From: Nereocystis luetkeana
Taxonomy: Eukaryota; Sar; Phaeophyceae; Laminariales; Laminariaceae
NCBI GenBank assembly: GCA_031213475.1
Contig: JARUPZ010000024.1
Location: forward strand, 372,001-436,000
Direction of reading: 5' to 3'
Length of the DNA stretch: 64,000 bases
The position numbers and the translations under genes were made by a program. This document shows, one piece after another, positions 1 through 64,000 of this stretch (position 1 is its first letter; every line of letters begins with the position of its first letter). Below the pieces are notes generated by a model. It was given only the letters and a program-made list of their open reading frames with translations. It was not told where the DNA came from and did no database searches.

Positions 1-69
1 TTGACTTTATTTGCAAAAATAAAAAAAGGGATTCAATTGTTGAGAGCGCCTTGCAGCGTGGGTAGGCAC

Positions 70-240
70 AATTCGATGCGAGTCGACGAGGGAAGAAAAG
101 GCCGAAATCTTCTCGCGATAAAAATGAAGGCACGTACCGTAGCGGGAAGGGGGGAGAAGAGCCTGCTATGTGACCCCGGATCTGAGTTACGACGTGGAAG
201 GAGAGAGAGAAGAAGATGTGCGAAGATAATGAATGGGATG
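70..240 (-). repeat. Repeat E copy 1
   Basis: Shares the block CCTGCTATGTGACCCCGGAT / CTGAGTTACGA with copies at about 13951-14075, 26835-27110, 57535-57650 and 62042-62192. Strand is given relative to the 14-kb copy. No coding potential is recognised. A purine-rich AGAGAGAAGAAGAT segment follows the shared core. Confidence 0.75.
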
Positions 241-267
241 GAAAAAAAAAAAAAATACAAAAATACA

Positions 268-573
268 AAACACATAGAAACGACCGGTGTGTATGAAATA
301 CCAGGTACCTGGTATGAGATTAAGCATGCTTGGAGGATAACGCCTTCCGCACGTAATGACACTGTGTAGACCGTATGAATGGCATGCGCGTCAACTGTTG
401 ATATTAATAGTAGAACAGGATAACGCCCGCTTGATAGAAGGACAGATCGATACATTTGACAGCAAAGGAGCCACGTAGGTATATACAAAACCCATAGAAA
501 CGACCGGTGTGTATGATATACCAGTTACCTGGTATGAGATTAAGCATGGTTGGAGGATAACGCCTTCCGCACG
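268..573. repeat. Direct repeat pair, about 86 bp each, 219 bp apart
   Basis: Segments 268-353 and 487-573 are nearly identical, sharing GAAACGACCGGTGTGTATGA and AAGCATG.TTGGAGGATAAC. Each carries a doubled TACCAGGTACCTGGTA-like motif at the same place (299-314; 519-534 with one change), so the motif predates the duplication. Confidence 0.9.
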
Positions 574-629
574 TAAGGCGAAAGGTGACGTAAGGCAAGT
601 ACAACGACGGCAATATTGTTGTTTTGTCG

Positions 630-738
630 TATTACGGGGGACCATAGTTAATAGGACCCATGGCATACATTAAAACCTATATATTAAACCATTTTTACTA
701 ACAATATTTGGTCCTATTAACTATGGTCTCCCGTAATA
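630..738. mobile_element. A-family MITE 1
   Basis: Starts TATTACGGGGGACCATAG and ends CCGTAATA, with about 29-bp terminal inverted repeats and an AT-rich centre (AAAACCTATATATTAAACC / TTTTTACTAACAATATTTGG). Non-coding and about 110 bp. The family is defined by roughly two dozen copies in this window. Confidence 0.93.
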
Positions 739-1239
739 GGTGTATGTGTTTCATTTTGTTAACAGCCTGCATTTTCTGTTTTTCCTCATTTTATTGCGAT
801 CGACACTCATGCTTCAGATCGAATGGCAGCATTTATATTGTTACTATTGTTAAAAATAATAATCATGCTGCAGTGCACGTCATGGGCCAAGAAGTTAGTA
901 CCATGGTAGTTGAGAATTTCAGGCTGAGTTTCAGTATATATTTGAAGAATGTGCAGCTTGGCTTTTGTGCTCAGCAAGTAGGCGGCGCTAAATCCTAAAC
1001 CGCTTCCTGTGAGAGCCTGTGCTCAACGTTGTCATCACCATAAGCCGCCAGCCTTGGCCAAAATAGGAGATTCTTAACTGCTGTCGTGTACTGTACTGTA
1101 CCAGGTATTTCATACCAGGTACCAGGTATCATTTTTTATTTTGCACAACATTCGGACAGATCACCATGTATCTATCTACGAACAGTGGTTTATCTAGGTC
1201 CTTTGTTTTCCGTTAAGACATGCTGTGCAAGAGGCGTAT

Positions 1240-1790
1240 GATAATACAGATCATACAGATCCCACCCGGCAATACATGTGGCGCAAGAGAGAGTCACGTC
1301 ACAAGTCACGACAGATCCCACCCGGTCATCACGACGTAGGCCGTGCAGATCATGTAAATCCGGCATCTATCTGCTCCGAACGACCTACAAAACTCTTGAG
1401 ATGGAGAATATGATTTGTCCGATCTTTGGATTGGGGACCCGATCTATCCGATCTGTGCAATGGGTATGGATCTGATCTGTCCGATCTGTGAAACGGAGAT
1501 GGATATGGTATCGATACCGATCTTTGAAATGGAGATCTGATCTGTCTGATCTGTCTAGTGTGTGCACTGAGGCCCTGATATGTCGACTGTGTTCAATGAA
1601 GCAATGAAGATGGATCTAATCTGTCGGATCTGTGAAAGATGGATCTGATACCGATACCGATCTGTGAAATGGGGATCTGATCTGTCCGATCTGTCTAGTG
1701 TGTGCACTGAGGATCTGGTATGTCCAATGTGTGCCATGTTGTGCAATGTGTGCAACGGGGATGGATCTAATCCGTCCGATCTGTTTACTC
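1240..1790. repeat. GATC-rich degenerate tandem array
   Basis: Repeated units such as GATCTGATCTGTCCGATCTG and GAAATGGAGATCTGATCTG occur through this stretch, with spacings of roughly 60-130 bp. Similar GATCT/AGATCAT sequence recurs near 22.96-23.2, 24.0-24.13, 25.05-25.5, 46.6-47.06 and 58.7-58.86 kb. Confidence 0.8.
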
Positions 1791-1822
1791 GACTGTTGGG
1801 GTTTCCTGGGTGGGGTGGGCAG

Positions 1823-1953
1823 GATGCGAGCTGCTGAAGAACTTGGTGCAAACCGGTTTTCAGGACATCGAGGTGGTGGATTTGGATACGATCGACAAGT
1901 CCAACCTCAACCGCCAGTTTCTCTTCCGCCCGCACCATGTCGACAACAGCAAG
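1823..1953 (+). CDS. UBA2: UBA2 exon a: adenylation core
   Basis: Acceptor CAG at 1820-1822, donor GTACCG at 1954. The exon begins with two bases completing a split glycine codon, then CELLKNL and the Mg-ATP motif [16 protein letters not shown], ending HHVDNSK. In the family this follows the GAGGIG nucleotide loop directly, so that loop must lie in an exon upstream of the window; nothing in 1-1800 encodes it. The 3' half of this exon recurs as two decayed copies in the following intron. Confidence 0.93.
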
Positions 1954-4900
1954 GTACCGCGCTGCTTTTGGCACTTTGCTGTTGGATTTTGGTCGTAGCA
2001 GTATGTAGCAGTAGCATCATGACTACAGTACTGTTGATGTTAATAGTAATGTTGGTGATGGTAGATGCTACTATTGCTACAACAGTAGGTCAGTAGCAGT
2101 GGTATCATCGGATTCGGTCGACAAGTCCAACCCCACCCGCCAGTTTCTCTTCCGCTCGCACCGCCTCGACAACAGCAAGGTTCCACGCTCCCGTCGACTC
2201 TTGGGTGCTGGTGACCATAATAGCATCATGCTACCGTAGGCCGGTAGTACTGCTGATAGCAGTGTTACTGCTGTTGGTACTACAGTCAATCTCATTTACG
2301 TATCGTAGTTATAATAGTAAGAGTGGTACGTGTTGTTGGTATTGATGGACAAGTTGAAACTCGACCGCCAGTTTCTCCCCCGCCGACGTGCCGCGCTGCT
2401 ATGGACGCTATTGACTGTTGGGTGTTGCTCATAGCAGCAGTAGTATCATGACTACAATATACTACAGTCAGGAGTAGTGTTGATATATTTATAGGTGTAT
2501 CATTCATGGTATTATTGACACTATTATTAAGTATTTTATGGTTCGTATTTATGGTGGGGGCAATGGTTCAGATAGCTACTACATTGATGTACCGCATTGG
2601 TATTACGGGGGACCATAGTAAACAGGACCAAATATTGCTAGTAAAAATATGTAAATATATAGGCTTTTATACGTAGCGTAGGTCCTATTTACTATGGTCC
2701 CTCGTACTAGTACTGTAGTTCAGTGATCTGGGTATTTGTAGCCATGTTGAGCTGTACAATCGGTGTCATCTTCCCTTGTTGCGTCATGGTATTCTAGGTT
2801 TACGGTTGCTGCTGCAGTGCTTTCCGTATGACTGTCATTATCGTATGTGTTGTTGTGTGGTGTTGCGGTGCAATCGTTGATGGAGCTCGTGTGTTCTGTT
2901 GTATGCTATCATGGTATTGTGTATAACAGGCATTGATGGGTATCGTGTGCGTTGTATGGCGTTGTATTCGGGCGCTCATGGTTATGGGATGCTGTGCTGT
3001 GTGGTATTGCAGTGCGGTCCTTGATGGGTGTCGTGTGATTTGTTGTGTGGTGTCGAGTTGCAGGCTTTGATGACTACCGCGTATTTTGTTGTGCGTCTGG
3101 GGTGTTCTGTTGTATCGCAGGCGTTGATGGCGAAGGAGGCCGTGTTGAAGTTCAACCCGGGGGCGAGGATCGTGGCGCACCACGGCAACGTTAAGGAGTC
3201 ACACTTCGGGCTGCCCTTCGTCCGCAGCTTCGACATCGTGCTTAACGCCCTGGACAACGTCGACGCTCGAAGGTACAGCTATAGTCAGTAGCGTCAGACG
3301 GATCAGATCCACATTTCGTCATGTCCAGTGGATGTTTCCGGCGAGATAAGATCCCCCGTATAACCATGTATACCTTTCAGAGCAGATACATGCCCATTTC
3401 AGTGACGCACAGCAGTAGATGTTTCAGGTAAGAGACATGCACATTCAAATATATAGACCTTAGAGGGCAGGAACACCCTGTATCCTACCTTCACACCGTA
3501 TTCGGTAGCGCACACCTGATATTGGTACCTGGTGTCGTACTGTCAATATATGCATCCTTTTCATACCTGGCTACATTTCTACTGTACGATGCCAATACAC
3601 TGGTGCACTGCATTGTTCTTAGTATGCTATTACTAATGTTTTACTGTCCCGCCGGAAGAACGAGCGCGCATATTCTGAAGGATACAGCCTGCCATTGTCG
3701 TGAGGAGAGTATACCACGTTATCGCCGATGATCTTATGGTTGCACATAACGAGACGGCATAAACTAAACCTACTAATAACGCTAAGCCGATCAGACAAAC
3801 CCTAACCCTGACCCTGAGCCAATGAGATCAATTCTAGAATAGGTGGCGATTTCTGCTGGTCGTCGTTGGGACCTAACTTGAAGAATGGTGCCAGTGGCCT
3901 ACAGATATCGGGATTTCTGCCGTACACTACACCCTACCTCCGAGTGTGATTGGAGTTTCAATGGTGGTCTTCACGTTGTACATGCAGGTATAGCTGTGTC
4001 GGGTGCGGCTTTGCTACAATCAGCGGTGGCGTAGACATTGGAGTATCTGCCGTACGTAGACAGTAGACAGCAGTAGGCCTGCTACTGCTGTCGTTACAAG
4101 TCTCATCCGTTTCTACAATTTCCCCGGCGCTTTGTCGATCCGCTGCTTGCTCCGGTGGTTGCTGCTTCGCCTGCTGCTCGAACACTGTCCGCACCGGGTC
4201 CCCTATTTTTGAAATGGATGCTTGGATGGGCGTCAACTGGCGGGAAATCCCACTGCCTGTGGGTGGATGCTGATGGGTCTGTCATATGTATTCCACTGGC
4301 TGCTTGGCTGGTACTGGTCCTGGTGTGTCATTGCGCCGAAAAGGCACGTGAACCGGCTTTGCCTGGCGGTGAATAAGCCACTCATCGAGAGCGGCACCAC
4401 CGGGTACCTCGGTCAGGTGAGGGATGCTTTACGAAAAGAATGGTGCTAAGAAATGTTCTCTAGAGCCGCCCGAGAAACGGTACCAGGACCAGCATCAGCA
4501 GCAGTTCCCGGAATAGTATTTTGATAACATATCAGGAGCAGTATGACGACTTGAGGGATACCAGGAACAGCAGTGGCATGAACGAACCTGGAAACAGTTA
4601 CAGGAACACCATGTTCGGGGGTTGTACGTTGTCTTGATCCCTGTCTTGATCCCTGTGGCGTTTCCGTTTCTCCCTTTGGTGCTATTTATAGTATCGTCTC
4701 TTTTTTTTGTGTCTTGACACGATGCTGGGGAGTTGTACAATACTTTGCCTCACCCCGATGTCATTTCTCGCTTGCTTACTGTCCTAGGTTCGTGATTGCA
4801 GTTCGATTTTCCATCAGTTGTGTTTTTTTTGTGTCTGGCACGGTTTTGGGGGGGGTTGTGTGCTGTCTTACGACCCGGTGACGTTTCTCGCTTGCTTGCT

Positions 4901-7900
4901 GTCTTAGATTTGGGATTATTCGTTTGAATGTTATATAGCGGTATTTGTGTTTTGTGTCTGGCGTCAGGTGACGGTGATCAGCAAGGGGGAGACGGAGTGC
5001 TACGAGTGCAAGCCGAAGCAGACGCCGAAAGTCCATCCCATCTGCACCATCCGCAGGTAAAAACTATTCATAGGACAAACCAACAGCATGAACTTAACTT
5101 GTGCCCACCGCCCAATAGCGCGCGCGCGGGAGGGGGTACTCACGTCATATCATGCCGGGGTCGTATGACCATAGACCCTAGCACTAACATCTATTAATAG
5201 CAATAACATACCTGCTATATAAATAGGGCAAATTGGAGTATGGCAATAGGCTGCGATCGTGTACTGCTGTGGTATTAGTTGTATGTGTTGCTATTAATAC
5301 GTACGATGGCGAAGATACTATCATCCTGCTGCAGCGTTTGCTTCTCACGTGTGGCTGCTCTTTTTTGCTCGCCCGTCAGTTCGGTGTGGAGAGCTCGGCA
5401 AACAGCAGTATCAGTACGCTGCCGGTTTCACGGGTCAAACAGTAGTAATAACGTCCCATCCGTTCATAGCGTGCAACTATTAATAGATCAAGCAGCAGCT
5501 CGGCGAACAGCAGTATCAGTAGGCTGCCCGTTTGACAGCATGAGTAGGTGAAACAGTGGGAGCAACACCCCACCCGTTCGTAACGTGCAGCAGACCAAAC
5601 AGTAGCTCGGCATTATGTATTACTAGTAGGTTGTTGCTCGTTTCACAGCGTGCAGTAGTTCAAACAGCGGTAACAACATCCCTCCCGTTCTTAGCGTGCT
5701 GTAGATCAAAGAGCAGCGGTATCAATCAGTAGGCCACGTTCGCATCGTACTCAGTACGGCGGGCAGTAGTATCAGTAGCCCTCCCGTTCACTGCGTTACA
5801 GAGTATGGCAAACAGTAGAGTATGGCAAACAGTAGTATCGGTAGACTCCCCGTCTCATCTTGTACGGTGCATGAGTAGGCCGTACTTTCAGCAGGCCGCG
5901 GGTTCATTGTGTACAGCAGTACTTCGATACCTGGTATTAAATGCCAGGTACGAGGTACTTGGTGTGTTGTTTTCGCTTGGTTTCAGAGCTTTCGTGACCC
6001 TTTTTTCAAGGCACACGTGCTACTAATAAAAAACGAAAACGACGTGTTTTGGCGCGTGGTTTGTTTTTCTTCCTATGCGAGTATAATCTTTTTCTTTTTT
6101 TGATTTGTTTTGGCAGCACACCGTCGAAGCCGGTCCACTGCATCGTCTGGGCGAAGCAGCTGTTCGTTCTCATGTTCGGGAAGGTGGAGGAATCTATGCT
6201 GTACGAGGACCCCGTGACCGGGCAGTCCGCCTTCATGGACCAGGTCTGTTTTTCCGTCGGTTTCATTTCGCTGATTTATTGTCGTCGGTTTGTTTGTAAA
6301 AATTACGAGCTATATATGTTGTACGCTGGCTGTACGAGGACCCTGCAACCGGGCGGTGTGTGTGACCCGGTCTGTTTTTCCGTCGGTTTCATTTCGCTGG
6401 TTTAGTGTCGTCGGTTTGTTTGTAAAAATTACGAGCTATATATGTTGTACGCTCGCTGTACGAGGACCCTGTACCGGGCGGTGTGTGTATGTGCTCTTCA
6501 CATTAGTCCTTTTACCACCGCACTCCCATCTGTGGGGACAAAGCACTCAAATTTTAAGTGTGTTGTCCCCAAAGCGGGACCGGGGTCCTAAAAAGAGTTG
6601 AACCACTCTTTCTACCCGGCGACATCCAGCACAACCAGTGTTCGTTCGAGCCGATTCTTCAATCCTGTCAATTGAGAGGTACAACAGGTTATGAGGTCAC
6701 AACACACTACGCCACAACATACACCCCATTGTTATGAAGTAAGCAAAGCAGACACTCCAATGTCATGTCATCGTACTGGGCGCGACTGGCACGACATACA
6801 CATCCTTTTGATGGAGAAGAAACAAAAAGAAACAAGAAAAACGGATCGAATGTTTAGTTTTTTTTTTCTTTTCATCCCTCGACGGATTGGTAAAAATAAA
6901 GCTTAAGCTCACCACACTTCCATGTTCCAGTTTCGCAATCGAAAGAAGAACAAAAACAAAACTGCCTTCATGGACCAGGTCTGTTTTTCCGTCGGTTTCG
7001 CGCCGTCGATTCAAGGTGGTCTGTTTATTTTTCGTCGGTCGCGTGCTGCGCTAGGGTAGACATTAGGAACAACAATTGAGGAGCTTTCAGGACTTTTAGG
7101 AACTGCAGTCCGTCCCGCTCTGGGGACAATTTAGTCAGAGTTCGAGTGGTGCGTTCCAAAAACCGGACTCCAGGCCTAAAAGGGATGTTTATTAACGTGT
7201 TTTGGAATCCGACGTGTACTGCGTGTTATTTTTTTTACAAATCTAAGTCATTGTGTGTCGGACTTGGTGCGTACGAGAGACATGTTCTTTTCTCGAAGAG
7301 GTTGTAGAGCCCCCATCAAGTGTTTAGCCTCACAAAAAATACTGGCGATCAGACATATCGGTTCTTGAATTTCCGTTCGGAGGTACCGTAGGCGGTACAC
7401 TCTCCGTAGCAAGCGTCTACGAGGACCCTGTCACCGGGTATTTATCCCGCCCCCATAGATCAGGTCGGTTTTTCCGTCGGTTTTGTTTCGTTAGCATTGA
7501 TTCGTCGGTTTCGTTCTCTCGGTATCGTGTCGCCGGTTTGTGTTTCTTGGGTCTACGGAACTATCGTATGTTTGCTGTACGAGGGACTTGTCACTCGCCA
7601 CCGAGTTATCTGCCTTCATGGATCAGGTCGCTTTTTCCGCCGGTTTTGTTCCGCTGGTTTCACTTTGTCGGTTTCGTGCCGTCGGTTTGTTTGACAGTTA
7701 GTAGGAGGGAGAGGGTTTCCACTATAGCCTCGGAGGAGGCCTTGGCCCAATAGAGCCCGAGCAGTATTTTTTACTTTGAAAGAAAACGAGCGGTGTGCTT
7801 TCAGTCAAACACGGAAACGGCACCTGGTACGTATCACTTTACTGCGTCGTGTTTTTTGTTATTGTCATCACCTCGTCGGCTTTGATGAATGAGAGATCGG

Positions 7901-10900
7901 TCCCTGGTACCGCTGTACTGCTCGTTTTTTTTTCCCCGTAGGGCATCCCCTCGTCGTTTTTTAGGAACTCCAGAGTGGTTCCCGGCACCGCTCGACTGCT
8001 TGGGTTTCTAAAATTGTGCCATCACTTACGTACGTATTAATATTGGTAGTCGCGTTTGACCGAAAAAAAGAGCGGGGTTGTTCATGGCTCTGTGGTGTCG
8101 GCTGATCAGGTCCTAGCACGGCCTGAGGGGGGGAGTTCGACTGTAGCGTCGGAGGAGGCCTTGGCCCTATACAGCTCCAACGTCCTCAAGGCGCTCTATT
8201 CCACCGAGATATCCAAGCAGCTGGGAATGGACAGGTGCGGATCGCTGCGTGTGATTTATTTTTTATTTCATCTTATTCTGCGTGCTTCTGTTTTATGTTG
8301 GTGATGGTGGTGGTGGTGATGATGGTGGTGATGTTGGTAGCGTTGCTGTTGTTGGTGTTGGTGTTTGTGTCGGTGGTGATGGTGGTGGGGGTGGTGGGGG
8401 TTTTGTTGTTTCTGTTCATGGTGTTGGTGTCTTTGTCGGTGGTGGTGGTGGGGGGGGTGGTGTTGTGGCGTTGTGTTGCACGCAGGCACGCTGTTGTTAT
8501 TGACCTGGCGTTAGCTGTTCGACCAAAATATCGCCCGTAGTCACGCGTCGGCAGGAAAATACAACCTCTAGAACCGCAGTCCCGTTTTGGGGGCAAGCTA
8601 CTTGAAATTTGAGTGGTTTGTCCCCAAAACGGGACTGCGGTCCTAAAAGGGTTAACTCCGTACATGGTGGTCAGAACCCTAGGGTCCTGGTATGCCTGGT
8701 ATACGCAATCGGTACGGTTCCACCAGCTATTCGACACCATGGTTGACGCACCCTTGGGTACGACGCCAACATTACTATCCCCATACCTTGGTGCATTGCT
8801 TGATTGAGTTAGGGTTACGCTTAGGGTTATGCTGTTGTATTATTATCGTATGCAGCAGCCGTCAACCGATCGTGTCGATTGAGTCGTAAGGTACTGTACC
8901 CTATATTCTATTGTGTCCATTTCAATGCGACAGTATTGCCTAGGACAGCTGCCGGTGGCGTCTGTGTGAGGATGCCATGCGTTGTCATGTGACGTGATGT
9001 GAGTATTTTCGCAGGGATGAAACACGGTTGCCGATACTTGGGCCACCACTCTGGCGTGGGTAGGAACCCCCGTGTTGTCGCGTCAAGAGTCCGCACGGTG
9101 ATGATGTCCATGTCAGCGTCAACACTGCCGCGTGTGTGTGTTTTTTTGTGGTGTTGTATGACGTGATGTTGAGTCAGTAGCGGCATTTGCCTCGCAATTG
9201 TCACCCTTGCGAGTGTGTGATGCTGTATTTCGTAATCTCTTGTCGTGCCATGCCTCGTCGTGTTAATTTGTGTTGTGGTGTAATATCATGCTAAGCTATT
9301 TTGGGTGCTCTTAAACCGGGTACCCCTCAGGTATAAGGGTGCAGAGAGGACCCCCGTGCCGCTGGACGAAGGCGTGCTGGAGAAGGAAACCAGGTGAGGG
9401 ATGCTTTGCTCATGGGTGGCAGTAAAGGGGGACACCCCTGTGATGTTGGTGGTGGTGGTGGTGGTGGTGTTCTTCTATAAAATAGTTTATGTTGCTGTTG
9501 TGTCTGTTGTTGGTGTTCTTCTAGTCGTTGTTGTTGGTGCTGCTGCTGTTGTTGGTTTTTATCTTGGTGGTGGTGGTGGTGGTGTTCTTCTATGAAATAG
9601 TTTCTGTTGCTGTTGTGTCTGTTGTTGGTGTTCTTTTAGTCGTTGTTGTTGGTGCTGCTGCTGTTGTCGGTTTTTATCGCTGTAGTTGTTGTTGCCATTG
9701 TTGCTGGAGTTGCTGTTCTTGGTGGTGTTGCTGCTGCTGTCGTACTTGCTGTTTTTTGTCGGTCGTCGTTGCTGTTGGGGATAGCTTTTTGTGTTGCGGC
9801 TGCTGTCGTAGTGGCGTGGTGCTGCTGTTGTGCATTGTCGGTTGGTTGGTGTTTATGCGTGTCGTTGCTGCTAACGCTGGTATATATAGCATCTGGTCGC
9901 CAGACTAAGAAGCAGAAGAGTAAACGAAAACGAATACGTTAAAATAAAAATCAGGTGCTCCCCGAAAAAAAGCAAAAGACACGTTCCTCTTCTTGGCGGG
10001 GTCTGATAAGACGCTACGTACGTACAAGCATGGTTTCGAACGCCTCTGCGTCAGTTTTAATATGCTACCTGCTACCTGGTGAGTATTTTCACGGTGGCCC
10101 CTACCGTCAATGGCGTGTAGGCCCAAAACGGGGGGGGGGGGGGGAAGCTATCCGGTGCTTTCCTACAAGGTAAAGATGTAGCGTCGATGGAAAGCCTAAG
10201 CCTTTCACCATCCGCGTGTTTGAAACAGACGGCAGCAGTTTCGATTCACGGAGTAGTTCTCTTGAGACACAAGGCACCAATGAGGGGATGATTTAGGGCC
10301 TGTTTACTACTGTTTACTACTGGTAAGTGTCTCCGTGATACTTCGTATACGTGTACCGTGGTATGTTGTGGACTACTCCAGACGAGAAATGTGAGGGCCG
10401 TTTACGCAATACAGCGGTACAGCAGTAGTGCCGGGTCCCCTCTATAGGGCCGGCTTGATATGTTCCAGCCAACAACACCGGCGCTATGGCGGTAACCGGC
10501 CCTACTCATATTCATTCAGCGCATTACCGCAATGATGAATCCCACCACCTGTGCCCAGCGGTAACGCAGGCGCTATAGCGGGCAACCGGGCTATAGAAGT
10601 CCCACTCCTGTGATAGAAAAATGAAACTGTATTTTTCGGTCGAGAGAACACCATAACATCAGCTGTCACCTCATTGATTTGCCAATATGCCGCTCAGGGG
10701 AAAACCTCCCACGAGTTGAAGCAACTGGAGAGTCACGAGGTATAAACCCGAGTTGAAAAAAACAGAATCAAAGTAGTTTTCTGTGGCGTTGTCTGTTGGT
10801 AGTTTCATTTACCCTCCTCCCCCACGAGTGGAGGTGGAAAGTGAAAAAAATATGAGCCCAAAATTGAAAGGAAAACGAGTCGGAGTAGTTTTTTATGACA

Positions 10901-13900
10901 TCGTGTGTGGTGGCTGTACAGATTTGGGTAGTTTATCTAACGTCCCCGGGTGATGCCCCCCACCGTATTTTCAAACCCCAGACGTGCCATCAAAATGTGC
11001 GGTCCTCTCTATTCCCAGGGGGGGACAATAGCTCGAGTTCACGAAACCCGCTTTTGCCCGGTTCTCCAGAGTTTGGAGGTTTTTTTTTGTGTTGGTTGTA
11101 GTCGTCGTCGTGGCTGCTACTGTGGCAAGTATCACAGTGCTACTGTAGTGGGGTTGTTGTTCTCACATAAAATCATCGTCATAGGAATAGGGCTTGTCTG
11201 TGGTCAGAAGCAAGACTATTATAAGAGGAATCTGGGGTGGAAAAAAATATATTTAGCAAACAAACCAAAAGGTGGGCACATTGACCCATGGCCATAGGGC
11301 TCGTCTGTGGTCACGGAGAGGCTCGAGTTTTCCTGGAGTGAGAAAAAAACATACTGTTCGTATCGTAGTCGAATACGAAACGAGCAAAATTCTGTGCAAA
11401 TGGCAGGCGACCCGGAGAGTCTCCGAGCTGTGTACGGGAGCGTGGCTGGGATAGGCGCGAATGGGATGAGGCTGGCAGCGTCAGGGAGTTGGCCCGATGC
11501 ATACAGCAGATCTACGAGAAGGATGATATCAGGTACGAGGCTACGCGCATACCTTCAAATCTTCGGACGAAAGGACGGCTCTGGCGGTTGGTGTTTGTTG
11601 CGAAGTACCTAGTACCAGGTATAAGACTAGGGATCTCGGCAAGATGGTAGGGTACGGTGGTGAGCAAGGTGCTTAGGTGAAAGGTGTTGCGGTTTTGTCT
11701 TCGTCAGGGACACAACTCAGCCCAGACGTCGACCACAACTAACCTGGTACGTATGCAGATACGAGTATTCCCACAAAGAAGATTCCCAGAGCGCTACGTA
11801 CGTGTAGCCATGCAAGATTCGCATCGTACGAGTATTTTCCCAAAACGCTACGCGCAACCGCCGTAAAAGATTCGCAAACGGGTATGTACGTAAGGTTCGC
11901 AAACGGGTATGCACGTTCCTACGCGGTAGATATGCTACTCCGTCACAGTATGGTGGTAAGGCACTCCTGTCGTGCGTGTGTGTGGTGAGGTGATATGGCA
12001 TGGTGATATAATATGTTTGTGATCTTAGTTTATTGGCAATAATGTCGGTTTGACACGATGAGATGGTCACCATCGCACCCATGGTACATGATTATATTAT
12101 TTATTTTGCGACTACGTACGTACTTGAATTGTTTTCTTATTTTGTTAAATTAGTTCGTTACAACCCTGCAGTGCTGTTGCTGCCTGATATCATGCGTACG
12201 TGTCCAGTGTCCAGTGTTTTACTATACTTCATACTAGATAAAAACATGTTTTCTATCGTGGTCTTCTAGGAATAATTGAATACCAACGATAACCGTGGCC
12301 GTCATCCTGCAAGTTCAATTTGTACCGGTAATATCATGGGCACACTTGAAGTACTATATATAGCTATTACAGCAGTTGTATTAAATGCCTGGTAATTATA
12401 CTATTACGGGGGACCATAGTTAATACCTGGTAGGACCTATGGTGTTCATAAAAACCTATCTATTTAACCATTTTTAGTAACAATATTTGGTCCTATTAAC
12501 TATGGTCCCCCGTAATAATAGGTGGAAGTATAACATAGGAAAAAATTGTACTCCGAAAGTCCGGCCTGGTACAGTGGTATATACCATTACGGGGGACCAT
12601 ATTAAATACCTGGTAGGGCCTACGTTACATACAAAAACCTACGTGTTTCGCTATTTTTACTAACAATGTTTGGTCCTATTACCTATGGTCCCCCCGTAAT
12701 ATTATATGAATATTATAGAGCTGCGGATAGTAATTTTCCCCCAGTTGTCCCCCAGACGGGAGTGCACTCCTAAATGGCTCAAGTCACCAACTACTGTATT
12801 AATTATTATAGTCGGACTTCATGTGAAGAGGTGGCCGAGGTAAGGGCGAGGGTACGGGACGCAGGTGTATCTGGCAGCTGGGAAGCAGTGCTTGGCTTCT
12901 TCTTTTGTTGAGATTTTTTTGTTGATGGCGAGAGCTGCGGAGGTGCTCTGGTAGAGAAGCTAGAGGTAGGGGGGAGGGACTCGACACCCAGATATACTCG
13001 TCCCACCCCACGCCAAATACTCTCCTAAATTCCTCTCATCTGATGTACTCCTACAGAACTCTCCTGTGGCTACCGATCTTTCTTCTGCTAATATAAGAAC
13101 TTTTCATTTTATGGTAATTTCTCCGTTAGGGAACATTACTCTCGTCTAACAGGCTATCCGCCCTAGGGAACATTCCTAAAAGAACGTTACTCTTGGCTAA
13201 CGGAATAACCGCCGGTCGTCCTGAGACTACAAAACTGCACACTATTATCTATACCTATAGCCCATGAGTACTTCACTCATATCAAAATTGATAGTTAGCC
13301 GTTCCCCGGAGATGCCAACTATCCATCTTATTATGGGTTTCCATACTTACGGGAAGGATTGTTGAATGCGGGCTACGTTTCTTGTTTTGGGGGACAATTT
13401 GGCACAAGTGCTTGAAATATGACTGGTGTGTCCCCAAAACGGGACTGGAGTTCTGAAAGGGTTAAAAGTAATTTGCACGAGGATTGAAAAAAAAAGAATG
13501 TTTTGGGTCATGAGTGGTAGATTGCCCCAGGCAAAACATAAAAAATGCGAACACAATGTATGGCTATACAGGCGTCTATAGAATGCTGCGCAGGTACTGC
13601 TTTATCTCTTTTCATGCCCCCGCTTCGATAAGCTTCCGCTGATTCCTGAGGCATTTTCGTGAGACGTACGTAAATTGTCAATATCCTGGAGTCCGGGCAC
13701 CCCCCAGAGGCGGGACGGATATACTGCCAGCAGATATTTATAGAGCCGTACCGAACTGTGTACAATGGTTGACACGGGTTGCCTGATATGTTTTCTGTTG
13801 AAGGAGGGAAAGCAGCAGCTGAAAAGGGGTGACGCGTGAAGTACTAGAATTGCGGGGTCATACACCCCCAACTTCTAAGAAAAGAAGGTTATTCTTCGCA

Positions 13901-16900
13901 CTCGTGTCGTCAGTCCCAATAACATTTTATTTTTTTATTTTTTCATTTTTTTGCTCATCCCATTTATTATCTTCGCCCATCTTCTTCTCTCTCTCTCTCT
14001 CCTTCCAACTCGTAACTCAGATCCGGGGTCACATAGCAGGCTCTTCTATCCCCTTCCCGCTACGGTACGTGCCTTCGTAACATGCGAAACAAAAAGAAAA
14101 ATAAAAATAAAAAATGTGAATGTCTTGCCAGCAAGTCTGAAAACAATTTTTGTCAGGTTTGGCGCATGCGCGGGCACCTCCCGCGGACGTGGTTTCCCTA
14201 CCCCCCTTGGTTGGCTGAAACAGACAGGGGTTAACAACACTTTGTTGACTTCCGATTACTTGCCAATTCTTGGACCAGTACGGACATGCGTGGAGCCGCA
14301 CGCGAGCGTCGACCCGCCGCGGCGAAGCCCCTCTTGTAATAACCTCGCATATTTTTAGCTGATCGTCAATAAAAAAGGCGTGCAAGGGTGGCGCGGGGGG
14401 GGGGGGGGGTGGGGGGGGGGATGGCGTACTCATTTGTTGCTTGCCTTAGCCATTTGACCAGTGACCACGCATCCCTTTCGAGACGGAGCACCGTTCCTAC
14501 TCCTAATAGAGACACCTCCAACAATTGGGCGCTCAATACGTTGTTTCCACACTTCCTCTGTCTGATAAGTCTGTGCCGAATTGCGCGTGAATTCGTTTGG
14601 GTACTTACACGTTGACATTTTAACCTATGGTTCGGTGCGTTAGAAAGGCAAAACACATACTGGCACAAAGCCGACTAAAAAAAAAAATGTAAAATCGAAG
14701 ACCGTGTTACACACTAAGATTAGGTCGAAATATGCCCATTTTGGCCCTTTTTTGAGTTTTTTAGTTTGTTTTTTTTTTTAGAATTCTTGAGATAATTCGT
14801 GATTACCACCCCAAACCTACCCCACATACACTACACCGGGGGGAAAAAGCGACAGAGGGAGGGGACGTTGGAGAGGGTGTTAAAATACGACAAGGTGGCT
14901 TCAGAGAAGGCTTACGCGTGGTTGACATCGAGTCCCAGCGACAGCGAGGACGGCTAATCGAGTTTTTTCCTTTTTTTTCCCCCGACACCAACAGACACTT
15001 TTTTTACCCCGCAAGTGTCTTGGTTTTAGTGTGCCCCCCCCAAGTATATTGGTTTTAATGTGGAACCCCAAGTGTCTTAGTTTTAGTATGGGTTCACTAT
15101 TATACTGGTTTGAGTATGGGGGGACCCGACATGGATCGTTGAGTAGAGGGGGGTTGGGTTCGGGCCCTACTGTTGTTGTTTTTGCCCCGCAAGTGTCTTG
15201 GTTTTTAGTGTGGGACCCCTAAGTGTCTTGGTTTTAGTGTGGGGGTCACTATTGGACCCTCAAGTGTCTTGGTTTTAGTGTAGGGGTCACTATTATACTG
15301 GTTTCAGTATAGGGGACACGTTATGGATGGTTGAGTATAATAGGGGGGGTTAGCTTAAGGGTTGGGATAATTATTGTGTTTTTTGGGGAGGTTTAGGCTA
15401 AGTGCCCCACCCACCGCCCCCCTGGAAAGGGACAAAATATGGCCGTTTTTGGGCCGACTCAATGTTTTCCGGCCCTTCGGCCGCATAGTTTAAGCACAGG
15501 CTGAAAAAAAAAAAAATGGATTTCAACCCAAAAAACGCTCAAGATTTCGAAAAAATTAGCGCCGAAGACATCGGACACGGTTAAGAGGCCGTAAAATCAA
15601 TTCGGCACAGACTTATGAGACAGAGGAAGTATATTACGTACATAAAAAACTTTTTGCTAATCTTATCCCCTTCCTGTTTGGCCGCCTGTGGCCACCATCT
15701 ATCTCCTAGGATAGCGATCGTTTTCTCGCTGTTATCTAGTGTGTCAAACTCCTCCATGCCACATTCGTCTATTTCCCTCCTCTCCTCTTCTAACACATCC
15801 CGTTCCTCCTTGTACATTTCACATTCTCCTACTATGTGAGTTCTACTCTCTATTGCTTTGCCACACGGGCACATCTGTGTATCTATTTCCTCCTCCTCAC
15901 GGCTACTGGTATACCTCTTTCTGGCAGGTCCAGGTCACCTACACAAAAGCGCAGCTTTAGCGTTTTCGCGAAGTCCATTGGGCCGTGCAGATACGTTTTC
16001 ATTCCTGTTCCTTCCCTCAATCCCTCGTATATATCTAGGTGTTTTTTCCGATTCCACCTTGTTTCGTAACGCTAGCCTTTCCCTTCTTTCTATCCTTTCT
16101 TCTACTTCTTCTGCCTGTACTTCCCAATCTTCCCGGCAGACATCACCTCTTCTTGGTTTCCCCCTATGTATTTCCATACTTTCTCAACTAACTGCGCTAT
16201 CCCACCTTATTCCAGCTCGCCCTTTTGTTACTTTCTCCCGTACAGCTCTATCAACTATGGCCGGTAGCCTCTTTTTTGGCATGTTCCTTACTTTATATTG
16301 CCATTTCAACTTTTTCATATCCCTGTTTGTCTTGAGTGGGTGCATTCCCAGTTCTGCTATTAATACTGTATTACTAGTCGTACTTGAGCATGTTACGATT
16401 TTTTTTTGCTGCTGTCATCTGTACTGTTTCCAACTGTTTTACGAGTTTCGCATTCCCTTCATACTTCTCCTGCATATTCTAGCTTTGGTACTATCACATT
16501 CATCAGGATACATCTCTTAATCCTGGTGTCAAGGTGCGAGTCCGTTAGGATCGCATCCATCTTGCCTGTGTGCGCATTTACCCTTTCCTATTAGTTTTGC
16601 TATATATGTGTCTCAAGAGCAGTATTTTGACATCTCTACGCCAAGGTACGTATACTGGTCTACGATCGGCAATTCATCTTCTCCCCACTTCCAACTGAAA
16701 TTTATCGGGTTCACCGTATCTTCGTTACAAACAACTACTGCGCATGTCTTTACGTTCGCCGTCACCCTCCATTTCCTAGTGTATTCTAGCGCCGTCTCTA
16801 TTTGTTTCTGCAATCCTTCGGGTGTTTCTGATATCCCCACGAAGTCATCCACAAAATTCAATCCCGACTCCGTATCTTCCCCGACTTGCTGCTCCAACTG

Positions 16901-19900
16901 CTAGTACCAGGTCGTTAATATATATCTTGAATAGGTTGGGTGACAGCGTACATCCCTGTGCTACTCCTTGTAAAATATCAACATACTTCGATATTTCCCC
17001 GTCCAGCATCACATCACTTGTCTCACGTTCCGTCGGATTTTTCATCATTCTCCACATCTTCCTATTTCCCATAGTTTTTTTCCACAATCTATTTCTCCAT
17101 GCTGCGTCGTAGGCCTTCTGTACATCTAGAAAGAAACAGTAGGTTGGTAGTCCCGCGTCTTTCCTACCTTGGAGTATCTTACCTAGAGTGTACACACGGT
17201 CTACGTAGCTATGGTTTGGCCTAAACCCTGCTTGCCCTTCGCTTATTTTGTCTTCCTTCTCCATCGTCGTTCCCTATCGTTCATAATCTTACCAATGCAA
17301 AATGTGTTGCGTACTGTGCTTAGTAGCGTTATCCCTCTATAGTTCCCCGGGTCAGCCTTATATCCCTTCTTGAATAAGTTTACTACTACCCCTTCTCTCC
17401 ACCTCCTGGGTGCGTACTCGTTTTTCCATAACCAGCTATACAACATAACCAGCATGATAAGCGTTCCTTCTCCCCCGTACTTCATAAATTCATTCACTAT
17501 TTGGTCTGCCCCTGCTGCTTTTTTATTCTTAAGTTTAGCTACACATTTATTTACCTCTTCCCTTGGGAACTCTCTCTGTAACCCTCCCGAACCACTGTCT
17601 TCCCTTTCTGATGCATTTACGTTCGCCTCTGCCCACGCGTTGATTTCCTTTTCGAATTCTGCGTCTAACGTTTCGTTGGCTGTGGGTGTTCCTAGCTTAC
17701 GGTAATGCTCGACTAGTACTTCCCTTTTTCCCTTCGAACTACTATTAATATCCATTCTTCCGTTCTGTGTTCTTAAGGTAGCTATTCCCGTGTCTGCCCC
17801 TCCTGCTTGTTTGCCAAGTATCCCTTTTATCCCTACCCACATATGCTTCATCCCGCCCTCAAAGTCTTCCATATCCCTTTCCTCTTCTTCTCCACCATCT
17901 TTTTTACTTTCTTTCTAGCTATATCATATATATTCCACCCATCCTGTCGTAGTTTTGCTCGATGTATACCTTGCGTGTGCCTTTCTCCTTACTGGTAAAG
18001 CCTCTTTCACTTCTTCACCCCACCATTTTACTGCTCTGTTGCATACCATTAAATATCAACTTTTTCCCTATTACTTTACTTGTTGTGGTCTTGACCAACT
18101 TCTCCCATCCTTCTATTATCCTAGCTCCTGCATCACCCCTCTCTATCTCGTTCCTGTTGTACCTATTGTTTCCAGTATCTCGGCAAATTGCTCTGCATTT
18201 TTGGCCATGTATTCTGGCACTCTTCCCGTTTCTCTTTTACTTCTAGTTTATATATTCTCCATCTGTGTAGTTTCCTAGCTCGTCTTTGTTCAATAATCCT
18301 TGTCCGTCGACTGTCTGTCCATATTAGACAGTGATCCGTAGTCCCTACGTCCGCTGCGCATACGTGGAGTTCTGTTTCCTTCCTACTTCCATTTTCTTCT
18401 TTATAAAGTCAAGGATAGAGCTTCCTCCCTTCTGTTCTGCTCTGTCTAGCCCATTCCGGTTCTGCCTTTTTTACTCTGTCGTTCAACGTCTTCATCTCGT
18501 TGGGTTTGAGGAACTTCAACATCTCTTCCCCATTCTTAATATTATTTGTTACTTCCCCATATTGTCCAATGCTCTCATTCAGTTTGCTTGCCTTCCCAAT
18601 TCTTGAATTAAAATCTCCCACTATTAATAGTACTACTTCTCTTTGCCTCTTATACTTCTGTACATCTACTGCTACTTCTCCGAACTTCCTCTGTATATCT
18701 TTTATCGTAATCTTCGACTCTGGGGGCATATTGATGTTTCCTAAGAAGTAATCTTTCGCTCCCCGCTCCCCTGGTATCTTAATCCATATGATTTCGCCGA
18801 ATTTAGTATCTTTGACCACCTCCATTATGTCACACAGGTATTCTTTGGCTAGAAACTCCAGGCCCCCCGCCCCCATATTCTTGCTATTATGTCCCTTCCT
18901 CTTCTTCCCTATCCATGCGTACTCTCCAACTTTGCATCCTATCTCCCCCCCCCCCTCTTTCTCCCACGACTCTTGAATTCCCACTATGTCTAGGTCGCGC
19001 TTACTTACTTGTTTGACAATTTCGATCCTTTCGCGTTCTTCCGTGGCGAACCCACATACGTTCCATGATCCTATCATCAATCTCTTTTTCGTTTCACTAT
19101 CGGCCTTAGTCTTACCTGTTGTTCCTTTTCCGTTGTTGCTACGAGTATTTCTGTCATCTCTTCTTTGGGCATTCTTTCCACTTCCGTTTCTGTTTTTGTC
19201 TTGTTCTACGCCCCTATGTTTCTCCCCCATTTCCTTTGAGCCACTTGCTGTTTCCTGCCTTCCCTTACCTTCGTTCACCCTAGGGCTGCGTCGTAGTTTC
19301 GCTTTTCCATTAGCTATACATACTCTCCGTCCCAGTCTTCTAACCCATGCCTACACTTTTTCGGTCTCTATCCTCTGCCACTCCATGCTCGCTTTCGGCT
19401 TTAGCGTGTCTCGAAAGTGTTCTCCCTCTCGTTCTACGTTTTCTATTGCAAAGCAGTATAGTCCTACTTCTTCGCACTTCCTCTTGAACTCAATCCTCGT
19501 CATGTCGCTAGGAACTCCAAATATCAGCACTATTAGTGCTTCACCCTGCCAGTCTTTCTTGCTCCACCCACCCTGCCTCACCGTCTTTCTCCTAATCTCT
19601 TCCGAGAATGTCTCCAGCTTGTTTGTGTTCATAATGGTAGTGGGAAACGTTCAAGTTACTGGGACTTCCCAATCCTAGTACTCGTTGGGGGTCTGGTGTC
19701 TTTCAGTTCTTTTGCCGGCGCACCACACTAAATAGTGTCTCCAACACGGGCTGACCGGGTAGGGGGGGGGTACTCATAGAAGAGATGTACTGGATCTCAT
19801 GCATGGCCGTAGTCGTATGACCATAGACCCTCGCATCCCCACAATGCCGGGACGGAGCATGCCGTTTTCACGGACCAGGCAGACATTGCTTGCACCGAGC

Positions 19901-22900
19901 GCGAAGCGCCGTGGGGTGTCCGGCGAGTCGCATGAAGGGTGAGCTGTATCCTACCAAGAACCGCCTGTGAAAGCGGACTTGCATATGGATGACAGCTTCA
20001 ATGAGTTCAATTTAATTTCCGGTGTAGCCACTTCCAGAGACAGCAATGGGAGTACTGTGTAACTGCCTCTTGGGTGACTTCCCTTTAACACTACGTGATA
20101 CGATCATTCCCAATTGTGCGAAGTAAAGTTTTTTTCCCTCGCACAAATGATGTAACTCGATGACCAGCTGTGGGCGACCGCCAAAAAAAATGAAAAGAGA
20201 AAAAAACGGTACCCTGGTTGTCTAGTTCACGTAGTGAGCGACATGTTTTACAGTGTCGTTGCCAACCGACCCCAATCCAACCTATATATAATGGGGGGGA
20301 AGGCGATTTGGCTCGCTTCGCTCGCCTGATTCACGTCGGCATGTCGGATGGTCAACAGCCAACTTGCCGACTAGCGCCGGTTAGCTGGCTAACGGCCCAA
20401 AAATGTCGATTCGTGTTTAACGTTTATCGTGAAATCCTTTCGTCTTTTAATTTTTCAGAGCTGCACCATTTTTTTTCAAGGACGAAAATACCTGGAATTC
20501 GTGTAGGATAAAATGTCGCAGTGGCTGATGGGCTAACATTTTGCGGCCGAAATGAGATGTACCACTCTGATACGAACGTCCAATATCCCTGTTTCGACTC
20601 TGATGCGGACGGCACGTATCGGTATGAACATGGAGTATCATCCCGGAGTGGACTCTGATGTGAACATGGCCGTCAATATTATCCCCATTTGGAGTCTGAG
20701 GTGACTGTGAAAAGAGTGCTATATTTTCGGTCAGAGTGGGATACACGCGTTCTGTCAGTCGTAAACGCTGCTGTTTTTGCACGCTAGTCGCGCTTAGGGT
20801 GGATGTGTGTATGTGTGTTTTCTGTTTTCCTCGTCTGTGCCCGCAGCTGGTGCGTGCGTACGTGCGTGCGTACCTCTCTGGGCTGAACAGTTACGACGGA
20901 CACTGAGTGTGCAGAATGGTTTACTGTGAAGAACACATGCACCTTTGCGCACGCCCCCTTGGGACGGATGATACTCCCATTCCCACCTGATGATCTATTA
21001 ATAGACAGATTACATTCCCATTCCCTGTTGATGATCTAGACAGATGATCTTCCCATTCCCTCTTGATCATCTAGACAGATGATAGTCCCAGTCCCACGTC
21101 ATGATCTAGATAGGCATCACAAGGCAGATGTTCGCACGCACCTTTACGCACGCACCCTTGACCAGAGGATATCCTCATTCCCACTTGATGATCTAGGTAC
21201 GCATCTCAAGGTATGTATGTAGGATCTAGCTCGTGTTGCCGAGTGAGGTCCGCAAAATGGGCATGATCTACGTATTTTGCGCGTATTTTCTGGGCTGGAT
21301 CTGTACCGATCTGTACTGTGTACAGACCCTGCACAACGTATTATCATTTGCGGCGGGTAAGGAACTGCGTATATTCTCAGATGATCCACAGCTACAGATG
21401 ATGGGCTCTCCGTCGCGTGAAAGGCTTACTGCGAAGAACACACACACGCAGACCTTTTGTCACATTTGCGACCGCTGCCACCGCTTCGGCGACGGGCGCA
21501 GGGCAAAGGTGATGCAGGCGGCGGCGGGGGAGGGGGCGGGCCTGGAATTCGACAAGGACAACAGCATCGCGATGGCGTTCGTGGCTGCGGCCAGCAATCT
21601 CCGTAGCAGAGTCTTCCAGGTACTTTTTGGTATTTGCGTTTTTTTTTTTTTTTTGTGATCATTTTTTGTGGCGGCTCGCGATGAGGTATGATATGAGCTA
21701 CCAGGTACAATGTTACTATTAATAGGTGTGTTACTACAGTATGTACGAATAGCCAGGCGGATCAGCTCTTGCTTCCTTTTTTTTCTTCTTTTTTTTCGTA
21801 TGGTACAGATCCTATTCATATTTATAGTACAGGGTTTGCACCAGGAAGGCGAAAGTTTCGGCAGCAAACCTCACCCCCGTCTTACTATCTCTAGCCAAAC
21901 GGCTTCCGTGAAAATAAAAACGCCTCTTTTGTGTGGCTCCATTCATACAAAATCACCGTGTGAACCCTCCGCGATGTTGTTATAGAGGGGAAAGTTGACG
22001 ACAAAAAAGTGAAAGACGACTGCGGCAGCAACGGCCACTGCGCGAGCTGGAAATGGCACAATGGTTGGCGTCCGAGTTGCGATGGTTGAATGCATGGAGT
22101 CGCGCGGCAGGGGCACCTCGTTACACATCCTGTTGTACCCGTACTGCTCCTAGACGGCTGATAACATGACCCCAAAGCTACCAACCATTGCTTTCGTGGC
22201 TTTATTGGGGTTCCTATCGCACATGAGGGTGAACATGTTGAAAAACGCGCCTTTTGGCGACCGATGCAATGATCACGTTCGCGTTGCCAACCGTTTACGG
22301 GCATCGTGAGGGTGGGGGATCATGTTGCGCCCTGGCCGTGCACGACCCCTTGCGTCCAACCATTGTATCTCGGACACTGAATCTTGTAGCATGCCCCAAT
22401 CACCTTGACTATTACGGAGGACCATAGTAAATAGGACCAAATATTGTTCGTAAAACTAGGGAAATGTGTAGGATCTTGTTTCCGCTGTTAGGTTCTGTTT
22501 ACTAACTATGGTCCCCCGCAATAGTGGCCGTTGCTGCGATGGTGAGGTACCCCTGTCAAGCCTCTAGACGGTTTATAACATGAAAAGTATTTTGACATCT
22601 ACAGTACTGATTCAACATGCATATTAATAGCGGTACGCAAAGCACAGCATGCACTTCAATGTGCGCCTCTCTTTTTTTTTCGTGTGTGGCCAGATCCCAG
22701 TGCAGAGCCTATACGAGGCGAAGGGTACGGCGGGGAACATCATCCCCGCCATCGCCACCACCAACGCCATCATCGCGGGTTTGCAGGTGATATGGTGGGG
22801 TGTGGTGTGTCGCAGTGACGCGTTCGCTCCGTTGAAGTGCTCTTTTATTCGTGTGCGGTTAGGGGGACTATTGGCAGTGTTAATGACCACTCTGCCCGGG

Positions 22901-25900
22901 AATGTAAGGAGCGTTGGTGTCTTCATATGTATTCCTAAATGGTCCACATCTCCGGCACATATATCATGATCTATCTGATCTATCTACAGATGATCTAGAT
23001 TATCTAGTTCTTCACCTGCCGTTGTGCAGGATCTGCGTTGATCTGCCTTGTAGGGCAGATCCAACCCAGGAAACATGTGGAGCCTGTAGATAATCATGCA
23101 GGTTATACGGTTACCACCCGACAACACGAGCTAGATCACACAAGATCGGGAATAGATTATCTATCTGCCTGGAAAGATCTAGATCATGATCTGTACATGA
23201 TATGTACATGATAATCTGTCCGAGGTGTGAAACCTTCCTTATATTTCCGTCCAGAGTGGCAGTAAGGACCGTTGAAATCTTCATACGTTAGTGCCGATCC
23301 CTCTATAGTACCGGTATGTATGCGCCAGGCGGCAATACCGGCACTATAGCGGCAACCAGCACTATGCACTCCGCACACGACTGTTCCACACGGGTAAAGT
23401 CCAAAATCCCATCTGCGCCAAGAGATTTGACAGGCACGGTAGCCGGCAACCGGCACTATAGAGGGGCCGGCACTACTATTACGGGGGGCCATGGTAAGCA
23501 GAACCTACCGTACACACGAAAACCTCTATAAATCGCTATTTTTACTAACAATATTTGGTCCTGTTTACTATGCACCCCCGAAATAATACTATGCTGTAAC
23601 TGGACCTTCTGTACTGTAGAATATCCTCACAGTTACGTCCACGTGCTGCTTGCTGAACCGACGTTTTTTTTTATGAGCGTACATGTTTAACGTAGTAAGT
23701 GTTCCCATCCATTTCCATCCCCCCCCGCGACCCGATGCGACGGTACCCATCCATCCATCCATCCATCCATCCATCCACGAAGGTGATGGAAGCTTTGAAG
23801 ATCCTCAAGGGAGGGGTTTCCATCAGCAAGGCGTGCTGTTACACCTACTGCCTCAGGGAGCCTACCCGGAAGGGGCTGTTTTTGCTGCCGACCCCTCTCG
23901 AGAAACCCGCTCCGTCCTGCTTCGTGTGCAACACTAACACGGTGAGGGCAACAAAAATGAAAGTTTGATCTATCGAACAGATCGTATCACAGATGAGACA
24001 GATCAGATCAGATCAGATCCCCGATTAATGAGCTGGATATTTCGGGCCCGATACTTCCCTGGATGGTATGTATGATGCGTGCGGCGGAATGTCTAGATAC
24101 TGTTTGATCGCACATGAGACAGATCAGACCAGGTCAATCAGTAAATTACTACTGCCTGTACATACTGTGTCAGTGTCCAGCCCTCAAGATTTAGACTTGA
24201 CGTGTCTATTTCTGTAGATCTAGAATATGCGTGGGGAAATGTGCTGATGTACGGTATTCGTAGTGATAAAATTATCAATCTGGCTTCGCTGCAGTACCTA
24301 GGTTGTTAGGTTGTTATTGTTGCCGTAAATGTAACTTTTAAAACATTAAATGACCACGCACGAAAACGCCGCAGAGCACGTCATAACTGCCTCGTAGCTT
24401 ACAAACGTTCGGATAAAACAGTATCGGTATGTCGTTAGTCGCGCTTGTTGTCGCTGTTACTACAGCTGCCGTTGACGCGTATTATTGTCATTATTGACGA
24501 AATGTTTGGTCGTTGCCGTAGATAATTCCGTTATATGGTTGCCATGTGTTTGTCTTCTATCCTATGCAGACTCGCTATCTCGGCCGTTGAAAAATCAAGA
24601 GAAGTTTTCCGGCCACAGTTACGGTTACGTTTTACCATTGACGTTTCCGTAGTAAATTTACCGTTGATGGTACTGTTGTCATTTGCCGTATTATTTACCG
24701 TTGGCAATACCGTTATATTCGCCATTCAGACTACCGTTGTATCTTCCGTTGACGAGTACCGTTATCGCTACCGTTGGCATTTTGTCCCTCCATCTTGCAG
24801 CTGGAGCTGTGCCTCGACACGGACACTCTAACCCTCCAAGATCTGGTGGACAAGGTGTTGAAGCAGAGGCTGGGGATCAACGAGCCGACCGTTGGCCTCG
24901 GCTCGACCACCATTTACGAGGAGGGGGAGGGCGCGGACGAGCGGCTAGAAGTTAACCTGGTCAAGCTGCTCAAGGTAAAGCGGTGTGTGGAACGTGGACC
25001 GAACCGGTAGCAGTGTGTCGCGGCGATGTCGGCGAAACCTTCACAGCCCGCATAGATCATGATCTATCTATCTATCTATAGTAGATCATTTATACGGCGG
25101 TGTCAAGTGAAAAGTCCTTACCTGAGATAAATCATGATCTAGATGATCTATTCCTTCACGGCGATGTCGGTGAAAAGTCGACACCCACGACAGACGACGA
25201 TCTATCTATATATATATATATATACTTGTATGTCTGCAGATATATCATATAGCTCTTCCTCGCCTGCCGCCGCGAGAGGCAGTGTGCAGGATCTACCTGC
25301 ATATTAATAGCACTGATCCAACCCAGGAAATATGCGCTCAGATCATGCGGACTCTATACACGTCCCACCCGGCAACATGAGCTAGGTCATACAAATCATA
25401 CAGATCATACTGATCATACAAATAAATCGATCGGGAATAGATGTGCCTTGAAAAATCTACATCATGGAAGCGGGAATCGATGGTCTATCGTAAGTGTACA
25501 TCATGGAAACAGTAGGAAGAGCGGTAACGGTGGTCTGTGTTGCGGCAGTCGGCCTTAGCTTCGACAAAAAGGTTGCAGAGTGCAGGGCTATTTTTGCCGC
25601 GCGGAGGTCGGCTTCGCTCCAGCACTTTCCCACCTCTGCGCGTCTATGACCGTCGTTGTTTTACTATTACGGGGGACCATAGTTAATAGGACCAAATTTT
25701 GTTAGTAAAAATGGTTGAGATATAGGTTTTTATGTATACCATAAGTCCTAATAACTATGGTCCCCCGTAATAACGCGCTCGTGCTCTCGTCGCCCCTAGA
25801 GATGTTTGCTTTTTCGTTGTTGCTTACATCAGTGTACTGATAAAAACAGCCACGGACGTATGATTTATGATACATTTGTTCGATTCGATTCTCATGTTTG

Positions 25901-28900
25901 TACTGTCACCTGTTGTTGCTGGTGTTTTTGTTGTTTTTCCCCCATCTTACGGGGGACCATAGTTAATAGGACAAAATATTGTAAGTAAAAAATGTTAAAT
26001 ATATAGGTTTTTATGTATATCATAGGTGCTATTAACTATGGTCCCCCGTAATAGTATTTGCGTGTGTGTGTTTTTTTTAAACACCTGTGATTCTGAGTAG
26101 GATGAAGAAAAAAACGTGCTCTTTTTTTCGCATGCTACTACGGGGGGGCATAGTTAATAGGACCTACCTATCGTATACATAAAAACCTACCAGGGTATAT
26201 ATTTAACCATTTTTAGTAACAATATTTGGTCATATTGACTATGGTCCCCCGTAATAGTTGCTTGTTTTGTCTTAGTTTCGTTTATTTTCGTCAGTATTTA
26301 TAAAAACGGCTATATTGATGATGAGTAGAGATGAAAATTGTTCAGCGCTAATTTTTTGCGGTGTCACTCGTTGTTTCTAACAATAGGACCTTCCTGGTGG
26401 GGGCATAAAAAACGACACGACAGTCGAGGTGGAGGATTACTCCCAGGACTTGACCATCAAACTGAGCGTTTTCCAGCAGACCTTCGACGAGGAGGAGGTG
26501 CGTATATTACGACAAGGCGTTTTTCAGTCGGAGGCGTGCGATCCCCTTCAGTCACGTGTTCGTACTACAGTATATACAGCAGCACGTTTTTTTTTCTTCT
26601 TTCCATGTCCTTGAGGTATTTAGTATCCCACTCCACCGGAGGCGTTGGAGGCTGGCTTGCGAAAACACCGGCTGCGTTGTGGCGATGAGTTAAGGCGGCA
26701 AGGAGAGAAAAATAAAAACGGATTGAGGTGCACGATTTGCTTCTTAACCCCTTTAGAACCGCAGTCCCGTTTGGGGACAAAACTACTTGAAATTTGACTG
26801 GATTGTCCCCAGAACGGGACTGCGGTTCTAAAAGGGTTAAGGGATGTGGGAAGAAAACGGCTGAAGTATTCTTGCGAAAAAAAAAAGGAAGGCACGGACC
26901 GTGGTGGGGAGGGGTGTGCCCCAATGGTTGATCTGAGTTACGACTGTTACGGGGGACCATAGTTAATAGGACCAAATATTGTTAGTAAAAATGGTTAAAT
27001 AAATAGGTTTTTATGTATACCATAGGTCCTATTAACTACGGCCCCCCGTAATAGGAGGGAGAGAGAAAATAAAATCAAGGATAGCAAATGGGAAGGTAAC
27101 GACACATAATAACGAAAACAGCCAAGATGGTATTATACTGTGCCACACCCCGCGGTACGAGGTTCGGAGCCCATTTTCTCTCCCAAGGAAACGGCTTCGT
27201 GTAGTCCCAGACAGTGCCATAGACGTGTGTACGGAGGCGTTTACGCTCTCCCCGTTGTCCAGAAAGCTACCAGGTATCGTGTACAGTCTCAGTGACATTT
27301 GTAGGAGGGAGGGGGTGTGTTATCCTATCACTCTTATCACACGTGTTACGTATAGTGTCCCTCTCTGTACCTAAATATAGGGACATTTTGTGCACTACCT
27401 GGTATTACACTATTCCGGGGAACCATAGTAAATTGGACCTAATTGGACCTACGGTACACACACAAACCTACCATATATTTACCTATTTTTATCGAACATT
27501 ATTTGGTCGTATTTGCTATGGTCCCCCGTAATATTGTTATTATTACGGTGGACCATCGTAAATGTAACCAGATATTGTTGGTAAAAATAGCGAAATATAC
27601 AGGTTTTTCGTGTGTACCGTAGGTTCTATTTAATTTAGTCCCCCGTTATAATAGCATCCAAACGAAACGGGCCTTGCAGTTGGGGACAGTGGGAACATAC
27701 TGCGCCGGTGTTCTGTTTTGTTTTGTTTTGTTTTGTTTTGTTTTTGGGCGTTCCTGGGGTGTGCTCCCACTGTGAAGGTCTGAAGGTGTTGGTTGCCTGG
27801 CGCGTGACCACGCGGACGGGGGTGTGGCGATGAGTTAGAAATTGAGAACAAAAGAACAGACGGCGACAACGACAAACATGCGTGCTACGATGGTTTGGAG
27901 TAACGAGGCGTGCTTTGCCTTGTGAGGGGTAGCGCCTCCGTCCCTCTTCGGGAACTCTTTTATACCTCCCACACAACTGCTAACTGCTACCTGGTACGTA
28001 CGTTTGAGCCCGATGCCCAATCCCCACTCTGGGATTGCCTACACCGGAAATTAATTCGACTCATTGAAGCTGGCATCCATGTGCAAGTCCGCCTCAAAAG
28101 CGGTTTCTCGGTAGGATGTAGCTCACCCTTCATGCGACTCGCCGGACACCTCACGGCGCTGCGCGTTTGGTGTAAGCAAGGTATGCCTGGTCGGTGAAAA
28201 CCCGACATGCTCCGTCCCGGCATTGTAGGGATGCGAGGGTCAATGGTCATACCACTACGGCCATGCATGAGATCGAGTACATCTCTCCTACCGAGTACAC
28301 CCCCCCCCCCCAGCAGCCAGACCCCCCCTATTTTATATAGGTTGGGTTGACGTCGGTTGACAACGACACTATAAAACATGCCGCTCACTACGTGAGCTAG
28401 ACAACCAGGGTATCGTTTTTTTTTTTTTTTGGCGGCTGCCCACAGCTGGTTGTCGAGTTAGATCATTTGTGCGAGGTAGAGAACCTTTACTCCGCACAAG
28501 GGAATTGATCCTATCACGTAGTGTTCAAGGTAACGCACCCAAGAGGCAGTTACATAGTACTCTCATTGCTGTCTCTGGAATTGCCTACACCGGAAATTAA
28601 TTCGACTCACTGAAGCTGGCATCCATGTGCAAGTCCGCCTCAAAAGCGGTTCTCGGCAGGATGTAGCTCACCCTTCATGCGACTCGCCGGACACCTCACG
28701 GCGCTGCGCGCTTGGTGCAAGCAAGGTATGCCTGGTCGGTGAAAACCCGACATGCTCCGTCCCGGCATTGTCGGGATGCGAGGGTCAATGGTCATACCAC
28801 TACGGCCATGCATGATGTCGAGTACATCTCTCCTACCGAAAACACCCCCCCTCCCCCCCCGCCCCAGCAGCTGGGTATCTAGTCTAGCGGTTACAACACT

Positions 28901-30699
28901 AATGTAAAGTCTGCGTGGGATCCAAATATATATACCTGGTATATATTTAGTTCTTATTTGAGGAGCCTATTCTTAATACCAGGGGATCAAAAGGGCAATC
29001 CCTGTACCGGCCATAGGACGCCTCTAACCTACACCGTTTCTATGTGACCACACTGTATGTGCTGTATGTGCGCAGGTGCCAGAAGGGTTCACGATATCCG
29101 GCGATGCTGCCGCCCGCCCAGCCGCTGCCACTGCTGCTGGTGCTAGTGCTGAGAATGGAGGGGCTAACGGTACTGCGAGCACCGCAGGTACAATCACAGC
29201 GAAACACACGCATTGCCGTTGGCACACTACCGTTTTCAGTTCCGTTTAGCACTACCGTTGTCAGTTCCGTAATCAATACCGTTGACGTGCGCAAATCGTG
29301 ACAGAAACCACCGTCTGACCCAACCCCCAAATCCCCCCTGCGGTTCCTCCGTGTACCGTCGTCAGTACCGTTGACATTACCGCTGACGTTCGCAAACCGC
29401 GAAAGTAAACACCTTCGACCCCCCCGTTCCTCCTGTGATCCCTCCCCGTGCCGTGTTCATTGCCGTTGGCACGTTGCCGTTGACATTTCCGTTATCACTA
29501 CCTTTGACATTACCGTTGGATTTACCGTTAGATTTCCGCCTTGACAGGCGCCTGCGCAAACCGCGGCACCAACCGTAACCGCGTTTGACCCCGCCCCCCC
29601 ACACCTCACACCAGAAACCAAGTGCAATCCATTCGACGCTGTCGTCCATGCCCGAGAAAGTCTTGCCTAACCAGCTGTCCTCGGTAGTATGCAGGTCACC
29701 CTTTATGCCACATGCCACTCGGCAAAACCTCACGGCGGCTAGCGCTTGGTGCAAGCAAGTTCTGTCCGGCAGGTGCAAACCCGACGTGCTCCGTCCCGGC
29801 ATTGTAGGTGTGCGAAAGTCTGTGGTCATACGACGGCGCCCACGCATGACATGAGCGCACTCTCCCCTCCCCTGTGGCCCCTTCCTTCGCTGTTATCAGT
29901 GATGATGACACACAACCTTCCTGGTCGGTCTGTGGCCGGACGGCTTTGTGTAGGGGTGCGAGGGTCTGTGGTCATACGACTACGGCCATGCATGGCAATG
30001 AGTACACCCCTCCCCCCCTGTGCTCCCTCCCTACCCTTTCTCCCCGAGGTTCCTCCCTGTACCGGTGTCAGTACCGTTGACGCTTCCGCTTTCATTTCCG
30101 TTGACGTTCGCGTTCTCATCTCCGTTGTCACCGTCGTCATCATTCCCGTTGACTTTTCTGTCAACCCTTACCGCTGATATGCCCGTTCTCAGTACCGTTG
30201 ACTTTACCGTGATCGTTACCGTCGCCGTTCCCGTCATCATCAGTACCGTTGACGTTGACGTTTCCGTCAACGCTACCGTTGATAATTCCGTTGCCAATAC
30301 CGTTGACACGTTCTGTTTTCATTACCGTTGCTGTTCCCGTTGTAATCTCCGTTGACATGCGCACGTAAAAAAAACGCCGCACGAATCATCCTTTCTCCTG
30401 GGGGTCCCCTGCCCCCTCCCTCCTCCCGAGCAGACGACGGCGACGGAGTGGAGGTTATGGACGACGACGTGGTGTTGATGGACCAAGAAGAGGAGACGGC
30501 GGCGGCACCGGCGGCGGCGGTGGGAGTTGACGCAACCGCTGCCAACGGCGGCGGCAGTGGTGGTAGCGACGAGGAGGAGGGGGGAGATGAGGACAAGGAG
30601 GGGGTTTCGATGAAGAGACCGGCCGTGGATGCGAAAGGGGTTGCGGAGGTGGTAGAGTCTGAAGAGTCTGGCCACGCTTCAAAGAAGGCAAAAAATTGA
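1823..30699 (+). CDS. UBA2: SUMO-activating enzyme subunit 2 (UBA2/SAE2), 15 visible exons, 5' end missing
   Basis: UBA2 is the catalytic subunit of the heterodimeric SUMO E1. With SAE1 it adenylates SUMO, takes it on a cysteine as thioester and passes it to UBC9, mainly in the nucleus. Exons: 1823-1953, 3121-3272, 4344-4416, 4968-5056, 6117-6243, 8110-8234, 9331-9393, 11407-11532, 21502-21619, 22694-22786, 23783-23941, 24801-24974, 26387-26497, 29076-29187, 30434-30699. They total 1,919 nt, keep phase at every junction and give 638 visible residues. Numbering from the CELLKNL cysteine: adenylation-domain motif [16 protein letters not shown], zinc cysteines 129/132 and 411/414, catalytic cysteine 144 in PICTIR, SUMO-binding [18 protein letters not shown], ubiquitin-fold domain about 419-520, then an acidic tail. 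The 129-132-144 spacing equals that of the human enzyme as I remember it. The preceding exon with the GxGGIG loop is not in the window. No alignment was run. Confidence 0.93.
1893..2400 (+). repeat. Tandem duplication of UBA2 exon a 3' half (3 copies)
   Basis: GACAAGTCCAAC...CGCCAGTTTCTCTTCCGC, with the following donor, occurs at 1894 (true exon), 2120 and 2348, a period of about 227 bp. Copies 2 and 3 carry substitutions and gaps. Downstream intron sequence (TAGCATCATGACTACAGTAC-like) is duplicated too, so the unit crosses the splice site. Confidence 0.88.
2601..2708. mobile_element. A-family MITE 2
   Basis: TATTACGGGGGACCATAG at the left end; the right end has decayed to CTCGTACTA. It sits in UBA2 intron a. 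Confidence 0.9.
2860..3120 (+). repeat. Acceptor-like repeats before UBA2 exon b
   Basis: At least three diverged copies of TGTTGTGTGGTATTGCAG..CTTGATGG end at the true acceptor TGTATCGCAG|GCGTTGATGG. Each looks like a pyrimidine/GT-rich acceptor plus the first exon codons, at roughly 60-120 bp spacing. Confidence 0.7.
3121..3272 (+). CDS. UBA2: UBA2 exon b: adenylation domain
   Basis: Acceptor ...GTATCGCAG at 3120, donor GTACAG at 3273; enters in phase 0 and leaves with AG of a split arginine codon. Encodes [18 protein letters not shown] through [10 protein letters not shown]. The NALDN segment is the strongly conserved UBA2/E1 signature that lines the adenylate pocket. The intron just upstream carries several copies resembling this acceptor region. 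Confidence 0.93.
4344..4416 (+). CDS. UBA2: UBA2 exon c: crossover segment
   Basis: Acceptor AAG at 4341-4343, donor GTGAGG at 4417. The first base completes AG|G (Arg); then [36 protein letters not shown] is near-invariant in UBA2. The acceptor lacks a clear pyrimidine tract but is the only site keeping phase with both neighbours. Confidence 0.92.
4690..4967 (+). repeat. About 120-bp tandem repeats ending at the exon d acceptor
   Basis: TTTTTTGTGTCT(T/G)G.CACG followed by a G-run and CTTGCTTNCTGTC recurs at about 4708 and 4829, with a last partial copy at 4951 that carries the real acceptor GTGTCTGGCGTCAG. Confidence 0.8.
4968..5056 (+). CDS. UBA2: UBA2 exon d: zinc CxxC and catalytic cysteine
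   Basis: Acceptor GTCAG at 4967, donor GTAAAA at 5057, leaving AG of a split serine codon. Encodes [17 protein letters not shown] and [14 protein letters not shown] is the first zinc-binding pair. The cysteine in PICTIR aligns with the SUMO-thioester cysteine (C173 in human), twelve residues after the second zinc cysteine, as in the family. Confidence 0.93.
5128..5183 (+). repeat. Repeat C fragment
   Basis: GGGAGGGGGTACTCACGTCA, then GTCGTATGACCATAGACCCT: the G-rich 5' end of the 530-bp repeat C family described at 19761. Confidence 0.8.
5370..5770 (+). repeat. Degenerate tandem repeat with CAGCAG/TCGG units
   Basis: Units of roughly 110 bp share CGTGC..NTAGATCAA.CAGCAG.CGG and TCCC(A/G)CCCGTTC.TAGCGTGC. 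One unit (5471-5510) has TATTAATA where the matching unit near 5697 has a plain TA, giving an empty-site comparison for that micro-motif. Confidence 0.75.
6117..6243 (+). CDS. UBA2: UBA2 exon e: catalytic-cysteine domain
   Basis: Acceptor GGCAG at 6116, donor GTCTGT at 6244. AG|C forms serine, giving [17 protein letters not shown] directly after the catalytic loop; SxPxHCIVWAK is diagnostic. Continues [13 protein letters not shown] to AFMDQ. The 3' end plus donor is copied several times in the downstream intron. Confidence 0.93.
6507..6604. mobile_element. B-family foldback MITE 1
   Basis: The near-perfect palindromic family has arms GTCCCGTTTTGGGGACAAA and TTTGTCCCCAAAACGGGAC around a short CTTGAAATTTGA loop. 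This copy is diverged. Confidence 0.75.
6605..6860 (+). repeat. Repeat G copy 1
   Basis: Shares CGACATCCAGCACA, TTCTTCAATCCTGTCAATTG, a GAGGTCACAA stretch and CATCGTACTGGG, in the same order, with 48470-48730. Confidence 0.7.
7090..7187. mobile_element. B-family foldback MITE 2 (degraded)
   Basis: GGAACTGCAGTCCGTCCCG ... CTGGGGACAAT ... CCGGACTCCAGGCCTAAAA matches the family layout with many changes. Confidence 0.6.
7700..7760 (+). pseudogene. Decayed copy of UBA2 exon f
   Basis: TAGCCTCGGAGGAGGCCTTG at about 7727-7746 followed by GCCCAATAG duplicates the exon f core (TAGCGTCGGAGGAGGCCTTG at 8144) but runs into a stop after one further codon. It lies 420 bp upstream of the real exon. Confidence 0.8.
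8110..8234 (+). CDS. UBA2: UBA2 exon f: Cys-domain helix
   Basis: The acceptor GATCAG at 8109 preserves phase 0; two other AGs (8115, 8145) would break phase. Donor GTGCGG at 8235. Encodes [20 protein letters not shown] then [17 protein letters not shown], matching the KLFTKLFKDDI-type segment. The linker before it is shorter than I recall for animal enzymes. A decayed copy with a stop codon lies upstream at about 7708-7755. Confidence 0.82.
8295..8475 (+). repeat. GGT/GTT triplet-rich microsatellite
   Basis: Imperfect GGTGGTGGT/GTTGGTG runs occur in UBA2 intron f. They create long artefactual open frames on both strands. Confidence 0.9.
8563..8655. mobile_element. B-family foldback MITE 3
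   Basis: AGAACCGCAGTCCCGTTTTG on the left pairs with CAAAACGGGACTGCGGTCCT on the right; flanked by AACC/GGTTAA. Confidence 0.93.
9331..9393 (+). CDS. UBA2: UBA2 exon g: PVPLD segment
   Basis: Acceptor CCCCTCAG at 9330, donor GTGAGG at 9394. AG|G (Arg), then [20 protein letters not shown] and AG of the next split codon. PPVPLDW-like sequence follows the KLF segment in UBA2, so order and phase agree. The exon has only 20 complete codons, so the call rests on context. Confidence 0.85.
9445..9690 (+). repeat. Two about 115-bp tandem units plus GGT/GTT repeats
   Basis: GTTCTTCTATAAAATAGTTT at about 9469 and GTTCTTCTATGAAATAGTTT at about 9584 head two near-identical units rich in GTTGTTGG and GCTGCTG. 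GTT/GCT triplets continue to about 9850. Confidence 0.85.
10405..10610 (+). repeat. Repeat F copy 1
   Basis: Contains AGTAGTGCCGGGTCCCCTCT, ACCGGCGCTATGGCGGTAAC and GGCGCTATAGCGGGCAACCG. Two more copies lie at 23285-23476 and 31527-31735. All have inverted GTGCCGG/CCGGCAC edges with a TATAG(C/A)GGCAACCGG core. Confidence 0.8.
11407..11532 (+). CDS. UBA2: UBA2 exon h: helix before the second adenylation segment
   Basis: Acceptor ATGGCAG at 11406, donor GTACGA at 11533. The phase-compatible frame reads [20 protein letters not shown], then [20 protein letters not shown]. The [15 protein letters not shown] part corresponds to the family's VKSYARLFSKSIETL helix; the first third is divergent. The acceptor has no strong pyrimidine tract, so the 5' boundary is less certain. 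Confidence 0.75.
12402..12517. mobile_element. A-family MITE 3, with a TACCTGGTA insert
   Basis: Full copy with both ends intact. Where the consensus reads GTTAATAGGACC, this copy reads GTTAATACCTGGTAGGACC (motif 12424-12432), an insertion that duplicates the TA. Confidence 0.94.
12586..12701. mobile_element. A-family MITE 4, with a TACCTGGTA insert
   Basis: Same structure and same motif position in the terminal repeat (12607-12615). It lies 69 bp from MITE 3 and is diverged from it. Confidence 0.92.
12728..12783. mobile_element. B-family MITE, right half only
   Basis: AGTTGTCCCCCAGACGGGAG, then TGCACTCCTAAATGGCTCAA resembles the right arm of the B family; the left arm is absent. Confidence 0.55.
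13365..13467. mobile_element. B-family foldback MITE 4
   Basis: CTTGTTTTGGGGGACAATTT on the left, CTTGAAATATGACTGG in the loop, then GTGTCCCCAAAACGGGACTG. The left arm is degraded. Confidence 0.82.
13951..14075 (+). repeat. Repeat E copy 2
   Basis: CCCATTTATTATCTTCGCCC, a CT-rich run, TCGTAACTCAGATCCGGGGT, then CACATAGCAGGCTCTTCT and CCCGCTACGGTACGTGCC: the reverse complement of copy 1. Confidence 0.85.
14551..15630. repeat. 33-bp inverted repeat pair about 1 kb apart
   Basis: ACTTCCTCTGTCT.ATAAGTC with TGTGCCGAATTG at 14551-14583 recurs in reverse complement at 15598-15630 with one mismatch. The second arm overlaps the end of the last LINE reading frame, so these could be element ends or duplicated LINE 3' sequence. 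Confidence 0.9.
15010..15350 (+). repeat. Tandem CAAGTGTCTTGGTTTTAGTG repeats
   Basis: About seven imperfect units of 25-35 bp (CAAGTGTCTTGGTTTTAGTG, plus CACTATTATACTGGTTT variants) form a longer period of about 170 bp: 15017-15140 versus 15186-15345. Confidence 0.88.
15581..16177 (-). pseudogene. LINE C-terminal region with CxC-H-C knuckle
   Basis: A basic/acidic helical stretch (about 15935-16177) is followed in another frame by [18 protein letters not shown] and [18 protein letters not shown], a typical LINE C-terminal zinc-knuckle arrangement. The last codons run into the 33-bp inverted repeat. Confidence 0.75.
16613..17872 (-). pseudogene. LINE reverse transcriptase, frameshifted
   Basis: Blocks in order: [31 protein letters not shown] and [10 protein letters not shown]; then, in another frame, [38 protein letters not shown] and [20 protein letters not shown]; then, in a third, [20 protein letters not shown] and [13 protein letters not shown] is the catalytic YADD-type box. 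Confidence 0.94.
18409..19278 (-). pseudogene. LINE endonuclease (AP-type) fragment
   Basis: Contains [33 protein letters not shown] and [15 protein letters not shown]: the N, QE(S), and GDFN motifs of LINE endonucleases. The terminal SDH-type motif ([16 protein letters not shown]) lies past 18,409 in another frame, marking a frameshift. A Lys/Gly-rich tract precedes the domain. Confidence 0.92.
19351..19632 (-). pseudogene. LINE ORF1-like N-terminal fragment
   Basis: [18 protein letters not shown], then [20 protein letters not shown] and [19 protein letters not shown]. The GVPxxxxRxEFKRKxEExG pattern suggests an RRM-like or short ORF1 domain. It ends early and the rest of any ORF1 was not found. 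Confidence 0.55.
19761..20298 (+). mobile_element. Repeat C, near full-length copy 1 (about 540 bp)
   Basis: Begins with a G-run and TACTCAT, then TATGACCATAGACCCTCGCA, GCCGGGACGGAGCATG, CATTGCTTGCACCGAGCGCG, GGCGAGTCGCATGAAGGGTG, GTGAGCGACATGTTTTACAG, and ends ATATAATGGGGGGG. No coding frame, no clear terminal inverted repeats. It is shared with 28322-28860 and 45660-46215 (full length) and six fragments. Confidence 0.9.
21502..21619 (+). CDS. UBA2: UBA2 exon i: DKD...[12 protein letters not shown]
   Basis: Acceptor GGCGCAG at 21501 is the only nearby AG restoring phase after exon h; the CAG at 21515-21517 would shift it. Donor GTACTT at 21620. Encodes [20 protein letters not shown] and [17 protein letters not shown]. 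The WDKDDxxAMDFVxxAxNLR block is characteristic of UBA2. This exon follows the 10-kb intron carrying the LINE relic. Confidence 0.9.
21985..22230 (+). repeat. Repeat H copy 1
   Basis: GGAAAGTTGACGACAAAAAA, TGGTTGGCGTCCGAGTTGCG and AAGCTACCAACCATTGCTTT also occur, in the same order, at 50128-50345. A short inverted piece (CAACCATTGTATCTCGGACA) lies at about 22353-22372. Confidence 0.8.
22410..22523. mobile_element. A-family MITE 5
   Basis: TATTACGGAGGACCATAGTA ... TATGGTCCCCCGCAATA; between exons i and j of UBA2. Confidence 0.92.
22694..22786 (+). CDS. UBA2: UBA2 exon j: SUMO/adenylate core
   Basis: Acceptor GGCCAG at 22693, donor GTGATA at 22787; phase 0 at both ends (31 codons). Encodes [20 protein letters not shown] and [11 protein letters not shown]. 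[17 protein letters not shown] is the most conserved block of UBA2. Confidence 0.95.
23285..23476 (+). repeat. Repeat F copy 2
   Basis: AATACCGGCACTATAGCGGC, then GGCAACCGGCACTATAGAGG; abuts A-MITE 6 directly. Confidence 0.8.
23477..23585. mobile_element. A-family MITE 6
   Basis: TATTACGGGGGGCCATGGTA ... TGCACCCCCGAAATA; diverged ends. Confidence 0.9.
23745..23777 (+). repeat. (CATC)n microsatellite at the exon k acceptor
   Basis: About eight CATC units end 5 bp before the GAAG acceptor of exon k and replace a normal pyrimidine tract. Confidence 0.9.
23783..23941 (+). CDS. UBA2: UBA2 exon k: second zinc CxxC
   Basis: The acceptor is GAAG at 23782, straight after a (CATC)n run; donor GTGAGG at 23942; 53 codons in phase 0. 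Encodes [10 protein letters not shown] to [22 protein letters not shown] supplies the two zinc ligands pairing with CYEC of exon d, 267 residues after the catalytic cysteine. Confidence 0.92.
24460..24795 (+). repeat. CCGTTGAC-type degenerate satellite before exon l
   Basis: Ten- to twelve-base units such as TACCGTTGACGTTTCCGT repeat imperfectly up to 10 bp from the exon l acceptor. The same sequence fills 29206-29530 and 30055-30365. Confidence 0.85.
24801..24974 (+). CDS. UBA2: UBA2 exon l: ubiquitin-fold domain, first part
   Basis: Acceptor CATCTTGCAG at 24800, donor GTAAAG at 24975; 58 codons, phase 0. Encodes [20 protein letters not shown], then a variable loop and [11 protein letters not shown]. 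It matches the start of the ubiquitin-fold domain that recruits UBC9. A CCGTTGAC-type satellite fills the last 330 nt of the intron before it. Confidence 0.9.
25040..25500 (+). repeat. GATC/TCTA-rich region in intron l
   Basis: Contains ATCATGATCTATCTATCTAT, a TATATATA run near 25207-25224, and ATCATACAGATCATACTGAT. Low complexity, no coding signal. Confidence 0.75.
25665..25772. mobile_element. A-family MITE 7
   Basis: Both ends perfect (CTATTACGGGGGACCATAG ... CCCCCGTAATA). Confidence 0.95.
25945..26053. mobile_element. A-family MITE 8
   Basis: Left end TCTTACGGGGGACCATAG; right end intact. Confidence 0.93.
26136..26256. mobile_element. A-family MITE 9, with a TACCAGGGTA insert
   Basis: The centre reads AAAAACCTACCAGGGTATATATTT where the consensus has AAAAACCTATATATTT: an insertion of CCAGGG plus TA at 26188-26197. 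Confidence 0.93.
26387..26497 (+). CDS. UBA2: UBA2 exon m: ubiquitin-fold domain, second part
   Basis: Acceptor ACAATAG at 26386, donor GTGCGT at 26498; 37 codons, phase 0. Encodes [20 protein letters not shown] then [17 protein letters not shown]. It parallels the family's GIRNGSxLQADDFLQDYTLLINI segment. It lies in the densest A-MITE cluster of the gene, with copies at 26136-26256 and 26945-27053. Confidence 0.9.
26744..26840. mobile_element. B-family foldback MITE 5
   Basis: TTAACCCCTTTAGAACCGCA ... CTGCGGTTCTAAAAGGGTTAA; almost perfectly palindromic. Confidence 0.96.
26835..27110 (-). repeat. Repeat E copy 3, interrupted by an A-MITE
   Basis: AGGCACGGACCGTGGTGGGG ... TTGATCTGAGTTACGAC is followed by A-MITE 10, after which AGGAGGGAGAGAG continues the repeat. 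Confidence 0.8.
26945..27053. mobile_element. A-family MITE 10, nested in repeat E
   Basis: TGTTACGGGGGACCATAG ... GGCCCCCCGTAATA, inserted after GAGTTACGAC of repeat E. Confidence 0.93.
27411..27533. mobile_element. A-family MITE 11
   Basis: TATTCCGGGGAACCATAGTA ... GGTCCCCCGTAATA, with a short internal duplication of AATTGGACCT. A TACCTGGTA motif lies just outside at 27396-27404. Confidence 0.9.
27541..27653. mobile_element. A-family MITE 12
   Basis: TATTACGGTGGACCATCGTA ... AGTCCCCCGTTATAATA; diverged copy 8 bp after MITE 11. Confidence 0.88.
27713..27746 (+). repeat. (TTTTG)n microsatellite
   Basis: Six to seven TTTTG units. Confidence 0.9.
28031..28311 (-). mobile_element. Repeat C, partial copy (reverse)
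   Basis: Reverse complement of the 5' half of repeat C, ending in a C-run at 28301-28311. It lies head-to-tail with the full copy that starts 11 bp further on. Confidence 0.9.
28322..28860 (-). mobile_element. Repeat C, full copy (reverse)
   Basis: Starts CCCCCTATTTTATATAGGTT and ends ACACCCCCCCTCCCCCCCC. Its 5'-half block is about 97% identical by eye to 28031-28311, so the pair looks like a recent tandem duplication. Confidence 0.92.
29076..29187 (+). CDS. UBA2: UBA2 exon n: end of UFD and Ala-rich linker
   Basis: Acceptor TGTGCGCAG at 29075, donor GTACAA at 29188, leaving one base in phase 1. Encodes [11 protein letters not shown] (the FEVVGDA equivalent), then a low-complexity Ala/Gly linker. 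The phase matches the acceptor of exon o. Confidence 0.82.
29206..29530 (+). repeat. CCGTTGAC-type satellite after exon n
   Basis: Units such as ACTACCGTTGTCAGTTCCGT and TACCGTTGACATTACCGCTG start about 18 bp after the exon n donor. Confidence 0.85.
29680..30020 (-). repeat. Two repeat C fragments (reverse)
   Basis: 29680-29862 carries CTTGGTGCAAGCAAGTTCTG and CGTGCTCCGTCCCGGCATTG; 29915-30020 carries GAGGGTCTGTGGTCATACGA and CGGCCATGCATGG. Confidence 0.85.
30055..30365 (+). repeat. CCGTTGAC-type satellite before exon o
   Basis: AGTACCGTTGACGCTTCCGC-like units run to about 70 bp before the exon o acceptor. Confidence 0.87.
30434..30699 (+). CDS. UBA2: UBA2 exon o: acidic C-terminal tail and stop
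   Basis: Acceptor CCCGAGCAG at 30433. G|AC restores phase to give [20 protein letters not shown]. The hydrophobic VVLM flanked by acidic residues looks like a SUMO-interacting motif, as in other UBA2 tails. Then come Ala/Gly and acidic runs, MKRPAVD, and a basic end SKKAKN that could be a nuclear-localisation signal. Stop TGA 30697-30699. I saw no convincing AATAAA signal just downstream. Confidence 0.88.
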
Positions 30700-31526
30700 G
30701 AGTGACTCTGCCGGTGCTGCCAATGGGAGTTGATGTGCCCGGGGATATTGGTAGAGGGGGTGGGGGTGGTGGTGGCCACCAGGTAGGGGAGCGAGAGGGA
30801 GGGGAGAGAGGGAGGAGAGGGTTTCGATGAAGGAACAGGCCGTATCGGTTGTGGGAGGAGGGCGCGGAAGGGCGGGGTGCGGGGATGGGCTGGCCGCTGC
30901 GGAGGTGGTAGACTATAATAGAGTGTTTGTTCTAGTGATTTCGGTTGGAACCGATTTGTTCGGGTTTGTTGTAGTCCGTTTCTTAGATCAGAGAGAACCC
31001 AACCCATGGAACTATCCATCCTAAGAGTAGTCAGCTTAGAAGCGTGGAGCTTTCCCAAGAGTTTAACCCAACCCAAAATATGGTTAGACTTGAAGTGCCA
31101 TGTCGGCCACGTTCTGCTAATTATAGTCTCGGGTTGGGTAATAATACACTCTTAGGAACTTTAAAAGGGTTGGGGCTATTTTATTATGGGAAACAGACCA
31201 CAAAGAAAAAAACACACCAAGAAATGGTTCCAACTACAATTCTTTGGAAACCCCCAAAAACGTATTCAGACCGGGCGCTCGAAGAAGGCGAATATCCGAT
31301 AACGATTCCTTGACACATGGTGGGGCAGACCACCATCTACTGTAGATCATCCACGAGATCTTGTTTTTTTTCAGATCCTGATCTGTATTGCTCGTGACTG
31401 TCGCTTGACGCCCTAGTGGTTGACGTCTGCGTTCAACGCTAGGCGTGTGAAAAAAAAAACGGAGCTTAGCGCGTGGTTTGACGCCTGCTGCATGTTTTGA
31501 AGCTTGGTCTACGAGCCATTATAATG

Positions 31527-31735
31527 CGGCAGTGTTCCCTCCAATAGTGCCGGAGTGGCGCTACGCGCCAGCCAACGAAGCCGGCACTATAGCGGCCACC
31601 GGCACTCTCTATAGCACTCCGCGACACTGGCTAGTCCAACCTGTGCCAAGCGATTTCAAAGGCACTATACCCGGCAACCGGCTCTATCTACTACTCAACC
31701 GGCACTATAGGCACTACATAATAGAGGGATCACTA
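31527..31735 (+). repeat. Repeat F copy 3
   Basis: AATAGTGCCGGAGTGGCGCT, GCCGGCACTATAGCGGCCAC and ACCGGCACTATAGGCACTAC. Confidence 0.82.
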
Positions 31736-31775
31736 CTGTACCGCGAAACAATATGTAGGTAGGGCAAGGCACGGG

Positions 31776-31930
31776 AGGGGGGGGGGGGGGGGGGGGGGTG
31801 TACTCATTATCATGCATGTCCGTAGTGGTATGAGCATAGACACTCGTGTCCCTACAGTGCTGGGACGCAGCACGTCGGGTTTTCACAGACCAGGCGGACG
31901 GACGTTGCTTAAGCACCAAGCTGCGGGAGG
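31776..31930 (+). repeat. Repeat C fragment with G-run
   Basis: A G-run followed by TGTACTCATTATCATGCATG and ACAGTGCTGGGACGCAGCAC; truncated after about 150 bp. G-runs and purine tracts continue to 32,090. Confidence 0.85.
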
Positions 31931-32224
31931 GGGGGGTGTGTGGGGTGTGGGGGGGGGGGGGGGCTTTTTTTTCTTCTTGGGAGAGACTGGCATAGTTTTG
32001 TTACTTTAGGGAGGAGGGAGGCGCTTGTGTTTTTTTTCTAGAGGGAAAGAGGGGGGAGGGGAGGGAGGGAGGGAGGGAGAGAATCGTTTTTTTCTATAGT
32101 TTTACCACGGTTTTGGAAGAGCTCTGAAGACTCAAAACTATAAAAAAAAGAGGGACGTAACCGCTGTGCCATTAATTGTTTGTTGCCTCTTCAGCGCTGA
32201 CGAGAGGGTGTAAGGGCCATATCG

Positions 32225-32310
32225 CCCGGTGGGTGGGTGGGTGGGTGGGGGTGGGTAGGTGGGTGGGTGAGTGGGTGGGTGAGTGAGTGGTGGTGGTGGT
32301 GTTGGTCGGC
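32225..32310 (+). repeat. (GGGT)n / GAGTGGGTGG microsatellite
   Basis: About fourteen GGTGGGTGGGT-type units. Confidence 0.9.
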
Positions 32311-32544
32311 GTGGTGATGGGTTGGGCAGGCCTGTTGAAGTGGTGTGGGGTGATTTTGGCACATATACGGTGCTTCCGTCATCGCGCACGCGCACATGCG
32401 TGGCTGCGTGCGTCCCCCAGCCCGATGTTTGCAAGGTCCGGGGGTGAACGGAGTTTTTTTTGTCTGGCCGGGTTTAGCCGAGATGGGGGGGTGCATCCTT
32501 CTTCTGGCGGGATGTGGGTGGGCTGAGGTGGAGTTCTGAGGAAA

Positions 32545-33240
32545 TGTGGGGTTTCATCTTGATTGGAGGCAATACCTCTCGGCAACGATTGCTCCGAACA
32601 AGGGAGAGAGGGGGGGGTTGTCTTGGTTGGAGGCGGGTTTTATTTGTAGCGATTGGTACGAGCAGAGAGAGGGGTTTCTACGGGGTTTCGAAGCGTTTTT
32701 TTTCGGGACCGTTTCGTCCTTGCGGAGAGGGAGTTCGATTCGGTTGGAGTTTTTTTCCTCTGAAGCGTTTTGTCCGTGCAGAGAGGGGTTTCTACTCGGT
32801 CGGAGGAATTTCCTCGGTAGATACTGTCCCGAGCAGAGCAGTAGGCTTTCGACTCGGTCGGGAGGTCTTTCCTCGGCAAAGATTGTCCCGAGAGAAGTAG
32901 GCTTTCGACCAGGTTGGAGGCGTAGTATTTATTTCCGAGCGGAGAAAGAAGGGTTCGACTCGGTTGAAGACGAAGCGTTGGTAAGGAATGGTAGTGGTCC
33001 TAGCGGAAGCCTTTCGTCGATATGTTTGGACGCGACTGGTCCAAGCGGAAAGGGAGGTTCGTCTCGGCTGGAGGCGAAGTGTCTAGGCAACGATTGGCCC
33101 GAACAGAGAGGGGGTTTCGAATACTGTAAGTTGGAGGCTTGTATCTCGGAAACGATTGTGCCGAACGAGAAGGGGTTCCATGGTTGGTTAGAGGTGAAAT
33201 CTCCCCGCAGTACCGATGTTCCCCGATGTAACGATTGTGT
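32545..33240 (+). repeat. About 58-bp tandem array, about 11-12 diverged units
   Basis: Each unit follows GGTTTCGACTCGGTTGGAGG, then CGAAG(C/T)GT.T, then CGATTGTCCCGAACAGAGAG. Units start near 32549, 32617, 32673, 32785, 32841, 32898, 32953, 33008, 33055, 33112 and 33175. The periodicity leaves an artefactual open frame (32546-33298). Confidence 0.88.
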
Positions 33241-33429
33241 TTTGTTAGCTTTGCTTTTCGGAGGTTGTTCCTTCCGGTTTGTAGCGCACAAAGAATGAAT
33301 AAAAGTGATACCTCCTTGGTCATACAACTGCGTTGCTACGAGCGTGCCGAGATTGTGCGTTCTTCGGCAACGCGCCTATTTTTCGACGGGGTGTTATGGG
33401 CGGAGTCGGGTCATCCGCATATCTGACCT

Positions 33430-33945
33430 TCGGTCTTGGTTTCGGATTTTATTTCCGTTTCGGATTTGGTTCGGATTTTTATCGGCGGCGGATTCGATTT
33501 CGGAGCTGAAGTTGGGTTCGGCATCATAATTGATTGTGGGTTCGGATTCAGTTTCGGTTCCGGGTCGATTTTCGTTATATGGTGCGGTTCGGATTCAGGT
33601 TCGGTCTCGCGTACGATTTCGTATTCAAATTCAGTGGCAAATTCGGGCTCGAGTGCGAATTCGGATTCATTTTCGAGTTCGATTTCGGGGTCGGTTTCGT
33701 ATTTTAATCGGTTGGATATTGAGTTGGTTTCGGTGTCGGAAATTGATTCCGGGTTCGGATTGCGTTTCGGTTTCTGATCGATTTTTATTCTTTTCGTTTT
33801 CGGGTTCGATTCGATTCGGATTCATGTTTTTTTATTTGTTCTTCGGGTTCAGGTTGGATTTGGTTTCGGATTGGGTTTGGATTCAGTTTCGGAATAAAAC
33901 CCGGTTTTCAGATTGGGAATCAAATCTGGTTTCGGATATAGCCGT
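33430..33945 (+). repeat. TTCGG/ATTCGG degenerate satellite
   Basis: Short units GATTCGG, GTTTCGG, GGTTCGG and AATTCGG repeat throughout, giving an artificial Ser/Gly/Phe-rich frame. Confidence 0.9.
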
Positions 33946-34436
33946 CGACGTTGCGTCATCGTTGTTGTGACGAGCAGCAACAGCAACAGAAAGACAACAA
34001 GAACAACAGCAAACATGCTAGCCCAAACGTATAGCCATACGACACTATTAGTGCTGTCGTTTTTTTTTCCCGTTCAGACCTTCTATCATCCATCTGCACA
34101 ATCAATGTTAAACCAGTACGCAGGCACCAGGTTTCAATTTTCAGGCCTCCGGCGAACGAACATCGATCGGTGTGGGAGCCTAAAATCAGGCCACGGAGGA
34201 GATGGGATTGCTATTCGCCTCATGGCAACACGCGAATCGTGCTCCTTCTGCAATTGTTCACTGGTGCTTTTTGGGGGGACTTTCGTCGGACGAAGCCGGT
34301 TATTGTAGAAACCGACGAGCGTTTTTCGCTTGCCCCGTCCTCTGCTGGCTGAAAGCTTGGGTCGTTTTGCCTCAGTCCCTGGTGGAAGCCATGGATGTTT
34401 GTTGAGATTGGGGGGGCTGGATGTAGGGTTTGGCAT

Positions 34437-34563
34437 ATACTTTCACGGGGGGCCATACATACCTGGTAGTAAATAGAACCTACGGTACACACACACAAAC
34501 CTATATATTTTCGTTTTTTTTACCAACAATATTTGGTCCTATTTACTATGGTCCCCCGTGATA
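34437..34563. mobile_element. A-family MITE 13, with a TACCTGGTA insert
   Basis: The left end TTTCACGGGGGGCCATA is followed by CATACCTGGTAGTAAATAG where the consensus has CCATAGTAAATAG (motif 34460-34468). The right end is CCCCCGTGATA. Confidence 0.9.
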
Positions 34564-34634
34564 TTAGATGGAAACGGTAGATGTGGACAGGCGTGTTTCG
34601 ATGTGGGTCGGTTCCGCTGTTTCGCTGGCTATTT

Positions 34635-34728
34635 TACCTTTTACGACTGCAGTCCCGTATTAGGGACTAACTACTTGAAAGTTTAGTGGTATGTCCCTAA
34701 AACGGGACTGCGGTTCTAAAAGGGTCAA
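34635..34728. mobile_element. B-family foldback MITE 6
   Basis: CTTTTACGACTGCAGTCCCG ... CGGGACTGCGGTTCTAAAAG. Confidence 0.92.
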
Positions 34729-34882
34729 CACTAGGGGTAGAGGGTGGGGGAACCGCTGTTTTTTATGGTGGTATTAATATCGATACATGCCTCCAAGTAT
34801 GAAAAATGGTTCCATGTAAATTGTGCGACCTCACACGTACCGCACATAGTGACACCAAGGGAACAGCGCCACCCAACGTATT

Positions 34883-34991
34883 TATTACGGGGGGCCATAG
34901 TTAACAGGACCTATGGTATACATAAAAACCTATATGTTTAACAATTTTTACCAACAATATTTGGTCCTGTTAACTATGGCCCCCTGTAATA
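34883..34991. mobile_element. A-family MITE 14
   Basis: TATTACGGGGGGCCATAGTT ... ACTATGGCCCCCTGTAATA. Confidence 0.94.
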
Positions 34992-35994
34992 GTATATTCA
35001 CTGCCAAACTAATGCTGATGGCACACAGTATTTGACACCAATCGCTCATGACGTCACTCACCAATTCCACTCGAACGAAAGCCAAGTTCGAATCGACGCA
35101 CCGCACACATTATACGTGTGGGAAGTGTGGGGAGATCAAAGCTTTCCATCCGCCGGATGGCGAGAAAAAAAAACAGAAGCAGTACGTAGCGACAATCCGA
35201 TTCGGTTCCGGTAAAAACATCTTCGAAACCATGAAAAGTGAGGGGCTGCTTGGCTAAACAGCCGAGTACTAAGGCCCTCGTAGCCAGTCGGAAGTTGCTC
35301 TGTTTCCCAACCAACCCACAGAGTGAACCCACCCCTTTGATACTTGTAGCGGGTAAAAAACATCATGTTGGTCACTTTTTTTTTCTCAGCAATTCTTTTT
35401 TCGTGGGTTGGGATTGCTGTTTCTAATAGGAAACGGTCCACTACTTGACTGGACCCGAATAATTTCTTCGCGGACACCCTGAAAACAGTGCATCGGTGAT
35501 CAAGCGCTCCATGGCCTCATTCGTTCAATAAATACACATACCTGGTAGTACAAAAAGTACGAAGTTAAAATCGACACACCCCACACACTGTTCAATGTCA
35601 AGTGTCGGGGAGCTCAACGCTTTCTTTTCTGACCCATCTCTGAGCCATCAACGAAACAACAACAACGGTAACGAAAGACACTGATCAATCACGCATCCCT
35701 CTCTTCTCCCTCGGAGTATGATGACACCCTCATCAGAAGATTGGTTTTGCAAAAACACGAAAAAAAATCCTACCAGGTATTAATAATATCGTAAAAAAAA
35801 AAGCGCCATAGAGCTTGTAGCGTGGTATAGTTCCGCCGACCACCGCACTTGGCCCCGCTTGGCACTCTCACCCCACCTAGATATAACCCCCCCTAACTCA
35901 CCCTGGGGGTACATAGATAGCCGCCGGCAGGGCTGACAGCGAGTCCACAGATCTGCCATATGCCGGTATACCTGGTAACTCCTATAAATAGATA

Positions 35995-36190
35995 ACACGA
36001 AACAATAACACACCCCACGGGGAGAATTTCCGGGCGATGTTTCTCTAACCCCAGTGGGGTATATATACTCACAATAACACACCCTCTGGGATAAATTTCC
36101 GAGCGGGGTTTCTAGAGAACCGAGGGGAGCACATTGCACGCAACGAAAATAGTGGCCTTGGAGAATATCTCGTCAAAATATTTCCGTAGT
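35995..36190 (+). repeat. Repeat D copy 1 (internally doubled)
   Basis: CAATAACACACCCCACGGGG...TTTCTCTAACC is repeated as CAATAACACACCCTCTGGGA...TTTCTAGAGAACC, then ACGAAAATAGTGGCCTTGGA. The second part matches 59880-59995. Confidence 0.75.
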
Positions 36191-36717
36191 ATCTTAAGAC
36201 TCATCTTTCCCCCTTTCGTCGAGAATATTACTACTAGCTGTGAAATTCTTCAGGGGGGGGTCTGTTATGATATCATGTTATCATGTTATGAAGCGTATTA
36301 CCAGGTTACGGTACACCCACGCCTACGCCAGAAAGTGCCGGAGTCCCCCCGGTTGCCCAGTGATCGGTCCTCGCAATTACTCCAGGTCAAGTTAGAGCCT
36401 CCTCGATAAATACTTGCCCTTCTTGCAAAAAAAAATGAATTGTACAGGAAGGGCCTGCTAATAGCGTTCGAACGCCGCTATTTTCTACTGGTAAAAAGGG
36501 ACAACCTACCGCCTCCCCCCGGGTAAGCCTTGGTATTGCTTGCTGGTAGTGAGGCGCGACCTCAGTAATCCCTGCGGCAGTCATATCTGCGATGCATCAT
36601 GCTGGACGAATACGGATTGTTTTGTATTGTGCTGAACCAACACGAACGAACATCGACGTACGTGGTCGTATGTATCTGTAACGTTTGGGTTCATCTTTTG
36701 AGGGAAAAAGAACCCCG

Positions 36718-36812
36718 ACAGCAGCAGCAGCAGCAGCAGCAGGAGACGTGGCGGCGGCAGCAACAACAGCAGCCGCAGCAACAGCAGTAGCAGTAGCAGC
36801 AGCAGCGGTAGG
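36718..36812 (+). repeat. CAG/CAA triplet repeat
   Basis: AGCAGCAGCAGCAGCAGCAG followed by CAACAGCAGCC units. No coding context. Confidence 0.95.
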
Positions 36813-37057
36813 GCACACGAGGCCAGGGTCAGCGTCGTTGTAAACTCGGTTTGGGTCGAGTTAACCCTTGAACCCTTTGTACACGTCGTACTCGATTTTG
36901 TTGTGCGTTTCCTAGTTCCCCAACCCGACATTCGGCAAAAATTGAAGACGTGTGAATCTACACCCTGGCATGTGTCCGACACAGCTTCTCGCAGCAGGTG
37001 CCACCACAACTATTTTTGTGTGACATCTACAGCAGAGCTTCTCCCGATTCTCCGTCC

Positions 37058-37217
37058 CCTCACGGCGCTTCGCGCTTGGTGCAAGCAATGTCTGCCTGGT
37101 CGGTGAAAACCCGACATGCTCCGTCCCGGCGTTGTAGGGATGCGAGGGTCTATGGTCATACGACTACGGCCATGCATGAGATCGAGTACATCTCTCCTAT
37201 CGAGTACACCCCCCTCC
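37058..37217 (-). repeat. Repeat C fragment (reverse)
   Basis: CCTCACGGCGCTTCGCGCTT ... TGAGATCGAGTACATCTCTC and a C-rich end. Confidence 0.9.
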
Positions 37218-37879
37218 CTCATCAGCAGGAGGGTGGGCCTGACAATACCACCTGCAGCATGTCTTGGGGAAACGGCCCGAACGTTGTTGTGGACAGGCAT
37301 ATTCTGCCTTCGAGTACTCTTAGGTAGAACTAAACAACAACAAAACCGCTTTGATATTCTACGCTTTGTTTTTTCCTTAGACCATGGCCCAGCCATACAC
37401 CTACTACACAAGTCGCCGCACCTAGCTCGACCAACTCTGGACGACTTACAACCGCACCGGCACGAGAAGGTTTCGTTAGTGTGCGTGCGTGGACAGTGCC
37501 CGCCGGGGCTGGCATCAGTTGCTATCTGCGTTGAGCGCGGTGAACAAAAACCTGGCCGAAAAAAAACAAACGAATCACGCACAAACACACTTACAGAGAA
37601 ACTATAAATAACAACAGAGAAACTATAAATAATAACAAGGCACCCTACTCGTACGATCCATTCTGGAGAGTTTTTTTTTTCCTTGGAAAGCCAAGAAAAA
37701 AATGCTCGCGCTACGCGCTCGCACGCCTCATTATACCATCAGTCATGAACCATCAAATCACTCATCAGTAATTTTTAAGAAAAACAGCCATCAAACGTTC
37801 ATGAAGCGACACCCTCAGCTCTCTGTCACTCATCCTCCTCCACCTCCTCGCCCCTCCCCGCTCTCCTTCTCCTCCGCCG

Positions 37880-38062
37880 TTATTTTCTCATTGCTTTTTT
37901 TCGAGCGCCATCGGCAGCCGCCCTCTGCACGTCCGCGTCGGTGATGGTCCAGCCGTCCAGAGGCGCGTAGTGCACGAAAATGTTCGCGAACAAATCCCCT
38001 TTGAAAACTTCGGGTCTGCCGTGGATGACGCTCGCGCTCTCGTACAGAATTATCTCTCCGGG
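37880..38062 (-). CDS. 2OG dioxygenase exon 6: distal histidine and stop
   Basis: Acceptor TTTCGCAG above 38062; 60 codons and TAA ending at 37880. Encodes PGEIILYESASVIHGRPEVF then KGDLFANIFVHYAPLDGW. The H of VIHGRP is the third iron ligand. The tail DADVQRAAADGARKKAMRK is helical and basic and lacks a KDEL/HDEL-type retrieval signal. Confidence 0.93.
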   Translation of the reverse strand, partial: PGEIILYESASVIHGRPEVFKGDLFANIFVHYAPLDGWTITDADVQRAAADGARKKAMRK

Positions 38063-40466
38063 CTGCGAAACAAACGTACCAGGTACGAACACAAAGGAAC
38101 AAGAATACCGATCGTTTGTACGAATACCATCGACGAATAAAGTAATCAGCATACAATTATCACTACTGTATCTCCATGCCACCATCCTGACATGCGTCAT
38201 CAGCAGCAGCATGGTCATCGCCATCATCGCCACCATCATGCTCAGCCATTACCACCCCCATAATAATCATCATCCGCAGCAGCAGCAGAAGCAGCAGCAG
38301 CTGCAGAGGCAGCAGCAGCAGCAGCAGCAGCAGCATCGGTACAGCTGAATGCTGACGGCTGGATACCGAACAAAACCACGGTAGCGGAGACACATGCAAC
38401 TATGATGTGTGTACTGGCCTCCACGTTTGACTGCTTGCTACCGACCTACTGCTGTATCTGGCAGTCTACCGTTGCCGCAATACGGAGCTACTGCCTCGAT
38501 ACAGCTGAATGCTGACCACTGGTTACAAAACGCAAACTATACGACATGCGTACAGTACTGACCTCCATGGTGATGCTTTTGGCAACCCCATCGTGGCCAC
38601 GCACGTAGAGGGGCCAAGCCGTATCTAGGTTCTCCTGAGCCCGGGCGGAAATGCAGCAGCAGCAACAGTAACAGCAGCAGGAACAACAGGATCAAACAAT
38701 AATGCGTTTACGAGTGTATAGCGAACAGCAAACAGCATCAGCAACACCATACCACATCATACGTACCATATCAGGTATCATAATGCATTTTACCATGCCA
38801 TACCTGGTACCATACAATACCATACCATAACATACCATACCATACCATACCATACCATACCATCCCGTGACCTTCCATATACCATACCCTACCCTCCAAC
38901 ATCATACTATACCACATCATATAGCCGGCGCCCCCGGTGATCTACAGTAGTAGCTGAACCTCGCACCTATCAAGGACGATATCGCAAATTCGAGACCACC
39001 CGAGGGGTATTTTTTGTTGTTGCAAAACAAGACTGCAGAAAGCGCCTCCAGTAAAAGCGCTTCCCGCACTAAAAGTTATGGGGGGAGGCGGGAGGGGTGC
39101 TCGCTATGCAACTTTAAGGAAGGATCTGAGATACGGAAAGGAAACAAACAAAAAAACATGCCATAGGGGTGCTCGCTATGCAACTTTAAGGAAGGATCTG
39201 AGATACGGAAAGGAAACAAACAAAAAAAACATGCCATAGGGGTGCTCGCTATGCAACTTTAAGGAAGGATCTGAGATACGGAAAGGAAACAAACAAAAAA
39301 ACATGCCATAGGGGTGCTCGCTATGCAATTTTAAGGAAGGATCTGAGATACGGAAACGAAACAAACAAAAAAACATGCCATACCATACCATACCATACCA
39401 TACCATGCCGTACCATACAATCAAAGCCCATGCCATACCATACCGCATCCTGTATTTTACCGCACCACATTTTTATGGTCACCTGTGCAACGTTGATGAT
39501 AACGGAGACGAACATACCATACCATACCATACCACAATACCATACCATACCACACCATACCATACCATACCACATAAGTCACCTGTGCGACGTTGATGAT
39601 GGCGGAGATGACGTGCGTGTCGACCCGATCAACGTGGTTGGCCAGCACGCTGTCCCTAAAGTACTGCCGCACACCGTAGCAAGACGTGCGCTTGAGCTTC
39701 GCTCCCGCCCAATCTTCCATGACTTCCGCGAGGTCGGTGTAGAGGCGCTGAGATAAAGCAACACGATAGGATAGGCTCTTTTACTCTCATTCCACCAACG
39801 ATAGAACCTTGGGTATCGTTTTGAACGCTTCGATACGTCAAGTTTTAAAAAATAGGAATTTTGATATATATCGTATATATTACAGCTGAGACGAAGGAAC
39901 AGGGCATGGTTTTATACGAAGTACATTATTAGTAATCCCACCTGGTGCACATCATCGATAGTGTTGGATATCGTATCGATTGTGTCGTGGGGTGCAGGAG
40001 GACGACTACGATAATTATTTTTTTCCGAGTTCGAGGAGGCGAAATATCAAAGTATCAACAATTCGAACATTCCGATATACCAGGAATCGTATATAGGTAG
40101 AGGCGCTGGGACAAAGGACCAGGGTATACACGTACGGACTGGTTGTTGCACCTGGAATCCATCATCGATAGCATCGGATATCGTATCGAGCGTTTCGTGG
40201 GGTGGAGGAGGATGAATATGATAACTTATTTATTTTCCAAATTCGGGTAGACGAAATATCGAACTATCAACATTCCGAAGACATATCGTTTATGTATGAG
40301 TGTATCGTAGAGGCGCTGGGACAAAGGAGCATTGTACTGGTTGTTGAGATGAATTCCACCTCGTGCATGTGCATGAATATAATCGATATAGTGATGGATA
40401 TTGCATCGAGCTTTTCGATATACCGAAAAACATCAAAACTCGGATTTTGTAATGTAATACCTGGTT

Positions 40467-40498
<32 letters not shown>

Positions 40499-42261
40499 CT
40501 CACATTAACTCACAATTCAATGCAGTCCGTGGTCGCAGGAAACTGGTATACCGTACCAGGTATGTACGATATGTATCGTAGAGGCGCTGGGATAAAGGAA
40601 CAGGGTACTGTTTTCTAGATGAGTTCCACCTTGCGCATGTGTACAATGGTTGTGTACGTATGTTGTTGGATATCGTATCGGGCGTTACGACATATCCAAC
40701 TATCAAAACATATAAATTCCGAACTTTCGATACATCGTGCCTGGTATGTATCTATCGCAGAGGTGCCGGGTGCCTGGACAAATGAACAGGGTTACGCTTT
40801 TTCAGATAAATCCCACCTTGCGCATGTGTACAATCGATAGGATTCGATATCTTACCGAATACTTCCACGTATCAAAAGCTGAAAAAAAGTGGAACATTCC
40901 AACATTCGATATATTTTAGGAATGTATCGTAGAGGTGATGGGACAACGGAACGGGGCACAGGTGTTTAGATCAATTCCACCTGGCACCATCGATGGTGTT
41001 GGATATCCTATCGAACGTTGCGATACATCAACATAAAAAACATACCAATAGAAAATTCGATAATTGGTGTGTAATGTGTATCGTACGTAGCAACACTGGA
41101 CGAAGGAACAGGGTACAGAGGATACTTCTGGTTTAATTCCACCTGATACATGTACAGTAGTACCGTATATGACGTACTGAAACATACAGTAGTGCCCTTC
41201 TCATAGATACGACGCCACTACAGCAAACCACCCCCGGTGGTAAATGTTGCAAAACTCGAATAAAACATGTCCATAATCACCTGGGCGCGTGAGCTTCATA
41301 CCACCCGGTGTGATAAGAGAAGAAAACACGCGATATAGGGGGTGAGCTTCATACCACCCGGTGTGATAAGAGAAGAAAACACGCGATTTAGCTATCCCCC
41401 GGGGTAGTTGTACTATTGATAGCGCTCACACGTCGGACTATCCACTACCGGTCTGCACAATATGTACGGCAGACGATCTAGATCCCATTTTGCCGTTGTG
41501 AAATGTTGTGCTGAAAGCGCTCAGCAAAGGGAGAAGATTATACATGGTGTCTAGTTTACTTTCACCTGTGGTGCTATCGATATATCGATAATGTTGGATA
41601 TCGTTCATCGAATGTTTCGATACATCAAACTTTCGAAAAATCCGATACGTAGGAAGCCCCTGTGTACTCCAGGAGAGAAATAGATCGGCAATGTTGGATA
41701 TCGTTTATCGAATGCTTCGATGGATCCAAATATCGAAAGTTCCGATATATATGACGCCCTTACCCTGTGTACTCCAGGAGAGGATCAAAGTGACATGGCA
41801 GTGTTGCACCACTGTTAGGGGTAGGGTAGTTTAGTTTTCTCTTCCGTGCGATCAAGGCAAAAAGAGGGCCTCCGTCGCTTCATCCGATCGACATCTCGGC
41901 CTGTTTCAGGCGAAGGTGTCAAGGTCATTACAACCAGGGTAAAGATGACTGTGATGGCAGCACATACCAGCTATATTTCGACATGTGCGCCTTCTTCGTT
42001 TTGTGTATGTGTTTTCATCCATATAGGTGGGAGGAAAGCGTCGCACCGGCCGTTTGTTCTTTTAAATGGTTTTAGGGGCGATCCTATACAGGGCTCTAGC
42101 AACTTTGGGTTAGAGTGAGGACAACAACAACAGCAACAACAGCAACAACAGCAACTCCAACAAGTACAACAACAGCAACAACAACAACAACAACACCCAC
42201 CACAACAACAACAACAGCAACACCCACCACAACAAGTACAACAACAATAACAACAACAACG

Positions 42262-42321
<60 letters not shown>

Positions 42322-45300
42322 GCAACTGCAACACACACCAACAAGATAAGGTGGTAATTGCACGTGCTGCGTACCATGTGCATGAGACCACGCGACGCGC
42401 TCGTAACGGGAACATCTCCGTAGACCGTACCTGCACGGAGATAATAACCACTGGTGTATTACTGTAAAACAAACTCGAAACGTTTCTTATCTGGCGGGAC
42501 AGAGTGCTGCATGATGCATGCATGCATGCACGCATCAAACATTCATCCGAGGAACACTATGGGATCAGAGAGGCACGAGTCTGACCCCACACATCCCCCT
42601 CTGTTCTCGTACTCTTATCATCGAGCCCTCTACGACATGAGAAAGGAACAAAAACTGCACCAAGAAAAAAACGTGCCCTCGCCGGCATCGACATCCATCC
42701 CTGTGTCCTCTCTACAGCACATCGCACTAGGTGGTGAAATGTTGCGCGGGCGCGCATATATATTTGAGAATTGCGGGCAGCGCGCCACCCGCCGAAGGCT
42801 TACGTGCGACATGCCTGCCGCACATCTCAAATTTCGGAGCTCCGCGCCACTTTTCGTCGTGCGGGAATTGTGCATGTTTCGTCGTTTGAGGCACCTTTTG
42901 CCATGCTGCTGGACACGTTCATGCCAAATTGCTAGTAATATGTGGCACAAATAGCTCGTCTACTTTGTGGATTTCACTTCAAAAGTATGCCGGTAAAGAC
43001 GCAAGGTTTGAGTATATTAACGCGTGTATGCCCAAAGTATGGCCTCCGGTGGGCCCCGTGCTAGAAGAGGCCTCCGGCGGCCCTCCGGGGGCGTACTCCG
43101 GCTTCGCGCACCTAAGTATAACCCTGATTGGAAGATTCAGAGATGGATGATCACGTCTGCTATATCTTCAGCTTTCCATGGTGCATGTGTGCATGTGTAG
43201 CTATCATTCTAGTGCCTTTCCCCAAACCCTGCCCGTCACATGTATCGTATCTATCACCAGTATAGCATCTTGTATCTTTTAGACAAAGGATCACACGTCG
43301 TCGGGGACATGGAGTATGTGATTGTGGCTCCCTTGCACCTACTACGATTATAATACTACTCTCGTAATGTCCAATTATCGGAATATGTAATCGAACGCAT
43401 GATGCCTTCCAATCTCCTGGAACCCCCGATCGTCTAGGTTGGTTCTGGAACGGGAAAAATCGACATTCGAACCAGTATCGAATGCCTGGAATAACTCATA
43501 TCATATCGATATGATCTTTCGTTTAGCAATATCGTATTGAGTCATTCATCACTATAAACAAACAAACTCAAATGATACCGTATTATATACTACGTTACTT
43601 CGTAGTGGTTGTTGTTGTTGTTGTTCTCACATTAACCCACAATTCAATGCAGTCCGTGGTCGCAGGACAGGCTCCAATAACTCTGGAGTGGAAGAAATGC
43701 CTCAAGTAAAAACAGAGGCAAAAACAAAAAACAAGCATACGCACTCCACCACTGCGGACACCAGGGAAGCAAAAAGGAGACTATTAATAGCAGACAAAAA
43801 CCTAAAAAAGAATATCAACACAAAGCACGTATTCTTGAGGGAGCGTGGACCATGATGGTGTCGATTTTCCAATGGCTCACGTACGCACGAGTCGTCCGCC
43901 GCGCATGTCTGCGACGTGCGGCTACTAGTGTGGGTAAAACAAAAAACGAAGGCATTCATTAATTTACGAAATTCGTGTTTCTCAGTACGTAGAGACGACT
44001 ATCATTAACATGAGGGGCTAAGTTGTTGTTTTTCCCGTTTTTGTTCTGCCGAACACTTGGGGGCGCTTTCAGCATGATGATGCCGGATTTTATCAAGTGC
44101 TTCGGGTGGGCACGGGTTGTCCGCCTCGCCCTTCTCCGTCGTGCGGCGATTAATAGCGGGGGATGGGAAATCAACGCGAACAAAAACAAAAACTGAAGTA
44201 GTCCAGGGCGACCGTTGCAGTCTTTTCTCCACACCTCACATAAAAAAAGGTCAGAACGGGAAATAAATCGGAGCGCTGTGATCACAAGACCATTTAAGAC
44301 AACAACAACAGCAACAACAACAACAACAACAACAACAAAACGAATAGTCTTCAAAATTTTCATCACTTCGTTTCAGAGACCCCCCCGCCTGTCCAGCGGC
44401 GGGGACAGCGGGGGGAATCTGTAAATCCAGGTAATCAAAAATTGGAAAAAATAAAACAAAAAAATCGTGAAAAGCCTGTGATGACAGCGCTCCGGTTTGT
44501 TTTCCACACTTGACCTTTATTCTTTCAGGCGTCGAAAAAAAGACTCTTGTGGTCGCCCTCGAATGAATGAGTCTAAACCTATCATTTACATTTTTTTTAC
44601 GAGGAGACGACAACTTTGTTTCGTTTTTTTTAAGGTTTTTGTTTCGCGAAAAAAAGACTCACCTCACGGACTCTGGCGGGGGCGTTGACCATGATGGTGT
44701 TGACTTTCCAGTGGTTCACGTACGTGTTGTCCGCCGCCCATTTCTCAGCCAGGCGACTCCTGGAAGCTTTGTTGTACCACTCCATCAGATACGCGTAAGT
44801 ATCCGGGTTGAGCTTGTCCTTCTTATACCCGAGCTGCACAAAAACAGAACGGCGGGCGCATTCCAAAATATAAAACCCGTACCTGGAAGCATCGCACGCG
44901 ACTTGCAAAGACGAGTACGTACATAGACGATATTCTCCATCTCACGCAAGCAGTTGAGTTTTTTTTTGTGGCAACTTTGTGATGATGATGATCTTTCTCA
45001 CAATAGCTCACTTTCCTGAGGTCCTGCCTGTGGTCACAAAACAGGCTGTAACAAAAATGCGTACCGATGGGCACGGCAGGCAGTACCATACCAGCCCCCA
45101 AGGGAAACGGTACTAACGAGCTGTGGTATACCGTCCCGTACCATTTTCAACCAAATAACACAGGAACACATCCATGGTATTCCATGTACGCCCGACAAGA
45201 AAAAAAAAAAAAAAAAAAAAGGACACCATCAAAAGTGGTAAAGACAAGAACAGAAAAAAAAAGAAAAAAAAAAAACGAGGCAAATATTCGCTCAGGGCGC

Positions 45301-48300
45301 AGGCCGAGTCCCGAGGGCAAGGATGCTGTTTGTTGGTACGATCAGTCCTATGATGTGCCCAGCCGGTGGACCAACATAAGGACGTCACAAGAAGACCACA
45401 CGGAAGGCAAGAAGACAGGGAGAGGGTACCTCGTAGAGACAAAGAGCCAACAACAAACAAAAAACGAGCAGAACTATGTCCAGCTAGATGGTGGGTCAAG
45501 CACGACACAACAGACGCAAAGAGAAAAGAGATACACGACGGACCAAGGGGGGCTAAAACGTAAATAAACGTCTACACAATCGGAAAAAGGGAGAAACTAC
45601 CAAAGAGACACAAAAATAAAATAATAAGGAGACGCAGCCGACGCAGAATGGCAGGGTACGGGGGGGGGGGGGGTACTCGATAGCACGCATGGCCGCCGTA
45701 GTAGTGGTATGACCATAGACCCTCGCATCCCTACAATGCCGGGACGGAGCATTTCGGGTTTTCACCGACCAGGCAGACATTGCTTGCACCAAGCGCGAAG
45801 CACCGTGAGGTGTCTGGCGAGTCGCATGAAGGGTGAGCTGCATCCTACTAAGAACCGCTTGTGAGGCGGAGTTGCATATGGATGACAGCCTCAATGATTC
45901 AATAATTTAATTTCCGGTGTGGCCACTTCTAGAAACAGCGATGTGAGTAATACGGAGCTGCCTCTTGGGCGCCGTACCATCAATACCACCGGGTACGTGG
46001 TACGGTCATTCCCCATGTGCGGAGTAAAGGTTCCCCGCCCCGCAGAAATGATCAACTTGACCATCAGCTGTGACCGGCCGCCAAAAACGAAAACGCCAAA
46101 AAAAAAAAACGGTACCCTGGTTGTCTATAGCAGCTCAAGTAGTGAGCGACATGTTTTACAGTGTCACTGCCATCCGACGCCATCGCGACCTATACACACG
46201 CAATATAGAGGGGGTACTATCAAACATGCTACTATTAGTAATGCGTACGTACCAGATGTATGATCCAGTGCACCTACTAAAAAAACAGGAGACAAAAAAA
46301 ACCCCAACAACATTAACATGAAAAAACGGACGAACATCAAGCCAATCATCGCCAAACGCCAGAGGAGATTGCCCTACAGTAGATCTACTGAACTGATCCT
46401 ACCGGTAGTCAACAGCTCTACTGCAGTAGCGATACGCAATACGCAATAGACCTATGCACTGCTGTACGCAGTGTGATGCAGCAGTAGTACAGCAGTAGTA
46501 TCAAAAATATACGTCGTACAGATGGTACCGGCTGGTTTTCCACCATCGACCGCTGCTCTGACATACGGTCTCCGAGACCCCGCTCTCACCCTTTCACGTA
46601 ACCGAACGTTTCACACTTCACACAGACCACCTATCTAGATCTTCGAGGGCAGGTAGACTCCTGATCTGTATGCTCAGAGGATCTGTAGGATCTGCCTCGC
46701 ATTTTGCGGGTGGGGGCCGGTATAAGCTGCACGATCTACAGTCGGACATGTTTCCTGGGTCGGATCTGTGCTTACAGACCCTGCACAATATCGAATGACG
46801 GCAGACTATTGATCTAGATGATCAATATATAGGTGATATATCTGTAGATTATCTATCTGTAGATGATCTATCTGTAGACGATCTATCTGTGGGTGATATA
46901 CCTGTAGATGATATATCTACCTGTAGATGATCTATCTGCAGATGATATATCTGCAGATGATATATCTGTAGATGATATATCTGCAAATGATCTATCCGTA
47001 GATCCTCATTACGTAGGTGATCTATATGATCTGTCCGATGCATTGTGTGCAGCCATTGCGAGTATTAAGCCTACCTCGGTGCAGACTTACAAGGGTTAAT
47101 TAAGCTTACCTCGGTGTATCGCGGGACCAGCGGGGGTTGGTACTGGTTCAGCCTCAGACGATTCTTCTCCGATCGGATGCGACCCAATCGAACAGTCGTC
47201 GTCTCTTCGGGCCACATGTCTGCGGTGCTGCCGTTGGCCTCACGGAAGTCGTCGCGGCAGGCAGACCCGACGTTGCACAATGCGAACTGCGATAAACATC
47301 ACGGCGGTAGGTCGGGATCAGATCAGATCAGATCAGATCAGATCAGATCAGATCAGATCAGATCAGACCAAATCATATAATATAATATAAGACGAGAGAA
47401 GACACGATAACATGGCAGAACGAAAACATAAAAAAAACGTTACGTGAGACACGATCAAATAAGATAAAACAAAGTAAGACGAGATACGACATGCTGAAGA
47501 TAAAACAAGATGAGGTCAGATTAGCCAAGATCACATAGCAGAACATAACATGAGAAAACATTACCATGACAAGATACGGTCAGACAAGATAAGACATTAT
47601 AAAGATGAGAGAAGAGAAGATAAGATAAGCCAAGATGGCATAGCAGAACATACCACGAGAAAACATGACACAAGGTAAACGATGATGTAAGACAAAACAC
47701 GGTAAAATAAGCCGAGACACGATGAAGAAAAAAGAAGACGAGATGAAATAACAACACACGATAAGATAAGCCCACACGGTACAAAACACGACGATGCAAG
47801 ACGACACAAGACGGACGATGTGATGATACAAAATGTTATGAATTTTTGAGCGGATGCGAAAATCCAACCAACAACGCGCCAAAAAAAACGCAGGGACTCC
47901 TTCCGAGCTGGCTGACGCCGGTTATACCACCTCCGACCGATATTTACATACTGGTACGACGTACCAGGTACCAGGCATGCGATTCTCTGCATTCCCCGAA
48001 TCAGCCAACGCACACAAGTCGACGACAGATACAGCACGGTTTTCCTGCTGCGCGAGCTCCCGGGTGTAGCTACCAGGTAGCGGTAAGGGCCTTTATCAAC
48101 ATTTCACGAAAGACGCAGAAGAAATACGAGAACTCTCATGTTGAAACAAAAAAGGAGTACGAGTCTGCTGTAAATACGTGACGTGAAGACACGATCAACA
48201 CGACGCCGAACAAAAGGCAGCGAAAATACCGCTGACAGAAAGGTTTCATGCTGAATTATGAGGCGTTTTAGTGGGTCGTACGATTTTGTCAACACCCTTC

Positions 48301-51300
48301 GACCCTGGCAGTCCCCTCGGGGCGGATAGGTGTACTGACACTAAATCCTGGCACAACACCCATGCCAACGCTCCGAGCATGACTTATTCGCGCAATACAG
48401 CAGTAGATCAGTTTATCGCGCACGTCAAACTTGAATACTTGAGACTGATATGTAAGAACGTGTGTGTTTCTTCACATTTGACCGTTCATTCTCCCCGTCG
48501 ACATCCAGCACACCCAATTTCCTTGCCGGTTCTTCATCCTAGTCAAGAGAGAGAGATGCAAGCTCTGCGGTCACAAAACCACGACAGAGAGACGCTACAG
48601 GGTAATGCAGACGGAGGAGAGTAGGCAACGTAATGCCATTTGCCATCGTACTGGGATACGAAAAGACACATCACACACGCCAGCATTCCAACTTGTTCGA
48701 GATTTGAAAAAAAAAGAAAAGACGAAAAGAGAGCAATAATCAAAATAACGCAAAAAGAAAGAAATGTGTAAGAACGAGAACCACTCCTGACTGGAAAATG
48801 TAAGCAGCGTTTAGTCTCGAGAATAGTCTACTGTAGCACCTACGCGTTCCATGTGCTCCATTCAAACGTGGTAACTGACATTTTCAAAACACATGTGACG
48901 TCAGCTATCGATTGCGACATTGTTTCCACAAATGTTGGAAACGTGCTCCAGTGTCGTCCACCCATATTTTTCGGCTCTTGTGTTTCAAATGTGTAACGCT
49001 ACTTCGAGTATACCTGGTACACGACATCGCGATTTTCGCGATTTCTAATCATTTAACGGTAACGGCGCCGTACGTAAGCCGCCGGTTATATGTACGACAC
49101 CGCGCCACGTTCGCATCACACAGCACGAGGGGACAGTAATAGACTGCCCGGGGTGTTTTAGCATGGCCTACAGCAGTAGACCTATCTTCGAACTATTGCG
49201 GAAAACCCAAAAGGGTTGGATTTTGGGGATATGTGGTAAAAAATCACGAACGCCCCCAGAAAAGTAATGTCGATGCTTCGTGGTTCCTTGTGTACGCCAC
49301 CGGCGTCGCTTGTGTACGACATCGCCCCCACGGTTTTGTTTTTCGGCGACACTCTCCAGATGATCGCTTGGTTACAAAGTGTGAAGGTGTGTGTTGTCAT
49401 GCAGTAGGGCCAAAATGGCACCCATCATGGAAGCCAAAATGTGCACGCTAAAGCGACAGACGGGCACCCTCACCTAAGCTCTCCATGCTATTCATAACAG
49501 TACACTTTCAGCAAGTCAAAACCTCACCTGGAGCAAAACAGAAACGTTCAAGCCGGTGAAAAATCTCATGTATTGGGGGGTTCATAGGGATTTATCGAAA
49601 AATAATGAAGAACAAAAAAAAAACAAGCGATATTGGGTGGTCAGTTCCCCAGCGTCCTTAAGGAGCCCCCCCCCGGCTGTCAGAACTGTTGTACCCCAAA
49701 AATGCTATCCCTAACCCTGTCCTGAAGCAGATATTTAATCCTTTCACGACTGCAGTGCCGTTTTGCGGACAACTTACTTGGAATTTGACTGGTTTGTCTC
49801 GAGAACGGCACTGCAGTGCTAAAATCGTTGCAACTCTCTTGGGGGCTTAGGGTCATTGTTATCGGAGAGCTTTTTCGCTTTTCCCCGTAAGTTCCATGTT
49901 TTTTTCGGGCAATTTTTTAATCTTCCAGATTTTCCTGATTTTCTTCTTTTCCCAAATCCTGTACGTGAAATTTAACAAACCTGTTTTTTTTTTTTCGCTT
50001 CAGGAGAATTTCACGAATAGTCACGGAACACCTCCGTATCTTCATTCAAATCTCATCAAATTAATTCCAAACTTTTGAAAACTCTGGGGAAAAAACTCTC
50101 CGATAAAAATGAGCCTTACTCGAGAGGGGGAAATTGACGGCAAAAACCCACGTTGACGGAAACAGCGGCTGCTTGATTTGGGAGATGACAACAACGGTTG
50201 GTGTCCGAGATACAATGGTTGAAAGCAAGGAGTCGTACGGCACGGGCGAAACACGACCCTATCCGTGCTGCTTGCTGGGCGCTCACACTGCTCGTCGACG
50301 GTTGAATGGTTGACACCACCCAAAGCCACCAACCATTGTTTTCGTTGCTTTCTCTACACACCCGAAGGGGTGAATTGATGACTACAGTAGTAGATATGTA
50401 TGCGCTGCATGCGCAGCGGTGCATTGTAAACGGAAACAAATAGTTACGCCTATCTATGACAGTAAAACACACTACAAGCAGTACGTACAGTATTAATAGT
50501 ATAACGGGGGCAAAAACAGCGGTCGCTTTACACAACCAGCAATGCATACAGCAAGGTATCATCAAGTTCGTTCGTTCAGTCCGTGCTTACAGTACCTCGA
50601 CTTCTTTTAAGGCGACACGTAAATTCATCGACGGCTTTATAGGAACAGAACCTTAAGATCGACTGGACGAAACAACAAACACCACCAGACGCTCTCTGCG
50701 GAGACCCAACTTCAGGTTGACCTCCAAGGCAGGGGGGGCGCCAAAACCAACCAAAAGTTGGCGGCAAAGCATGTACGGAAACCTGGAGTCATGTTGGTTC
50801 ATTTGACCAAAAAAGGTACTTGATGAGGAAGTCCCACCTGCACCCGGGCCGACTGCGGTTTGTATGACAGTGATATTAATGTTAACCCCTTTAAAACCGC
50901 AGTCCCGATTTGGGGACAAACCAGTCAAATTTCAAGTAGTTTGTCCCCAAAACGGGACTGCAGTCCTAAAACGGTTAACATACTGCTGCAGTATTAATAG
51001 TAGCACTGAAGGAAGGGAGGAATCGGCGAGAGGGTCGAAGCAAGTCGCCCGGCTCGTGTATTGTAGTGCTACCAACTCTACTACTGTACGACAAGAATGG
51101 TACCGATGCTGTTTGCAAGGTGTTGAAACCCAGCTAGGCAGGATTTCAAGAAAAAAACCCGCAAGAGGATTCCAGGAGCTTTCGGTGTCGGACGGTAGCC
51201 TCTCGCCGATTGATGCCACCATTGGTGCGTTGTTTGCCTTCTTCCGCAGGCGCCCGAGGAGTGCATAAAAACTACTGTAGGGGGTCGGCAACTACAACAA

Positions 51301-54300
51301 GCGTTATATTTTTAGCCCAGGATATTGAGGACGACAACAGCCCACCTTCGTTCTGGACACAACCGTCCGGCCCCGAGTTCATCATTCCGTCCGACAATAT
51401 TCGGGCTTTACAAAGTTCAAACAACATCAGTGCTACGTAGTCGTAGCGGAAATAACATACACCGGTACAGCTTAACACTGCCAGGAGACATTTTCCTCTT
51501 CTGTACAGACCCCAACCTCTCCCTTCGCCCGACGGGATCTCTTAACCTCTCCATCCGGACGTGTACTGCCACTACGCCCCTCAGGATGGCCTACTCTCGC
51601 ACCGGAATCGTTTCCCCTCTCGCTAGCGTTCTCTAGAATTTCAAGAGGGTTCCCTCTTGCGCCCTTCTTCCTTGGCCTCTCTTTCTCGGGGGGAGGGGGG
51701 GCGGCGGCCCGGAAAATCTCGAGCCACTGGCACCCTCAGGTTGGTTCAACAGAAAAGGGCCGTAGCCGTCAACTTTCCCCTGTATCCCCAGCGCATGATC
51801 CAGCGATACAAAACCTCACCATGGTACGTACGTACCAGCTGTACGTGACATTTACTTTTCGACGTCGTGCTGGCGAAAACACGTCGTCGGTCGGACACTT
51901 TTTCCTGTCTCACCCTGCCCGTGTTGTTGGTTCGACCGTACGCACACCATTTCACACCATCGACACCATCCGGATTGTCTTCAAGCGTGGGTCCCCAGTA
52001 GTTCTCGTCGCTGTCTCCGTGTTGCACCCACCGCGGCATTGGCCTCACCCTTAACGATGTCGGCACATAGGAGACGCTCCATGGCAGGCCGGACCCGTTG
52101 TATACCCCGCCGCCACAACGCCTGGGCACACTCGAACCATTGAAGCTGCGATCAGAGGCCAGCTCCCTCGGGCTGTTCGTCTTGCCTATGAGGTTCACGA
52201 GCACCGCAAAGCAGTGACTTACACAGGCAAGGCCACGCCGCAGAAGCTTGAAAGCGGCCCGCCTCGTCGAGGCAAGCGGACGCATCCGTAGGGACGCCGT
52301 GAGGGGCATCCTGCGGTACAGCGGTGTCCCGACAGGCATCATGTACATGGAGCTTTCCCTCTCTAAGCAGTCCGACCCCCACGGTGCTTGGTACAGCGAT
52401 GGATCCGAAGTCCGCGAACGCTTGCGCCTGGTCCTCAAGCGATCGCGGAGTCCGGACCCCTAGTTGTACCAGGCACCGTGGAAGTCGAACTGCTGAGAGA
52501 GGAAGAATGGTTGATACATGACGCCTGTACTGACAGCGCTGCACCTTAGATTCGAAGCTACGCCCCTCACAGCGTTCCTGCTGCTCCGTCCGCTTGTCCT
52601 GATAAGGTGGGCCGCTATCGAATAGATCAGGAAGCCACCACTGCCCTCGGTAAAGAAAGGTGTCTCCCAGCTGCACTTCCATCCATCCTCGGGGTAAGCG
52701 ACCCTTAGCCCCTTAGGAGGCCCTCAGCGTAGGTATCCACCGACACGCCTTTCGCCAGCACCTTTTCCTCCGTCTGCACGACATGGGGGTCAGAATGCGG
52801 TCGTTGGCGGGGGGGGGTGACATGGCGAACGCCGAATGGCAGAACAAATAATGCCAAAACAACAAAAAACAACACACAACAAACAACAACACCGCACGTA
52901 TGCATGCTCCGATCCCGCACTGTGAATGCCACCTGTGCTGCTGTTGCTGCTGCTGCTGCGCGGGTTGGCCTTTCGTTTCTTGTGTACCAAATACCGGTAT
53001 GCCCCAAATCTGCTGTTTAATCTACTATTAATAGTATAGTATCAGTTTTTGCTGCTGGCGGGTGGTTTCTACTTTAAACTTGAGTAGATTTTGAGACTGC
53101 CGTATCGACACAGCAGTCTATTAATAGTGTACAGCAGTCCATGTGGCGTACACCGTTTATACCTACCTGGTACCTTTACAGGTGTATGCATAGCCTGTAG
53201 TATGATAGCGGGGTTCCTACAGCAGTAGTAATACTATACATGACAGTTCGTACGAACAGCAAACAGTAGTGCCCGTATGATAGTTCGTATGAACTGACGG
53301 AAGGTGTATAATCTCTGCTGTCAATGTTGCCACCGATAAGGGATATTGGCAGCAATTACTATGAAACGACGGTGTGGTATTACATGAAACGCACCATACA
53401 TTAAAATACAACAAATAAACCGAAAAGTTCAAATCAAAAAATGGAAAATACGACTTGATATGGTACTATTAATACCTGTAGCACTTACAGCAGCACATCA
53501 GGAACGTCCCATGAGTTGGTCTGGTGTTACGCAGCTTGCAAGTTTGAGTTTGAATCGTTCAATCGGTCCTACTCACAGCTGACGTATCTGTACAATCTTG
53601 AAAAGACAGGAATTGCGAATTCCTCTCTACAATTTTCTGGAGTATCGCCGCCGGACCGAATGTATCCCAACCTAACGTAAGGGCAGCACACTTCGAGTTC
53701 ATATTTGGAGGACAAGACAATAACGCCACGATAACCCAATCTCACGCACACACCTGAGACGGAATTGTTCACCCGAGGCTCGCCGTCCATGGGATCACGC
53801 TGCTTCAAAGCCCATCCTTGACCTTGGAAACCCCTGAGTATCCAACTTCGATACCAACAGTCTTCTCAAGCGCAGGCGATTCAGCGGCAAAAACGAGCAT
53901 AGGCCTGAGTGTGTCCAGGGCTCGGTGCGCAGGGTTTGCCGTGGTGCTCGACGATGATACTCGTAGTGATGCGCGTATCGTGGGTCGTGGGGCTTGCAGG
54001 CGTGTTGGGCGTATTTTTCCCAGGAGTTTGATGTGCTGTTCGCGGAGCCTCACCTACGACGGCTTTCCAAGAGGTTTTGAAGGATTGTTGAGAAGGGAAT
54101 TCCAACCCTGTTGACCCTCGCGCACACTGCTTGGTCTACTCAAGCACTTACTTCGAAGCGTTCGTACCCGCCGGCAGGCGCGCTTCAATGGGAGCCCCAA
54201 CCCATGCAGAGTCTCTCCGAAACCGCGCCCAGCTCCCCCCGGCCCAGCCTGATAGTCTTTTTCGTTTCCTATCTGCGTGGTGAATGGGTTCAGCTCCTCG

Positions 54301-56210
54301 TGTTGGCGAGTCGGGGGTACAGCGCAGAGGTATCCTCTTGACTCGATGAACACCGGCCGTCCAGAGTGTGCGAAGAATGCAAATAATCCACACGACACGC
54401 TCTACGCATGCCCGTTTTCGCTTCGCTATATATACGACGTACAGGAGCTTGCCCTCATTCGTAGACGATGACCATGCAAGCATAACCTTCGCAGTCCCCC
54501 GTGGAGGTTGCCGCCAAGTGCCACCCACCAAACTCGTCCAACACGGAACCTACCATCCAAGACACCAGCTATGATGTTCTGGCTGTCGACCACGCCGCAA
54601 GCAGCATCACCTCGAGAACTGCCCCGGTTCGGCATCGTGGTACCACTCTGGGAGGATATATAAGGATCGTTTACACATTAATATCAAGACAAAGCGGCTC
54701 CTATATTAACGCCCAGACTGATACCGAAAGCCCGACACCATGCCAGCACACACTTCCCAACAACCATTTGTCCATCTTGAGTGTGTGCTCATGAAACTTG
54801 GCGCGGTGTCGTATCCATACAATGACACCGGTGTCGTTTATAAGGAATCATGGCACCGGCCTGAATTTTCAGGGAGTGTGCGTGATTGGCCATATCTTCT
54901 CCACTTCCGGCCCGTTTGGGCTTCACCTAAGCTTCAATGATAGCTCTAGACCATGCTCACACACCCCGAGCAGTCACTTGCCCCTCCGCGCCGTGCGCCG
55001 CGAACGCGGCGGTGCGGTGTCGCATACAAGCAATTGCGACACCGGTGTCGTCTATACAGCAGTAGCAATACCGTATGCGTAATACGAGTACCAAGAAAAC
55101 TACTCTGTAGAACTGCAGCAAGCCAGGCTGACAATGAGTTTTGCAGGAAAACAAGAAATTACCTTACTAATATCCTAAACGTCCGGCAGATGACGACCTA
55201 CAGCAGTACATCATCTAGATCATCTACTCATGGTCATCACGCAGATAGATGTTCTTGCCCGTCTTGGTCAGGACGAGGGGCATGAACATGAACATGAACC
55301 CGAGGTGGTCGTTGGTCGTTGTGGTCGAATAGCCTGGCCATTATCGGGTAGGTGGGCTCAATAATCGGGTACCTCTTCGGGGGTAAGTAGCCAAAATCGG
55401 GTCTACCCGGCGCAAGAGTGGCCAGCATCGGTCGGGTGGCGGCCGGCGTTGACCAATGAGTTGGCGTCCTGGGGCCTTCGCGGTCACTGAAAAAAAAAGG
55501 TACCCGATTTTGGCCACAAAGGCATCGGGTATGCCCGATTTTGGCCACTGCTCTGGAAAGAAACATCCAGGTTTCGTTTTTCGCCCTTTTTCGGTATGTC
55601 TACGTATGGATCGTGATCTTTTGTCAAAAAGTCACGAATCGCGATTTTTTTTCGGTTCGTTTCGGTTTGACCTCATCCATCATCATCATGTAATGCAAAA
55701 TATTTAATTATTTGCGGAAGGATTATGTATGTCATGATGTATCAAGGATTCCAGACGATTTTTACTACGAACAACTGCTGTTTTGTAGCTGCAGCAGTGG
55801 TGTCCTCGTAACTCGTTCGTTCTCTGTACAGCGGCAAGGATTACAGCTTTTCTCCTCTTGAATTCAACTGCCCACCCGTGCTGATTCACCACGCTGCTGC
55901 TGCTGCTGCTGCTACTAACTGTACACTGGTGTACTGCTCCATCGCACACAAAAAGAAGCTGCTGAGCTGTAGAAGTCCATTACCTCAACACAGAGTCGGA
56001 AATACCCCGTAGCCCGTAAAGCCGTACAAGTACCTCAGTACCTGTGTGTACAGCCAGATGAAAGATAAAATGGACTACTCGCACCTCATCCTCAGGAACG
56101 TGCCAGTCAGAAGTCGTACAAGATTCCTCCGGCACTGTTCCCTCCCCCTTCGCCAGCGCAAGCAACGCGCAGCCGAGCAAGGGTACCGACCACATCAATG
56201 AGCGCACCAT
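37880..56210 (-). CDS. Secreted 2OG-Fe(II) dioxygenase, prolyl 4-hydroxylase-like, 6 exons
   Basis: Exons in transcript order: 56210-56085, 47286-47110, 44833-44663, 39747-39583, 38634-38563, 38062-37880. All have GT-AG sites and phase-0 junctions, and give 297 aa plus stop. Residues 1-21 look like a signal peptide, so an endomembrane or extracellular role is likely. Family landmarks in order: NQYQPP, NTYVNHW, CYGVRQYFRDSVLANHVDRV, THVISAIINVAQ, WPLYVRGHDG, and the C-terminal VIHGRPEVFKGDLFANIFVH. H196 and D198 (HVD) and H251 are the likely iron ligands, and K258 or R253 may contact 2-oxoglutarate. Such enzymes hydroxylate peptidyl proline (or similar residues) using O2 and 2-oxoglutarate. 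The substrate here is unknown. Confidence 0.88.
38262..38335. repeat. CAG triplet repeat in the dioxygenase intron
   Basis: AGCAGCAGCAGAAGCAGCAG ... CAGCAGCAGCAGCAGCAGCA. Confidence 0.93.
38339..38570 (-). repeat. Duplicated donor side of dioxygenase exon 5
   Basis: TACAGCTGAATGCTGAC...GTACTGACCTCCATGG (38499-38570, containing the true donor) is echoed at 38339-38424 as TACAGCTGAATGCTGAC...GTACTGGCCTCCACG. The copy starts with intron sequence and ends in exon sequence. Confidence 0.8.
38563..38634 (-). CDS. 2OG dioxygenase exon 5
   Basis: Acceptor GGGCTCAG above 38634, donor GTCAGT below 38563; 24 codons, phase 0: ENLDTAWPLYVRGHDG then VAKSITME. PWPLxIxGHDGxxxxxTMEPG is the usual segment between the two iron-binding motifs, and the PG is supplied by the next exon. 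Confidence 0.88.
38800..38930. repeat. CCATA pentamer repeat
   Basis: ACCATACCATACCATACC runs here and again at 39375-39445 and 39508-39575, flanking exon 4 and the 72-bp array. Confidence 0.92.
39094..39375. repeat. About 72-bp tandem repeat, four copies
   Basis: GGGGTGCTCGCTATGCAACT, TTAAGGAAGGATCTGAGATA and CGGAAAGGAAACAAACAAAA recur at about 39095, 39167, 39240 and 39312, nearly identical, so recently expanded. Confidence 0.97.
39480..39512 (-). repeat. Decayed copy of the dioxygenase exon 4 donor end
   Basis: GTCACCTGTGCAACGTTGAT GATAACGGAGA matches the true exon end at 39578-39612 (GTCACCTGTGCGACGTTGAT GATGGCGGAGA). It lies 70-100 bp into the intron among CCATA repeats. Confidence 0.9.
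39583..39747 (-). CDS. 2OG dioxygenase exon 4: HxD iron-binding strand
   Basis: Acceptor TTTATCTCAG above 39747, donor GTGACT below 39583; 55 codons, phase 0. Encodes RLYTDLAEVMEDWAG, CYGVRQYFRDSVLANHVDRV and THVISAIINVAQ. HVD is the HxD iron motif of the double-stranded beta helix. Both edges have decayed copies nearby: the acceptor side at 40.1-41.1 kb, the donor side at 39480-39512. Confidence 0.93.
40090..41130 (-). repeat. Six decayed copies of the dioxygenase exon 4 acceptor end
   Basis: GTAGAGGCGCTG(A/G)GA(C/T)AAAG (true junction at 39739-39758) recurs near 40096, 40307, 40578, 40757, 40929 and 41082. Copies are followed by AACAGGGTAC and TTCCACCT(G/T)G..C, so the unit includes the pyrimidine tract and upstream intron. 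Confidence 0.88.
41288..41397. repeat. 52-bp tandem duplication
   Basis: GTGAGCTTCATACCACCCGG TGTGATAAGAGAAGAAAACA occurs twice, at 41291 and 41343, nearly identical. Confidence 0.95.
42118..42347. repeat. CAA/CAG triplet array, about 230 bp
   Basis: CAACAACAACAACAACAACA with CAG and CCA interruptions. It produces poly-Thr, poly-Val and poly-Cys artefact frames. Confidence 0.97.
42348..44662. other. Dioxygenase intron 3, central part
   Basis: No supported gene. A GC-rich segment at 42720-43140 gives moderately long frames on both strands with no family I recognise. A GTT-triplet repeat followed by CTCACATTAACCCACAATTC and GCAGTCCGTGGTCGCAGGA at 43606-43675 matches 40463-40545. A further CAA tract lies at 44300-44340. 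Confidence 0.6.
43843..43920 (-). pseudogene. Decayed copy of dioxygenase exon 3
   Basis: GACCATGATGGTGTCGATTT TCCAATGGCTCACGTACG matches the exon 3 segment GACCATGATGGTGTTGACTT TCCAGTGGTTCACGTACG at 44687-44724, then CGTCCGCCG is shared. The copy has indels and no frame. Confidence 0.88.
44663..44833 (-). CDS. 2OG dioxygenase exon 3: NTYVNHW segment
   Basis: Acceptor TTTGTGCAG just above 44833, donor GTGAGT just below 44663; 57 codons, phase 0. Encodes LGYKKDKLNPDTYAYLMEWY, then AADNTYVNHWKVNTIMVN. NTYxNHW followed by MV is characteristic of this family. A diverged copy of the middle of this exon sits at about 43843-43920. Confidence 0.87.
45660..46215 (+). mobile_element. Repeat C, near full-length copy 3
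   Basis: G-run, TACTCGATAG, TATGACCATAGACCCTCGCA ... GTAGTGAGCGACATGTTTTA ... ATAGAGGGGG. Relative to the other full copies it has TACCACCGGGTA at 45984-45995 where they show a single TA. Confidence 0.92.
46790..47065 (+). repeat. GTAGATGATCTATCT tandem array
   Basis: Fifteen- to eighteen-base units GTAGATGAT(C/A)TATCT are repeated about fifteen times, followed by TAAGCCTACCTCGGTG, a copy of the exon 2 donor junction. Confidence 0.9.
47110..47286 (-). CDS. 2OG dioxygenase exon 2
   Basis: Acceptor TTTATCGCAG just above 47286, donor GTAAGC just below 47110; 59 codons, phase 0. Encodes FALCNVGSACRDD through ADMWPEETTT to RLRLNQYQPPLVPRYTE. The NQYQPP...YTE stretch precedes the catalytic core in related algal proteins. 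A near-copy of the donor junction lies 35 bp downstream, at 47066-47086. Confidence 0.82.
47320..47367 (+). repeat. (AGATC)n microsatellite
   Basis: About nine AGATC units just upstream (in transcript sense) of exon 2. Confidence 0.97.
47385..47830. repeat. Degenerate ACAAGATA/GATAAG purine-rich satellite
   Basis: Short units such as AAGATAAGATAAG, GCAGAACATAAC and CATGAGAAAACAT are repeated with heavy decay in dioxygenase intron 1. Minus-strand frames here (about 60-150 aa) are artefacts. Confidence 0.75.
48470..48730 (+). repeat. Repeat G copy 2
   Basis: CGACATCCAGCACACCCAAT, GGTTCTTCATCCTAGTCAAG and CATCGTACTGGGATACG parallel 6605-6860. Confidence 0.7.
49736..49832. mobile_element. B-family foldback MITE 7
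   Basis: CACGACTGCAGTGCCGTTTT ... GAGAACGGCACTGCAGTGCT. The CCC-to-TGCC change appears in both arms, so the palindrome is preserved. Confidence 0.92.
50128..50345 (+). repeat. Repeat H copy 2
   Basis: GGGAAATTGACGGCAAAAAC ... GGTTGGTGTCCGAGATACAA ... AAAGCCACCAACCATTGTTT. Confidence 0.8.
50881..50978. mobile_element. B-family foldback MITE 8
   Basis: GTTAACCCCTTTAAAACCGC ... TGCAGTCCTAAAACGGTTAA; the loop is in the opposite orientation to MITE 5. Confidence 0.95.
52313..52545. repeat. Imperfect inverted repeat, about 83-bp arms, 67-bp spacer
   Basis: 52313-52394 and 52462-52545 are diverged reverse complements, sharing CCTCTCT(A/C)AGCAGT.CGAC and CCACGGTGC.TGGTACA. The sequence has coding-like composition, so the arms may be two opposed copies of a decayed element gene. 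No family is recognised. Confidence 0.75.
54820..55060 (+). repeat. Two copies of a GACACCGGTGTC-centred repeat
   Basis: GCGGTGTCGTATCCATACAA TGACACCGGTGTCGT (about 54803-54837) and GCGGTGTCGCATACAAGCAA TTGCGACACCGGTGTCGT (about 55014-55051) share a perfect 12-bp palindrome. Confidence 0.8.
56085..56210 (-). CDS. 2OG dioxygenase exon 1: signal peptide
   Basis: The start codon is at 56208-56210, with no upstream in-frame ATG in this frame. MVRSLMWSVPLLGCALLALA is a typical signal peptide, followed by KGEGTVPEESCTTSDWHVPEDE. The donor GTGCGA lies just below 56085. An 8.8-kb intron follows. The N-terminal part is not conserved enough to rule out another short exon. Confidence 0.72.
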
Positions 56211-57334
56211 GGTTCGTTGTTTCTGGTGCCGAGCAGCACACGCACAACAAGCGCACTTGGCCCGTTCGAAAAAAAATGAAGCACCTTATACTACAAGCCT
56301 CAATTATTGCTACAAACTCCATGCATGCAACACTCAGCAGAACAACGAGTGCTCGTTCCGCTGGTACGTATTGGGCTGCCGCTGCTGGTACTGATTATTT
56401 GTGGCAAATGAAGGTGCTGACATGGGAGCGATGCAGAGGGGGCGCGGCGGCTTGTCTGGCTGTCTCATGCGACCAGGCCTCGGCGTTTATGGCCCCTTTC
56501 CCCTCGACGTCCTCGGTAAGCGAACGACACCTGACATTTGGATATCTACTGCTGCATTGGAGTATTCAAGTATTTGATGTGTGTGCAACATCAACACAGC
56601 AGAGGTGAAGCATGGTCATGGTGGGTCTTGGGCGCGAGGCTTGAGGCAAACCTCCCTGCCGAGAAGTCGTCGCCGTCCTCGAAAGCCGTTCCCTCCGATT
56701 TTCCAGGCGATCGTACGTCCTTTCCCCGTCCTGCACCTTCTCAGCATCGCCCCAGCGTTGGTACACACCGTATGGTGTTCGACGTTTTTTCCCACACTGC
56801 AAAACTGATCCTGCACTATTTTCAAGTAAACTGTCCTCTAAAAAAACGTGGGTGCGATTGAAGTTACCCCTGCGGACACGCTGCTATAATAAAGCAAAGA
56901 CTTTGTACCAGGCAGCAAGGTACTTGGATTTAGACGGGGACGGTTTTTGTACTATCGCAGGGTCGAAGTGCCCCCGAAGACCCCGAGACCCAAGACCACT
57001 CCTGATAAACGTACGAGTACCTGTCTTATACTTGTACGAGCGCTCCTCTATTTTCTCACTGCTGTACACGTACGTACTGCTGCGGTAGACTATCGCGTCT
57101 TGTGGGACCCATATGTCTGTGTGTAGAACAAACCCCCGGCGAGTGCGGTGTTATATATCAAGCGTCTATTGATAGAAGGAGAGCGGCAGCGCAGCGGCGG
57201 TACCACGAGTGTCGCCGTGCCCTGCGTGTGTGTAGCACCTACTATTACTATTAATACGATGTGTCGCCGTTCGGGCGCGTCAACCTGGGCTGTCAATAGT
57301 GTTGCCGTGTGGCCCACACTGAGAGCTGACGTGT

Positions 57335-57432
57335 GTTAACCCCTTTAGAACCGCAGTCCCGTTTTGGGGACAAACCACTCAAATTTCAAGTAGTCTGTCC
57401 CCAAAACGGGACTGAGGTTCTAAAGGGGTTGA
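57335..57432. mobile_element. B-family foldback MITE 9
   Basis: GTTAACCCCTTTAGAACCGC ... CTGAGGTTCTAAAGGGGTTG. Confidence 0.96.
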
Positions 57433-57534
57433 CCGTGAACAGCGTTGAGGTCATTCGCGCACAGGGGGTATGATCGTTTTTGAGCGCTCGATTTGGTCGA
57501 GAATGGGAATGTGAGTTTTTTTTTTTTTTTTTTC

Positions 57535-57650
57535 TTTTCCCATTCATTATCTTCCCACATCTTCTTGTCTCTCTCCTTTCAACTCGTAACTCAGATCCGG
57601 AGTCACATAGCAGGCTCTTCTCCCCCCTTCCCGCTACGGTACGCTCCCTT
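57535..57650 (+). repeat. Repeat E copy 4
   Basis: CCCATTCATTATCTTCCCAC ... TCGTAACTCAGATCCGGAGT ... CCCGCTACGGTACG. Confidence 0.9.
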
Positions 57651-57690
57651 GCTTGGCCGTTGTCAAAAACAATCACACACCTGTGCAAAC

Positions 57691-57800
57691 TTAATCCTTT
57701 TACGAAGGACTGTCAGGACCGCAGTCCCGTTTTGGGGACAAACTGCTTGAAATTTGAGTACTTTGTCCCCACAACGGGACTGCAGTCTTGAAAGGGTTGA
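57691..57800. mobile_element. B-family foldback MITE 10
   Basis: TTAATCCTTTTACGAAGGAC, TGTCAGGACCGCAGTCCCG ... CGGGACTGCAGTCTTGAAAG; the left arm has about 15 extra bases. Confidence 0.92.
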
Positions 57801-58689
57801 GGTAATCGTCAGCTATTTTAGGCAATTTCCCCCCCCTCTGTACTACTAATAGAATCAAGTGATGTCCCAAAGGGTTCATATTATAATAGTAATAGTGCTA
57901 CAATCTGCTGCATATTGCTTGTACGTACACAAAAGATGTCGGGAGATGGTCTAGGGTCACGCTGCCAGTCTGTCAAGTCTGTCAAAGGCATTTCGATCCC
58001 TCGTAGAAAAAGCCTCATTTCTCTGTGCGGCAATCCCTATTGTTTTGTCTGCTGCTCGTTGAGCGGGGTTGCGGTATATACGAGTACCAGGTATATATAC
58101 GTTTTTGCCGTAAACATCGTGAACAATAACGAAAAAAGGAAAGCTCACTATTTTCAATACTATAGTAAGGGGTTTCCAGAAAAAAGGATTTTTTTTCCCG
58201 TGCCCCGGGGTTCAAGCCGTCAAGGCTGTCTGTCAAGGAATCAGCCTTGACGGCGTCAAACATACTGGTGAAACTGCCATGTCCTAATACCATATTTGCC
58301 GTGTCTGTGTGTCCGAAAAGCAGGGCGCATGGAGACCGGCGTTGCTTGAGATGCAGGGTGAGCACAGGACTATCGTCGATGGTGTTGGTGCTGGTGCTGG
58401 AGTTGGTGCTGGTACTACCGCTTTTGTGGTTTGTAACAACAATCGCTGCAGCTTGGAAGCGACAATGGCGGTAGGGCGAGGGTGGGGCGCGAACCTATCG
58501 CCACCAGCGGCTTGGAACCCTACCGGGACACCTACTGGTGAAACTTGGATGTCCGCGGGAAATGGGAACCGGCGACGAGGCTGGAGTTTCCCCTTTTCTT
58601 CAGGTAGCAATTCGATTTTTCAATGTTTTAGACCGCGCAGCATCCTCTTGAAGGTCGAATATTATTGTTGCTGTTCTTGACATCAGCAC

Positions 58690-58860
58690 TGAGATCGTAT
58701 AGCTGTCGACAGGAACTCGCGCAGCTCAGGACATTCGTAGGTGTCGTCAACTAGTGCACGCGTCGAACAGATCAGACAGATCATATCTACAGATAGATCG
58801 GATAGATCAGATAGATCATAGATCAGACAGATCATAACCTTCCCTTGTGAGGTGTTGTGC
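58690..58860. repeat. AGATC/AGATAG-rich low-complexity stretch
   Basis: GATCAGACAGATCATATCTA and ATCGGATAGATCAGATAGAT, just before an A-MITE cluster. Confidence 0.85.
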
Positions 58861-58870
58861 AAGATCTGTG

Positions 58871-59169
58871 TATTACGGGGGACCATAGCAAATAGAACCC
58901 ACGGTACACACAAAAGCCTACCAGGTACCAAGGGTATATAAAAAATATTTTTTTACTAATACGGGGGACCATAGTTAATGGGACCTATGGTATGCATAAA
59001 AACCTTTATATTTAACCATTTTTACTAACAAAAATTGGTCCTATTAACTATGGTCCCCCGTAATAACAATATTTGGTCCTATTTACTATGGCCCCCCGTA
59101 ATAGCCTATTAACTATGGTCCCCCGTAATACCAATATTTAGTCCTATTTACTATGGCCCCCCGTAATAG
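58871..59169. mobile_element. Nested A-family MITE complex
   Basis: An outer MITE (58871 to about 59104) is split in its TTTTACTAACAATATT core by an inner full MITE (about 58959-59066), with TA on both sides of the inner copy. A 65-bp piece (59040-59104), spanning the inner right end and the outer right end, is then tandemly duplicated at 59105-59169. The outer copy also carries TACCAGGTA and TACCAAGGGTA at 58919-58936. Confidence 0.9.
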
Positions 59170-59641
59170 TACACATCCAACCCGGCAAACACGCCCTAGA
59201 CCATGCAGATTGTACAGATCATACAGATCAGGGATATATCTGCCCTAAGATATGCTAGAACATGAACTGTGGGATTTTTCTCTTGATCCGTTCGAGGTGT
59301 CAACTCGTGTACATTGGTCGAAATTGGTCAACCAAAAATATCGCCGGTCCTCCATTCTTTTTTCTTGGAACCGTCGTGGCGGACGGACGGCGGGCGGCGC
59401 TTTAGGAAACTGAAAAAGGGACCCCTATTAATATTACTGTACCCACGTATCATGGTGATCATAATGCCGACAAGGTTTAAAAGCCGCTTTCCTTCGTATG
59501 AACTACATTGCTGCTGGCCTTAGGCTTTATATTTAGGAAACCCCGACAAGTCCAAGCCCCCAACACGTGCCATTGCCTCCCCGATTGCTGGCAAATGTAA
59601 TATTGATATCATTTTTGATCATATTAATAGAAGGCCGATAT

Positions 59642-59738
59642 TTGACCCTTTTAGCACTGCAGTCCCGTTTTGGGGAAGAACCGCTCAAATTCCTAGTAGT
59701 TTGTCCCCAAAACGGGGCTGCAGTCCTAAAACGGTTAA
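59642..59738. mobile_element. B-family foldback MITE 11
   Basis: GACCCTTTTAGCACTGCAGT ... CTGCAGTCCTAAAACGGTTA. Confidence 0.95.
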
Positions 59739-59879
59739 GGGCGCGCGCCAAGGCCTTTTTGGCGTTGTTATACTGCAACTGTTTTTAGTGTAGGGAAGCG
59801 GTCTGTCAAGGAGACAACCCGCGGTCTCCTTATATCATATGCCCGATATGCTATAGCAGGTGACGTACACTCTACGCAA

Positions 59880-59995
59880 GATAACACACCCCTCTGGGAG
59901 GAATTTGAGGGCCGAGTTTCTCCAAAGCATGCCTTAAGGGGGGCACACAAAACGAAAATGATGGCTTTGGAAATATCTCGACGAGATGTTTCCCA
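59880..59995 (+). repeat. Repeat D copy 2
   Basis: ATAACACACCCCTCTGGGAG ... GAGTTTCTCCAAAG ... AACGAAAATGATGGCTTTGG, as at 36074-36170. Confidence 0.75.
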
Positions 59996-60335
59996 TCGAC
60001 GCATCGCTCGACGTATTCAGTACGGCCTCCCCGTTGTCGAGAAAGTCGGCGTTGGAACTCCTCCTAAGAGGCGTGTTACCATTCGTGTTGTACGGTGCCG
60101 TATTTGTTCGGCCGTATTATACTGGTTTTAGTGTAAGGGTCGATCAGTCAAAAGGTCCAACCGCTGTCTCATGCTCCGAGTACAGTATAAGATATCTGTT
60201 TTGCCGTATTATACTGCTTTTAGGGCGGTCGACGGCCAGAGAGAGGTACCTGGTTTTCTATACTGCAGCAAGTATTAATATTAATAGCATATTTTGATTG
60301 CCGTTGCCGTTTTTTGTTGCTGTTGTTGGTGTGTC

Positions 60336-60676
60336 ATGGCAGGCAAAGCTAACCGCGTTCCCCAGGGCAGCAGCGACGATTATTGGGGGGGTCTCGATGC
60401 GCCAACGGTTCCGCCGCGATCGCAAGCGGGCGCGGAGGGTTGGGCGGAGAAAGAGGAGATGGGTTTGCAGGAGGCGTTGGTCGGAGGGGGGGTGACGGGA
60501 GCGGGGGCGGGGACGGTGGCTTCTAAGGCGTCAGCGGCGTCCGTGGAGGCGGTGGCGGCAACGGCTGCTATGGGGTCGACGAAGGTCAAAGGGAAAGGGG
60601 TGGGGGCCACGGATAGCCTCGAGTGGTCCGCAGTCGGCACGGAATGCAAGAAGAGGGTGTTCGTGTGTACCAACAG
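60336..60676 (+). CDS. Probable first exon of an unrecognised gene
   Basis: An ATG at 60336 opens MAGKANRVPQGSSDDYWGGL, then an Ala/Gly/Val-rich stretch, then KVKGKGVGATDSLEWSAVGT and ECKKRVFVCTNR, ending with AG before a good donor GTGAGA at 60677. Composition is strongly coding-like: GC-rich, with codon use like the UBA2 exons and unlike the surrounding repeats. I do not recognise the protein; the C-x7-C pair may be part of a metal site continued in the next exon. The first acceptor-like site downstream (GGCAG at about 60750) quickly reaches a stop in the required phase, so exon 2 was not found. Confidence 0.5.
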
Positions 60677-60784
60677 GTGAGAAACGTGGCGGGTGCCGAG
60701 AGGCAGGCAGAGTCGTGGCGCGTGCGTGTTTTTGTTTTTGTTTTTTTGGCAGTTTGCCTTCCTGGTGATGAGGACCCCCCGCCC

Positions 60785-60788
<4 letters not shown>

Positions 60789-60831
<43 letters not shown>

Positions 60832-60832
60832 T
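60789..60832 (+). repeat. (CTG)n triplet repeat, about 14 units
   Basis: Uninterrupted CTG run 110 bp after the donor of the unrecognised gene's first exon. Confidence 0.97.
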
Positions 60833-61422
60833 TTGTTGCTTTGACCCAATAAGTGGTTCAATCAGCGATTCGATTTGGTGTTTTTCTTCCGTGAGTTTTT
60901 TAGAAAAGCGAGTAATTCCGATACCAGCAAAAGTACCGCATTCTGCTTGCTAATGCCCTCTGTTTTCATCCTCCGGTGGATTTATATCAACGGTGTACCG
61001 TTTTTTGGCTCACCCGGCATGGATTTTTTTTTTTTTTTGTTCTGGTGAATTGGTCGACAATGTTGACGAGATAGCTCAAGCTCGCCACAATTCCAGAGGC
61101 AGCTAGCCTGTATTATGTGCCGTTTTTTTCTCGGCTGTCGTGTGTTCGTCGTTGCGGCTGTGATAGCGGCCGTAGCTCTATCTCCAGCTTTTGCCATGGC
61201 TGTAGCGGGAACGAGGGCATCTCAGCAGCTATTGGACACTATGGATGAGGTTCACTGGTCACTACTACTATAAAGGATACGAGTTTTCCGATCATATTCG
61301 GGTGAGGAACCGGGTCAGTCAGAATTGGTTTTCCATCGTACCTCGATGCGTTCTACTGCTCTAGCTTTGACGATTTCTGTTTGCCTGGTTGGGCATGAAA
61401 ATGGGTGATAAGTGTGTGATAT

Positions 61423-61531
61423 TGTTACGGGGGACCCTAGTTAACAGGATCTATGGTGTAGATAAAAACCTATATATTTTAGCGTTTTTACTAACAATAT
61501 TTGGTCCTGTTAACTATGGCCCCCCGTAATA
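61423..61531. mobile_element. A-family MITE 17
   Basis: TGTTACGGGGGACCCTAG ... GGCCCCCCGTAATA. Confidence 0.94.
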
Positions 61532-61681
61532 ATAGTTTGTTGGTTTTTGCATCCCGCGCAGCCGAAGCGCGAAGCCTCTGCTATAATAGGGACCACGTAC
61601 ATGGATATATACAAAATGCGTCAAATCTATGTACGCGGCTCCAAGTAGCGTATCGACGAAGAGTACAGCAGGTGCAGATGC

Positions 61682-62038
61682 TATTACGGGGGACCATAGT
61701 TAATAGGACCAAATATTGTTAGTAAAAATGGTTAAATATATAGTTTTTTATGTATACCATAGGTCCTACTAACTATAGTCCCCCGTAATACGGGGGACCA
61801 TAGTTAATACCTGGTAGGACCAAATATTGTTAGTAAAAATTGTTAAATATATAGTTTTTTGTGTATACCATTTGTCCTATTAACTATTGTATTACGGGGG
61901 ACCATAGTTAATACTATGATCCCCCGTAATATTACGGGGGACCATAGTTAATAGGACCAAATATTGTTAGTAAAAATTGTTAAATATATAGTTTTTTGTG
62001 TATACCATTTGTCCTATTAACTATTGCCCCCCGTAATA
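61682..62038. mobile_element. A-family MITE cluster: three copies and a 42-bp mini-MITE
   Basis: Copy 61682-61790 is complete. A second (from 61788) shares its terminal bases, carries TACCTGGTA at 61808-61816 and breaks off at about 61888. A 42-bp element at 61890-61931 consists of two terminal repeats only. A third full copy spans 61930-62038. The second and third share private changes (AAAATTGTTAAATATATAGT, CCATTTGTCC), so one duplicated from the other. Confidence 0.93.
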
Positions 62039-62041
62039 TTA

Positions 62042-62192
62042 ATAGTCGTAACTCCGAAGTCAGGTCCGGGGTCACATACGAAGCAGAGTTTTATCCCCCT
62101 CCCCCAAGTACGGTTCATGCCTCGCTTTATTTTTTCATTGCGGGAAGGCTGCGTTCAGGCCTTGCTTCCCTCTTCGACTCGCGTAAAATTCT
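62042..62192 (+). repeat. Repeat E copy 5
   Basis: GTCGTAACTCCGAAGTCAGG TCCGGGGTCACATACG ... CTCTTCGACTCGCG. It begins right after A-MITE 61930-62038, separated by TATTAATA. Confidence 0.8.
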
Positions 62193-62311
62193 ATTACGGC
62201 GGGGACCGTAGTAAACAGCACCTACGGTACACACAAAAACCTATTTACTTACCAGGGGTACCTATTCTTTCTAGCAATATTTGGTCCTATTTACTGCGAT
62301 CCCCCGAAATA
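62192..62311. mobile_element. A-family MITE 20, with a TACCAGGGGTA insert
   Basis: TATTACGGCGGGGACCGTAG ... GATCCCCCGAAATA, with TACCAGGGGTA at 62250-62260 interrupting the TTTACCTATT segment. Confidence 0.92.
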
Positions 62312-62479
62312 GTATGCTGGAAGGTTGAAGTTCCCGAGTAGGGTATCCCCGAAACGTGACGAAGCGGTAAAGTGGTTGATGGTTGTTGGGGGACGGCACT
62401 GATGCCACTGTTGTCGCTCGCACCTCTGCCAACGTGTACCCGGCTCCCAAATCAAGCTATTCTCAAATACTAATAGTAA

Positions 62480-62588
62480 TATTACGGGGGACCATAGTTA
62501 ATAGGACCAAATATTGTAGGTAAAAATAGGTAAATATATAGGTTTTTGTCTGTACCGGAGGTCCTATTTACTATGGTCCCCCGTAATA
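62480..62588. mobile_element. A-family MITE 21
   Basis: Perfect ends (TATTACGGGGGACCATAG ... CCCCCGTAATA). Confidence 0.96.
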
Positions 62589-62938
62589 GTCTGTCCCCGA
62601 AGCGTGATGCAGAATGATACCAACACCTCGCATGTACGTCGTAGCGACAGTAGTAGGGCCGTGGGTTGGTTGACTATGACTACAAGTCGCCGACTGTTAC
62701 GGTGTATCCTATCATTTTATTGATAATAGTAAATTACAACCCACGATGGACCAAAAAACATTTATTCCCCCCCCCCCCCCCCCCAAAAAAAAAAACATCT
62801 GCTCGCGACTCCCAAGCTACAGCAGTAGGTCCAAGTGCGGCCGTCGTGGTTTTGCCCGTCCCCGGAGGCCCGTACGTGAGAAGCCGCTATGGAGAGCAAT
62901 AGCAGGGTATCCCTCTACGGTATGCCCACACACTATGA

Positions 62939-63048
62939 TAGTACGGGGGACCATAGTAAATAGGACCAAGTATTGTTAGTAAAAATAGCGAAATATATAG
63001 GTTTTTGTATGGGCCGTAGGTTCTATTTAATATGGTCCCCCGCCATAT
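62939..63048. mobile_element. A-family MITE 22
   Basis: TAGTACGGGGGACCATAG ... GGTCCCCCGCCATA. Confidence 0.92.
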
Positions 63049-63103
63049 TGTGATTGGTTAACGTTACTAAGGTTTCTTCGTACTGTGTGCTCACCTTTGC
63101 GAG

Positions 63104-63212
63104 TATTACGGAGGACCATAGTTAATAGGACCTATGGTATACACAAAAACCTACATATTTACCTGTTTTTACTAACAATATTTGGTCCTATTAACTATGG
63201 TCCCCCGTAATA
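63104..63212. mobile_element. A-family MITE 23
   Basis: TATTACGGAGGACCATAG ... GGTCCCCCGTAATA. Confidence 0.95.
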
Positions 63213-64000
63213 GTTGGTATTTGTCTAGGTGTTGAAGTTTCGTTGCGTCTGGTCATTTGCGGAGTTCGGCGGCTTGTGAATGGTATGTGCGCGTTGGTGG
63301 CTCTCCACGTGTGTCTTTTATTGAAAAGGTTATCAGTCAAGGGAGACGGCTTACTTCGCTTTTCAACTACAGCAGTTGTTGTTGTTGTTGTCACATTAAT
63401 CCATGTCCTAGATCGTGAGTCTGTGTACAGTGATACAAAGTGATTTGATGAAGCTGATGTGACTGACGTCCCTCTGCAAGGCCGTATCCAACTCGATCTC
63501 CCGTCCTCGCGGCATGACGCAGTGTGCTAGTTCTGTAGGAGTTGACCGATGCAGCTGCCGCAAGTGCAATGGTTGCAACTACTGCAAGTACAATGGTTGC
63601 AACTTCAACGGTTGCGATGGATCGGGTCGATGCAACTGCTGCGAGGCTCGCTCACTCTGCAACAGGTGTCCAGCTGTATCTAACTCCCAAGCAAGCGCAT
63701 CTCCTATAGGTGACGACGCAGATATATTTGGTGCAACTGATGTACAGCGCCCATCCGAAACAAAGCCAACTCTGTACAACTCCAATATCAGCGTGTAGGT
63801 GCAGAATACCCAAAATGGGAAGTCACCGGTCCGTCACAAGTCTCAAATGCGGTATAACACGCACAAGTTGCGAATACTTCGAAGTATATATACGTTGGTT
63901 GATGTGGCTTGATGCAACTGTTGCTGACGTGTGACGCCCAGCAGGTGGTGCATGGAAAAGGGGTCGTCCGCTACGCTGGGGTCATTCGTGGGCCTCGCGC
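63213..64000. other. Downstream of the last MITE: no supported gene
   Basis: A Cys-rich open frame at 63514-63798 arises from repeated GGTTGCAACT/GCAACTGCTGC-type sequence and resembles no family I know. A GTT-triplet/CACATTAA fragment at 63376-63405 matches those at 40.5 and 43.6 kb. Confidence 0.5.

Follow-up and report, generated by a model that had tools for sequence, protein, structure and literature searches.

Probable excision scars of a TA-targeting transposon, TACCWGGTA, throughout the genome of Nereocystis luetkeana

Results

Short insertions at TA within and outside A-MITEs

The window analyzed here, a 64,000-nucleotide stretch of Nereocystis luetkeana contig JARUPZ010000024.1, contains A-MITE copies interrupted by short insertions, which we refer to as scars; alignment within the window shows that the gain at an interrupted TA is CC..GG plus a TA (Table 1). 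All eight A-MITE interruptions listed in an earlier note on this sequence were recovered and are real. They are not a peculiarity of MITEs but occur genome-wide. Of the 29 TACCWGGTA sites in the window only five lie inside A-MITEs and 24 outside; the whole-genome pattern count is 182,395, versus 1,744 for a reversed-pattern control.

The excess in the window is not due to chance, as 100 dinucleotide shuffles give an expected 0.53 sites and a maximum of 3, the order-2 Markov expectation is 0.77, and TACCSGGTA does not occur in the window (0 sites). A 264-kb sample contains 89 TACCWGGTA and 2 TACCSGGTA, and 200 kb drawn from 20 other contigs contains 60 TACCWGGTA against 2.1 expected. Scar density is about one per 2.5 kb over 465 Mb, and 89 of the 15,956 TA dinucleotides in the 264-kb sample (~0.6%) carry the 7-bp insertion. 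Mutated scars are present in this sample; most scars look younger than the copies of C-MITE examined, which are diverged (see below). Most counts leave out loci L002 and L006 (overlapping L001 and L005, respectively), and the length-variant, TACC-pair, C-MITE divergence and C-MITE end-model analyses leave out L034 (overlapping L033). TACCATA, which is partly microsatellite, was not scored as a scar outside A-MITEs.

Table 1. A-MITEs, scars and C-MITE sequences in the window.
Feature	Position	Strand	Evidence
Tandem TACCAGGTACCTGGTA, outside A-MITEs	299..314	.	pattern count
TACCTGGTA in paralogue of 263-356 (there preceded by TACCAGT)	526..534	.	pattern count, paralogue comparison
TACCAGGTA, three within 30 bp	1099..1128	.	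pattern count
TACCTGGTA	5928..5936	.	pattern count
TACCAGGTA	11613..11621	.	pattern count
A-MITE, interrupted at left-TIR TA	12404..12515	+	alignment
TACCTGGTA scar in A-MITE	12424..12432	.	pattern match + alignment
A-MITE, interrupted at same TA as 12404 copy	12587..12699	+	alignment
TACCTGGTA scar in A-MITE	12607..12615	.	pattern match + alignment
Possible C-MITE end	20718..20741	.	end model E 4.9e-4 (in model); profile E 0.072
TACCAGGTA	21699..21707	.	pattern count
Pair of C-MITE ends facing each other across 377 bp, GACCACTCTG...CAGAGTGGCA; degraded/interrupted copy	22885..23261	.	end model + profile
A-MITE, interrupted mid-element	26138..26254	+	alignment
TACCAGGGTA, 6-bp variant, in A-MITE	26188..26197	.	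alignment
TACCAGGTA	27268..27276	.	pattern count
TACCTGGTA, immediately outside an A-MITE	27396..27404	.	pattern count
A-MITE with CCA+TA insert	27413..27531	+	alignment
TACCATA, 3-bp variant, in A-MITE	27469..27475	.	alignment; coordinates hand-counted
TACCTGGTA	27988..27996	.	pattern count
TACCTGGTA	28933..28941	.	pattern count
A-MITE, interrupted close to left end	34442..34561	+	alignment
TACCTGGTA scar adjoining extra CATA, in A-MITE	34460..34468	.	alignment
TACCTGGTA	35539..35547	.	pattern count
TACCAGGTA	35771..35779	.	pattern count
TACCTGGTA	35969..35977	.	pattern count
TACCAGGTA	38077..38085	.	pattern count
TACCTGGTA adjoining TACCA microsatellite	38801..38809	.	pattern count
TACCAGGTA	40554..40562	.	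pattern count
Partial C-MITE match	42444..42508	.	profile E 2.2e-4
TACCAGGTA, then CCAGGCA	47962..47970	.	pattern count
TACCAGGTA	48071..48079	.	pattern count
TACCTGGTA	49011..49019	.	pattern count
TACCTGGTA	53164..53172	.	pattern count
C-MITE, degraded, 83 bp, TACCACTCTG...CAGACTGATA	54641..54723	.	profile E 1.1e-15 (copy included in profile)
TACCAGGTA	58085..58093	.	pattern count
A-MITE with two successive scars, then cut off by another A-MITE	58873..58958	+	alignment
TACCAGGTA, first of two adjoining scars in A-MITE	58919..58927	.	alignment
TACCAAGGGTA, second of two adjoining scars in A-MITE	58926..58936	.	alignment
A-MITE carrying scar; empty sister at 61932..62036	61788..61890	-	pairwise comparison
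TACCTGGTA scar in A-MITE of other orientation than 12404 copy	61808..61816	.	pattern match
A-MITE, empty sister of 61788 copy	61932..62036	-	tree + comparison
A-MITE, interrupted right of center	62194..62309	+	alignment
TACCAGGGGTA, 7-bp variant, in A-MITE	62250..62260	.	alignment

The scars are insertions

The A-MITEs at 61788 and 61932 are identical over 93 bp once the 7-bp scar is removed. The copies at 12404 and 12587 are not sisters in the tree, the supports of which are weak. Inserts of the CC..GG class are present in 12 of 59 A-MITE copies, eight of them in the window, and occupy several TAs; loci L001-L008 were retrieved via an empty A-MITE end and are thus biased against an insert at that end. 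Genome-wide, 471 A-MITE ends carry an exact CCWGG+TA insert, with none in the reversed control. Insertion is also seen in a LINE copy, in which a reverse-transcriptase open reading frame that is intact in L021 has in its L016 counterpart an inserted TACCTGG together with a 4-bp repeat. Two simple origins considered in the earlier note can be set aside: the inserts do not all derive from one interrupted MITE, given the several TAs used, the differing lengths and the many loci outside A-MITEs, and the 5-7 bp insert is not part of the ancestral MITE, since empty copies exist.

The main scar is a palindrome centered on W, and the inserts take the forms CC, CCA, CCWGG, CCATGG, CCAAGG, CCAGGG and CCAGGGG; length variants keep CC and GG at the outside. 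The 264-kb sample contains one CCATGG scar (0.6 expected) and 89 of the CCWGG form. The pattern CATAGTTAATACCWH, which leaves out CCWGG-type and other starts, has 45 sites genome-wide; of the first 20 read, eight are A-MITE deletions or rearrangements and 12 have scar-type inserts (CCATGG 4, CCTTGG 2, CC 2, CCTTG 2, CCA 1, CCATG 1), two of the four CCATGG inserts being in the near-identical copies L046 and L047. The noisier pattern AGTTAATACCWGGV occurs 73 times genome-wide and 35 times in the reversed control, and no element was found in the eight loci read, four of them in A-MITEs. A total of 28 A-MITE-type sites (4 + 20 + 4) were read.

Target preference was examined at 81 of 101 sites, dropping those near a sequence end or with another CCWGG within 14 bp, and against a background that contains TAC-type simple repeats. 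It is symmetric: among 162 flanks, 44 have a TA that begins six bases away from the site, against 11.0 expected, and 71 have a T adjoining the site, against 43.9. The A-MITE itself was rejected as the scar source: its ends read TTACGGGGG, and its own target flanks (n=57) are unlike those of scars. Scars also adjoin one another, with seven pairs spaced 7 among the 89 sites of the 264-kb sample, and in a hand count among the first 100 genome places listed, three of eight adjoining TACCWGGTA pairs have unlike center bases, which argues against slippage as the sole cause.

C-MITE, a candidate source element

The earlier note postulated a second TA-targeting transposon with termini like CCC(A/T). 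A search of 282,072 bases for TACC-ended inverted pairs yields a candidate, which we call C-MITE; its ends read CCA(C/G)T rather than CCC(A/T). It is an inverted-repeat element of 83 bp from TA to TA with the ends CCACTC and CCAGTC, and is short, with inverted ends and a TA on both sides, in L003, L019, L066 and L067, as expected of a MITE. In L066 and L067, two of four further sites chosen for reading CCAC, a whole 83-bp C-MITE occupies the A-MITE TA at which scars occur, and the A-MITE sequence resumes after it. The 83-bp length recurs in L003, L019 and the window, and an 82-bp copy is present in L033. The window contains copies as well, though degraded ones (Table 1).

The 18-base C-MITE end TACCACTCTGTYCGGAAA occurs 222 times genome-wide (control 0). 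This figure overstates independent insertions: of the first 20 exact ends, 16 belong to a single larger dispersed repeat and have their flanks in common. A C-MITE profile has 13 matches at E<=0.01 in the 264-kb sample that has 89 scars, some of them two parts of one copy, and none in a reversed-sequence control; the end-model analysis left out L045 and later short loci. Among 282,072 bases there are 25 TACC-ended inverted pairs, comprising A-MITE pieces, paired scars, simple and other repeats, and two 83-bp C-MITEs; apart from paired scars, none of the 25 is a TACCAGG- or TACCTGG-ended inverted repeat. Searches for transposases gave no matches to DDE_3 (PF13358) and 28 to DDE_1 (PF03184), with no convincing TA-flanked inverted ends at the eight DDE_1 loci inspected. 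A candidate among these loci, in L043, was weak (13/30 matches) and was set aside.

Discussion

Excision of C-MITE as the probable origin

We consider it likely that TACCWGGTA is the principal excision scar of C-MITE, a candidate source belonging to a TA-targeting, Tc1/mariner-like family that would have made most of the scars; the earlier proposal of footprints from a second TA-targeting transposon gains support from the whole C-MITEs at a scar TA. C-MITE would insert at TA, duplicating it, and upon exit one strand would be cleaved a few nucleotides in from each end, such that each flank retains a 3' overhang starting CCA, with a stagger of 3 nt (CCA) or 4 nt (CCAG). End joining would then align the two CCA overhangs with A opposite A, and repair of the A:A mismatch to either base would give TA-CC(A/T)GG-TA. 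CCATGG scars would arise from overhangs joined without overlap, CCA from loss of one side, CC from trimming, and CCAGGG and similar forms from added bases. TA insertion with TA duplication, residual end bases of varied length and a symmetric target preference are all found here, as in Tc1/mariner-type footprints.

Several observations count against C-MITE as the source. In the favored join of CCA overhangs the sole overlap is an A:A mismatch, so that the dominance of CCWGG is poorly explained; neither the DDE_3 search nor the eight DDE_1 loci inspected tied a transposase to C-MITE; and the main scar of 5 bp is longer than the usual, though not strictly defining, 0-4 bp of published footprints. 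C-MITE copies examined are diverged while most scars look younger, and at one A-MITE TA the first 100 of the 471 ends comprise 70 with T and 30 with A as center base; some inserts may have been inherited through A-MITE amplification.

A less likely but appreciable alternative is that most scars were left by a different TA element, lost or unsampled, whose ends are of the CCAGG type, with C-MITE a relative or sharing only the CCA start. With CCAGG ends, four of the five bases in the overhangs would pair, which would explain the CCWGG dominance, and the divergence of C-MITE copies also favors such an element; against it, the 25 pairs in 282 kb include no such inverted repeat beyond paired scars, and it is C-MITE that occupies the exact scar TA in L066 and L067. 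A five-base stagger on CCAGG ends belongs with this rival rather than with the preferred reading, because C-MITE ends read CCAC or CCAG and then T.

It is very improbable that interrupted A-MITEs inherited a few old inserts by amplification and that the other sites represent some widespread motif, for example one bound by a protein: the 70:30 center base and the shared CCATGG of L046 and L047 are in keeping with inheritance, but not the preponderance of window sites outside A-MITEs, the several TAs, the many insert lengths or the insertion in a LINE copy. We give still less credence to programmed elimination, by which TA-bounded germline elements would be removed from a processed genome at ~180,000 places, each leaving a scar. 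The scars are indeed very numerous and uniform, and Paramecium elements typically end in TA (PMC9942806), but the single assembly gives no sign that one organism has two genomes, it still contains C-MITE copies, and mutated scars occur. The finding of C-MITE makes this explanation less credible and an origin of the scars by excision of some TA element more so. Element-free spread of a 7-bp unit, through some templated or sequence-specific fill-in of breaks at TA, is equally remote, since for all the uniformity of the unit and its pairs at spacing 7, the length variants keep the outer CC and GG, the target preference is symmetric, and whole CCA-ended elements sit at the same TA.

The chances are about even that C-MITE is an excision-dominated MITE that nearly always leaves again, so that its scars outnumber its recognizable copies several-fold, with each scar improving the neighboring TA as a target and so giving rise to tandem scars. 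If the inserts are excision scars, as is most likely, the genome is a dense record of the element's past positions. A distinctive scar and a surviving element with fitting ends would make the frequency of leaving versus staying, target choice and repair outcomes measurable over evolutionary time. The 7-bp scars are also a large and easily missed source of small indels.

Comparison with known systems

In the papers cited here, work on excision scars concerns individual loci or plasmid assays; here one scar type can be counted genome-wide. We found no paper on TACCWGGTA in the open literature, and among the papers listed there none matched for footprints with mariner, in brown algae or accumulating genome-wide. 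An account of Ectocarpus transposons counts almost 12,000 copies in 17 Mariner-Tc1 families, most of them non-autonomous, and its available text has no use of the words footprint, excision or MITE (PMC12477816). Published footprint lengths are 2-4, 0-3, 0-4 and 1-4 bp (PMC7913693, PMC1925063, PMC9976928). ZB (PMC7913693) and Passer (PMC9976928) leave variable short TA scars, as here, but of 0-3 bp and 0-4 bp, whereas the main scar here is 5 bp. The Stowaway MITE/Osmar5 system (PMC1925063) likewise involves short non-autonomous TA elements, and its historical scars hold TIR fragments between duplicated TAs, but these are at one gene locus, with fragments of 1-4 bp and other ends. According to the available text of PMC8151067, 3' overhangs inside the element and end joining produce footprints, that of Sleeping Beauty being given as CAG.

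Sleeping Beauty, a Tc1/mariner element, resembles the scars described here in that the TA duplication is kept, with terminal bases between the two TAs and a W-centered palindrome; it differs in that the core here is CCWGG, 5 bp, with ~180,000 scars in one genome. The Sleeping Beauty footprint has the form TAC(A/T)GTA. The ends of the Mos1 mariner element begin CCA. Mariner 5' breaks lie two or three bases into the element (PMC2642840). A CCA start together with a 3-base stagger would be compatible with CCA and CCATGG as scars; unlike Mos1, C-MITE is an 83-bp MITE without recognized coding sequence, and the main scar here is CCWGG.

Insertions in A-MITE copies

The A-MITE is a real TA-inserting element of ~105 bp, with the terminal inverted repeat (TIR) TTACGGGGGACCATAGTTAATAGGACC, a TA duplication and ~25 copies in the window, and all eight of the CC..GG interruptions reported earlier in its copies are present and correctly located; one further copy contains a CCA+TA insert. 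In the window and the other sampled loci of this genome together, 12 of 59 A-MITE copies carry a CC..GG-class insert, at several different TAs, and one of the 12 has two in a row. The assembly searched (465,085,209 bases in 1987 contigs) contains 27,235 matches to the 12-mer GTTAATAGGACC, which may sit at both ends of one A-MITE copy. Two copies have in common an additional CATA adjoining the first TA of the TIR; it may mark a subfamily or be a CA scar left by a different element.

Comparison of filled and empty copies shows that the TACCWGGTA unit (the main form of the scar) is an insertion. Apart from the 7 bp, the neighboring A-MITEs at 61788 and 61932 match at every position across 93 bp, and CATAGTTAATACCWGGTAGGACC is found at 471 A-MITE ends genome-wide (reversed control, 0). 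Outside MITEs, a reverse transcriptase ORF at locus L021 is open for 1004 codons (RVT_1), and its counterpart at L016 is interrupted by TACCTGG plus a 4-bp repeat. At one A-MITE TA, a hand count of the first 100 of the 471 gives 70 with T and 30 with A as the center base; this may reflect inheritance of some of the 471 as copies, or a bias in repair.

Abundance and length of the scars

The micro-insertions described in the earlier note are borne out, and their extent is larger by orders of magnitude: TACCWGGTA occurs at 182,395 places genome-wide (about one per 2.5 kb), versus 1,744 for the reversed pattern. The window has 29 (shuffled sequence: average 0.53, maximum 3) and none with a G or C center; twenty 10-kb stretches from 20 contigs have 60, with 2.1 expected. 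A-MITEs contain five of the 29, a proportion close to that of TA dinucleotides falling within the padded A-MITE ranges (492 of 3929). The 9-mer is absent from three long ORFs examined, a number too small to infer selection.

The A-MITE inserts include shorter (CC, CCA, CCAG, CCATG, CCTTG and CCWGG) and longer forms (CCATGG, CCTTGG/CCAAGG, CCAGGG, CCAAGGG and CCAGGGG), with constant outer CC and GG and a variable middle, as the rejoining of two similar cut ends would produce. CCWGG dominates in bulk, with 89 sites in the 264 kb made up of the window and the twenty stretches, where CCAGGG (6 versus 0.6 expected), CCGG (9 versus 3.3), CCA (81 versus 41.1, partly microsatellite) and CCATGG (1 versus 0.6) also occur. 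A TACCA-repeat microsatellite directly adjoins a TACCTGGTA site, and its TACCATA units would mimic 3-bp scars. There is also a weak excess of TACAGTA (83 versus 52.4 expected in the same 264 kb), which could represent scars of another TA element.

A candidate source element

The likely source of the scars is the C-MITE, a TA element of 83 bp whose ends begin with CCA; related copies are also present in other loci. A profile built from six copies has 13 matches at E 0.01 or better in the 264 kb (reversed-sequence control, 0); some pairs of matches belong to a single copy, and L019 and window 54641, both among the matches, were used to build the profile. The 18-base end TACCACTCTGTYCGGAAA has 222 matches genome-wide (control, 0), and a single larger dispersed repeat with shared flanks accounts for 16 of the first 20. 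On contig C8, seven C-MITE ends, all on the same strand and spaced ~27–31 kb apart among the matches listed, may form a large tandem array.

Within A-MITEs, CATAGTTAATACCWH is present at 45 sites genome-wide (control, 4). The first 20 read hold no element, and two of four further sites, all picked for reading CCAC, hold a whole 83-bp element (L066 and L067). These begin TACCACTC and finish AGACTGGTA or CTGACTGGTA, after which the A-MITE sequence continues, and they occupy exactly the same A-MITE TA as the 471 scars. A third of the four (L065) is itself scar-like, reading TACCACTGGTA, and at L011 a C-MITE end directly abuts a TACCAGGTA scar. Genome searches for a C-MITE transposase gave no matches to the DDE_3 profile and 28 to DDE_1, with no fitting ends at the eight loci inspected.

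Features in the window and other loci of the same genome
Feature	Location	Description
C-MITE	L003:405-487	83 bp TA to TA; ends TACCACTCYGT; from search for TACC-ended inverted repeats
C-MITE	L019:7423-7505	83 bp TA to TA; ends TACCACTCYGT; from search for TACC-ended inverted repeats
C-MITE-related copy	window 54641-54723	83 bp
C-MITE-related copy	window 22885-23261	
Larger dispersed repeat with C-MITE-like core	G000 C1 and C2, L069-L071, L073-L085	flanks gtacc TACC...GGTA cggtag
Series of C-MITE ends	G000 C8:5902231-6074335	
A-MITE copies with extra CATA	window 34456-34460; L010:9601-9713	
TACCA-repeat microsatellite	window 38801-38890	
TTAA-type MITE copies	window 8565-8656, 26744-26840, 34637-34728, 49735-49824, 50881-50978, 57336-57430, 57715-57798, 59642-59738	
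Several-hundred-bp dispersed repeat	window 19749-20299, 28027-28318, 28323-28863, 29608-29871, 31773-31930, 37038-37214, 45673-46194	both orientations
Non-LTR retrotransposon remains	window 17243-17872 and 18409-19278	minus strand

Target choice and age

Flanks were read outward from the TA of 81 of 101 sites, giving 162. T is first in 71 of these (43.9 expected), and TA is found at place 3 in 38 (13.0 expected) and at place 6 in 44 (11.0 expected); a TA 7 bp from the target is therefore favored. Each scar creates such a TA, which may account for the seven pairs exactly 7 bp apart and two at 14 bp among the 89 sites; an arithmetic estimate for 89 sites among 15,956 TAs gives ~0.5 such pairs. 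The A-MITE end, TA-GTTAA-TA-GGACC-TA, is consistent with the favored spacing, and the A-MITE's own insertion flanks are unlike those of the scars.

The motif occurs 95 times with one mismatch, versus 38 for the form with a G/C center, alongside the 89 perfect sites. This excess suggests ~7% change per base in the scars, an arithmetic estimate with a bias toward young sites. The median divergence of A-MITE copies from their consensus is 9%; the elements in L066 and L067 match at 72 of 83 positions, and the L003 and L019 C-MITEs are 68% identical in alignment.

Other repeats and open reading frames

A family of ~95-bp palindromic MITEs has ends like TTAACCCTTTTAG; several copies have TTAA at both termini, suggesting an element of the piggyBac type. 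Some copies of a second, dispersed family adjoin runs of C. The non-LTR remains include one ORF resembling an endonuclease (its PF03372 match falls below the cut-off) and a second ORF that is reverse transcriptase-like by eye, with no Pfam match. Locus L020 contains two ORFs with TIG and ephrin-receptor-like domains, which are perhaps reminiscent of brown algae.

Probable excision and published footprints

The earlier proposal that the CC..GG inserts are excision footprints is well supported by the filled and empty copies, the variable middles and the whole C-MITEs at the scar TA. In Tc1/mariner excision (PMC8151067), one strand is nicked slightly inward of each terminus, and the 3' overhangs that result become footprints through end joining. 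With CCA ends, CCATGG would result from joining without overlap and CCA from loss on one side; if the two ends overlapped by one base, placing A opposite A, the product would be CC(A/T)GG. Four-base CCAG overhangs at both ends would yield the same CC(A/T)GG, with C:G and G:C pairs flanking an A:A mismatch; CCAG is present at one end in L066, L067 and L026. These joins account for the prevalence of CCWGG only in part. Scars also exceed C-MITE copies, with 89 versus 13 profile matches in 264 kb.

The main scar here is 5 bp, in contrast to the footprints given in the published descriptions cited here: 2–4 bp for Tc1/mariner in general and 0–3 bp for ZB (PMC7913693), 0–4 bp for Passer (PMC9976928), and TIR fragments of 1–4 bp for Stowaway and Osmar5 (PMC1925063).
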